From a virus, in the IMG/VR virus record IMGVR_UViG_3300017527_000830, positions 1 to 37,043 of that record: a stretch of 37,043 bases of DNA. One strand, written 5' to 3'. This document shows, one piece after another, positions 1-37,043 of this stretch. The position numbers and the translations under genes were made by a program. The notes below the pieces were generated by a model. That model worked only from the letters and a program-made list of their open reading frames with translations. It had not been told where the DNA came from and searched no databases. Positions within the stretch are counted from its first letter, which is position 1. Each line of letters starts with the position of its first letter.

Positions 1-130
1 CCAGCTTGTAGCCCGGCTGCCGGCACAGTTCGTTGCGCAGGGTGGATTCGGCCTTGTCGATTTCGCCGGCCAGAGCCTTGATGGGGTATTGTTTGGCGGC
101 GGAATCGAGCAGATCTATGATTTCATCCAT
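1..130 (-). CDS. CII-like phage regulator, N-terminal part (runs off left edge)
   Basis: The reading frame starts at 130 behind a GGAGAA ribosome site and stays open to the window edge, giving about 43 residues. It begins MDEIIDLLDSAAKQYP and continues KALAGEIDKAESTLRNEL. This resembles the N-terminal helix-turn-helix of the phage CII / CP76 regulator family, in which a short alpha-helical protein recognises early promoters. It is the third gene of a small leftward operon led by a Ner-like HTH protein, which fits an early control region. The C-terminus is outside the window, so function beyond probable DNA binding is inference from similarity read by eye. Confidence 0.6.
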   Translation of the reverse strand, partial: MDEIIDLLDSAAKQYPIKALAGEIDKAESTLRNELCRQPGYKL

Positions 131-179
131 AAGAAATATTCTCCGATATTCTTGTTTACGTATTAAAAGCTATCGTGTT

Positions 180-407
180 TTAATTACCCCAGTCTTTGGT
201 TATTTTTTTCCATTGCTCTTTACTGAGCCCCTTTCGTTTTTGGTATCGGTTCGGATCTTCAGGAGGCAATAAACGATTTATTTGGGAGACCATAGCATCG
301 AGGTTTAGACACAGCTGCTCTTTGAAAGCCTGGATACCCATGCGCATCAAACGAAGCTCTTGGGTCGTATCCGGGGTGATTTCGCTATTTGTTTTTGACT
401 TTGGCAT
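180..407 (-). CDS. Hypothetical protein, 75 aa
   Basis: This is a charged 75-residue protein, rich in Lys, Arg, Gln and Glu, with no Cys pair, signal peptide or membrane segment. I do not recognise a family. It lies 24 bp downstream of the Ner-like gene and about 50 bp upstream of the CII-like gene, all on the same strand, so the three probably form one transcript. The ribosome site is weak and the start at 407 is chosen because it is the first ATG. The middle (LRLMRMGIQAFKEQLC) can form an amphipathic helix. Confidence 0.55.
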   Translation of the reverse strand: MPKSKTNSEITPDTTQELRLMRMGIQAFKEQLCLNLDAMVSQINRLLPPEDPNRYQKRKGLSKEQWKKITKDWGN

Positions 408-431
408 TTATTTAGTCTATTCTTGAACCCT

Positions 432-716
432 TTAATTAAGGGGTGAAGTACGTTCCGGATTTTCAATTTCGCGGCTTTTGGGCCGGCCCGGTTTTCTGGG
501 CGCAGCGGGCCATATCTCTCTGACACCGACGCTGATTGCAGACGCAATGGCCTCTTGAATCCGCCTGGACGTGGACAGGCCTTCGATGACCAGACCCACC
601 GCCCTGGGTGTTACGGGCGGTTTCAGGCTGCGTGCGATCGCGGAGTGGGTTACTTTTGCCCGCACAAGCTCCGCCCGGATGTCCTCGGGTTTCATGTTGC
701 AAATAGGTAAATCCAT
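432..716 (-). CDS. Ner/Nlp-like helix-turn-helix regulator
   Basis: The 94-residue protein has the layout of Ner/Nlp DNA-binding proteins of transposable and temperate phages: MKPEDIRAELVRAKVTHSAIAR, a second helix pair ending SRRIQEAIASAISV, then VREIWPAAPRKPGRPKSRE, where the IWP signature and basic tail are typical. Start 716 has AAGG eight bases upstream. It is the first gene behind the promoter at 765-792, whose spacer holds a perfect TACAC-GCA-GTGTA palindrome, so autoregulation or regulation by a partner repressor is likely but inferred. Ner proteins normally shut off early transcription. Confidence 0.65.
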   Translation of the reverse strand: MDLPICNMKPEDIRAELVRAKVTHSAIARSLKPPVTPRAVGLVIEGLSTSRRIQEAIASAISVGVREIWPAAPRKPGRPKSREIENPERTSPLN

Positions 717-764
717 CTTTTTTCCTTAAAGCTGGTTTGTAGTTTTAGTGTGAACTTGTTTAAT

Positions 765-792
765 ATGATACACGCAGTGTAGATTTTGTCAA
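765..792 (-). promoter_or_regulatory. Sigma70-type promoter with embedded palindromic operator
   Basis: Read on the minus strand, TTGACA (787-792) is followed after 16 bases by TATCAT (765-770). It points at the Ner-like gene starting at 716. The perfect inverted repeat TACAC-GCA-GTGTA covers 769-781, overlapping the -10 and spacer. A direct copy of its left half, TACACGC, sits at 801-807, 32 bp away (about three helical turns). This is the arrangement of a repressor-controlled phage early promoter. Confidence 0.6.
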
Positions 793-832
793 TTAAAAAA
801 TACACGCCATATGAAAAAAATACAAACTGAAG

Positions 833-1180
833 TCAATAAAGGTACGATTTTAATTGTTTTATACCGTCCTTTCGCTTTTTCCTTTTACATTCTACAACTA
901 TATTGATGTTCTCTTGAGTTTTATTATCAGCATTATGGAAAATAACTATATCAGCTGGCCCAATTAATGTGCTACCTTTTTGAATTCTAAATTCTGGCTG
1001 CATATGGTCGATAGGATAATTATATTCCTCATGGAGCCTTTGCTCGAACACAACCTTGGCCTCTCTGTTTTCTGGGGTATTCGGAATCTTTTGGTCTGTT
1101 ATGTAATCGTAAAGATCTTTCTTGTCAGAGATGGAAGTTAGACCAGCCGAATCCTCTAATAGTTTTTTGACTTTTGCCAT
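833..1180 (-). pseudogene. Truncated HsdR-like restriction nuclease N-terminal domain
   Basis: The start at 1180 has a good GGAG ribosome site. The 115 residues match the pattern of the N-terminal nuclease domain of type I restriction R proteins (HSDR_N-like, PD-(D/E)xK fold): AKVVFEQRLHEEYNYP, then GPADIVIF with the catalytic Asp, then VVECKRKK with the Glu-x-Lys pair, then QLKSYL. Full family members continue for hundreds of residues; here the frame stops one residue after QLKSYL at 833, next to the early phage promoter region. I infer a remnant left by a deletion or insertion. A small stand-alone nuclease domain is the alternative, since the catalytic residues are intact. Confidence 0.6.
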
Positions 1181-1317
1181 GTTTCACTCCAACTGTTTGA
1201 TATTATATGATTCTATTGATGATTCTTATAAAGGAAGATTATTGAAGAATCAAATGATAAATTCGATTTAGAGATATTATTTCTTAGAGGAGAAATATAA
1301 GGTAATAAATAAAAGTT

Positions 1318-1343
1318 AAGGTAGCGGGAATCGAACTCGGGGC
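1318..1343 (-). other. Degenerate tmRNA/tRNA 3'-end-like sequence (copy 2)
   Basis: The minus strand reads GAGTTCGATTCCCGCTACC, which resembles the T-arm and acceptor side of bacterial ssrA genes. The CCA end is not kept and the T-stem has mismatches. Together with the better copy at 1380-1409 it suggests old attachment-site scars. It is only a resemblance. Confidence 0.35.
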
Positions 1344-1379
1344 TGATTGAGCAATGGTTATTATTTTCTATTTTTTGAA

Positions 1380-1409
1380 TGGTGGAGGCGGCGGGAGCCG
1401 AACCTGTCT
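1380..1409 (-). other. tmRNA (ssrA) 3'-end-like sequence, probable old attachment scar (copy 1)
   Basis: On the minus strand the sequence reads GGTTCGGCTCCCGCC followed by GCCTCCACCA. This is the usual 3' end of tmRNA genes (T-loop, T-stem, acceptor strand and CCA). The T-stem carries two mismatches and no tmRNA body lies upstream, so it is a fragment and not a working gene. ssrA 3' ends are common integration targets of islands and prophages. About 250 bp around it (1190-1440) hold no credible gene. Confidence 0.45.
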
Positions 1410-1485
1410 CCAAAACTAATTAAATGCATCTTGCTTTCTGCCTAAAATCGGGTATTGTTCCTCGGCCATGATACCCCCCTTTTTG

Positions 1486-2598
1486 TTATTTTTTATTCGG
1501 GGCTTTAGCCAAATGCATTGCGGTTGTATGAGATATATTAAAGAATTGAGCTAGCCTGCGAAATGTAAAACGCTTTTTATCTATTTCTCTTGCCGCTTTT
1601 ATGAAGCGTTTTCTCAAATCATCAGATAGTTCTCGTTCTGAGATTTCAGTTACTAGCTCTTCCCATAATGCCTTGATAGCCGTAACTTTGTCTAATATTT
1701 GGCGCGTGGTAACTTTATTGGCAAACGATGAGAGATCGGCACCACTTGAGTCTGTTAAGCATAGAGCTGCTAATTCAAAATAACGTTTAGAAATAGATTT
1801 CCCCTTATAATGTTTTCTGAGTATTCGTGCCCTCTCGCTTTCATCTGGAAGAGGAAGCCAAAGCCATCTAGAAAATCGTCTTCGAAAAGCGGGATCGACT
1901 AATTCTGGAAGATTTGTAGCAGCAATAAGAACACTATGGTCAGGCCAAGTATCGACTTCCTGCAGCAGCACAGCAACAACACGTTTCATTTCCCCGACAT
2001 CATCATTTTCTATTCTGGCTCTTCCTAACGCATCAAATTCATCTAAAAGCAGTACAGATGATTCAACCTTTGCTCTATCCAAAGCTTTTTTAATATTTTG
2101 CCCAGTCTGGCCTAAATAGCTTGTCACAACGGATGCAAGATTTAGCGCCATCAAAGGTAAATTAAGCTCTGCGGCAATCCATCGGGCCAAAGTAGTTTTT
2201 CCTGTACCGGGTGGGCCCATTAATGCCAAACTAGTGGGTGGCTTTATTCCTGCTGATTTAATCTCCAACACATGCTGGCGTTCTTTAATAAAGCGGTTTA
2301 TTGTCTCCTGGCAATTAGGGCTCAGAGTAAGCGTAACATCCACATCCGGTTTTTGCTCAACTACTAATAATTCCATCCCGCTGTCACCATCCACGGGAAC
2401 ACTGTCCATCTCTCTGAATTTCCTTAAAGCACCAAGCCCGCCAGATGAAGATATGATCCTGGAGATATTATGAGCAAAGGCCCGATCTTCTCTTTCCAGT
2501 TTCGTAAGTGCCTTTCTGAAAAGCATCAATATTTCTCTATTATCTTTTGCCGCTGCAAGTTTGGCTATTGACAATAAGAGCTCATTAAGTGTTTCCAT
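1486..2598 (-). CDS. AAA+ ATPase with C-terminal helix-turn-helix
   Basis: The 370-residue protein has an N-terminal helical part (1-120), then one AAA+ module: Walker A GPPGTGKTT (128-136), Walker B VLLLDEFDA (182-190), sensor 1 IAATN (225-229), and an arginine-rich finger region DPAFRRRFSR (235-244). The last 30 residues, RRLAQFFNISHTTAMHLAK, look like a helix-turn-helix. Single-module AAA+ proteins of this size in islands are often paired with an effector such as a subtilase-type protease; none is encoded nearby, and the closest same-strand neighbour is the truncated nuclease. No Shine-Dalgarno precedes ATG 2598, but a promoter ends 7 bases before it, suggesting a leaderless mRNA. Base composition is AT-richer than the prophage. 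Function unknown beyond ATP-driven remodelling. Confidence 0.85.
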   Translation of the reverse strand: METLNELLLSIAKLAAAKDNREILMLFRKALTKLEREDRAFAHNISRIISSSGGLGALRKFREMDSVPVDGDSGMELLVVEQKPDVDVTLTLSPNCQETINRFIKERQHVLEIKSAGIKPPTSLALMGPPGTGKTTLARWIAAELNLPLMALNLASVVTSYLGQTGQNIKKALDRAKVESSVLLLDEFDALGRARIENDDVGEMKRVVAVLLQEVDTWPDHSVLIAATNLPELVDPAFRRRFSRWLWLPLPDESERARILRKHYKGKSISKRYFELAALCLTDSSGADLSSFANKVTTRQILDKVTAIKALWEELVTEISERELSDDLRKRFIKAAREIDKKRFTFRRLAQFFNISHTTAMHLAKAPNKK

Positions 2599-2604
2599 AT
2601 GCCG

Positions 2605-2633
2605 ATTTTGTAAAAAAAATGAACTTTTGTCAA
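2605..2633 (-). promoter_or_regulatory. Promoter of the AAA+ gene, probably giving a leaderless transcript
   Basis: The minus strand has TTGACA (2628-2633), a 17-base spacer and CAAAAT (2605-2610). The ATG at 2598 begins 7 bases after the -10, where transcription would start. TTTTGTAAAA and TTTTACAAAA, inverse copies of each other, flank the -35, which could be an operator for the protein's own C-terminal HTH (inference). Confidence 0.5.
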
Positions 2634-2639
2634 TACAAT

Positions 2640-3195
2640 TTTACAAAATATTTTAATATTAAATTATATCAATCAGTTAATGGTTAGTTTTTTTGTAAAT
2701 TTCCAATTAATCATCAAAACCCAATGACCGGAGCTAAAGGTCTTTTCGACCAGGTTACCGATCCCCGGCACGGCCGCCAGCTGGCCGGACCGGACCCGGA
2801 GCGCCGATCAATAATCCGGAGCGGATAGTTTCTGTGGAATCCTAAGACCGATTTAAAGAAATTGGCATTAGTTTGATTACGAAGGAACTACCCTGACCTC
2901 ACCGGCTTTCAGCCGATCAGAAACTATAACGATTAATCGACGTACAGAGCTGCATCTTTTATCCAGTCCATATTTGCGAAATGTATGACAGTCTCAACTC
3001 AAACAGTTTGTCACATATGGGATGATGTCTGTGACCTCCGAACTGCACCGCAAAACCGTAAACACGATCCCGGCGTTGGCAATCCCGAAAACATCTCCTG
3101 ATATTGAAGGGGGATAGTAGGTTTAATTTGAGATCGCCGCATATATGCGAAATGGCGCCGTCGGGCGCGGTTTTGGCTAGACAATATATAGCCAA
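2640..3195. other. Gene-poor spacer of about 550 bp
   Basis: No frame here has both a credible start and family-like residues. It is compositionally mixed: AT-rich near 2640-2720, GC-rich at 2740-2820. Visible structures are a 10-bp inverted repeat ATAGTTTCTG (2825-2834) with CAGAAACTAT (2918-2927) and a 12-bp palindrome CGCATATATGCG (3138-3149). It probably contains decayed sequence at an integration hot spot. Confidence 0.5.
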
Positions 3196-3228
3196 AATAA
3201 CGACAAAGGCCGGATCGGAGATCCGGCC
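3194..3228 (-). terminator. Rho-independent terminator downstream of the tRNA-Val fragment
   Basis: On the minus strand GGCCGGATC, loop TCC, GATCCGGCC form a perfect 9-bp stem (3208-3228), followed by TTTGTCGTTATTTT. It lies 19 bp past the tRNA CCA end, the usual place for a tRNA transcript terminator. Confidence 0.75.
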
Positions 3229-3246
3229 TAAGTGTTTGAATTTATT

Positions 3247-3291
3247 TGGTAGGCACGGTGAGATTTGAACTCACGACTTCTACCGTGTCAG
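3247..3291 (-). other. 3' part of tRNA-Val(GAC): prophage attachment-site core
   Basis: The minus strand gives anticodon loop CTGACAC (anticodon GAC), stem strand GGTAG, variable loop AAGTC, a perfect T-arm (GTGAG, loop TTCAAAT, CTCAC), acceptor strand CGTGCCT, discriminator A and CCA. No D-arm or 5' acceptor strand lies upstream, so this is 45 bp of a tRNA and not a gene. Phages integrating into tRNA genes leave exactly this 3' fragment at the end opposite the restored gene. The lysis end of the phage abuts it, as late genes abut attR in lambdoid prophages. I infer an intact tRNA-Val beyond the right window edge. An attP in a free phage is the alternative. Confidence 0.75.
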
Positions 3292-3384
3292 GGGATAGTG
3301 CGGTTAATATTTGTAATTATACCAGCTTTTTATATTTGCTTTGGCTGGCTATATATTGTTTGTATAGCCGGTCCTCCAGGGCGT

Positions 3385-3675
3385 CTATTTGGGATCGTAC
3401 TCGACGTGGTATCCCCAATCGTATTCGAGCACATCGAAATCGGGGCCTAATTGAGCTTTTATCTGCCGCTTGCTTACAATCTTTGCGCGATCCAGGTAAT
3501 CCTCTGCGCAGCCGATATAGTGAAAACTGCCCGGCTGGTGTTCGCCGTCGCGCCGCGAGCTGATCATAAGCCGTTCGCCTTTGGCATGATAAAGTCGCGC
3601 TACCTTGCCCTGGGCCTTTTGCATTTGCGGCTGCAGATCTCCCTGCACGCTTTGTCTCAGCCATACCTCAATCAT
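3385..3675 (-). CDS. M15-like peptidase, probable endolysin
   Basis: The 96-residue protein carries MISSRRDGEHQPGSFHYIGCAEDYLDR, which fits the zinc-binding SxHxxGxAxD core of M15-type D-Ala peptidases, and ends with a GYHVEYDP segment that supplies the last histidine. Such single-domain proteins cut peptidoglycan cross-links in lysis or sit on the virion. Its ATG at 3675 follows the holin stop at 3677, with the GGAGG ribosome site inside the holin's last codons. This holin-endolysin pairing supports a lysis role. Family membership is by motif only. Confidence 0.65.
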   Translation of the reverse strand: MIEVWLRQSVQGDLQPQMQKAQGKVARLYHAKGERLMISSRRDGEHQPGSFHYIGCAEDYLDRAKIVSKRQIKAQLGPDFDVLEYDWGYHVEYDPK

Positions 3676-3676
3676 T

Positions 3677-4138
3677 TTAGCCTCCGTTCATAATTTTTTT
3701 AACCATGCCCTTAACACCAGTACCGCCGGCCATTTTTTCTGCAGATCTTCCAACGATATAACCAGTCAGGCCCAATTTGAGCAACGCCCACATATCGGCT
3801 GGGACCTCAAGCATTGTTGCATATTCTGCCCCGAAGAATAGACCGACATAAGGCGCAACGATATAGTTATTGAGAATAATAGCCCCAAATTCCGCCATGA
3901 TTAAGGGTCGCCAGTTGCGCTGCAGCCAGCTGGCACCCGTGGCCTCTGCGGTAATAATATTGCTCTGCGCCTTGATCACCGCCAAAAACTCGGTATGAGC
4001 GATATCTGCGATTCGTTGCGAAAGGGCCGATTTGAGTTTCGCGGCTAAATCCTTGTCAGGGACCATATCATCAACGATATCGAGTGCTTTTACGAAAACA
4101 TCAGAAACGGGTTTAATTATTGTGTTCCACCATGCCAT
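3677..4138 (-). CDS. Holin of the GTA/3-TM type
   Basis: The 153-residue protein begins with an amphipathic N-terminus, then holds the WLQRNWRPLIM stretch typical of 3-TM holins (the family also used by gene transfer agents), followed by hydrophobic segments LNNYIVAPYVGLFFG and LLKLGLTGYIVG, and a Lys/Gly-rich tail. Holins gather in the inner membrane and open it for the endolysin. The downstream gene is an M15-like peptidase in close coupling. The match to the RNWRP motif makes this one of the firmer lysis calls in the window. Confidence 0.75.
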   Translation of the reverse strand: MAWWNTIIKPVSDVFVKALDIVDDMVPDKDLAAKLKSALSQRIADIAHTEFLAVIKAQSNIITAEATGASWLQRNWRPLIMAEFGAIILNNYIVAPYVGLFFGAEYATMLEVPADMWALLKLGLTGYIVGRSAEKMAGGTGVKGMVKKIMNGG

Positions 4139-4175
4139 GATTTAATTCCTTTCTGTATTTATTAAAATTGAAAGT

Positions 4176-4373
4176 TTAATAGTTATAATTAGCTCTGGCG
4201 TGAGCCTGGGCGTCGGGGTTGTCGCAGCGGCCGTTGAAACAGTTATACAGGCACTTGTTGCGGTAGGGCGATTTTTCTGAAAAATCACAGGCGGCGTGCT
4301 GGTCCTCCCAGTTTTTGCCCTCGCAGACGGAATACAGGCCGTTGAAGCGGCATAGGGTTTTGATTTCGGGCAT
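4176..4373 (-). CDS. Small cysteine-rich protein, 65 aa
   Basis: From ATG 4373 the frame encodes MPEIKTLCRFNGLYSVCEGK, then HAACDF, then RNKCLYNCFNGRC. Six cysteines in 65 residues suggest disulfides or metal binding, but no signal peptide is seen. No family recognised. The start is immediately preceded by a repeat element (AGGGTTC repeats plus REP hairpin, 4376-4427), and no Shine-Dalgarno is visible. A longer frame to 4601 exists but would run through the repeat and over the small membrane gene, so I prefer 4373. Confidence 0.5.
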   Translation of the reverse strand: MPEIKTLCRFNGLYSVCEGKNWEDQHAACDFSEKSPYRNKCLYNCFNGRCDNPDAQAHARANYNY

Positions 4374-4375
4374 CC

Positions 4376-4427
4376 AGGGTTCAGGGTTCAGGGTTAAAAA
4401 AATCGCGGCGGGGACGCCGCTCCCATA
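4376..4427 (-). repeat. REP element C1 with AGGGTTC tandem repeats
   Basis: On the minus strand: TATGGGAGCGGCGTCCCC with a GCGGCG/CGCCGC stem, GATTTTTTTAACCC, then CTGAACC repeated. The same module recurs at 17495-17555 and 19787-19843. The GGGAGC head with a GC-rich hairpin is the form of REP elements mobilised by RAYT transposases. Confidence 0.7.
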
Positions 4428-4441
4428 GATAGATTTAAGGC

Positions 4442-4537
4442 TTAATCTTCCAAAAGCTCCTTTACGGCCAGGTAAAAGGCCCACAGCGATAAAATCAGGG
4501 CTGCCGCGAGCAGGATTATGCATAGGATGCGGATCAT
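4442..4537 (-). CDS. 31-aa single-pass membrane microprotein
   Basis: The frame MIRILCIILLAAALILSLW continues AFYLAVKELLED and stops at 4442. Its ATG shares a base with the TGA of the upstream zinc protein (TGATG), which implies translational coupling. Nearly the whole chain is one hydrophobic helix with a short charged C-terminus. Being in the lysis region, it might be a spanin-like or antiholin-like peptide, but that is inference. Confidence 0.55.
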   Translation of the reverse strand: MIRILCIILLAAALILSLWAFYLAVKELLED

Positions 4538-4737
4538 CAGTTTTCTTTGTAGGTGTCGCACAGCCGGCGCCAGGCCTGGCGGGCCTGGGAGCTGGTATCA
4601 AAAAACTCGGTCATGGTTTTATGAAAATCCGGACAATTCGGGTTTGAACAGCGGTAGGCATATTGCATCCAGGGCGCATGCTTCAGGGTCCAGATCACCG
4701 GCTTAGGATGGCTGTGGCAGACCGGGCAAGGTTTCAT
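4537..4737 (-). CDS. Lar-like zinc-ribbon protein, 66 aa
   Basis: MKPCPVCHSHP gives a first CxxC pair and YRCSNPNCPDFH a second cysteine cluster, followed by FFDTSSQARQAWRRLCD. Small phage proteins of the Lar type (restriction alleviation) and related zinc ribbons share the opening KPCPFC-like motif and the late AxxxWN/R segment. I start at 4737 because the CPVC motif follows at once and the upstream gene's stop lies 2 bp before it. Restriction alleviation itself is not shown. Confidence 0.55.
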   Translation of the reverse strand: MKPCPVCHSHPKPVIWTLKHAPWMQYAYRCSNPNCPDFHKTMTEFFDTSSQARQAWRRLCDTYKEN

Positions 4738-4738
4738 T

Positions 4739-5119
4739 TTATCCACGCTCAAGGGCAGCCTCTCGAATATTGTGAAGCGTCTGGCGGCCACAGGACATCA
4801 GCCGGCAGGCTTCGGCCCGGTTGCCCTGCGCAATTTTTAAAGCGGCGCGGGCGTATTCTGCCCGCGTAATTTCTTGGAAGTTTTTTAATGCAAAACCACC
4901 CGGCCGACGCAGGTATGCCTGCGCAATTTGCGCCAGGTTCTGTTGCTGGCTTTTCAGGATAAGCGGCTTGGCACCGTTTATATCGATTAATTGCGCGATC
5001 AGCTCCTTGCCGTACGCCACCTCGTCATGGGACGTATGCTTGGCCGTGCTATACCCCAATCCTACCGCGCAAAAACAGCCGTATGCCTTGCGCAGGGTTT
5101 TGACTTGTTCGGCGTTCAT
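4739..5119 (-). CDS. Hypothetical protein with Fis-type C-terminal HTH, 126 aa
   Basis: The N-terminal two thirds (MNAEQVKTLRKAYGCF, then KELIAQLIDINGA) is unrecognised. The C-terminal RAALKIAQGNRAEACRLM followed by CGRQTLHNIREA has the pattern of Fis/NtrC-type DNA-binding helices (GN...A...LG..R.TL). It lies between a membrane/coiled-coil protein and the Lar-like protein, each within a few bases, so it belongs to the late transcript. A late regulator is possible; no more can be said. Confidence 0.5.
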   Translation of the reverse strand: MNAEQVKTLRKAYGCFCAVGLGYSTAKHTSHDEVAYGKELIAQLIDINGAKPLILKSQQQNLAQIAQAYLRRPGGFALKNFQEITRAEYARAALKIAQGNRAEACRLMSCGRQTLHNIREAALERG

Positions 5120-5122
5120 GGC

Positions 5123-5422
5123 TTACCTTTTTTTGATGCAGTTTTCGATTTTGCGCAGGTATTCGAAAACATCGTCTTTCAGGGCTTCCAGGGCGTCGTT
5201 GAAATGCTGTTTGATTTTGAGGGTGTTGTTTTCGCACAGCAGCTGGTGCGTGGCCACCGGCATGTACTCGCCCTGGATGGCCTGGATCTGTTTCTGGAGG
5301 GAATCCATTTTTTCGGCATTCTCCTTTTTATGGGTTTGCAGCATGGAGCGGATGATAAACCAATGCAGCCCCAGGGCCCCGACGGCCACCACGGTGGGGA
5401 TCCATGCGGTTTTGGCGGTCAT
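5123..5422 (-). CDS. Membrane-anchored coiled-coil protein, 99 aa
   Basis: An N-terminal segment AWIPTVVAVGALGLHWFII is a membrane helix or uncleaved signal anchor. It is followed by a long charged helix (KKENAEKMDSLQKQIQAIQ) and a second helical stretch ending IENCIKKR. Size, anchor and coiled coil recall inner-membrane spanins (Rz-like) of phage lysis cassettes, and it sits near the holin-peptidase pair. A tail-associated protein is possible. No family signature identified. Confidence 0.5.
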   Translation of the reverse strand: MTAKTAWIPTVVAVGALGLHWFIIRSMLQTHKKENAEKMDSLQKQIQAIQGEYMPVATHQLLCENNTLKIKQHFNDALEALKDDVFEYLRKIENCIKKR

Positions 5423-5423
5423 A

Positions 5424-8243
5424 TCATTGCATCTCCAGGCCGAGTTGCATGGAATTCATTCCGCCGCCTTCGAGCAGGGCCGCGTCCAGGGCGGAATCCG
5501 AAAGGTAGTAATCGAAAATCATCAGGTTTTTGATATGCGCCGGATATTCACTGCCGTAATGCAGCCACAGGTCATCGCCGGTGTGCGGGATGCTGTCGTC
5601 AAACGCGCCGGCCGTGCCGTGCGTCCAGGTGCCGTCGTGTTTTTCGCTGATATTCAGGTCGTCGTTAGCTTTATGCCAGCGCCCGGCGATAATGTAGATG
5701 GTGCCGCTTGCAATCGACTCGTTATTGATCACCGTGTTAGTCGAATCGGTGATCTCGAAATCGGTGTTGTCAAAATCGTAGTAAATAAGCCCGGTGGCGG
5801 ATGGCTCAAACGTAACGATGCCGGTGCCGGTACCGGAACCGTCGGCGGCTGCAAATGCGGGAGTCCATTCGAAAATTACGGTGCCGTTATTGGCCAAGAT
5901 AGTCTGGAGGGCTGCGCTTATAGTCCATTGAAAACCATAAGTCCCATCTGCTGCTTCACTGGTCCTGGTTACTGAACAAGAATCTGTATAGATATAGCTG
6001 GTTGGATACGGGGTTTCTTCAAGTTGAGCACCATAGGCATAGATCAGCACATCATTTATAGTAGCCGCAAAAGAATTAGTGCCATCTGCTGATGCTGGAT
6101 AAACTCGGGCATTAGGAGCAGTCGTCCCCGTTTTGATGTCAACAGCTATCCAGGCACGATACCAGCCATTCCCAACTAACTCTATTCCACTATCCACAAG
6201 TGTATCTTCTGTTCCTACAGCGCCACTGCCCGATAAATCAAAATAAGCAGATGAAGTATTATTGTCCTTTGTTATAACTAATAATTGCATCCAACCGACT
6301 GTGCCAGCTTTTCCGAAAGCAGAAAAAGTATAGACAGTATTATACACCAATATTGAGGATACAGCATAACCTTGAAATCGTTGTTCCGATTTAGTAGCAT
6401 CTGCTATAAATCCACAAGAAGTATTTGTATCTCCCCTTGGATCTGCTACGGTATCATACGTTTCTGTCAGATTATAATCCGTCCACTGACTCCAATCCTC
6501 AGAATAATCAAGTAAATTAGTTGCTTCGCCTTCAACTAATAATCCGTTGGTTTCAAATCTTGCCTTTGCTGCAATAGATGCAGAATTAACATAATCTGAT
6601 GGCTCAAGCAAAGCCAAATCTGGAACTGATTTTATAGTAAGATTGTCTATCCAAACTTCTTCACCTACGCCCATACCTGCAAATACAATATAACAATTCG
6701 TAGCACCATGTGCTGTAAAAATCATTTTATAAGTAGTAAATGATTCTGCGATATTTCCCGATGATATAAAATCAGAACCATCATATATTTTAAGACTTGC
6801 TGAATCACCAGCTCCAACTTTTGCATCAAATTGAAAAAGATAGCTTTCTCCAACAGTCAAATCAGATATAAGATCATAACTATCACGTAAATATTGTCTT
6901 ACTCCTAAACCATTATCAACATAAGTAATATGTAAGGCTCCACCAGTTCCAACCGCGTCATCAATTTTTATTTTATTTGTGCCATAGGGCACCCATGTAA
7001 TATCGATCGGTTTTATGGAGATGTCGTCGAAGTACATCTTGTCGCCGTCATCGGGATTGCCATCAAAACCTATCAAAATACTCCCCACAACATCAGCGGC
7101 TAAATAAAAATATTCTTCAATAGTAGTATATGTATCATTACCTAATGCAAGGGATACAGATAATGGAATTTCTCCTGTAATATCACTCCAAGACATTAGC
7201 GCAGTTTTCAATGTATTTGCCGCCGGAACATGCACCCTTGCAGATACTTTGTATAATGTATTTGGAGTTAATATTGCGGCTCCTCCGCCGCCACTGGCCG
7301 ACACAGTCAACGCAGCGTATGCATATGCGTCTCCGTTTGATGTTATAAGACCTTGTTTATCATCCGCACCATCTAAATCTGCTGGGCTATAAGCACAAGT
7401 TCCTGCCCCATCGGCAACAATTGTCCAATTTCCAATGTTCCCTGAACTAAAGTCTCGGTCATTTTGGGCGGTAATTGTTTCAGCGCCTAATAAATCTGCA
7501 TAAGTAAATGCGCCTTTATCTCCTGAACCGCCGGCGCCGCCATTTTGATCGTATAAAGTATCGCCTATGACATTACCAGAAGGAAGGGTTTCAAGCATAA
7601 TCTGTTTTAATTCTATTGAAACGGTCGAACCATCACCAGCAAATGTAAAATCTCCATCATCTTCACATGGATAAATAAAGATATCACCGTTAGCGGAACG
7701 ACTAAATACAATAGCTAAACGATACCAGCCATCACCTTCTGAATTTGAATCAAATACAACATTGTCACTACCACCTATGGCTCCGTCACTGAGATTGACA
7801 TATGCATAATCATTTTCACCATCGCCCGTTGCCTGAAGTAATATCCAGCCAACAGCCCCTGCTTTTGCATAAACAGATAACACATACGAATTACCTGCCG
7901 TAACAATATTACTCGCTCTGGATATAGGATGAGTCGCATCTCCCGCATCTGCAATTAATTCATTTGCTGTAGAGTTGGCTTGACGAGCCCTTGTCCACCA
8001 TGCTTGAGTAATATCATTCTGCGCAGAGGTATGAATTGATTGTGCCCGATCACCCCAAGCAGTTTGCAGCACGCTGTCCGTGTCGATGTAGGTGGCGGCC
8101 GATACCCTGGACAGGGCGCCGGCGGTCAGGTTTGATTTTGAGTCCACCAGATCGGAGGTCAGCGGTAAATCGACTATTTTCTGGGCACCAAAGGCAGCGA
8201 CGCTAAATAATAGGATTAAAATTATAGTCAGTAATTTTTTCAT
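5424..8243 (-). CDS. Large exported multi-domain beta-sandwich protein (tail fibre/adhesin-like)
   Basis: The 939-residue protein opens with a clear Sec signal peptide, MKKLLTIILILLFSVAAFGA. It then holds at least four carbohydrate-binding-type beta-sandwich segments: two related copies (around 75-230 and 600-760) sharing the KAGxVGWxxL and GxGWYR patterns, and two middle copies each closing with F/IDD/NxxIK motifs. A LamG-like C-terminal part follows (FEWTPAF, LNISEKHDG, KNLMIFDYYL). Domain content suits a receptor-binding fibre; the signal peptide does not, because fibres fold in the cytoplasm. The ends of the gene are GC-rich like its neighbours, while about 5900-8040 is much AT-richer, suggesting domain acquisition. 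It could be a lysogenic-conversion surface protein. Confidence 0.7.
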   Translation of the reverse strand: MKKLLTIILILLFSVAAFGAQKIVDLPLTSDLVDSKSNLTAGALSRVSAATYIDTDSVLQTAWGDRAQSIHTSAQNDITQAWWTRARQANSTANELIADAGDATHPISRASNIVTAGNSYVLSVYAKAGAVGWILLQATGDGENDYAYVNLSDGAIGGSDNVVFDSNSEGDGWYRLAIVFSRSANGDIFIYPCEDDGDFTFAGDGSTVSIELKQIMLETLPSGNVIGDTLYDQNGGAGGSGDKGAFTYADLLGAETITAQNDRDFSSGNIGNWTIVADGAGTCAYSPADLDGADDKQGLITSNGDAYAYAALTVSASGGGGAAILTPNTLYKVSARVHVPAANTLKTALMSWSDITGEIPLSVSLALGNDTYTTIEEYFYLAADVVGSILIGFDGNPDDGDKMYFDDISIKPIDITWVPYGTNKIKIDDAVGTGGALHITYVDNGLGVRQYLRDSYDLISDLTVGESYLFQFDAKVGAGDSASLKIYDGSDFISSGNIAESFTTYKMIFTAHGATNCYIVFAGMGVGEEVWIDNLTIKSVPDLALLEPSDYVNSASIAAKARFETNGLLVEGEATNLLDYSEDWSQWTDYNLTETYDTVADPRGDTNTSCGFIADATKSEQRFQGYAVSSILVYNTVYTFSAFGKAGTVGWMQLLVITKDNNTSSAYFDLSGSGAVGTEDTLVDSGIELVGNGWYRAWIAVDIKTGTTAPNARVYPASADGTNSFAATINDVLIYAYGAQLEETPYPTSYIYTDSCSVTRTSEAADGTYGFQWTISAALQTILANNGTVIFEWTPAFAAADGSGTGTGIVTFEPSATGLIYYDFDNTDFEITDSTNTVINNESIASGTIYIIAGRWHKANDDLNISEKHDGTWTHGTAGAFDDSIPHTGDDLWLHYGSEYPAHIKNLMIFDYYLSDSALDAALLEGGGMNSMQLGLEMQ

Positions 8244-8245
8244 TT

Positions 8246-8842
8246 TTATTTCCCGTAAAATTCATGTGGAATTAAAATCTTTTGAGCGTTGACGGTCTCC
8301 CCGTAGGTGTCCTCGGCTTCTGTAACGGAAACGATGCGCGTGCAGGGCTCGCCCTCGCAGGTGGTTTGCACCGGATATCTCAAAACCCTTTTTGCAATAG
8401 CTTTAATCAAAGGAGCGATCGAGCGGTCCTGCCACAGGGCTTTATATGCATCTTCGGCCGTTTCGCCGGCCCAGAACATGATTTGCTCGTTTAACGCCGT
8501 GCCGCAATCCGGCGACCAGATAACACCGGGCTCGCTGCAGTCGTTATAGGTTTTGACGTAGGTTTTAATGGCGCTAAACTGCGCGGAGTTGTCTTCGGAC
8601 TTTTCGACCAGGGCATGATAAAACCGCTTTTGGCCCTGTTTGGCCAACAGCTTATGATCGCGGATCACGGCACCGGCGCCCAGGTCGGGCAGCTCGTCTT
8701 TCCAGTGCTCTTTTATGCCGGCCATAATCTCTGACGGCCGCGCGGTGCAGTAAATCAGGACGTTGAGCCATTTGGCGTGGGCAGCCGGCGCCAGGGCCAG
8801 GGATAGGATAGTAGCCACAATAACGGTTGCGATAGTTTTCAT
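8246..8842 (-). CDS. Exported protein of unknown function, 198 aa
   Basis: MKTIATVIVATILSLALAPA ending in AHA is a signal peptide with an AxA cleavage site. The mature part has four or more cysteines (YCTARPSE, YNDCSEPG, SPDCGTAL, TTCEGEPC), which would suit disulfides in the periplasm. No family recognised. It lies 2 bp upstream of the large exported beta-sandwich protein, so the two are almost certainly translated together. The ATG at 8842 has GGAG in GAGGAGCAAC. Confidence 0.6.
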   Translation of the reverse strand: MKTIATVIVATILSLALAPAAHAKWLNVLIYCTARPSEIMAGIKEHWKDELPDLGAGAVIRDHKLLAKQGQKRFYHALVEKSEDNSAQFSAIKTYVKTYNDCSEPGVIWSPDCGTALNEQIMFWAGETAEDAYKALWQDRSIAPLIKAIAKRVLRYPVQTTCEGEPCTRIVSVTEAEDTYGETVNAQKILIPHEFYGK

Positions 8843-8862
8843 GTTGCTCCTCAGTTGGTTGA

Positions 8863-8886
8863 GGCCGGCGCGGTGGCCGGCCCTAC
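8863..8886 (-). repeat. GTAG-headed hairpin repeat A1
   Basis: The minus strand reads GTAGGGCCGGCCACCGCG then CCGGCC, with a 7-bp stem GGCCGGC/GCCGGCC. It fills the spacer between stop 8919 and start 8842. Five related copies lie between other genes (9348, 10585, 13368, 19415, 23298). Confidence 0.75.
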
Positions 8887-8918
8887 GCGCGAGTCGTGCA
8901 TTTCAGGCATTTTCCGTT

Positions 8919-9311
8919 TCAATTGCCGATAATAATAATAACCTTGGCGCCGGTGCTGTAAGTGCCGGCGTCAAAATCCAGGACCGGGCGCAGCTGGGTG
9001 CCGTTGAAATATTTTATACGGGGCTGGTTGATGGAGCAGGTGTCGGAATCAAATGCTTCCGGGCCGCTGTCGTCGCCTTCCTCGATGATGGCGCGGTCGT
9101 CGTCGGCGCCGGGCACGAACTGGATCGAACTGATGCGCAGCCCCGCCAGGTGGTTGGGGAAGTCGTCGTCCCAGCTCCAGTCCGAATCGATGGCGGTGAT
9201 TGAAATCACGTTGCCGGAAACGGTGACGGTGTTGACGGCCGGCGCCGGGGCGGCCCAGATGGCCATCAATAAACAGGTGATCAGTTCGGAAAACAGGATG
9301 CGTTTTTTCAT
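8919..9311 (-). CDS. Exported small protein, 130 aa
   Basis: MKKRILFSELITCLLMAIWA followed by APAPA is a signal peptide. The mature part NTVTVSGNVISITAIDSDW and later RISSIQFVPGADDDRAIIEE, then YFNGTQLRPVLDFDA, is acidic and beta-rich. I do not recognise the family; the order resembles small virion decoration or fibre-associated proteins apart from the signal peptide. Ribosome site AAAGGAG precedes ATG 9311. It is the first of three adjacent exported proteins. Confidence 0.6.
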   Translation of the reverse strand: MKKRILFSELITCLLMAIWAAPAPAVNTVTVSGNVISITAIDSDWSWDDDFPNHLAGLRISSIQFVPGADDDRAIIEEGDDSGPEAFDSDTCSINQPRIKYFNGTQLRPVLDFDAGTYSTGAKVIIIIGN

Positions 9312-9347
9312 TATAAACTCCTTTTAAAAAGGTTTATTGGTTGATTT

Positions 9348-9396
9348 GGCCGGCGCGGTGGCCGGCCCTGCATTTTTACTATGAGCTATGAGCTAT
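9348..9396 (-). repeat. Composite repeat A2+D (GTAG-type hairpin plus TATGAGC repeats)
   Basis: The hairpin GGCCGGCC-ACCG-CGCCGGCC (9348-9371, head GCAG) is joined to two AGCTCATAG copies (9377-9396). The repeat supplies the last codons (Asp-Ser-Ser) and the TAG stop of the upstream fibre gene. The same composite recurs at 10585, 19415 and 23298. Confidence 0.7.
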
Positions 9397-10555
9397 CCTT
9401 TCTCCGTTTCAGCCCTGCCGTGCGGATGTAGTCCGGCTGCGGGATTATTTTTTTGATGACGTTGACGATATCGCCGGGGCGCGCGTCGTACTGGTTTTCG
9501 AGGGCCACGGTCACCGGCTCGGTCGGCCAGGGCGGTTTGACGGACAGGTCCAGCTCGTAGTCCTCGTTGACCACCTGCAACAAGCTGCGATCGGGGACGG
9601 TTTCGTCGGGCGTGGCGATGCGGGCGCGGATTTCGGCCAGCAGGGCCGCATCCGGTGTGACCACCATGATGTCGTGTACGGCCGGGTCGTAGTCTAAAAA
9701 GGGATGGGGCACCAGCAGAGGTTTGGCGCCGTTGCCGAAACAGGGATGATCCGGACAGGCGGCAGCGGCGATAACGGTTCCATTGTTTTTTTGCAGCAGA
9801 AAAAAAAGCCAGAAAACCTCGCCGGAGCTTTGAATGTAGCGCATCTGGGCGTAAACGCTGCCGGATCCGGCCGCGACCGCCAGGGCGATAATCGTGGCGT
9901 AGCTGGAGTCCGCAAACGTGGTTGGAAGGAAGGCGACATCCATGTCGGTAACGCCGCCGCCCTGCTTGAACTGGGGAAAAAAGCCGTATTCTCCCGCGCT
10001 GGAAAAAGCAAGTTTCGTCAGGGTGCCCTGGGTGGTGGAGACCTCCTGAGTGGTGGATTTGAGCTTGGCCTGGGCCACGGCGCTGTCGGCCAGCTTGGCC
10101 TCTGTGATCGAGCCGTCGGCCAGCAGCGCCGATTTGGAGTTGACGCCGTCGTGATCGTGGCCGGCGGTGTTGGTCAGATCGTATAAGATGATATAGGTAT
10201 CGCCCGAGCGCACACCGTCCGAATATAAGTTGTCGCCGGTGCAGGCGATGCGGTCGGAGGCCGCCACGGTATCGTCGATGGTGTAGGTATTGCCGATGGC
10301 CGTGCCGGAGGTGATCAGCAGAGTGCGGCCGTTGTGCTCGTCGTCGGTCCAGCCGGCGGCGGTGTCGTAAAAATAGCCGTTGGAATCGTTGGAGGGATCC
10401 GAGGTGGCCGAGCCGGCCTCAACTTTTAAAAGCAACAGAAACAGGGCCTCGATGTTTTCACGGATCTGGCTGACGAGCTCCTCGGAGCCGGGGCTGTCGT
10501 AATCCGTTTCGGTGGCTAAAATGGTGCGCAGGGCCGTGACATCCCAGAATGACAT
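9386..10555 (-). CDS. Tail fibre / stalk protein, 389 aa
   Basis: MSFWDVTALRTILATETDYD opens a cytoplasmic, non-exported protein. The middle holds GHDHDGVNSK, a motif frequent in phage fibre stalks, followed by SALLADGSITEAKLADSAVA, a repeat style seen in fibre trimerisation regions. A beta-rich domain with VFWLFFLLQKNNGTVIAA follows, and the end PDYIRTAGLKRRKDSS is basic. AAGGAG before ATG 10555 is a good ribosome site. Its place after the hub-like protein fits a fibre. The last residues come from a repeat element. Confidence 0.65.
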   Translation of the reverse strand: MSFWDVTALRTILATETDYDSPGSEELVSQIRENIEALFLLLLKVEAGSATSDPSNDSNGYFYDTAAGWTDDEHNGRTLLITSGTAIGNTYTIDDTVAASDRIACTGDNLYSDGVRSGDTYIILYDLTNTAGHDHDGVNSKSALLADGSITEAKLADSAVAQAKLKSTTQEVSTTQGTLTKLAFSSAGEYGFFPQFKQGGGVTDMDVAFLPTTFADSSYATIIALAVAAGSGSVYAQMRYIQSSGEVFWLFFLLQKNNGTVIAAAACPDHPCFGNGAKPLLVPHPFLDYDPAVHDIMVVTPDAALLAEIRARIATPDETVPDRSLLQVVNEDYELDLSVKPPWPTEPVTVALENQYDARPGDIVNVIKKIIPQPDYIRTAGLKRRKDSS

Positions 10556-10584
10556 GCGGGGTTCTCCTTTTTTTGATTGATCGT

Positions 10585-10630
10585 GGCCGGCGCGGTGGCC
10601 GGCCCTATTATTAGCTATCAGCTATGGGCT
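10585..10630 (-). repeat. Composite repeat A3+D
   Basis: The hairpin GGGCCGGCCACCGCGCCGGC (10585-10608) with the divergent D part AGCTGATAGCTAATAATAG (10605-10624) sits between stop 10634 and the ribosome site of the fibre gene at 10555. Confidence 0.7.
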
Positions 10631-10633
10631 GCT

Positions 10634-13330
10634 TTATGGCATGATTTTAAAACCATATCCGGCGTCAGTTTCGGAAAATGTTATGAGGTTGTCGTCAAAA
10701 CAGTGTTTATCGGCCATTATCCACTCATCGCTGAGCACAACATCCGCCCAGCGCACCTCCTGAATCTCACCATCCCAGTGACCGATAGCGGTGAGTGCAT
10801 TATCCCCGATGCGGGCATCGGCACCGTCTTTGACGTTAACGTCATTGCATTTAGCGGCCGGCGATGAAAACTCCTGGCCGGACCCGCCGCCGTCTACAAA
10901 CCATTTGCTCTGGCTGGCGGTCTCGGACGCACCGACAATGCGGGCAAAGTGGGTCAGATGCCAGGCGTCGTCGTTTAACGGGTCATAGCTGCTTTGTAGT
11001 GTGAGTCCATAATTCCAGGTGTCGTCCATGAAACCGTAGAATTTATAATTTGTTGAATCCAGCACCAGCCATATATCGGCATAGCGTCCGCCGCCGGTGA
11101 CTTCCAAGCCCCGATTAAAAAATAAGGCCGGCTGCCCGCTGGTGGCGGCCGTCTTGTGCAGCATTTGGATTGTAAACAGGCCCTCGCCGGGGCTTAAATC
11201 ATCAGTTTCGGAGGTGATCTGGATATAGTCGTCGGAGCCGTCGAATTCCAGGGCCTTGCCGAATTTGCCGTCCACAACATCGGTGTCGGTCATGCTGCCC
11301 TGGGGCGTGCCGTGCTGGCCGTAGGAGGTGGAATCCTTGATGCACTCGCCGCCCACGCTGGGATCCTGGCTCAGATGCCAGACGGCCTTGAAATCGGATT
11401 TCCACACGTTTTTGGCCGGCGTGGAGGCGATGTCGCCCACATAGGTGGTGTTATCGGCGTAATTGGCGGAATAGTGCAGATACAGGATCGTGTCCTGGCC
11501 GGCCGAAATAGAGGGCACCTTGACCCACAGCTGGGCCGATTTGTTGGCGGTGTCCCAGCGCTCGATTTCCACATATAGCTGGGTGGTGCCGTCGGCGGCG
11601 GTGACTTTGATTTTTTTGCGGTTTGCGTCTGAAACCAGGATGTCAAAAATATCCGTGACATCATCGCTGCCGATGCCGGAGGCGGCGGTTAAATTGATCA
11701 GCACCGGATAGTCGGTCAGGTCGCCGTCGATTTTATCTTTATCGATCGTTATTTTGAAGGACCTTGCGGGAATGGCCCAGTATTCCTGTTGAGCGGCTGT
11801 CAGGCTGTTAAACTCGGCAAATGCTACAATCCAGCCGGCGGCCGGGGTGGCGCCGATCGAGCTTGAGACCGTGATCTGGCCGCCGGTAATATCGCTGATC
11901 GTCAGATCCGTGGCCTGGGCGTGCATGTTGGCGTCCATGATATCGATGACCCAGCCGACCGTATATTTGGCGGCGTCGGCCGAGCTGACGTTGAACACCG
12001 TGGTGGAAACTCCGCTGGTGACCGTCATGCTGGGCGAAATCTGCATGTACGCTCCGCGGTCGAAGCCGGTGTCCAGCAGATCGAATTTGACCTGGCCGTT
12101 TTTCCAGTCCACCGTGCGGTTGATGATCTCCATGTTGCGGGCCGAAAGGCCCCGGCTGCCGGCCTCCAGGTCCGGCAGCAGGCCGTGGGTGACCGGCACG
12201 ATGTCGCCGGCTTCCGACAAAAAGCGGCTGAAAAATGTTTTGAGGCCCAATTTGATGGGCGGGATGGCGTAGCGGCCGAATATTTTGTTTTTGCGGCGCT
12301 CCAGCAGCCCGGCCGTGGAGCCGATCGTGGAGTGAATACCCTTGGTCTTGATCACAATGGGGTCTTTGCCCGGTCCGCGGTTATTCAGGCTGGCGGCCTG
12401 AATGTAAAAGTCCTGGGTGTCGAACTCATCGTCGACCTCGTCGTAGTCGTAATGGAACTCTACCTCGTTGATCAGGCCGTCCAGGTTGGCGCTCCAGGTG
12501 GGCAGGCCGATAATGTTATCCTCCGTAAAGCTCTGCGCATCGCTATCCGCCAGGGGCGGCTTGAAGGGTTTGAGGTTGAATTTGCCGTCGCCGTCGATGA
12601 CCGGGTACAGATTGAGGGGTTTGAATATTTCCTTTTCGAGCCAGTCCTTGGCCTTGATGCGCTCGTTGATCGTAAAAGACAGGTAATTGCTGGCGCCCGG
12701 AAACCAATCGTCGCGCACGGCCTCGATGGCGGCGATATTAATAAAATCGGTGTCGAGGCCCAGCCCGTTTTCTTCGACAAACCAGTCATAGTCGCCGTTG
12801 GTGCCGGCGCCGGTGGAGGTCAGCACGGCCAGCATGATATTGATGGCATTGCCGGATAGGCTGACGGTGGCATCCTCGGCCCCGCGGAAAACCTTGCGCT
12901 GCATCCATTTTTGCGGATCGGTGATCGAAAACTCGTAAGCCAGGCCGTCGGAGGTGAGCTTGAGGCCGGTGACCCAGCCCGTGAAAATGGTGATCAAATC
13001 AGTGTAGGCCATACCCAGGTAGCCGGCCTTGATCGTGGTTTTCATGCGATGGAAAAAATAATCGTCGGTGGCCAGCATGGCCGTGATTTCGTTGTCTACA
13101 TCCAGGATGACGGCCGTCACCCCGCCGATGGAAGCGCGGCCCTGCTCGGGCACCACTTTCTGGCTCAAACCGGAAATATTGACCAGGTATTTTTTGGTGG
13201 TCGGCGCCCCGGAAGCGGGCTCATGGTTGGCATAGGCATCCGTGCCGGACAGATCGAACTCCACCATGTAAAGCGGGGTCTTGGTGGCCAGGGCGTGCTT
13301 GGCGTCAAAATTGGCGTTGGTGGTCAGCAT
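10634..13330 (-). CDS. Tail hub-like protein fused to DUF2341 and LamG-type domains, 898 aa
   Basis: Residues 1 to about 430 (MLTTNANFDAKHALATKTPL, then LEKEIFKPLNLYPVIDGDG) resemble tail hub/baseplate proteins that start with a TPLYMVEF-type segment. From about 510 comes a DUF2341-like domain (ITIDKDKIDGDLTDYPVLI, later LYLHYSANYADN). From about 665 comes a LamG-type jellyroll (WHLSQDP, FDGSDDYIQI, DGEIQEVRWADVVLSDEWI). The last two domains bind glycans or act as spacers in other proteins. No Shine-Dalgarno is visible: a GTTTCAGG repeat ends six bases before ATG 13330. Probably hub and receptor-binding functions in one chain. Confidence 0.75.
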   Translation of the reverse strand: MLTTNANFDAKHALATKTPLYMVEFDLSGTDAYANHEPASGAPTTKKYLVNISGLSQKVVPEQGRASIGGVTAVILDVDNEITAMLATDDYFFHRMKTTIKAGYLGMAYTDLITIFTGWVTGLKLTSDGLAYEFSITDPQKWMQRKVFRGAEDATVSLSGNAINIMLAVLTSTGAGTNGDYDWFVEENGLGLDTDFINIAAIEAVRDDWFPGASNYLSFTINERIKAKDWLEKEIFKPLNLYPVIDGDGKFNLKPFKPPLADSDAQSFTEDNIIGLPTWSANLDGLINEVEFHYDYDEVDDEFDTQDFYIQAASLNNRGPGKDPIVIKTKGIHSTIGSTAGLLERRKNKIFGRYAIPPIKLGLKTFFSRFLSEAGDIVPVTHGLLPDLEAGSRGLSARNMEIINRTVDWKNGQVKFDLLDTGFDRGAYMQISPSMTVTSGVSTTVFNVSSADAAKYTVGWVIDIMDANMHAQATDLTISDITGGQITVSSSIGATPAAGWIVAFAEFNSLTAAQQEYWAIPARSFKITIDKDKIDGDLTDYPVLINLTAASGIGSDDVTDIFDILVSDANRKKIKVTAADGTTQLYVEIERWDTANKSAQLWVKVPSISAGQDTILYLHYSANYADNTTYVGDIASTPAKNVWKSDFKAVWHLSQDPSVGGECIKDSTSYGQHGTPQGSMTDTDVVDGKFGKALEFDGSDDYIQITSETDDLSPGEGLFTIQMLHKTAATSGQPALFFNRGLEVTGGGRYADIWLVLDSTNYKFYGFMDDTWNYGLTLQSSYDPLNDDAWHLTHFARIVGASETASQSKWFVDGGGSGQEFSSPAAKCNDVNVKDGADARIGDNALTAIGHWDGEIQEVRWADVVLSDEWIMADKHCFDDNLITFSETDAGYGFKIMP

Positions 13331-13335
13331 AAAAA

Positions 13336-13391
13336 GGGTTTCAGGTTTCAGGTTTCAGGTGTCAGCCGGTCGGCACGGTGGCCGATTCTAT
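13336..13391 (-). repeat. GTTTCAGG tandem repeats plus divergent hairpin A4
   Basis: GGTTTCA repeats (13337-13365) adjoin the hairpin ATCGGCCACCGTGCCGAC (13369-13391). In A4 the stem pairs TCGGC with GCCGA, so both arms changed together relative to the GGCCGG/CCGGCC consensus. It lies between the distal tail gene and the hub gene. Confidence 0.65.
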
Positions 13392-13963
13392 AACGCTTCT
13401 GCGAATTTGAACGTGTGCTTGTAATAACTGCCGGTTTTTCTGGGGTCGAATTCCTTGTCCAGGCTAATGACCTCCGGCCAGTAATCCAGGTGGCGGAAGG
13501 TGTCGGCGGCGGCGTAGGCGAATATCAGGTTGCCCACGGCGGTCACACTCACACCGGCTGAAATGGAGGCGATCTCCATGTGCTCGAAGGCGTCGTCGCC
13601 GGCCTGTTTGATCAAACAATCGTCGCCGACTGAAAAAGCGGCCGTGGCCGTCAGCGGGATAACTTTCTGATCAGCGGCGGCGGCGTCGTCCAGGGTGGTG
13701 TTGCCCACCGCGCCCGAATCCATGGCAAAGCTCCAGAGCTTGCCCTGGCGGGCCCATGAAAACCAGGCCAGCAGGCTGCGGTAGATGGCCTCGGTGAAAT
13801 AGGCCGTGAATTGCAGCTCCTGGATGCCGTGAAAATTGATCTGCTCGATCTTGCCGGATCCGGCCCGGTTTTGCTTGCGGTCCTGGGTGTAGGCCGGGCG
13901 CAGGCCTTCCTCGGCCACCAACAAATCAATATTATTGCTGTCGTATGTAATCCGGATAGCCAT
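13388..13963 (-). CDS. Distal-tail-type minor tail protein, 191 aa
   Basis: The protein MAIRITYDSNNIDLLVAEEG contains ELQFTAYFTEAIYRSLLAWFSWARQGKLW and ends GSYYKHTFKFAEAL. No catalytic motif is seen. Position between tape measure and hub, its size, and the beta-rich make-up match distal tail/tail-tip proteins of siphoviruses. It starts at 13963 with AGAGGTG upstream, and the start overlaps the tape-measure stop (TGATG). Confidence 0.6.
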   Translation of the reverse strand: MAIRITYDSNNIDLLVAEEGLRPAYTQDRKQNRAGSGKIEQINFHGIQELQFTAYFTEAIYRSLLAWFSWARQGKLWSFAMDSGAVGNTTLDDAAAADQKVIPLTATAAFSVGDDCLIKQAGDDAFEHMEIASISAGVSVTAVGNLIFAYAAADTFRHLDYWPEVISLDKEFDPRKTGSYYKHTFKFAEAL

Positions 13964-15801
13964 CAGTACACCTCTTGGGCCACTTTGGCGTTGGAGGCCA
14001 TCAGCATGACCTCGCGGTCTTGCACGGCATCACTGAGGCGCTCGGCCAGCTCCTCAATGTAGGCTTCGTCCTCGATGCGCACGTCGCCTTCGAAATAAAT
14101 ATTTACCTGGGGAGGCGTCTGGTCGCCGGTCATGGCGCTGGGAGTGGTGGCCGGGGTGACACCCGCGGACCCGGTCGTAGCGGCCGGCAGTCCGCCGCCT
14201 CCGCCGGCGGTCCCGCCGCCGATGGAAGTGGCCATGATGGCGGCCACCTGGGCCAGGCCCATAGCCAGGGTAGCGGCCGCCACCGGAATGGTATAGGGGG
14301 CGCCCGGCGGGGCGCTCAAGGCCTGGTTGAAGGCCGAAAAGGCGGCGATGGTAGCCTTGGCGGCCTCGATGCCCTGGGCAATCCTGAATAAGGCCTTGCC
14401 TTTTTTGCCCATAAAGGCCTGCATGGCGGTCATGGTAGTGGCGGTGGCCTGCAGCCACAGCTGGGTGGCCTGCGTTTTCATTTCCTGGGTGCGCTGCTCT
14501 ATTTCCAGCTCGCGTTTTTTCTGCTCCTCGTAAAGCGCAAGATATCCCTCATGCGCGTCTATTAAAGACTGATCATAAGCATTGGCCTCCTCCAGATCCT
14601 GGGCACGCTGCTCGCGCCGTATTTCAGCTTCCAGCTGCAGGCGCTCGCGAATCAGCTCGAGCTCGTACTGGTACATGGCTTCGTGGCCTTGGATGATGGC
14701 GGCGTCGTATTCAGTAGCCTCGTCGATGAGCATCTGGTGCAGTTGGCGTTGTTCGCGCAGCACATCCTTGGAATCGCCGGGACCTGCGCCGGCCTCGCCG
14801 CCGATGCCGGCCGGTATCTGAAATCCTGCGCCGCCGGCGCCGGCCTCGCCGTAATTGAGCTTCATCAGGGTTTTGATGAACTCATCGGCGTTTTCTCTGG
14901 CGAATTTGAACTGCTCGGCCATGGCCTTGGTTTTTTCGTGGATGACGTCGAAACCCAGCTTTTCGGCCACCCACTCGCCGCCCGGCAGCTTGAGCTGCCA
15001 TTCCTGGATTTTGGCGATAGCGCTGAAAAACGTCTCCAAAATCAAATTGAAATTATGAGAAAAAGTCGTGAACACAATTAAAATAACCCGCAGGATCTCG
15101 TTGAGCGCCCGGCCGATAAACACCATCGCATCTTTACTAAGTGCATCCATGGTCTGGAAATGCTCGGAGGCGGTCTTGGCGCTTTGGCCCATGCGGGCCA
15201 TGAGCTCCTCGCCGGCTTTGACGGTGGCGTTCAAAAAGGCCTGGCGCTTTTCGACATCCGTCAGCTCGCCGGCGGCCTTGCCCAGGATGGCCGCGTACTG
15301 CTCGTTGGCCTTGCCCACCTGGACGATAATGCCCAGGTTGTCCAGGATCATGCGCGACTGGCGGCCCACGGCCAGGGAAATGTCGTCGAAGGCCTTGGAG
15401 ACGCTCTGCCCGGTCATGCGGGCCGTGGTGCGCGCGATCTCCATGAGCTTGTGCAACTTGTCGGGCGTGATGCCCATCATCATGGCCGTGCCGGCCTTGT
15501 TGACCAGGGTCATGGTGTCCATGGCGTGTCCGGAGGCCTGCTTGAGCTTCATAACAATGAAATCCGCGTTGGCGCCGTAGGAAGCCGCCAGGTTGTTAAA
15601 CGCCGCCCGTTCCTGGTCGGCGCGGGCGGCCATCTGCATCAGGTCCCAGGCCTTGGTAACCGTATACAAGGCGCCGGCCACCTGCAGCCAGGAAGTGCGG
15701 ATGGCGGTGGTGGCCTTTTTGGTGACCAGCTGGGCATCGCGGGCGGCGCGCTCGTACTTGGAGCTGGTGCCGGTTATTTCTATGCGGACTTCGTTGGCCA
15801 T
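13963..15801 (-). CDS. Tape measure protein, 612 aa
   Basis: A long, mainly helical protein: MANEVRIEITGTSSKYERAA at the start, ITPDKLHKLMEIARTTARMT and LSLAVGR-type helices in the tape-measure N-domain, hydrophobic segment ILRVILIVFTTFSH (about 237-250), coiled coil LELIRERLQLEAEIRREQRA (about 385-405), and a Gly/Ala-rich C-terminus. It follows the tail chaperone pair and precedes the distal tail protein, the standard order. By analogy with the lambda tape measure its length should set tail length; at 612 residues the tail should be shorter than that of lambda. Confidence 0.85.
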   Translation of the reverse strand: MANEVRIEITGTSSKYERAARDAQLVTKKATTAIRTSWLQVAGALYTVTKAWDLMQMAARADQERAAFNNLAASYGANADFIVMKLKQASGHAMDTMTLVNKAGTAMMMGITPDKLHKLMEIARTTARMTGQSVSKAFDDISLAVGRQSRMILDNLGIIVQVGKANEQYAAILGKAAGELTDVEKRQAFLNATVKAGEELMARMGQSAKTASEHFQTMDALSKDAMVFIGRALNEILRVILIVFTTFSHNFNLILETFFSAIAKIQEWQLKLPGGEWVAEKLGFDVIHEKTKAMAEQFKFARENADEFIKTLMKLNYGEAGAGGAGFQIPAGIGGEAGAGPGDSKDVLREQRQLHQMLIDEATEYDAAIIQGHEAMYQYELELIRERLQLEAEIRREQRAQDLEEANAYDQSLIDAHEGYLALYEEQKKRELEIEQRTQEMKTQATQLWLQATATTMTAMQAFMGKKGKALFRIAQGIEAAKATIAAFSAFNQALSAPPGAPYTIPVAAATLAMGLAQVAAIMATSIGGGTAGGGGGLPAATTGSAGVTPATTPSAMTGDQTPPQVNIYFEGDVRIEDEAYIEELAERLSDAVQDREVMLMASNAKVAQEVY

Positions 15802-15818
15802 CGTCTCGCTCCGTTCGA

Positions 15819-15887
15819 GTTGGAGGTTTGAGGTTTGAGGTTTGAGGCAAAAAAAAGCCTCCAGCCTCTAACCTCAAACCTCTAACT
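15819..15887. repeat. GAGGTTT inverted heptad repeat B1
   Basis: On the plus strand, three GAGGTTT units and GAGGC are followed by eight A and then GCCTC and the reverse-complement heptads (AACCTCAAACCTC). The two arms can pair over about 30 bp with an A/T loop. It fills the spacer between the tail chaperone and tape measure genes. Confidence 0.7.
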
Positions 15888-16132
15888 TATATTCGTTGCC
15901 GGGGCAGCTTTTTGATGAAATCGGAGCCGCCGGTTTTTTCGCGGGCCTTGCCGGCCTGCATGTCCAGGTGGTATTCCTGCACGATGCGCCAGGCGTGCAG
16001 GATCTTGCGATCAATGCGGGTCAGCCGGCGCCACTGGTCCGGCGCGAGGTTAAATTCTTTCATGGTTAAAATATCGTGGTACAGCCCGGTGGCCTTGCCG
16101 GATCCGCCCTGCTCGATGCGCCGCTTTTTCAT
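15887..16132 (-). CDS. Tail assembly chaperone, downstream frame (T-like part of G-T fusion)
   Basis: The frame encodes IRKLIGLTDEVQSR before the first ATG (16132) and then MKKRRIEQGGSGKATGLYHD and APDQWRRLTRIDRKILHAWR. It is in the -1 frame relative to the upstream chaperone and has no stop between the slippery site and 16132. The frameshift product would be about 270 residues. In lambda, gpG and gpGT help the tape measure and tube assemble. The ATG lacks a good ribosome site, so I believe the frame is reached mainly by frameshifting. Confidence 0.75.
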   Translation of the reverse strand: MKKRRIEQGGSGKATGLYHDILTMKEFNLAPDQWRRLTRIDRKILHAWRIVQEYHLDMQAGKAREKTGGSDFIKKLPRQRI

Positions 16133-16144
16133 GCGGCTTTGAAC

Positions 16145-16180
16145 CTCATCGGTCAGACCGATGAGCTTGCGGATAAAAAA
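16145..16180 (-). promoter_or_regulatory. Programmed -1 ribosomal frameshift signal
   Basis: The zero-frame codons are GAT TTT TTA, so the heptamer T-TTT-TTA (16174-16180) has the X-XXY-YYZ form. Eight bases later comes a perfect 9-bp stem CTCATCGGT / ACCGATGAG with loop CTG (16145-16165). The zero-frame TGA (16153-16155) lies inside the hairpin. A -1 slip continues in the T-like frame. Confidence 0.85.
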
Positions 16181-16701
16181 TCCTCCCGCTCCTCGTTGAG
16201 CTGGGTTAAGGCCTGCACGTCCTCATAGATCTGGTTGACATGGTTCCAGGTGATTCCGTTGGATTGCAGCACGGCCTTTTTTTCTTCAAAGCCTTCGGCC
16301 GGCAGGCCGGCGACGCTTTTAAACTCGATGTCCAGGGCAAAGACGGTGACCTGCCAGGTGACGTTCTGGGTGTGCGCTTCCAGGGCATCGACATATTTTT
16401 CATCGGTGGTGTCGAACACCTGCAGCATCTGGTCATGCGGCAGGCCGGCGGCGCGGCCGGCGGGCGAGTTTTTCTTGATCACCTCGCGCGTGGCCGGCGG
16501 GCGCGGGGCCTTGTTGGAAAGCTCCTGTTGAAATTCGTGCACGCCGGTGGACTTGATCGGCAGGCGTACAATTTTGGATTTGCCGCCCTTGGTGATCTTG
16601 ACCGCCGAGTAGCCGTGGCTCTCGAACAGGGCGCCGCCCTCCACGAGTTCGGAGATGGTTTCGATGGGCGGCGCTTCTAGTTTTTGTTGTTTTTGTTCCA
16701 T
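16153..16701 (-). CDS. Tail assembly chaperone, upstream frame (G-like)
   Basis: 182 residues from MEQKQQKLEAPPIETISELV to REDFLSASSSV. It is acidic and helical, without enzyme motifs. Position between tail tube and tape measure, the slippery heptamer four codons after EERED, and the overlapping -1 frame identify it as the G-like tail chaperone. An upstream in-frame GTG at 16710 is possible; I prefer ATG 16701. The terminated form ends six residues after the slip site, the fused form adds about 95 residues. Confidence 0.8.
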   Translation of the reverse strand: MEQKQQKLEAPPIETISELVEGGALFESHGYSAVKITKGGKSKIVRLPIKSTGVHEFQQELSNKAPRPPATREVIKKNSPAGRAAGLPHDQMLQVFDTTDEKYVDALEAHTQNVTWQVTVFALDIEFKSVAGLPAEGFEEKKAVLQSNGITWNHVNQIYEDVQALTQLNEEREDFLSASSSV

Positions 16702-16715
16702 GGATCTCACTTCAA

Positions 16716-16781
16716 GTTGGAGGTTTGAGGTTGGAGGTTGGAGGCAAAGGATTTTTTGTCCTCAAACCTCCAACCTCCAAC
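16716..16781. repeat. GAGGTTT/GGAGGTT inverted heptad repeat B2
   Basis: Plus-strand GGAGGTTTGAGGTTGG units and their reverse complement CCTCAAACCTCCAACC flank a T-rich loop. It lies upstream of the tail chaperone start. About 85 bp of GC-rich spacer (16790-16870) with GCCCGCC/GGCGGGC arms follows and holds no gene. Confidence 0.7.
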
Positions 16782-16875
16782 ATTTTTTTGAGTCCCGCCC
16801 GCCCCGCCTGGTTCCAAGCCCCGGTTTTCTAATCATTATCGGCGGACCCCAGCAGCCAAGGCGGGCAGGGATGTT

Positions 16876-17478
16876 TTACGCCTCAATACTGGTGCCGGCC
16901 GTAAAGGCGGTGTCGCGCGTTTTGGTGCCGTACCATTTACCGGCCAGCGATATGGTGACGCCGTCCTCGGCCTCGGCTACGGACTGCTCATCCAGCGGGA
17001 AATGCACCTCGTTGTAGTGCCAGACGATGTCCGTGGAGCCGTCCAGCTTGTATTCGATGTTGCAGGTCAGCTTGGTGCCGTCGGCAAAGGGCGGGTTGTT
17101 GTTGGCGCCGTCGCGCTGGCTGTCCTCTTTGGTGGAGGTCAGGTTGTTGGCATTGACCGTGCCGGAGGACACCGGGGGGCTGGCACCGTCGCCGTTGGCC
17201 ATCTGCTCCAGCCAGTCCAGCAGGTAGCCGCTGATGGTTGCGTCAGTGAGCAGGGCCGAAAACGAGATGTCCAGCGGCTCCATGATTTTATCGTCGCCGC
17301 CCTCGATGTAGTGGGCGTCGGAGGTCATCTGGTTGCGGTCCAGCACCAGCTGCTCCTCGGTTTTGGGCTGGCCCAGGGGCGCCGAAAAATCGCCGGCGTC
17401 GAAATCGATCTCCAGGTAATAAGGCGTGGCGGTGCCGTCGTATAGTCTGAGCTTGCCTTTACGGTTGGTGAATTTCAT
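16876..17478 (-). CDS. Tail tube protein, short paralog, 200 aa
   Basis: The protein opens MKFTNRKGKLRLYDG, then DFSAPLGQPKTEEQLVLDRN, HYIEGGDDKIMEPLDISFSA and closes with EVHFPLDEQSVAEAEDGVTI. The same blocks in the same order occur in the 346-residue neighbour, so the two are paralogs. Size, place directly before the tail chaperones and the beta-rich pattern fit a siphovirus tail tube monomer. This one is a compact tube domain without insertion and is probably the main tube protein. Confidence 0.7.
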   Translation of the reverse strand: MKFTNRKGKLRLYDGTATPYYLEIDFDAGDFSAPLGQPKTEEQLVLDRNQMTSDAHYIEGGDDKIMEPLDISFSALLTDATISGYLLDWLEQMANGDGASPPVSSGTVNANNLTSTKEDSQRDGANNNPPFADGTKLTCNIEYKLDGSTDIVWHYNEVHFPLDEQSVAEAEDGVTISLAGKWYGTKTRDTAFTAGTSIEA

Positions 17479-17494
17479 GGCGTTTCCTCGTTTA

Positions 17495-17555
17495 TGGTTC
17501 AGGGTTTAAAGGTTCAGGGTTAAAGGATATCGCGGCGAGACGCCGCTCCCACAAT
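17495..17555 (-). repeat. REP element C2 with GGTTCAGGG repeats
   Basis: Minus strand GTGGGAGCGGCGTCTCGCCG followed by CGATATCCTTTAACCC and CTGAACC units. The hairpin stem GCGGCG/CGCCGC is kept while its loop differs from C1 and C3. It lies between the two tail tube paralogs. Confidence 0.7.
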
Positions 17556-17638
17556 TTAAAATCGCGGATTCCAGGTTTCAAAATTATTAGTTATCTTGCA
17601 GATCCGGATCCGCTGGCGGAAGGCCATGCGCCTATCTT

Positions 17639-18679
17639 TTAGTATCTCACCCCGAAAGCCGTAATGCGCTCGATAAGACCGTAGCAGCCGCCGGCGCAGG
17701 AAAGCGTCACGCCGTCCTCGGCTTCGGCCAGGGACTGCTCGTCTTCCGGGAAAAAGGTCTCGTAATAGGCCCAGCCGTGGGCTGCGCTGGTGCCCGTGAA
17801 CAGGATCTGGATGTTGACCGCTTTTTTGGTGCTTTCGGCAAAGGCCGGGTTGTAATTGGTGCCGTCGTTTTTAGTGGTGCCCTTGGCGGTCACACCCGCG
17901 CCGGTCCAGTAAGTGGAGGCCGGCGTGCCGCAGGCAAGTGCGGCTAAAATAGCAACCTTGTTGTAAACGTCGTCCAGCAGGGCCGCAAAGGACAGCTCCA
18001 GCGGTTCGTAAATTTTGCCGTGGCCGCCTTCGATATAGTGCATGTGGGCGCCGGCCTGGTTGCGGTTCAAGATCAGCTGCTCCTCCACCTTGGCGCGGCC
18101 CAGGGGGCCCGAAAAATCCATGGCCGCAAAGGCCACCTCGAAATACTGGCCGTCCACCGGGCAAAGAACATCGCCGTCCGGATCCGTGGAGGGGCTGGTG
18201 GTGGCCGCCAGCTCGATGTAGTATTTGTCACTGTCCAGGTTGGCGTTGAAGGCGTTGGCGCCCGTGGCCCAGTCGGCCGGAATCTTGAAACCGATATAGC
18301 CGTCGGCCGCAAAGCAGTCGCCGCCCGAAGCCGTGCCGTCGGAAACGCCGGCCAAGGAGGTGTTGAAATCGGTGCCGTTGAAGTATTTTGCGATCAGGGC
18401 GCCGGAGGCCACGGCGTAATCCGCGCCGCCGCCTTTTAAAAAGCGCACCAGGGCGAACTTGGAGGTGGAGCCGATGTAAACCTTGTCGTTATCGTCGGTC
18501 AAAAAATTACTGGCGATATTGGCATCGTCGGCCTCCACGTCGGTGGTGATATTGGCCCAGGTGGCCACGCCGTCGAACTTGACCACATCGATGGTGATGC
18601 CGCTGAATATGCCGGCGCCGTGCAGGATCTGGGAGCTGTCGTATATTCGCAGGGCGCCTTGTTTGCCGGTTAGTTTCAT
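17639..18679 (-). CDS. Tail tube paralog with inserted domain, 346 aa
   Basis: Ends match the 200-residue neighbour: MKLTGKQGALRIYD at the start and AAMDFSGPLGRAKVEEQLIL, HYIEGGHGKIYEPLELSF, FFPEDEQSLAEAEDGVTL later. Between residues about 20 and 185 it carries an extra beta-rich domain with DDNDKVYIGSTSKFALVRFL, AKYFNGTDF and KIPADWATG, a pattern of surface decoration domains. It may be a minor tube subunit, a tail-terminal ring or a decorated form. Upstream spacer holds the B3 repeat; the ribosome site is weak. Confidence 0.65.
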   Translation of the reverse strand: MKLTGKQGALRIYDSSQILHGAGIFSGITIDVVKFDGVATWANITTDVEADDANIASNFLTDDNDKVYIGSTSKFALVRFLKGGGADYAVASGALIAKYFNGTDFNTSLAGVSDGTASGGDCFAADGYIGFKIPADWATGANAFNANLDSDKYYIELAATTSPSTDPDGDVLCPVDGQYFEVAFAAMDFSGPLGRAKVEEQLILNRNQAGAHMHYIEGGHGKIYEPLELSFAALLDDVYNKVAILAALACGTPASTYWTGAGVTAKGTTKNDGTNYNPAFAESTKKAVNIQILFTGTSAAHGWAYYETFFPEDEQSLAEAEDGVTLSCAGGCYGLIERITAFGVRY

Positions 18680-18701
18680 GGGTGTCTCACTTTGTTCGCG
18701 T

Positions 18702-18763
18702 TAGAGGTTGGAAGTTTGAGGTCCGAGGCTCCTTTTTTACCTCCAACCTCAAAGCTCTGACCT
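18702..18763. repeat. GAGGTTT inverted heptad repeat B3
   Basis: Plus strand TTAGAGGTTGGAAGTTTGAG pairs with CTCCAACCTCAAAGCTC across a CTCCTTTTTTAC loop. It occupies the spacer between the gp10-like protein and the long tail tube paralog. Confidence 0.65.
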
Positions 18764-18770
18764 AATGCGG

Positions 18771-19403
18771 CTAAAAGCCCAGCCTGGGTTTTTGTTTGCT
18801 GAAAAATTTCTGGAAAAAGCGCTTTGCGTAGTAGTTGCGCATCTCGCGGCGGTCGCGCTTGAATACCGGGCCGATCATGGGCCGCGCCGGCAGATCCATG
18901 GAGCGGGTGCTCTTTTTGATCGGCACGCCGCGGGCGGCCATAAAGCGGCGCATGCGTTTGGTTACCGGGCGACGCTTGCCGAACTCGTGCAGGCGTGCCA
19001 TGGCCTGGGCGGTCATGCTCATTTGTTTTCGAAAGCGGGCTTTCTGGCGCGAGGTGCCCTTGAGCGAATAGCGCCGGCCGGTTTTCTGGCGCTGGCGCTT
19101 GGTGAGTATGCGCGTGGGAAAAAATCCGATGCGCACATACTGCACGCCTTTGGAGGTGCCGTATTTAAAGCGCACTAGCTTGGCCAGGTAAAAAAGCGGG
19201 CTCTTTTTGCCGGAGCGCATCTTCTTGGTGCCCGCCGATAACGCCTGCCAGCCACGGCCGCCGGTTTCGATAAACCTGCGGATCTCCTTGCGCCAGTGGC
19301 CGCCGGTCATCTTGAGGGCCTCGGAGTTGGCCCAGCGGGCGCGTTTGGGCGAGGCCTTTAGAAATTTCTGGACCTGGGTGTCGTGTATTTTGATTTCGAG
19401 CAT
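18771..19403 (-). CDS. Tail completion / gp10-like joining protein, 210 aa, very basic
   Basis: MLEIKIHDTQVQKFLKASPK then NSEALKMTGGHWRKEIRRFI and a long Arg/Lys-rich C-terminal half ending FFSKQKPRLGF. Proteins of the virion morphogenesis / HK97 gp10 kind sit here, between the head-tail adaptor and the tube, and share a helical N-terminus. The unusually basic C-terminus could contact DNA. No Shine-Dalgarno precedes ATG 19403; repeat A5 ends 12 bases upstream. Confidence 0.55.
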   Translation of the reverse strand: MLEIKIHDTQVQKFLKASPKRARWANSEALKMTGGHWRKEIRRFIETGGRGWQALSAGTKKMRSGKKSPLFYLAKLVRFKYGTSKGVQYVRIGFFPTRILTKRQRQKTGRRYSLKGTSRQKARFRKQMSMTAQAMARLHEFGKRRPVTKRMRRFMAARGVPIKKSTRSMDLPARPMIGPVFKRDRREMRNYYAKRFFQKFFSKQKPRLGF

Positions 19404-19414
19404 GATATTATTGC

Positions 19415-19456
19415 GGCCGGTACGGTGGCCGGCCCTACTATCAGCTATGAGCTAAG
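19415..19456 (-). repeat. Composite repeat A5+D
   Basis: The minus strand GTAGGGCCGGCCACCGTACC then GGCC keeps the GTAG head and GGCCGG/CCGGCC stem. Upstream of it AGCTCATAGCTGATA (19441-19455) supplies the end of the FII-like gene (Leu-Ser-TAG). Confidence 0.7.
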
Positions 19457-19778
19457 ATAGCTCGCGTTCCAGGGCGATCTCCAGGACGTTGTCGTCCTGG
19501 TAGACCACGCCGTCGACGTCCATGTACCAGTCCTCGGAGCTGATGGTATATTTGTCGCCGCGCTGCGGGCTGGCAACGTCCACTGTCTTGACCGTGATAA
19601 TGCAGGCGGCGTTCTGCTCGCCGCGCACGTAAGGCTCCTGCAGGGGGGCGTCGCGTACCACGATGGCGGAAATGGTGGCGGGATCGCCGCCGTCCGGCGT
19701 GTAGGTGATACTGTCGGCAAATTCGTCGGTGTTGAAAAATGCCGCCAGGTCCGAGGTCATCTGGGTTTTTAAGGTCAT
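19452..19778 (-). CDS. FII-like head-tail adaptor, 108 aa
   Basis: MTLKTQMTSDLAAFFNTDEF, then ITYTPDGG, and a beta-rich C-terminus with VDGVVYQDDNVLEIALE. This matches the family of small head-tail attachment proteins related to lambda gpFII, which often start with a TDLAxFFNxDEFA segment. It lies between capsid genes and tube genes, as expected. No Shine-Dalgarno is seen; repeat C3 ends at 19787, next to ATG 19778. Confidence 0.65.
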   Translation of the reverse strand: MTLKTQMTSDLAAFFNTDEFADSITYTPDGGDPATISAIVVRDAPLQEPYVRGEQNAACIITVKTVDVASPQRGDKYTISSEDWYMDVDGVVYQDDNVLEIALERELS

Positions 19779-19786
19779 GAAAAATA

Positions 19787-19843
19787 GGTTCAGGGTTCAG
19801 GGTTCAGGGTTAAAAAAATCGCGGCGGGACGCCGCTCCCACAA
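19787..19843 (-). repeat. REP element C3 with GGTTCAG repeats
   Basis: Minus strand GTGGGAGCGGCGTCCCGCCG then CGATTTTTTTAACCC and three CTGAACC units. It has the GTGG head and GCGGCG-loop-CGCCGC stem of REP elements, and is nearly identical to C1. Confidence 0.75.
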
Positions 19844-19857
19844 CTTAAAATTGATCC

Positions 19858-20331
19858 TCATTGCGTCGGCTCCTTCAAGCGCATTTCGTTTTTCAGCTGC
19901 GGCAGGCGCTTTTGCAGGGCGGCGGCCTCATCGGTTTTGCCCAGGATGCCGCACACATAAATGAGGTTGCCGGCCAGATCGCGCGAGGGGTGCAGCGCAA
20001 AGGCCTTTTTCAGGTACGTGTAGCTCAGCGGCCAGGCCCGCAGGGCGCCGGCGGCGGTGGAGGCGTTGATCCAGCCCGAGGCCCGCTCCGGATGCAGAGC
20101 GATGGCCTGGCGCGCATAGGCCAGGGAAAAGGCCCATTGCGCGGCGCGGCCGAATTGGGTGGAGGCGTTGACCTGGGCCCGGAAGCTGGCCGGGGCCTTC
20201 AGGGCCGCGTCGTGCTCCAGGGAATGCACGTTGTAATGGTGGCGAAACGAGTCATACACCCCGATGGCCACAAAGCCCACCAGCAGCAGCGGAGCGGCCC
20301 AGTCCAACAATGTCAGTTGGCGTCGCTCCAT
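19858..20331 (-). CDS. Membrane-anchored TPR-like protein, 157 aa
   Basis: An N-terminal anchor LLDWAAPLLLVGFVAIGVY is followed by tetratricopeptide-like helices: AYARQAIALHPERASGWINA and YLKKAFALHPSRDLAGNL, each with the ALHP-type turn. TPR repeats mediate protein contacts; in this topology they would face the periplasm. Such a protein is not part of any standard virion set. It overlaps the exported protein gene upstream by 19 bp, so the two are co-translated. Role unknown; an effect on the host envelope is inference. Confidence 0.6.
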   Translation of the reverse strand: MERRQLTLLDWAAPLLLVGFVAIGVYDSFRHHYNVHSLEHDAALKAPASFRAQVNASTQFGRAAQWAFSLAYARQAIALHPERASGWINASTAAGALRAWPLSYTYLKKAFALHPSRDLAGNLIYVCGILGKTDEAAALQKRLPQLKNEMRLKEPTQ

Positions 20332-20978
20332 GTGCCGTATGCCTGGCCGACGGCCACAAAGTTGGTGGTGTTGATGGCCATCAGCCGGATGGTGTTGCCG
20401 GCCGTGCCGGTATTCTGGATCTTGTCGCCGGCCGCATTGGTCAGCGCCAGGATCAGGTCGGCGGCGTCCACATCGATGTTGACCGTGTTGGCGTCCACCA
20501 CCGCGAACTTGAACTCGCGCCCGATCACGGTGGAGGCCTCCGGCATGGTAAAGGTGATCGCCGCGCCGGCGCCGGCGTTGGTCACCAGGGCATCGGCATC
20601 CGTCAATAGTATGGTGGCGTCTGTGGTTTTATTCGTCAGCGTGCAGACAAAGACACCGTTGTGATCCACCGTGCCGGCGATCGAGGTCGAGGCGCCGGAG
20701 ATGGCCGGGCTGGCAAAGGTGCCGGTGGTGACCGTGGGCGCGGTCAGGGTTTTATTGGTCAGCGTGTCGGTGGTGGCCAGGCCCACGGCGGTGTCGTTGG
20801 CCGTCAGCGTGGGGTGCGCCAGGTAGTAGCTGGACTTGGCGCCGGCGCTGTGGCCGTACCAGTACGGAAAGGCGATGCCGCCGGGCCGCTGGCTGACGGT
20901 AATGGCGGCAAAGGCCAGGCTAACGAGCAGCAACAGCAGGCCGATGATCAATATGGGTTTGGGTATGCGAAAGCGCAT
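20313..20978 (-). CDS. Exported fibre/decoration-like protein, 221 aa
   Basis: From ATG 20978 (GGAGG seven bases upstream) the protein begins RFRIPKPILIIGLLLLLVSL and AFA, a signal peptide. The mature part has TLTNKTLTAPTVTTGTF, a motif common in phage fibres, and a C-terminal beta domain with ANTVNIDVDAADLILAL and AAGDKIQNTGTAGNTIRLM, typical of virion appendage proteins. Domain content says virion, signal peptide says export. It stands between the major capsid gene and the joining proteins. Confidence 0.6.
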   Translation of the reverse strand: MRFRIPKPILIIGLLLLLVSLAFAAITVSQRPGGIAFPYWYGHSAGAKSSYYLAHPTLTANDTAVGLATTDTLTNKTLTAPTVTTGTFASPAISGASTSIAGTVDHNGVFVCTLTNKTTDATILLTDADALVTNAGAGAAITFTMPEASTVIGREFKFAVVDANTVNIDVDAADLILALTNAAGDKIQNTGTAGNTIRLMAINTTNFVAVGQAYGTWSDAN

Positions 20979-21005
20979 GATATATCCTCCATGAATCAGG
21001 GGGTG

Positions 21006-21058
21006 ACAGGTTTGAGGTTTGAGGCAAAAAAAGCCTCTAACCTTCAACCTCCAACCTT
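21006..21058. repeat. GAGGTTT inverted heptad repeat B4
   Basis: Plus strand AGGTTTGAGGTTTGAGGC, seven A, GCCTC and reverse-complement heptads. The hairpin has a GAGGC/GCCTC core and an A/T loop as in B1. It fills the spacer after the capsid gene. Confidence 0.7.
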
Positions 21059-21061
21059 TCG

Positions 21062-22279
21062 TTAATCATCCTTGGGTGCCGTGGTGGCGGACAGGTTCTG
21101 GATCACGTTCACATAATCCACCGCGCCTACTTCCGTGTCCCAGGCGATGCGGCCCTGAAATGCGATGCGGCTGTCCAGATAGGCCTGGGTGTCCATGCCC
21201 AGGGTGACGTATTCGAAGCGCAGCTTCCACTTGCGGCGGTACTGGCGCTGAAACGCCCCCAGGTACCAGGCCGAGGTGGACAAATCATCCAGCTTGGGCG
21301 AGCTCTTGATGCGGTCCGGCGGCAGGGACCAGCGGCCGCTGGAGCCGTAATTGGACATCTCGTTTTCCACGCCTGGCACGTACTGCGAATTGAATACCTT
21401 GAGCACGGCGCCTAAAATGGCGTTGGGCGCCAAAAGTTTAACCTCGCTCCAGGGTATGGAGATACGCTTGCCGCGGTTGTTTTTCATGGCGGCCAGCACG
21501 TTGCGGGCGGCATCCAGATCGGTATCGTCTACAAAGGCGTTGTTCTGCACGCGGGTGCCCGAAGGGGCGCGGGTGCCCGGGGTGTCGGCCGTGGCCGAAA
21601 AAAGGGCCGTGCCGGTGCCGGCCGGGCGGTAGACATAAGGCTCGGCGGGCGAGGCCGCGCAGCCGTCGTGATCGGTTACGCGCTTGAGGGTCTGCTCTTC
21701 GACCCAGTCGGAGGCGATCAGGCCCAGGGCGTTGACGCGCTCGGTGATATTGGCCACTTCGTTTTCCTCGATGGCTTCGGCCGAGATCGTCAATTTGCGG
21801 CCGTTGCGCTTGTGGCGGATCTCCACGGATTCCTCGTCGGTGCCGATTTCGGGAAAGTCCTTGGTTTCCTTGACCTCCTCGACGTTTTTGTCCAGGTTGT
21901 GGATGGCCGCGATGGTGGTGACCTTTTTGTTGTCGTCGATCTCGGTCACCAGGTCCTGGCCGATGGTGGGCACCGCCAGGTAAGCGTCGTTGATGGCCTT
22001 GATCACGGTCGTGCCGGTCAAAATAGGGAAAGCCGAGGCCATGATGGCCCGCTGGGCGCCGGCAATTTCCATGGTGATCGGGACCTTGACATCGGCCAGG
22101 GCCGAATACATGGCCTTGAACTGAAAATTGGCCAGGTTAATTTTGCCGGCCTCGATCTGGGCTTCGCATTTGCGCATGAAAGCCTCCGGATCGTTTTGGG
22201 CCAGGCTGCGAATGGCGTAGACATCCGGCACGCTGCGGTGGCCGTAGGTAATGCCGGAGCTGAAAAGTTTCTGGTTCAT
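21062..22279 (-). CDS. Major capsid protein, HK97 fold, 405 aa
   Basis: Protein starts MNQKLFSSGITYGHRSVPDV. An N-terminal helical arm (1-100) is followed by PTIGQDLVTEIDDNKKVTTI and VEIRHKRNGRKLTISAEAIE (the P-domain and spine region), and a C-terminal IAFQGRIAWDTEVGAVDYVN, the FRxRxDxxVxxxxA-like strand found at the end of HK97-fold capsid proteins. It follows the protease/scaffold and decoration genes, as expected. GGAGG lies eight bases before ATG 22279. The N-terminal arm may be trimmed by the upstream protease. Confidence 0.8.
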   Translation of the reverse strand: MNQKLFSSGITYGHRSVPDVYAIRSLAQNDPEAFMRKCEAQIEAGKINLANFQFKAMYSALADVKVPITMEIAGAQRAIMASAFPILTGTTVIKAINDAYLAVPTIGQDLVTEIDDNKKVTTIAAIHNLDKNVEEVKETKDFPEIGTDEESVEIRHKRNGRKLTISAEAIEENEVANITERVNALGLIASDWVEEQTLKRVTDHDGCAASPAEPYVYRPAGTGTALFSATADTPGTRAPSGTRVQNNAFVDDTDLDAARNVLAAMKNNRGKRISIPWSEVKLLAPNAILGAVLKVFNSQYVPGVENEMSNYGSSGRWSLPPDRIKSSPKLDDLSTSAWYLGAFQRQYRRKWKLRFEYVTLGMDTQAYLDSRIAFQGRIAWDTEVGAVDYVNVIQNLSATTAPKDD

Positions 22280-22345
22280 TTTAATTCCTCCCGGTTATCG
22301 GTTCGCGGTAAATTTTCGGTTGTCATTTCGCTGTAAAGTGTTTGG

Positions 22346-22408
22346 AGCGGGCCATGCGGTGAAGCATCAAAAGCGCTGGTCACGCTTTCGCCGGCGGGGA
22401 GCCCGCTT
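22346..22408. repeat. Long inverted repeat between capsid and decoration genes
   Basis: Plus strand AGCGGGC (22347-22353) and GCCCGCT (22402-22408) close a structured spacer containing AAAGCG/CGCTTT. It may be a divergent member of the spacer hairpins or a weak attenuator. No T-run follows on the minus strand. Confidence 0.4.
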
Positions 22409-22413
22409 ATTTT

Positions 22414-23253
22414 TTAACCCTCGACGGTGATATCTGCATCGGCGCCGGACAAAGATACGCTGGCCAGCCAGTCGGTGCCGTCCCAGACCAGTTTTGCGAA
22501 ATCGCCGATATCTGTCATGCTGATATATTTTCCGGCCGCCTGGGCCGCGCCCTTGATATAAATCTGGGCGGTGTCGGGCTTTGGATCGATCACCAACACC
22601 TGGTCAGCCCCAACCAGCAGGTCGACCCACCAGCCCACCGGGACCACGCCGTTAGGCATCGTAACCGTAGAGCTACCTGCATCGCCCTTGCTACATATCA
22701 GGGCACCGCAATCTTCCAGGGTCGGCGCATAGTCATCGGTGATGATGAGCACTTTCTGAAGGTTGGCCGGAATCATGTTTTTCTCAAAATACGAAAATGC
22801 CGGATTAAAGGCCACCTCCGCGTAAGAAATGGAACCCAAAGTGGTGCCTTCCTCGGGGTAGTTTTGAATTCCGACTACATGCGCCACCCCGTCGCCGTCG
22901 GCGTCATAGGTCAGCTTCTGGGCGTCCGAGGCCGTCAATTTGAGGTTGTCGCCCAGCACGCACTGGCGGGCGGCGGCCAGTTGGAACTCGAACACGTCGT
23001 ATTTGCGGATGGCCATGAATTCCATATAACGCGCCAGGCCGGCGGCTTTTTGCTCCTCATTGGCGATCGCCAGGGAATAGGCCTTGTCGGCTTCGGCATC
23101 GACCGGCTGAAAATAGGTGGCTGTTTCGTTAAACGTGCAGATCTCACCGCGCTTGATTTCCTGGGTGGATCCGGCTTGCACCAGCCCCATGATAATCAGA
23201 GGCTTGGGGGCTCCCATCAGGTTGCGAATCCAGGGGTATTTGTTAACTGCCAT
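22414..23253 (-). CDS. Capsid decoration-type protein, 279 aa
   Basis: MAVNKYPWIRNLMGAPKPLI then GSTQEIKRGEICTFNETATY and the segment LAAARQCVLGDNLKLTASDA recall decoration/stabilising head proteins, where an early beta domain binds the capsid surface. The C-terminal part (TITDDYAPTLEDCG-like region, VPVGWWVDLLVGADQVLVI) is beta-rich. Lambda keeps gpD at the same position, between scaffold and capsid protein, but this protein is much longer. GGAGG precedes ATG 23253. Assigned by order and style, not by a specific motif. Confidence 0.55.
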   Translation of the reverse strand: MAVNKYPWIRNLMGAPKPLIIMGLVQAGSTQEIKRGEICTFNETATYFQPVDAEADKAYSLAIANEEQKAAGLARYMEFMAIRKYDVFEFQLAAARQCVLGDNLKLTASDAQKLTYDADGDGVAHVVGIQNYPEEGTTLGSISYAEVAFNPAFSYFEKNMIPANLQKVLIITDDYAPTLEDCGALICSKGDAGSSTVTMPNGVVPVGWWVDLLVGADQVLVIDPKPDTAQIYIKGAAQAAGKYISMTDIGDFAKLVWDGTDWLASVSLSGADADITVEG

Positions 23254-23297
23254 TTTTAGGTCCTCCGTTGAGTGGTTGATTGGTTAATTGCTGTTTT

Positions 23298-23340
23298 GAC
23301 GGGCACGGCGGCCCGCTCTACATTTTTACTATGAGCTGGC
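23298..23340 (-). repeat. Composite repeat A6+D, divergent stem
   Basis: Minus strand GTAGAGCGGGCCGCCGTGCC then CGTC: the stem is CGGGC/GCCCG instead of GGCCGG/CCGGCC, changed on both arms. The D part AGCTCATAG (23327-23336) supplies Ser-Ser-TAG at the end of the protease/scaffold gene, as at 9386. Confidence 0.65.
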
Positions 23341-23781
23341 TTGCGGAGCCGGGCCGAAATTCGGCAGGGCACTGCCGCTGGTGAGCATGCGGGTCAGCTC
23401 GTCGTCCTCCACCTCGTCCATCTTGGTGGGTATGGTTTCTGTGTTAGCGGTTTTGCCGGGCGGGATGCCGGTGTTTTCGCCGGTCTTGGTGGTCTGGGTG
23501 CCGTCGGGTTTTTCCACCATTTTCAGAATCTCCGCTCGCATCTCGTCGGCGGTTTTGCCCTCCAGCAGCATTTCGGTGCAATGCTTGACGGCCTGCTCGG
23601 AAATGGCCGTGGCGCGGCCTAAAATTTCGGAATACTCATCGGCGCTCACGCGGAATTTCGGCTTGTCGTCGGCCTGCAGGGCATCGCGCACCTGGCCGGC
23701 GATATCTTCCGCATTGGGAATTAGCTCGCGCAGGGTGGCCAACGAGGTATCGATCATGGCTTGAACTTCTTCAGGTTTCAT
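23329..23781 (-). CDS. Nested scaffold protein from internal start, 150 aa
   Basis: In-frame ATG 23781 is preceded by AAGGAG with an 8-base spacer (the codons read Lys-Lys-Glu-Lys-Asp-Glu). The product begins MKPEEVQAMIDTSLATLREL, is acidic and helical, and has no protease residues. This repeats the lambda C/Nu3 design, where a nested gene supplies most of the scaffold. The internal ribosome site is stronger than the one before the full gene. Confidence 0.65.
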   Translation of the reverse strand: MKPEEVQAMIDTSLATLRELIPNAEDIAGQVRDALQADDKPKFRVSADEYSEILGRATAISEQAVKHCTEMLLEGKTADEMRAEILKMVEKPDGTQTTKTGENTGIPPGKTANTETIPTKMDEVEDDELTRMLTSGSALPNFGPAPQASS

Positions 23782-24447
23782 TTCGTCTTTCTCCTTTTTT
23801 GAGGTTGAATTTTGTATTTCAATACCTTCCAGGGAACGGGCGGCGTTGCGGCCAACCCCGATGCTGGAATCCGCCGGAACGGGCGTCAGCGTGATCTCGT
23901 AAGGCATCCAGCGGGTGCCCAGCAGGGCGGGGCCTTTATATTTCTGGCTTGTATCCGGATCGGTCCATTCTTCTTTTTCGCGCAGGATGCGGGCCTTTTT
24001 GATGCGGTAGGCAAACGACACCCCGCGCAGGGATTTGTTCTTGACCTTGCCCAGGGCCATATTACCGGATTCGTCCGCATCAAAGCCCACGATCGAGCGG
24101 CCGACGCGCTTTTCAGCGTCAATCCAGACTTTTTTAATGGGGCCTAAAATGTTTTTCATTTCCTCGGGCCGGTGGCCGTAAAGCAGGGACCCTACGGAGC
24201 GAAGCCGCGCCAGCTCCACGTTCTTTTCGGCGTGCAACAGAACCTCGGCGCCATACCAGCTGCGGCCTTCCTCATCGTCCCAAAACCAGCGCATGACCGG
24301 CGCTTCGCTGGAAAAGCTGAGGTCCACCGTGCGGGCCTCCTCGTCCAGGGCGCGCACGTCCAGCTCAAATGAGCGGAAAAACAGGCTGTCTTCGGTGGCC
24401 AGGCCCAGGGTCATTTGGTTTTCATCGTTTCGTTTGCGGGTTTTCAT
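23329..24447 (-). CDS. Head maturation protease fused to scaffold (U35-like), 372 aa
   Basis: The N-terminal 200 residues look like a U35-type prohead protease: FELDVRALDEEARTVDLSF, LLYGHRPEE with the catalytic His, and NKSLRGVSFAYRI with the catalytic Ser, followed by YEITLTPVPADSSIGVGR. From about residue 223 a helical acidic scaffold region follows (MKPEEVQAMIDTSLATLREL). The protease trims scaffold and capsid arms during head maturation. Its ATG overlaps the portal stop (ATGA). An internal start with a strong ribosome site would make the scaffold alone, as in lambda C/Nu3. Confidence 0.75.
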   Translation of the reverse strand: MKTRKRNDENQMTLGLATEDSLFFRSFELDVRALDEEARTVDLSFSSEAPVMRWFWDDEEGRSWYGAEVLLHAEKNVELARLRSVGSLLYGHRPEEMKNILGPIKKVWIDAEKRVGRSIVGFDADESGNMALGKVKNKSLRGVSFAYRIKKARILREKEEWTDPDTSQKYKGPALLGTRWMPYEITLTPVPADSSIGVGRNAARSLEGIEIQNSTSKKEKDEMKPEEVQAMIDTSLATLRELIPNAEDIAGQVRDALQADDKPKFRVSADEYSEILGRATAISEQAVKHCTEMLLEGKTADEMRAEILKMVEKPDGTQTTKTGENTGIPPGKTANTETIPTKMDEVEDDELTRMLTSGSALPNFGPAPQASS

Positions 24448-26120
24448 GGCTGTACGATCCTCAATCCTTTTTTATCGGGTTGGCCGTCCTCGTCCTCGTC
24501 GTCCTCGTCCTCGTCGGCGGCCGGGGCGGCGGCGGCTTTTTTGGCCGGGAATTTAATGCCGTATTTTTCCTCCAACTCGGCCTGGAACTTGAGCTCGCGC
24601 GCCCGGCGCTCCATGACCTCCTCGTAGTCGCTGCCCCTGGCGGCGTGCACGTCGGACAGGGTTTCGAACACGTTTTCCACATCGATCTCCTTGCCCTTGG
24701 CCTCCTTGACGGGGTCCACCCACTGCCAGCCGGGCGGGATCCAGGCGTGGCGCAGAAAATCGTACTCGCGGCGGTCAAAACCGTTGGCGGGCACCTTGCC
24801 CTTGGCGATGAAATCGCGGGCCAGGGCCTCGTAGACCGGGGTGCAGAAATGTCGGATAATAAACTGCTGACGCATTCGGCAGGATAGGTAAAACATCAGC
24901 AGCACCGTGCGGGCGTTGGAGTAGTTCATGCCCTTGAAATTCTGGTAAAACACCTCCGGCGGGATGTCCACGGCATTGGAGGGGCCGGACATCAGATCCT
25001 CGGAAAAATCCCGGAACTGCTCGTTGGGGCGGTTGTTGCGGTGGATGTTGAATTTTTCGCCGGGCTTGAGGTAAAATACCTGGTTGGGCGCAAAATCATG
25101 GATGCGGTCATAGCCGCTGGTGTCCGAGCCGCTGGGATCCGTAAAGCCGGCCGCAAAGCCGACCGGGTTTTCGGTTTCCACCGTGCCGGTCATGCAGGCG
25201 TCTTCCAGGGCGCCCATGATCTCGGCCTCGCGGTAGCGGTCCAGGTCCTGGATGTCTTTTAAGGCCGAGGCCCACTGGGTGTAGCCGCGGGTCTGCTCGG
25301 GGCGCACCGGGCGAAACAGATGAAGGACTTTGCGGGTTCCGTTAGGCAGAAAGGCGGGCACTTCATCGTAATCGCTGCGGTTCAGGGCCAGGGTCAGGGT
25401 TTCGCCCGGATGCACCTTGAGAATGTAGTATGTTTTGGGCACGCCCTCGTCATCGTACTCCACGCCGGAGCGGATGGCGGGATTGCTGATCTCGCTCATG
25501 GGGGTCATGAGGCGGTCGATCTCCAGCACCTCCACGCACAGGGGAGATACGCGCCGGCGCGAAGCGCGATCGCTGATGCGCAGGATGGCCAGGGCCTCGT
25601 TGTCGCGCTCGATGGCACCGGCCACCACGGCCTGCAGCTCGTAGAAGTCCTGCATCAGGCGCAGGTCGGCCATGGGCACCCACCAGCGGAAAAAGCGCTC
25701 CATGTCGCGGTTGAAGTTTTCGGCGGTCTTCTGATTGATCTTGGGAAAATAGCGGTTGTCGCCGTCGGCCGTCAGACGCGCCTGGAAACGGATGCCGCCG
25801 CCCACCACGTTGTTGACCAGCCGGCGGATGGGGCCGGACACAAAGCCGTTGTTGTATTCCAGTTGGCGCACATGCTGGCGCAGGCTGCCCAGGTCGTTTT
25901 TGATGGCCGAATCCGCCGAGGACGAGCTCGTCAGAAAATCATAACGGGTGCGGTCGCCGGAAACGGCATCGAAGCTGCGGCGGTTGGTCACGCCCTTGAA
26001 CTCCTGCAGCCGCTCAAAGCGCCGGCGCATGATAACACGCTTGGCGCCGTAGGTGGGGGCCAGGGCCAGTATGGCTTTGTCAAGCAGGTTCATATTTGAG
26101 TTTGATTTTTTTTCGCTCAT
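24444..26120 (-). CDS. Portal protein, lambda family, 558 aa
   Basis: Begins MSEKKSNSNMNLLDKAILAL. Lambda-family portal features: AILALAPTYGAKRV near the start, then LRQHVRQLEYNNGFVSGPIR and NNVVGGGIRFQ, a middle LFRPVRPEQTRGYTQWASAL, and PGEKFNIHRNNRPNEQFRDF. The C-terminus is very acidic (Asp/Glu run before GQPDKKGLR). The portal forms the dodecamer at the head vertex through which DNA passes. I start at 26120, the first in-frame ATG after the repeat spacer at 26133-26211; the weak ribosome site is AAGG. Confidence 0.85.
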   Translation of the reverse strand: MSEKKSNSNMNLLDKAILALAPTYGAKRVIMRRRFERLQEFKGVTNRRSFDAVSGDRTRYDFLTSSSSADSAIKNDLGSLRQHVRQLEYNNGFVSGPIRRLVNNVVGGGIRFQARLTADGDNRYFPKINQKTAENFNRDMERFFRWWVPMADLRLMQDFYELQAVVAGAIERDNEALAILRISDRASRRRVSPLCVEVLEIDRLMTPMSEISNPAIRSGVEYDDEGVPKTYYILKVHPGETLTLALNRSDYDEVPAFLPNGTRKVLHLFRPVRPEQTRGYTQWASALKDIQDLDRYREAEIMGALEDACMTGTVETENPVGFAAGFTDPSGSDTSGYDRIHDFAPNQVFYLKPGEKFNIHRNNRPNEQFRDFSEDLMSGPSNAVDIPPEVFYQNFKGMNYSNARTVLLMFYLSCRMRQQFIIRHFCTPVYEALARDFIAKGKVPANGFDRREYDFLRHAWIPPGWQWVDPVKEAKGKEIDVENVFETLSDVHAARGSDYEEVMERRARELKFQAELEEKYGIKFPAKKAAAAPAADEDEDDEDEDGQPDKKGLRIVQP

Positions 26121-26132
26121 ATTGCCTTTTTT

Positions 26133-26211
26133 TGGTTTCAGGTGCCGGGTGTCAGGTTTCAGTAAAGAATTGGAGGCGTGAGTGCTGACACCCGACACCT
26201 GACACCTGAAC
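26133..26211. repeat. GGTGTCAGG/GTTTCAGG inverted repeat spacer
   Basis: Plus strand GGTGCCGGGTGTCAGGTTTC is answered by CTGACACCCGACACCTGACA on the other side of an AT-rich middle. The arms pair extensively. This is another heptad-type element, occupying the spacer between the gpW-like and portal genes. Confidence 0.65.
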
Positions 26212-26217
26212 ACTTTT

Positions 26218-26451
26218 TCACCGAAAACGCCGGTGCCTGCCATAAGACACCATCCCGGAACGGTCGCCGGCGTTTTCGGTGGCCTCCAGCTCATAGGTTT
26301 TGGTGAGCAGGTCCACCAGCTCCTTGAAACTGCGGTAGGCCAGGCGGCGATTGCCGATGGCGTATTCGCCCACGCAGGGCTCGCCGGCGACGTGATCGGC
26401 GATGGCGTCCTTGATGGCCGTGCGAAGGGCGGTCCAGGTGGTGAAGGCCAT
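26218..26451 (-). CDS. gpW-like head completion protein, 77 aa
   Basis: MAFTTWTALRTAIKDAIADH, then IGNRRLAYRSFKELVDLLTK. Lambda gpW has the same order: a helix, a short beta hairpin with basic residues, and a second helix (SVSDLKKYI). It precedes the portal gene, as W precedes B in lambda. gpW-type proteins close the portal after packaging. The ATG overlaps the previous stop by one base (TAATG). Basic tail GRHRRFR. Confidence 0.65.
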   Translation of the reverse strand: MAFTTWTALRTAIKDAIADHVAGEPCVGEYAIGNRRLAYRSFKELVDLLTKTYELEATENAGDRSGMVSYGRHRRFR

Positions 26452-26693
26452 TAGTCAGCTCCCCCGCCCTGGGCATCGCCGTCGGCTGTTTCTAATTGTG
26501 AGAGCGGCGTCCCCGCCGCGATGTCCTTCGGAAAACTGATGGCCACAAAGTCGGTATCCGGCGGGCTCATCAGCACCTCATTTTGCTTGACCAGTTTGAG
26601 GGCCTTTTCCCGGGCGACTTCGGCATCGGGTGCGTCCAGGTCCAGCTCGAATTTGCCGTGCACGCGGTAGACGTGGATGTGGAATTCGGGCAT
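26451..26693 (-). CDS. Hypothetical protein containing a REP-derived segment, 80 aa
   Basis: MPEFHIHVYRVHGKFELDLD then AREKALKLVKQNEVLMSPPD. The pattern HIHVYRVxGKFELDLDAxDA and the later small helix suggest a ferredoxin-like fold, but I know no function. Residues KDIAAGTPLSQ are encoded by a sequence nearly identical to the REP hairpin found between other genes (26496-26522), so the C-terminus probably grew or changed by REP insertion. It is flanked by a zinc ribbon protein (1 bp away) and the gpW-like protein. Confidence 0.6.
   Translation of the reverse strand: MPEFHIHVYRVHGKFELDLDAPDAEVAREKALKLVKQNEVLMSPPDTDFVAISFPKDIAAGTPLSQLETADGDAQGGGAD
26496..26522 (+). repeat. REP element C4 inside a coding sequence
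   Basis: Plus strand TTGTGAGAGCGGCGTCCCCG then CCGCGAT matches the C-family head and stem (GCGGCG/CGCCGC) with one change in the GTGGGAGC head. It is in the opposite orientation to C1-C3 and is translated on the minus strand as Ile-Ala-Ala-Gly-Thr-Pro-Leu-Ser-Gln. Confidence 0.6.
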
Positions 26694-26694
26694 G

Positions 26695-27042
26695 TTATTC
26701 GTCCTTTATCTGAACCACGGACCAGCGGGCGCTGCACACCCGACAGCGGTGGGTGGACTCCAGGGGCCGCCGGCTGGTGCACACCGTGGGGTGCGCCCCG
26801 CATGACGGGCAGGCCGGATTGCGCCGCTGGCGCAGCATGCGATCGTCCGGCGGCACGCCGGCTTCCGGTGTACTCAACCCCCCCGCGGGCACGGCATCGC
26901 CCTCCACAACTTCATCGATAGGCTGGTATTGCGACGCTGTTTCGGGGGCTTTGTCTGCGGGCGCGGGCTTGTCCGCCGTTTTTGGGGCGGGTTTCGGGGC
27001 AGTTTTAGCGGATCTTTTACGAGCCGCTTTTTTCTTGGCCAT
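26695..27042 (-). CDS. Zinc-ribbon protein with basic Ala/Lys/Pro N-terminus, 115 aa
   Basis: From ATG 27042 (GGAG upstream) the first 50 residues are MAKKKAARKRSAKTAPKPAP and more of the same, like histone H1 tails. The C-terminus holds two Cys pairs, ACPSCGAHPTVC and HRCRVCSARW, typical of a zinc ribbon. A nucleic-acid contact is probable. It is the first gene of the morphogenesis transcript, just after an inverted-repeat operator-like site at 27068-27109. It could be a late regulator or packaging factor; nothing proves either. Confidence 0.6.
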   Translation of the reverse strand: MAKKKAARKRSAKTAPKPAPKTADKPAPADKAPETASQYQPIDEVVEGDAVPAGGLSTPEAGVPPDDRMLRQRRNPACPSCGAHPTVCTSRRPLESTHRCRVCSARWSVVQIKDE

Positions 27043-27067
27043 TTGGATATCTCCGATTGGTGGATTA

Positions 27068-27109
27068 CATGATATGGTGTACGCAATTAAACACGATAAC
27101 CATATCATG
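27068..27109. promoter_or_regulatory. 10-bp inverted repeat with 22-bp spacing, operator- or parS-like
   Basis: CATGATATGG (27068-27077) and CCATATCATG (27100-27109) are perfect inverse copies, centred about 32 bp apart (three helical turns). The site lies between the cassette terminator and the first morphogenesis gene, 26 bp from ATG 27042. It could be bound by the ParB encoded upstream or by another regulator. Confidence 0.5.
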
Positions 27110-27189
27110 GGGTTTTTAGCGTGTTGGCGGCGGCGGGGTGAAGCCGGGGATAAAATATGGGAATAACGAGGTAAAAAAAGGGGAATAAA

Positions 27190-27224
27190 GGGGATTGACA
27201 GGGGGCTTTTCAGCCCCCTTTGTC
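27190..27224 (-). terminator. Terminator of the small-gene cassette
   Basis: Minus strand GACA-AA-GGGGGCT, loop GAAA, AGCCCCC-TGTC forms a strong stem 2 bp past the DUF488 stop. A T7 run follows about 30 bases later. It separates the cassette from the morphogenesis genes. Confidence 0.65.
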
Positions 27225-27225
27225 A

Positions 27226-27591
27226 TCAGGTTAAAATATGGGTGACTTCGATCTTGTATTCTTTGAGGCGGCGGGCGATTTCGTAATCGCGGTGGCATTT
27301 TTTAGGGTCGGCCTCCATGCACATCAGGCAGACCGTGTATTTGGCCTGGTAAGATGCCAGCCAGTCAATGGCTCGCTGGTTGATTTCGGAAAAGCCGCCC
27401 AATGTCAGCCCGGCCCAGTGGTAGTTAATACCAGCGGTGGCCAGCGACTGTTTCAGGCGTGGTTTGTTAAAAACCGTTCTTCTTCCGAAGGGTCTGGAGC
27501 GCACGTCGACAAGCTCCGTAATCCGGTTTTCGTTCAGATAGTAGATGAGCTGGTTGACGGTAATACGCTGATAGCCGATGGTGTAGATCAT
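27226..27591 (-). CDS. DUF488 family protein, 121 aa
   Basis: MIYTIGYQRITVNQLIYYLN, then ELVDVRSRPFGRR and the hallmark CLMCMEADPKKCHRDYEIAR. These are the conserved blocks of DUF488 (IYTIGY, VDVR, CxxCExxPxxCHR). Function of the family is unsettled; the paired cysteines and the CHR motif suggest a thiol- or metal-dependent role. AAAGGAG precedes ATG 27591, and the ParB stop is 15 bp upstream. It is the last cassette gene before a strong terminator. Confidence 0.85.
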   Translation of the reverse strand: MIYTIGYQRITVNQLIYYLNENRITELVDVRSRPFGRRTVFNKPRLKQSLATAGINYHWAGLTLGGFSEINQRAIDWLASYQAKYTVCLMCMEADPKKCHRDYEIARRLKEYKIEVTHILT

Positions 27592-27606
27592 AAGTTTTCT
27601 CCTTTC

Positions 27607-28461
27607 TTATGCGGCCTGTGACAGGGCCTCCTTGCCGGCGGCGGCGTCTGTCATGGCCTTTTTGATTTTGTTCAGATCCGCGATAATCAGATCTATTTTC
27701 TGGATATTAATTTCGACACTGGAGCCGGTGACCTTTTTTAAAATCCTGAGATCCTCCTGGTCAAAAGATCCGGCGATAAACGAGCCCAGGCGCTCCAGCA
27801 TGCGATCGTATTTCTTGCCGATGGTGAGCTGCTCCGCAGAGGGCGGCCCGCCGAAAGTAACCTGCTCGGCGGGCGGGATGAGCAGGGCGTTGGCCAGGGC
27901 CCGCAGCTTGTTGTAAGTGTCCGCGCGGCCTTCCTCGATTTTCTTGTGCAGCATGTGCTGTTTTTCCTCGGGCAACCGCGATATCTCGTAGGCCTGGGAC
28001 GGGGTGATCATCTTGCGCACCAGGTAATCCTGGTACATGGGATGCAGGCGCAGCAGATCCAGGCGCTCGCGCACCCGCCAGGGTTGCCGAAAACCCATTT
28101 TTTGGGCGACTTGCTCCATCGTCAGCCCCAGGCCCATGAGGCGTTGGTAGCCCCTGGCCTCCTCGATCAAGTTGAGGTCCTCGCGCTGTAAATTTTCCAA
28201 AAGGGCCAGTTCGGCCACGGTGCGGTCATCGGCTTCGATGATGCGTACCGGCACGCTGTCCAGCCCGGCCAGGTTGCTGGCCCGCCAGCGGCGCTCACCG
28301 GCCACTATCATGAAGCGATCGGATCGCGAGGTAACCACGATGGGCTCCAGCAGGCCGTTTTCTTTGATGGACTGGGCCAGCTCGGCCAGTTTATTCTGGC
28401 TGAAATTGGTGCGCGGCTGGTCGGGGTTGGGGTACATATCCTTTAGTTTCATTTCGCTCAT
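27607..28461 (-). CDS. parB: ParB/Noc-type DNA-binding partition protein, 284 aa
   Basis: MSEMKLKDMYPNPDQPRTNF, then IVAGERRWRA (the ParB GERRxRA box) and LLENLQREDLNLIEEARGY, then an HTH region MEQVAQKMGF. These are the CTP-binding ParB/Srx fold and the parS-reading helix-turn-helix. ATG 28461 has AGGAGG five bases upstream; the GTG two codons earlier would leave no spacing. No ParA is encoded nearby. A ParB without ParA in a phage may serve as a regulator, an anti-silencer or part of plasmid-like maintenance. Confidence 0.85.
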   Translation of the reverse strand: MSEMKLKDMYPNPDQPRTNFSQNKLAELAQSIKENGLLEPIVVTSRSDRFMIVAGERRWRASNLAGLDSVPVRIIEADDRTVAELALLENLQREDLNLIEEARGYQRLMGLGLTMEQVAQKMGFRQPWRVRERLDLLRLHPMYQDYLVRKMITPSQAYEISRLPEEKQHMLHKKIEEGRADTYNKLRALANALLIPPAEQVTFGGPPSAEQLTIGKKYDRMLERLGSFIAGSFDQEDLRILKKVTGSSVEINIQKIDLIIADLNKIKKAMTDAAAGKEALSQAA

Positions 28462-28470
28462 GGCCACCTC

Positions 28471-28575
28471 CTATGTGATGCGAATCAAAAAGGTTATCAG
28501 CATGAAAACCGCGAACGCGGCGACGAGCAGCACTTTTTCCTTGTTTTCCCAGATTACTTTTGCTATGTTGTTCAT
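28471..28575 (-). CDS. 34-aa single-pass membrane microprotein
   Basis: MNNIAKVIWENKEKVLLVAA then FAVFMLITFLIRIT: a short charged head and one membrane helix. GGAG lies 11 bases before ATG 28575. It ends 9 bp upstream of parB, with the same strand and operon. A copy of the motif AAACCCCAAACA (28605-28616) stands upstream as for other cassette genes, which argues that it is a real gene and not a chance frame. Confidence 0.6.
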   Translation of the reverse strand: MNNIAKVIWENKEKVLLVAAFAVFMLITFLIRIT

Positions 28576-28616
28576 ATGCAACGATCTCCTATTTGACGGA
28601 TTGTTGTTTGGGGTTT

Positions 28617-28653
28617 CCCTTCCCGGGTTGTGCCGGGAAGGGATTTTTTTTTT
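28617..28653 (+). terminator. Textbook rho-independent terminator on the plus strand
   Basis: CCCTTCCCGG, loop GTTGTG, CCGGGAAGGG, then A and ten T. The stem is a perfect 10 bp. The T-run is on the plus strand, so it would stop plus-strand transcription, although no plus-strand gene is seen. Read on the minus strand it is a hairpin preceded by A-run and not a terminator. Confidence 0.7.
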
Positions 28654-28999
28654 AGTGAAACAGATCTTGCTGGTCGCCCTGGAAACGCTCGTCGATCTTG
28701 ATGACCTCGGCCTGTTTTTGGGGCCGTGCGGTTTTGGGCCGGGCCTGCTTGCGCTTTCTGTAAATCCAGCGTTTGAGATCGTTGAGCTGGTGCATGCGGT
28801 AGTCGTCCAGGTCCTCCACCTTGATGTCGTCGGGCACCGTGCGGCCAGCGGATTGCAAGGTTTTGGTGCAGACGTACAGGTAAATCTGGGTCCAATCGCT
28901 GTTGAGCGGAAACTGGAGGGACGCCGGATAAACATAGGCCATGGCCTCAGCGTCGGTTGCGGTTTCCGTTTCGGCACCTTCCTTAATAAGCAAAATCAA
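28652..28999 (-). CDS. Hypothetical cassette protein, 115 aa
   Basis: LQFPLNSDWTQIYLYVCTKT then DDIKVEDLDDYRMHQLNDLK and a basic tract RKRKQARPKTARPQKQ, closing FQGDQQDLFH. Not recognised. The frame opens at TTG 28999 without a ribosome site; ATG 28942 (after EAMAYV) is the alternative and would give about 96 residues. The charged C-terminus may bind nucleic acid or a partner. Its stop overlaps the T-run of the plus-strand terminator. Confidence 0.5.
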   Translation of the reverse strand: MILLIKEGAETETATDAEAMAYVYPASLQFPLNSDWTQIYLYVCTKTLQSAGRTVPDDIKVEDLDDYRMHQLNDLKRWIYRKRKQARPKTARPQKQAEVIKIDERFQGDQQDLFH

Positions 29000-29002
29000 G
29001 CG

Positions 29003-29191
29003 TTAAAAGTGAATCTGGTCGGGGATCCAGTCCGGCAGCGTGTCCGCCCAGGGGCTGAGGTGCACGATAACCGGATCACTGAAAACACCGACGATTTCAT
29101 TGATATGGCGTTCGTAATCGCGCTTGCTAAACTGCGGCGCGATCTCCCTGGCCATTTCAAACATCTGAACTTGTTCGGCTGGTTGCTGCAT
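29003..29191 (-). CDS. Hypothetical cassette protein, 62 aa
   Basis: MQQPAEQVQMFEMAREIAPQ, then RDYERHINEIVGVFSDPVIV and PDWIPDQIHF. Small, helical and amphipathic, no cysteines. GGAGG lies four bases before ATG 29191, and CCCCAAATACC, a variant of the cassette motif, lies 24 bases upstream. Not assignable to a family. Strong ribosome sites in the whole cassette suggest that these tiny proteins are made in quantity. Confidence 0.6.
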   Translation of the reverse strand: MQQPAEQVQMFEMAREIAPQFSKRDYERHINEIVGVFSDPVIVHLSPWADTLPDWIPDQIHF

Positions 29192-29224
29192 GTGACCTCC
29201 TGTTTTCGGTATTGGTATTTGGGG

Positions 29225-29416
29225 TTAGTAACTCACCGGACCGGCCTGCTTGACCAGCTCGATGAAATCCGCCGGGCGCATCCCGGTTTGGGTGAAAACG
29301 TAATTGGCGATCTGCTCGTAGCCCCAGCCCTGGTGGCGCAGGTAATCGCACACGCCGGCGGCCAGCTTGGGGCTTTGCTTTGCGGCGGCCTCTTTGATGA
29401 TGTCTTTGACGGTCAT
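29225..29416 (-). CDS. Hypothetical cassette protein, 63 aa
   Basis: MTVKDIIKEAAAKQSPKLAA then VCDYLRHQGWGYEQIANYVF and RPADFIELVKQAG. Reads as a compact helical bundle with HTH-like spacing, but no sure HTH. AGGAGGTGA, a perfect Shine-Dalgarno, precedes ATG 29416, and the TGA stop of the previous gene is part of it. So its translation is coupled to the upstream acidic protein. Confidence 0.6.
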   Translation of the reverse strand: MTVKDIIKEAAAKQSPKLAAGVCDYLRHQGWGYEQIANYVFTQTGMRPADFIELVKQAGPVSY

Positions 29417-29419
29417 TTT

Positions 29420-29626
29420 TCACCTCCTGAAATCAGGACCCGTAGGCCCCAGTTCGGTTAAGTTGGTTGGGGTGTCCTCACCTTCGGGGGAAACATTCAG
29501 GCCGGCCAAAAAGTCCTCGGCCGCTTCCGGGGTTTCGAACTCGCCCAGCAGGGCGGGTTCGCCGTCGGTGAAACAGATGCCGTTTTCGTCTTCCTCGATA
29601 ATAGCCCATACATTATACTTTTTCAT
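29420..29626 (-). CDS. Small acidic cassette protein, 68 aa
   Basis: MKKYNVWAIIEEDENGICFT then LLGEFETPEAAEDFLAGLNV and an acidic, Pro/Thr-rich tail. The chain is strongly negative. Compact acidic phage proteins sometimes mimic DNA to block host nucleases, but nothing here proves that. AGGAGG is 10 bases upstream of ATG 29626. The upstream spacer contains the duplicated hairpin element (29653-29701). Confidence 0.6.
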   Translation of the reverse strand: MKKYNVWAIIEEDENGICFTDGEPALLGEFETPEAAEDFLAGLNVSPEGEDTPTNLTELGPTGPDFRR

Positions 29627-29652
29627 GGTTGCTCACCTCCTTTTTCGGCTGG

Positions 29653-29701
29653 TTGCCTTGCTCGGAGGCGCCCGGCGGGGTGCCCCCTGGCAAAACAATC
29701 A
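29653..29701 (-). repeat. Post-stop hairpin element, copy 2
   Basis: Begins with the TGA of the DUF2958 gene. Minus strand TGATTGTTTTGCCAGGGGGC then ACCCCGCCGGGCGCCTCC and GAGCAAGGCAA. It is homologous to 30095-30142 along its length and forms a GC-rich stem in which differences from copy 1 are mostly compensated. Confidence 0.65.
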
Positions 29702-30031
29702 ACAATAATGCTGGCCTTTTTTGAGCTGGTTCATGACGGTCGGTTTGAAACAAAGATCGCGCTCGATGGGCAAACCGAGCGGTCCGCGAAAGGCTAGGAG
29801 ATCGCCGAGCTTGAAATAGCCCCACTCGGTGGCGTCGCCATGGACGCGGCCGAAAAACAAAAAATCAATTTCGTTGTCGGCTTCGTCCAGCTCCAGCTGG
29901 CCCTCAGTGATAAACCAGGTCCAAGAGTTGTCCGGCGTGAAAAACTTGACATGCGCAACGGGCTCCGCGATGTCGTTCTGGGCGCCGATGGGCGGCAGGG
30001 TCTTTATGATTTGCTTGGTTAAAAGTTTCAT
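29699..30031 (-). CDS. DUF2958 family protein, 110 aa
   Basis: MKLLTKQIIKTLPPIGAQND, then AHVKFFTPDNSWTWFITEGQ, FLFFGRVHGDATEWGYF, LGDLLAFRGPLGLPIERDLC and FKP. These are the fixed landmarks of DUF2958 (KLLTKxIxxxLP, VKFFTPxxxWTWxxxE, DFLFFGxVxGxxxEWGYF, PLGLPIERDL). The family is common on plasmids, conjugative elements and phages; its function is unknown. ATG 30031 has AGGAGG seven bases upstream. Confidence 0.9.
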   Translation of the reverse strand: MKLLTKQIIKTLPPIGAQNDIAEPVAHVKFFTPDNSWTWFITEGQLELDEADNEIDFLFFGRVHGDATEWGYFKLGDLLAFRGPLGLPIERDLCFKPTVMNQLKKGQHYC

Positions 30032-30094
30032 GCGCTTGCCTCCTGTTGGTGTTTGGGGTTTTGGTTTGCCTGCGGTTTGCGGGCGCAGGCCTGC

Positions 30095-30142
30095 TTGCCT
30101 TGCTCGGGAGCACCCGGCGGGTGCTCCCTGGTAAGACAATCA
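30095..30142 (-). repeat. Post-stop hairpin element, copy 1
   Basis: Begins with the TGA of the tandem-repeat gene. Minus strand TGATTGTCTTACCAGGGAGC then ACCCGCCGGGTGCTCCC and GAGCAAGGCAA. GGGAGCACCC and GGGTGCTCCC form a perfect 10-bp stem with a 3-base loop. Confidence 0.7.
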
Positions 30143-30466
30143 GCTCAAATCGCCGGCCACAAACTGACGGATGCTGTCCATGTGGCCCAGGACCGCCCTG
30201 GCCTTGGCCTCGCCGAAGGAAAACGGCCAGCCGCTGGCCATGGGCAGGTTGATGACGAGGGTGCCCTTGTACTCGCCGATCTCGACACCGGGGGCCTCGG
30301 TTTCGCCGTCCACGAACGCCTGGATGGCGCCGGTGTTATTAAGGATGCATTCGGCCTTGGATTTGCCGAATCGAAACGGCCAGCCCTTTTCCGTGGGGAT
30401 GCAGACAATGGGGTGGCCCTTGTACTCGCTGATTTTGACCTGTCCGTTGTTTTTTTGATCTGTCAT
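30140..30466 (-). CDS. Small protein made of two tandem homologous repeats, 108 aa
   Basis: From ATG 30466 (AGGAG upstream) the two halves align: ISEYKGHPIVCIPTEKGWPF-RFGKSKAECIL with IGEYKGTLVINLPMASGWPF-SFGEAKARAVL, then AIQAFVDG with SIRQFVAG. Each repeat of about 45 residues looks like a beta-beta-alpha unit. Single-repeat relatives may exist in phages; I cannot name the family. It likely folds as a pseudo-dimer. The upstream spacer holds a copy of AAACCCCAAACA and the downstream spacer a hairpin element. Confidence 0.65.
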   Translation of the reverse strand: MTDQKNNGQVKISEYKGHPIVCIPTEKGWPFRFGKSKAECILNNTGAIQAFVDGETEAPGVEIGEYKGTLVINLPMASGWPFSFGEAKARAVLGHMDSIRQFVAGDLS

Positions 30467-30497
30467 GGCTCGATCTCCTTTCGCGGTGTTTGGGGTT

Positions 30498-30827
30498 TTA
30501 TCCGACCTGGGTGACACACCCGCAGTGGGTGCAGTGATAGTGATGGCGTTTGACGCCGCAAGTGCACTGGTCATCATCGACAAATTCGCCGGTCGCTGTT
30601 TTCCCGAATTCGCAGGTGCAGAATTTGCCGATTTTTTTTGCTCCGGTCTTCACAAAGTCCTTGGCGGGGATATACTCCAAGGTGGTTTGCAGCACGAACA
30701 TGCAGGTCCAGCTGAATTCCTTTTTGAACGGCTCCCAGCCCTTTAAGGTTTCCAGCGCCTGGATGATTTCGGTTTGCTGGTCCTGAGTCAGTTGTGCGGC
30801 GGCTTCGTCCCATTCTGACATTTTCAT
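30498..30827 (-). CDS. Cysteine-rich cassette protein, 109 aa
   Basis: MKMSEWDEAAAQLTQDQQTE, then EFSWTCMFVLQTTLEYIPAK and a C-terminal cluster GKFCTCEFGK, DDQCTCGVKRHHYHCTHCGC. Four CxC/CxxC pairs and four histidines suggest two zinc sites in the last 45 residues. First gene of the cassette, about 300 bases downstream of the promoter at 31137-31165. Ribosome site AGGAG and motif AAACCCCAAACA precede it. Family unknown; it may be a nucleic-acid or protein-binding regulator. Confidence 0.65.
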   Translation of the reverse strand: MKMSEWDEAAAQLTQDQQTEIIQALETLKGWEPFKKEFSWTCMFVLQTTLEYIPAKDFVKTGAKKIGKFCTCEFGKTATGEFVDDDQCTCGVKRHHYHCTHCGCVTQVG

Positions 30828-30843
30828 TTTCGATCTCCTTTGC

Positions 30844-31136
30844 TGTTTGGGGTTTATATAAAAGGTATTGAACGCCCGCTTAATCAGCGCCCGCTTTGGC
30901 GCTGTTTAACCGGAAGCTCAAAAGCTCCCGGTTTGAGTTATTGCCATCCGTCACCGTCCGCTAAAGTTTCGCAAGCGCTCCAGATGTTTTTTACAGGGTT
31001 TACTCACTGGCCCCGTTTCCCTCGGGCCTCTGTCTGTCGCTTGCGGCTTTTTGCAACCGTTGGCGCTTTGCAGGGGGTCTTGCTTTCTTTGATGCCCCCT
31101 GGGGGCGTTTCCGGTAAGTTGTTGATTTCACTCAGG
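30844..31136 (-). promoter_or_regulatory. Structured 5' leader of the cassette transcript (about 300 nt)
   Basis: Between the promoter and ATG 30827 no gene is seen. The leader can form at least three hairpins: CAGGGGG/CCCCCTG (31070-31100), AACCGGGAGCT/AGCTTCCGGTT with one mismatch (30908-30932) and CAGCGCC/GGCGCTG (30884-30903). No T-run follows them. The length and structure suggest post-transcriptional control. Confidence 0.5.
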
Positions 31137-31165
31137 ATACTATCAGGTTATAAAATAGATGTCAA
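31137..31165 (-). promoter_or_regulatory. Strong sigma70-type promoter of the small-gene cassette
   Basis: Minus strand TTGACA (31160-31165), 17-base spacer, TAGTAT (31137-31142). The consensus -35 and ideal spacing make it the best promoter in the window. It fires toward the cassette (30827 to 27226), independently of the terminase transcript. Confidence 0.75.
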
Positions 31166-31240
31166 GAAAAAAATGCATTTATTTTAATTTTTTTTTCAAC
31201 AATTTCAGATGCTTATATTACATCATGCCCGCAAAGCCGC

Positions 31241-31284
31241 GCGGGTCGAGGGTTTATGAAATGCGGGTCGCGGGTTTATAAAAT
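31241..31284 (+). repeat. 22-bp imperfect tandem repeat
   Basis: GCGGGTCGAGGGTTTATGAA-AT (31241-31262) is directly followed by GCGGGTCGCGGGTTTATAAA-AT (31263-31284), with two mismatches. Confidence 0.7.
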
Positions 31285-31309
31285 CGGAAGCAAAACAAAA
31301 ATTTAAAAA

Positions 31310-31338
31310 AAGTAAAAGGGAAGTAAAAGAGAAGTAAA
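31310..31338 (+). repeat. AAGTAAA direct repeats, cluster 1 (11-bp period)
   Basis: AAGTAAA begins at 31310, 31321 and 31332. The exact 11-bp step places the copies on one face of the helix. The extended unit is GARAAGTAAAA. Confidence 0.7.
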
Positions 31339-31636
31339 TTATTTTCCTGCATAGTTGGCATGGTTATTGTATAGCGAAGCCCGCTTTATTATGAATAGGA
31401 ATATAAGGGGGCCTTTGAGATCGTTTAATATACGTTAAATGACGGGCTCGAAAAAACGCGCTAAGTTGTTTATTTTATTATAAAATCCGATTTCGGGGCT
31501 TTTTTCGGGTGTAAAATCGGGCGTTTAGGCGAAAAACGGTCCGAAAAACGCTTATTTGACGTATATGAGGCTGTTTTTTGGGCACTGCGCTGCTTTCTGC
31601 CAAGGCGCAAACTGCGCGGACCGGCAGGAATAAGAG

Positions 31637-31698
31637 AAGTAATTTATTTTTTTTTAAAGAAGTAAAAGAGAAGTAAAACAAAATTAATAGAGAAGTAA
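31637..31698 (+). repeat. AAGTAA(A) direct repeats, cluster 2
   Basis: Copies begin at 31637, 31660, 31671 and 31693, that is at steps of 23, 11 and 22 bp, again close to helical phase. Three copies carry a GAG before AAGTAA. The cluster ends at the stop of the HTH gene. Confidence 0.65.
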
Positions 31699-31923
31699 TT
31701 ACTCGACATCGGCGGGCACCTGGCCCTCCTGCTTGCGGGTGACCTGTTGGAACCAGTCGTCCAGATTTGAGCGCCAGGCATACCAGCGGCCGTTGATGAT
31801 GGCGGCCGGCATGCCCAGCTTGATGAATTTATAAAAGATCGGCTCGCTCATGTCGTGCAGGTAGTCGCGGATTTGTTTGGCGCCGATCAGGAGTTGATCG
31901 CATTTGTGATTATTTTCCGTCAT
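31699..31923 (-). CDS. Small helix-turn-helix protein coupled to terminase, 74 aa
   Basis: MTENNHKCDQLLIGAKQIRD then EPIFYKFIKLGMPAAIINGR and WYAWRSNLDDWFQ. This is the excisionase/MerR-like winged helix pattern, with the helix pair followed by a hairpin carrying GRWYA. The ATG overlaps the terminase stop (ATGA). DNA-binding proteins of this shape are used as terminase small subunits (Nu1 type) or as regulators. It lies beside the phased repeats, which might be its target. Confidence 0.65.
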   Translation of the reverse strand: MTENNHKCDQLLIGAKQIRDYLHDMSEPIFYKFIKLGMPAAIINGRWYAWRSNLDDWFQQVTRKQEGQVPADVE

Positions 31924-33902
31924 CGGTTCAACCAGCCTTTTTTCTTGGGGAGCCAGTTGCCGGCGCCGGCGCCCTGTGGTTTTGCGGACGCCGCCGGCGC
32001 TGCCTGCGGTTGTTTTTTTTCGGCCCAAAATTTCATGCCGATAATCGCGGCCGCCACCAGCCTGTATACACTGACATCCCAGGCGTGATTTTCGCGGCTA
32101 CCGATCTGCTGCCAGAGCCCATTTTCATCCACGTATTCGGCGCACATCTGGCGGGCCCACTCGCGCTCGGTTTCGCTGTGCAGATGCCAGGCGCCGGGAT
32201 CCGCGCCGGCGACTTCCAGCTTGTTGGCCAGTTTGTTTTTATAATAGGTGACATTGGCCCGCAGCAGCTGAATGCCGCCGGGGATGGCGATATTGGTGCC
32301 GGGGTAGTAATCCAGCTTGGTGTAGGCAAAGCGCTGGTTCATGCGCTGCTCACCTTTAAACGGCACGATGCGGCCGCGATGCTTGCGGCAAAAATCGTAC
32401 ACCTCCGAAGTGCGGGTACCGACACCGGCGCTTTTGCGCTGGGTGCCGCCCATGGCATCCTGCACAACCATCTGGACGACATAATCAATGCCGGCGGCGT
32501 CCTGGTAGACATCCTCCCAGAGCACCTGCTCCAGGGCCTTAAACGAGGTGACATAGCCCTCGCGGATCTGCCAGCTTTCCTGCTCCTCACCCCAGCCCCA
32601 GGCGCCGATCTCATAGTAAAAGCCGTCGGCCTGGGTGTCCACCCCGGCGGTGAGGCCCGCGACGATGCCGCCGGCGGGGACCCGGCCGCGCGGGCGGTCG
32701 TCACGCAGCTGCAAAATGACATCTTCCTCGCGCTCTGCGGTGTAGATTTTCCAGGGTTCGGCCTTGTGGGCGTTTAAAAAATCCTTGAGCTTTTCTTTGT
32801 CTTTGAGCCCGCGCAAGAAAGCGGCGGCCACCTCCGAAAGCCCTACAAACACCGACAGCCAGGAGGGGATATGGAATCCGATTTTGGCCGGGCGGCGGGC
32901 GGCGAGGTGCTCGAACAGCTCCAGGCCGCTTTCGCGCTCCTGCCAGTGGCCGCGGCGCACGGCCTTGTTGCGGTCCTCGTCGCTCCAGTGGCTTTTGCAG
33001 TGCTGGCACTCATAGGTGGCCAGGTTTTCGGTTTCCACTTTTTCGGGGTCGCGGGCGTCCTTGGGGAATTTGATCTGCTCGAAGGCCATCAGCAGGGTTT
33101 TTTCGCAATACGGACAGCGCACCCAGTAATCAAAAAGCGCCTGGGCCTCTTTGGTGAGGGCCTGCCAGATGGGGCCGGTTTCAATGGTAGGGGTGGATAT
33201 CTTCCAGCGCTTGTACGTCCACTTATAGGTGGTGTTGCGCTTTTCGCCCAGGGATATGGGGTCGGCCTCGCGCTTGCCGGCGGTATCCGGATATTTGTCG
33301 GTCTCGTCAAACACCAGGTGCTTGATGGGTTTGTTGGCCAGGCGGGCCGGCGAGGTGGCCCAGCCCAGGTAAATGGGCATGTGCTGCAAGTTGATGCGCA
33401 TGGCGGCGAAGTCCTCAAACAGGCTGCTCTTGTAGCCGCGCAGGCGCGGAGAGGACTCGATCATGGGCTGGATGCGGTCGTTGCTGTTGTCGCGGGCGGT
33501 CTGGATGTCAGGGTAGACATACAGCACCGGGCCAGGGTCGCGGTCCATGGCATAGCCGATGCAGTTATGGATAGCCTCGGAGCCGCCGGTCTGGGGCGCC
33601 TTGCACATAATGACGGTGCGCACCGACGTAAAAAAAGAGGCGTCCATAATGTCGGTCAGATAAGGGGTGATGCGGTTGCGCCAGGGGCCGGGCAACGAGC
33701 TCATGGTGAGCACCCGGTGGCGCTCCACCCACTTGCTGGGCCTGATTTTTTTGCGCTTGCGCAAAATTTTCTTGTCGGCCCTGGAAAAGGCGGTGGTGTA
33801 CTCCAGGCGGCCGAGTTCGTGCAGGCGCTCGCGCAGGGGTGCCGGCAACCAGGCGGGCGGCGGTATGGTAAACTGAGAATTTTTTTCAAGTGGTTGCAGC
33901 AT
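31920..33902 (-). CDS. Terminase large subunit, GpA family, 660 aa
   Basis: GpA-type motor: PSKWVERHRVLTMSSLPGPW near the start, Walker A variant KAPQTGGSEA (about 101-110), TSPARLANKPIKHLVFDETD with Walker B (about 184-202). Two CxxC pairs (CPYCEKTL and CQHCKSHW) form the zinc insertion usual in GpA. The C-terminal RNase-H-type nuclease has GLTAGVDTQADGFYYEIGAW with the first catalytic Asp. It cuts and packages DNA with the small subunit. I start at 33902 (MLQPLEKN), overlapping the small subunit by 17 bp; the frame extends upstream to 33968. Confidence 0.9.
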   Translation of the reverse strand: MLQPLEKNSQFTIPPPAWLPAPLRERLHELGRLEYTTAFSRADKKILRKRKKIRPSKWVERHRVLTMSSLPGPWRNRITPYLTDIMDASFFTSVRTVIMCKAPQTGGSEAIHNCIGYAMDRDPGPVLYVYPDIQTARDNSNDRIQPMIESSPRLRGYKSSLFEDFAAMRINLQHMPIYLGWATSPARLANKPIKHLVFDETDKYPDTAGKREADPISLGEKRNTTYKWTYKRWKISTPTIETGPIWQALTKEAQALFDYWVRCPYCEKTLLMAFEQIKFPKDARDPEKVETENLATYECQHCKSHWSDEDRNKAVRRGHWQERESGLELFEHLAARRPAKIGFHIPSWLSVFVGLSEVAAAFLRGLKDKEKLKDFLNAHKAEPWKIYTAEREEDVILQLRDDRPRGRVPAGGIVAGLTAGVDTQADGFYYEIGAWGWGEEQESWQIREGYVTSFKALEQVLWEDVYQDAAGIDYVVQMVVQDAMGGTQRKSAGVGTRTSEVYDFCRKHRGRIVPFKGEQRMNQRFAYTKLDYYPGTNIAIPGGIQLLRANVTYYKNKLANKLEVAGADPGAWHLHSETEREWARQMCAEYVDENGLWQQIGSRENHAWDVSVYRLVAAAIIGMKFWAEKKQPQAAPAASAKPQGAGAGNWLPKKKGWLNR

Positions 33903-34635
33903 CGGCCTCGTCTTCGGTGATAATGACCTGAAAGCGTTCCATGTCGGCAAACTCGTTGAACTGTTCATCCAGGCCGGCGTTCATGGCCTCGCGCAGGGCG
34001 GCCACCTGGGAGGTTTTGCCTTCTGCCAGTTCCACCCACTCCACCAGGTTGGACTGAATGAAATGGCGCAAGCCGGCTTCCAGCACCACCAGGCGGGAGG
34101 CGATCTCCATTTCGAACTGGTCGCGCGGGATATACTTGCCCTGGGCCACCTCGCGCTTGAAGCGCAGCTCGGCGATCTGCTCTTTGAGTTTTTCCAGCTC
34201 GTGGGTGGCCTTGAGCTGGGCCAGGCTGTCGGGCTGGTCTTTCTTGATGGCGGACAGCTTGACCAGGCCGGCGCGTTTGATGTAGCGCGTGAGGTCTTTT
34301 TCGAGGATGGAGCCGTCATCCTGCACACGCAACCAGCCGGCGGCTGCGTCGTTGTAGAGCTTGCTTTTGCCGATTTTATAGCCCTGCTTTTTAAGGTATT
34401 TCAAAACCTCGGTGCGGTTTTTGAATAGCAGGGCGTCGCTTTCTTCGCGCTTTAAAAAGCGTTCCAGGGTCTGGGCGGCGCGTTCATAGGCGGCGATATC
34501 GGCCTGGGTGGGATCGTCCAGCAGCTTGCGCTTGGCGTTCTCCTTGACCGTGATCAACAGCTGGAGATCGGTGGCGCTGGATTTCTTGATGAGGTCCAGG
34601 AGTTGTTTTTCTTCGGTGGTGGGATTAGCTGTCAT
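33886..34635 (-). CDS. Terminase small subunit-like protein, 249 aa
   Basis: N-terminal half has RTEVLKYLKKQGYKIGKSKL and AAGWLRVQDDGSILEKDLTR, a winged-helix-like DNA-binding unit. Then a long coiled coil DSLAQLKATHELEKLKEQIA and EVAQGKYIPRDQFEMEIASR, a pattern of Nu1-like and phage-packaging small subunits, where the coiled coil oligomerises and the C-terminus holds the large subunit. Immediately upstream of GpA and overlapping it. The ATG at 34635 has AGGA upstream. Assignment by architecture and position. Confidence 0.75.
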   Translation of the reverse strand: MTANPTTEEKQLLDLIKKSSATDLQLLITVKENAKRKLLDDPTQADIAAYERAAQTLERFLKREESDALLFKNRTEVLKYLKKQGYKIGKSKLYNDAAAGWLRVQDDGSILEKDLTRYIKRAGLVKLSAIKKDQPDSLAQLKATHELEKLKEQIAELRFKREVAQGKYIPRDQFEMEIASRLVVLEAGLRHFIQSNLVEWVELAEGKTSQVAALREAMNAGLDEQFNEFADMERFQVIITEDEADAATT

Positions 34636-34696
34636 CTTCTGCGATCCTATATAGGTTTCGTTTTGCCGGGTGCGTTATTATTGTCACTGCGTGGTT

Positions 34697-34876
34697 TTAC
34701 TTAGAAACAGTTTCTTTAAAAATTTCTCCGCAATGTGGACATTCATACTCATCCCAACTGTCCTCATCAGAGAAAAATGCATCTCCTGATCTGCCAGTAC
34801 TTTTTGCGTCTGGATGATACCATTTCCACGGTGTGCCATCTGATGGATTTTCTTTAGTACATTTTTTTCTTGCCAT
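34697..34876 (-). CDS. Small zinc-binding protein, 59 aa
   Basis: MARKKCTKENPSDGTPWKWY then HPDAKSTGRSGDAFFSDEDS, ending ECPHCGEIFKETVSK. One CxxC pair plus Cys6 and His residues may bind a metal. Good ribosome site AGGAG eight bases upstream of ATG 34876. Two other frames overlap, but this one has the proper start and the CPHCG knuckle. It stands just upstream of the terminase genes, where small HNH or Com-like proteins are often found. Confidence 0.55.
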   Translation of the reverse strand: MARKKCTKENPSDGTPWKWYHPDAKSTGRSGDAFFSDEDSWDEYECPHCGEIFKETVSK

Positions 34877-34903
34877 AGGTTCGAACTCCTTGGAATTACG
34901 GGG

Positions 34904-35068
34904 TTATTCACGATCACACAGGATCGACTCTGCATAATCGCTCGCAAAGTAATCTTCTTTCAAAAGATCCGCATTTTCGCCGCTGTAATCCCAAATCATC
35001 CGGCGGCCTAGATTAATAAAAAAATATGCCACTCGATTCCAATACCTGCTCAATCGCCACATATTCAT
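34904..35068 (-). CDS. Hypothetical protein, 54 aa
   Basis: MNMWRLSRYWNRVAYFFINL followed by GRRMIWDYSGENADLLKEDY and FASDYAESILCDRE. ATG 35068 is 3 bp downstream of the methyltransferase stop, with GGAG 8 bases before it. The N-terminal half is basic-aromatic and the C-terminal half acidic. Function unknown. Coupling to the methyltransferase gene suggests a joint role or only transcript sharing. Confidence 0.5.
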   Translation of the reverse strand: MNMWRLSRYWNRVAYFFINLGRRMIWDYSGENADLLKEDYFASDYAESILCDRE

Positions 35069-35070
35069 AA

Positions 35071-36429
35071 TCAGATCTCCTTTTTATATTTTTTAGCCCA
35101 GCGTTTGCCGGCGGTTTTCAGGCCGGCGGCGCTAAAGGGCGCATAGTAATTAATGCGGTATTTGTCCGGATCCTGGATGCGCTTGTGCATCTTGAACAGG
35201 CCGCGGTATTTCATGGAGCTGGGGTGGCGCGTGAAACAGGTGGTCAGCACGTATTTGAAGTCCTCGGCAAAGCGCAGATCCAGGACCTCCTTGACGTCGC
35301 GCGACAACAGGGCCAGCAGGATGAGCTTGGCGATTTTCTCGGTGCAGTTGGGTACGACCAGGTCGCTCATCAGATAGATCATGGCGGGGTCCTGCTCGCC
35401 GGGCAGTTTCCACTGGTGCGAGGTGGCGCAAAAGTCGGCCTTGCCGATGATATAGCCGTCCGCCAGGAACGCCAGCGATTCGGCCACGCCGCCGGTGAAG
35501 GTATTGATCATGGCCGAGGCAAAAAGCTCGTTCATACGGATGCTCTGGGGCACGCTGATTTTGGTCAGATCTAATTTTTCGCGGCCGGTGAATTGACGAT
35601 CCGCCGGGAAAAACGGGCCGATGTCCTCGCTTTTGACTTTGTGGCGCACGACGGCGGCGGGTTTGGATTTTTGGGAGATTAAATAAAGTGTGTTGCTGCC
35701 CCGGCCGCGCGGCATTATGATTGCCCTGGGGGTGCCGATAATCGCGTGGACTTCGGGCAGATCCTTATATAAAATCACGATGTATTCATTGAATTTTTTT
35801 ATCAGCCGGTAAAGGGATAAATCATCATCCAGTATGGGCGTGTATTCCGGCGACTGCCAGGCAATGGCCGTGCGCAACAGTTTGTCCAGGTTCTCGTAAT
35901 CGCCCTTGTAGATCGGCGGGGCGCAGATGAAGGTGTGCGCCGGATCCGCATCTTCCAGCACTTTAAAACCGTCTTTGGCCTCATATTGGATTTTGCCCAG
36001 GTGTTTTTTATAGGCCTGCAGCTTGGCCTTGGTTTTATCCATGAGCTGGGGCCAGTTGGCCCGGTATATTTCCACCTGGCGTTTTTGAAATGGGTTCTTC
36101 ATTTTCCAGACCTGACGCAGATCGTACAGTAGGGCAATGGAGGCGATCGTATCTATGGGCGTGTCGATGCTGACCAGGTCCTTTAGATGCTCCGGACAGT
36201 CGGGCTGAGTACTCAAGTCCAGTTTTCGGCCGGTTAAATAGGCACCCAGGGCCGAGGTGTAGAGCGTGATATCACAGGTTTTGATCTCGCCTTTGTAGCC
36301 TGCCGATCGCAGCACCGACGGGATAGTAAAGTTGCCGGCGCAGATATTGAGCACCGGGTGTTTTATATGAGCGGTGTAGCCGGCTAAAACCGTGCGGACA
36401 TCGGCGGGAATGGCTCCGATAAATGACAT
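35071..36429 (-). CDS. Adenine-methyltransferase-like phage protein (Gp3-like), 452 aa
   Basis: The N-terminal part has a Rossmann-type methyltransferase opening: LNICAGNFTIPSVLRSAG (28-45) in place of the FxGxG box, then EIKTCDITLY with an acidic residue after beta-2, and FICAPPIYKGDYENL (168-182), an APPIY variant of the catalytic NPPY/DPPY motif. Such proteins are described as putative antirestriction adenine methyltransferases in phages. The C-terminal 200 residues (from FTGREKLDLTKISVPQSIRM) are a recognition-like domain. GGAGG precedes ATG 36429. The frameshifted ParB-like gene ends just upstream; the pair resembles phage-borne DNA modification modules. Confidence 0.65.
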   Translation of the reverse strand: MSFIGAIPADVRTVLAGYTAHIKHPVLNICAGNFTIPSVLRSAGYKGEIKTCDITLYTSALGAYLTGRKLDLSTQPDCPEHLKDLVSIDTPIDTIASIALLYDLRQVWKMKNPFQKRQVEIYRANWPQLMDKTKAKLQAYKKHLGKIQYEAKDGFKVLEDADPAHTFICAPPIYKGDYENLDKLLRTAIAWQSPEYTPILDDDLSLYRLIKKFNEYIVILYKDLPEVHAIIGTPRAIIMPRGRGSNTLYLISQKSKPAAVVRHKVKSEDIGPFFPADRQFTGREKLDLTKISVPQSIRMNELFASAMINTFTGGVAESLAFLADGYIIGKADFCATSHQWKLPGEQDPAMIYLMSDLVVPNCTEKIAKLILLALLSRDVKEVLDLRFAEDFKYVLTTCFTRHPSSMKYRGLFKMHKRIQDPDKYRINYYAPFSAAGLKTAGKRWAKKYKKEI

Positions 36430-36430
36430 T

Positions 36431-37043
36431 TCACTTTTCCTCCCGGTTTAAATATTGGTTGATTATCTCGATGATGCGCACCATCGCCAGGGATCCGTTT
36501 TTGATGTTGTCCTTTTCCTTGACGCGCTGAATAGTGTCGTAAAACTCCTGAAAACATTGCATGGGGGCCAGGTATTTTTCATTGGCGCTAATACTGCTTA
36601 AATCCTCCATAATTTGATCCAATAGCTCTTTTTCTTCTTTGACGAATACGAAACTGACGGTTTTTGTGGCGATATTGGGTGTTGAAAAGGTCACAAATGA
36701 AATGTTTTCAAGCTGCTCTATCGTTTCGCTGGACAGGCCCGTATAGAGTTTGTCCTCCACGTCCTTGATGGCCGCCCATAAACTGGCCAAAATCCCCATG
36801 TCATCCTCGCCCACTAGGGCATTATGGGATAGCTGGATGGCCACCTTATGACCGGCGGGTATTTTTTTGGTAATAACGATTTGGTAATAACGATGATTAA
36901 AACCAGCGGGATCTGAGCCTCGATACTGGCCTTGACGCGATGGTTGCCGGATAGCACCTCCAGGCGGCCGGCCTTGACCTCGTGGCAAAGGGGCACACTG
37001 GACAGGCGCTTTTCCTTGCGGATATTGGCGACGAGCTGGTTGA
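36431..37043 (-). pseudogene. ParB-like nuclease-domain protein, frameshifted by a 14-bp duplication (5' end off window)
   Basis: From the right edge one frame reads NQLVANIRKEKRLSSVPLCH then GRLEVLSGNHRVKASIEAQI, the ParB N-terminal box. At 36868-36895 the 14-mer ATCGTTATTACCAA occurs twice in tandem. Removing one copy joins this frame to a second one, KKIPAGHKVAIQLSHNALVG to ISANEKYLAPMQCFQEFYD and a C-terminus NQYLNREEK, with no stop. In the given sequence the first frame soon ends. The protein probably guided or licensed the neighbouring methyltransferase. Whether the frameshift is real, reversible or an assembly artefact is open. Confidence 0.75.

Follow-up and report, generated by a model that had tools for sequence, protein, structure and literature searches.

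REPs are small hairpin repeats that are copied in bacterial chromosomes by a domesticated transposase, and phages, as far as we know, are usually considered nearly free of them. The DNA analysed here (the window) is a linear IMG/VR virus record of 37 kb (IMGVR_UViG_3300017527_000830; 37,043 nt), and the spacers of its virion operon hold six hairpins (REP-A) that resemble REPs with a GTAG head. The locus raises the question whether the phage has been colonised by host repeats or whether the hairpins have a role in its polycistronic RNA, two branches between which the preliminary description did not choose. Colonisation by host-type repeats is the better branch, because the element is abundant in chromosomes of the Desulfobacteria, covaries in its stem, flanks a RAYT transposase as inverted pairs in one of these genomes, and is absent from prophages with related terminases.

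The minus strand of the window encodes a terminase large subunit, a ParB-like protein, a lambda-type portal, a capsid/protease protein and connectors, together with tape measure, tail and holin genes. Relatives of the terminase occur as prophages in 47 of 389 Desulfobacteria genomes (the class of the Desulfobacteraceae MAG S10.Bin129), the best with approximately 60% identity. A Desulfobacteria host is therefore likely, the host genome and the host RAYT themselves not having been found, and the phage probably infects sulfate-reducing bacteria.

All six hairpins of the preliminary description are present on the minus strand (Table 1). A covariance model (CM R1) built from 30 chromosomal copies only, with no window sequence, and run with filters off, recovered exactly these six, ranking 8863, 9348, 19415, 10585, 13370 and 23298 as 1 to 6 in the window (E values 7e-8, 8e-7, 2e-6, 4e-6, 0.013 and 0.067; seventh match, E 0.56). 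The GTAG head that had been given for all copies is exact at 8863, 19415 and 23298 and is replaced by one-base variants at the other three (GCAG at 9348, ATAG at 10585 and 13369); the hairpin exists in six of six copies and is frayed in two. Repeats of the heptamer AGCTCATAG do adjoin four copies (9348, 10585, 19415 and 23298), but they supply the stop codon of the upstream gene in three cases and not in four, namely for the genes whose ends lie at 9386, 19452 and 23329. The gene that ends at 10634 carries a stop codon of its own, and the stop at 13388 comes from the REP head itself (ATAG). Four of the six copies belong to one subtype. Nine of the ten REPs in the window, both families taken together, have the same orientation relative to transcription, and none of the four strong REP-A copies has an opposite-strand partner within 110 nt, as a REPIN doublet would. 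An Rfam search of the window gave no match.

Concerning the copies at 13369 and 23298, it had been proposed that both stem arms changed together so that the fold was kept. It is true that both arms differ at one stem pair (T-A, G-C), but the outer pairing is broken or of the wobble type. Since the changes match standing chromosomal subtypes (TC/GA and CG/CG), these copies look like separate arrivals and not like covariation within the phage. Their decay suggests that REPs have been resident in the phage lineage for some time.

Table 1. Repeats in the window, with positions, strand and properties
Feature	Position	Strand	Remarks
REP-B copy GGGAGCGGCGTCCCCGCCGCGAT	4402..4427	-	then AACCCTG heptamers (4375-4395)
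REP-A copy 1, GTAGGGCCGGCCACCGCGCCGGCC	8863..8886	-	spacer 8843-8918; CM R1 41.6 bits, E 6.8e-8; same family in Desulfobacteria chromosomes
REP-A copy 2, head GCAG	9348..9371	-	spacer 9312-9385; CM R1 37.0 bits
GCTCATA heptamer array	9379..9396	-	stop codon of gene 9386-10555
REP-A copy 3, head ATAG	10585..10608	-	spacer 10556-10633; CM R1 33.9 bits
GCTRATA heptamers adjoining copy 3	10609..10625	-	not a stop codon (gene ends at 10634)
CCTGAAA heptamer array	13337..13365	-	downstream of REP-A copy 4
REP-A copy 4, decayed TC/GA subtype	13367..13390	-	ATAG head is stop of gene 13388-13963; CM R1 18.9 bits, E 0.013; subtype known in chromosomes
CCTCAAA heptamer arrays, inverted pair	15819..15886	-	hairpin -42.2 kcal/mol, z -8.7
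Heptamer arrays, inverted pair	16716..16781	-	z -6.4
REP-B copy GTGGGAGCGGCGTCTCGCCGCGAT	17530..17553	-	with AACCCTG-type repeats
Degenerate heptamer arrays, inverted pair	18696..18765	-	z -4.0
REP-A copy 5	19415..19438	-	CM R1 35.6 bits
GCTSATA heptamers	19438..19454	-	stop of gene 19452-19778
REP-B copy GTGGGAGCGGCGTCCCGCCGCGAT	19819..19842	-	with AACCCTG heptamers (19787-19811)
Heptamer arrays, inverted pair	21008..21057	-	z -3.5
REP-A copy 6, decayed CG/CG subtype	23298..23321	-	adjoining GCTCATAG unit is stop of gene 23329-24447; CM R1 15.9 bits, E 0.067
CCTGACA heptamer arrays, inverted pair	26134..26209	-	just upstream of likely portal start (about 26120); z -6.2
REP-B copy, reverse orientation	26496..26520	+	in frame inside 80-aa ORF 26451-26693; peptide IAAGTPLSQLE

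The preliminary description left out most of the repeats of this operon, that is, four copies of a second REP-like family (REP-B, GTGGGAGCGGCGTCC(C)CGCCGCGAT) and further heptamer arrays of other sequence. The window contains 12 tandem arrays of period 7, whereas 30 dinucleotide shuffles gave 0.17 on average and never more than 1; for the periods 5, 6 and 8 to 11, the number lies between 0 and 5. Five inverted pairs of heptamer arrays fold strongly as RNA (z -3.5 to -8.7). A REP or heptamer repeat occupies 14 of the 16 spacers of at least 40 nt in the virion/lysis operon (3317 to 28977), the spacer 18680-18770 being counted from its degenerate heptamer pair; the two repeat-free spacers are 22280-22413 and 27109-27225. 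Two REP-B copies resemble a terminator (a GC hairpin followed by a sense T run). For REP-A, where no sense-strand T run follows the hairpin, intrinsic terminators were dropped as a candidate.

A scan of approximately 85,000 species genomes yielded nine REP-A stretches. Five are Desulfobacterota chromosomal contigs (three of S10.Bin129 and those of the Olavius symbionts Delta 1 and Delta 3) and one is a phage contig of 3 kb listed under Desulfotignum; two Streptomyces matches and one 67% GC 'Deltaproteobacteria' match are single copies in GC-rich DNA and probably due to chance. Within the class, the generic REP-A pattern occurs in 27 of 389 genomes, with 1 match in total for the reversed-pattern control, and reaches the high chromosomal copy number characteristic of GTAG REPs: 358, 121, 93 and 40 copies in the richest genomes (G084, G321, G001 and G003, respectively). 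The element is thus abundant in Desulfobacteria chromosomes, though absent from the terminase sisters; absence from both would have spoken against the preliminary reading. REP-B was found in 55 of the 389 genomes, with up to 174 copies and none in the control. Stem covariation, the lack of which in a wider alignment had been named as a second counter-argument, is present: both-sided changes affect four of the seven REP-A stem pairs (29 cells, compared with 7.8 in shuffles), and the covariation score is 0.406 versus 0.115 for shuffled alignments and below 0.1 for slid structures.

The search for a RAYT gene suggested earlier was successful in a genome of the class (G001), the window phage's own host not having been found. 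Contig C27 of this genome encodes, between two inverted pairs of REP-A, a 170-aa Y1 transposase that passes the NCBIfam model REP_Tyr_transpos (NF047646; 107 bits, cut-off 80) and matches the solved TnpA-REP structure (PDB 4ER8, E 5e-11); beside the other two Y1 genes of the genome, the flanking hairpins belong to separate families. The window and 11 further virus records with repeats yielded no Y1 transposase, so that the arrangement of a Y1 HUH transposase flanked by the same REP belongs to a bacterial genome of the class and not to the phage. In their GTAG head, 7-bp stem, short loop, hundreds of copies in some chromosomes and Y1 transposase flanked by inverted REP pairs, these elements resemble the described GTAG REP/RAYT REPtrons (Di Nocera 2013, PMC3733652; PMC8266576), from which they differ by also residing in phage genomes that lack a RAYT. 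Words starting with 'phage' or 'Desulfo' do not occur in the text of that 2013 survey (PMC3733652). We regard the identification of the window hairpins as host-type REPs of the GTAG kind as secure.

REP-A recurs in phages unrelated to that of the window. Strong model matches were obtained in four other phage contigs: L013 (5 copies in 3 kb; head-tail adaptor gene), L046 (6 copies, as doublets; terminase, portal and major head protein), L047 (2 copies; tape measure) and L048 (1 copy). None of the four gave a tblastn match to window proteins at E 1e-3. The copies of L047 are singlets, as are those of L013, where none of five has an opposite-strand partner within 110 nt, all five are of one subtype, and two lie in frame within one protein (AG[TA]VAGPTS). 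Close direct tandems of REPs occur in L013 (288/320) and in a further contig, L252 (9339/9369). Viral contigs contain REP-B in 25 stretches, at least eight of which belong to one 63.5 kb contig, and several lie inside ORFs. Generic REP-A patterns matched 3 and 4 viral contigs, and a near-exact pattern none; the L046 doublet gave only chance-level matches among INPHARED phages and PLSDB plasmids. As a control, an E. coli REP pattern was found in 3 IMG/VR contigs. Of 50,697 phage records, 15 matched an E. coli REP query; several of the 15 are chromosome-sized Salmonella records, so REPs are rare in coliphages. REP-A was absent from 262 kb of sister-prophage DNA downstream of the terminases. These prophages are too diverged (terminase identity 40 to 60%, portal about 27%) to allow an empty-site comparison.

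A further case was found in the REP-rich genome G084, whose contig C5 (90.9 kb) carries, in the part from approximately 56 kb to the contig end, a Mu-like prophage with genes for a repressor, transposase, transposition protein, terminase, portal, protease, head, tape measure and tail. The prophage contains 10 strong REP-A copies in 35 kb, where about 2.9 are expected at the genome average of approximately 82 per Mb (Poisson P 7e-4); nine of them lie between called ORFs, and their orientation is mixed. The copies are nearly identical to one another, and by eye they share no flank beyond the 24-nt unit. Nine of the ten are of the CG/CG subtype, compared with 114 of 358 genome-wide (about 30%; binomial P 1.6e-4). 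An opposite-strand REP within 110 nt is missing from all ten, but accompanies 29 of 30 sampled CG/CG copies of the G084 chromosome (Fisher P 1.3e-8); of 29 chromosomal copies sampled in other genomes, only 13 have such a partner. The first 56 kb of C5 hold no strong REP, and the link of the prophage to the REP-rich chromosome is therefore uncertain; the tetranucleotide profile of C5 36-56 kb agrees with that of G084 (r 0.94), but not more closely than with that of G001.

The account that we consider probable is that a host RAYT acting in trans inserted the six REPs, which persist in the operon spacers and decay. Desulfobacteria hosts would multiply the REP-A family with cognate RAYT (Y1 HUH) transposases. 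Acting in trans on single-stranded DNA, during lysogeny or replication, a host RAYT may place REP units into the phage genome; we infer this insertion step from established REP/RAYT work, according to which TnpA-REP takes the single-stranded REP as its substrate and cleaves at adjacent dinucleotides (PMC8266576). Insertions would survive where no gene is broken, either within the short virion-operon spacers or read in frame at the end of a gene, to which a REP head or heptamer may then lend its stop codon. Copies that are presumably near-neutral to the phage would remain and then decay. REP-B and the 7-base arrays, both common in such chromosomes, may have entered the spacers by a broadly similar route. 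The uniformity of subtype within phages suggests either that one subtype was copied repeatedly or that the REPs multiplied inside the phage. The weak scores of the two decayed copies count against the host-RAYT account.

A different origin of the copies is conceivable, in which REPs were acquired by recombination with the chromosome or with REP-bearing phages instead of transposition and were later copied by recombination or slippage in the phage. The dominance of one subtype per phage (in the window, in L013 and, against the chromosomal background, in the G084 prophage) and the two close direct tandems fit such a process, but it would leave shared flanks, unlike what is seen by eye in the prophage copies, and the copies are spread over many separate spacers; we regard it as improbable. 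Slightly more credible, but still unlikely, is that the hairpins are working parts of the mRNA (barriers to 3' exonucleases, weak terminators or translation dampers) that set the ratios of virion proteins, having been recruited from REPs and being now under selection. REPs have such RNA effects in enterobacteria. The hairpins lie between stop codons and ribosome sites, several about 15 nt or less from the stop, and the five heptamer hairpins fold far better than shuffled sequences. The common orientation of the window REPs could likewise reflect selection for an RNA role, but that of the G084 prophage copies is mixed. Sister prophages with related terminases do without the hairpins, the stems have decayed in two window copies, REP-A hairpins lack a following sense T run, and some copies in other phages lie inside genes. 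An effect of the REPs on phage mRNA is possible. That the hairpins are chance palindromes of a GC-rich phage has a negligible probability. Words like GGCCGGCC with at most one mismatch are indeed frequent in the window (99, with 43 expected), but a model built from outside sequences places exactly the six hairpins first, and counts of the strict pattern in chromosomes are far above those of the reversed-pattern control; for the four strong copies, chance is refuted.

Dense and near-identical single REPs in phages contradict three views: that REPs are bound to chromosomes and inherited vertically, that mobile DNA is a REP desert, and that singlets are dead. In Pseudomonas, mobile elements fall into REP-free regions, the 'REP deserts' (PMC3390384); the class of element mapped against mobile elements is the same, but the phage regions described here are as REP-dense as REP-rich chromosomes, or denser. 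In work on REPINs, doublets replicate and singlets are defunct remnants (Bertels and Rainey 2011, PMC3116915). The chromosomal copies of G084 agree with this in being inverted doublets, unlike the singlets of the window, L013, L047 and the G084 prophage, which in the prophage are near-identical. We tentatively suggest, as a reading that may well prove wrong, that single REPs and not REPIN doublets are mobile in phages, with host RAYTs copying one subtype and phages carrying REPs and heptamers between hosts. If this is true, it would provide a horizontal route, whereas replicative horizontal transfer of REPINs has been held unlikely (PMC8049555). Phages may be a route of REP transfer between hosts, and REP-bearing phages, whose relatives are free of REPs, provide a natural assay of REP movement. 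As a sequence signature, the repeats may also link unassigned phage contigs to REP-rich Desulfobacterota hosts. Among open-licence papers no report of REPs colonising phages was found, subscription journals being mostly outside this search.

The heptamers resemble TAACTGA in Beggiatoaceae (PMC4679880) and GGGAATC in Xanthomonas (PMC4692102) in forming intergenic 7-base tandem arrays, many of them just upstream of start codons and sometimes as inverted pairs; here, unlike there, several heptamers share one phage operon, some adjoin REPs, and many virus contigs carry them. In chromosomes, heptamer arrays are mildly raised near REPs (4 in 9.4 kb versus 34 in 162 kb), and a joint heptamer-REP unit is not claimed, these counts being too few. 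With a generic GTRG-hairpin finder, heptamer-bearing contigs showed no excess over the control (43 compared with 51), so REPs are not a regular feature of heptamer phages. One heptamer pattern matched 60 viral stretches, several with phage hallmark genes; in these stretches, which were picked for bearing one array, there are 254 arrays of period 7 and at most 52 of any other tested period.

The sequence on the minus strand that resembles the 3' end of a tRNA lacks the remainder of such a gene, and no whole tRNA was detected in the window by ARAGORN. It is probably an att site, which suggests that the phage is temperate. The 11-base direct repeats lie close to the terminase region and are iteron-like, and the stretch common to two adjacent genes is likely a tandem duplication.

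Repeat and att-like features of the window
Feature	Positions	Strand	Sequence or identity
tRNA 3'-end-like sequence	3247-3289	minus	GTGAGTTCAAATCTCACCGTGCCTACCA
164-nt common stretch	17249-17412, 17976-18139		71% identity
11-base direct repeats	31291-31337, 31623-31698		around GAAGTAAAA

Heptamer arrays of several sequences fill many gene spacers in viral contigs L215, L217, L180, L098 and L113, reaching densities of up to 19 arrays per 13 kb; these contigs carry genes for a terminase, a portal, head proteins or internal virion proteins. Hairpins of the REP-B family were observed within ORFs of L254 and L255, both parts of the 63.5 kb contig IMGVR_UViG_3300030613_000001, where one ORF of 4131 aa holds two of them, antisense and seemingly in frame (a placement reminiscent of Rickettsia palindromic elements).

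Contig L013 (JAGYOW010000119.1, 3 kb) is phage DNA filed under a Desulfotignum MAG. Because every REP-A copy found in this MAG is located on L013, that phage may infect a different organism. Besides its RAYT gene, the REP-rich Desulfobacteria MAG G001 has two further Y1 transposase genes (L019 and L022), each bordered by a hairpin family of its own (GTAGGGGAGGGGTTTATCCCCTCCC and GTAGAAGCGGCTTCCAGCCGCTT).
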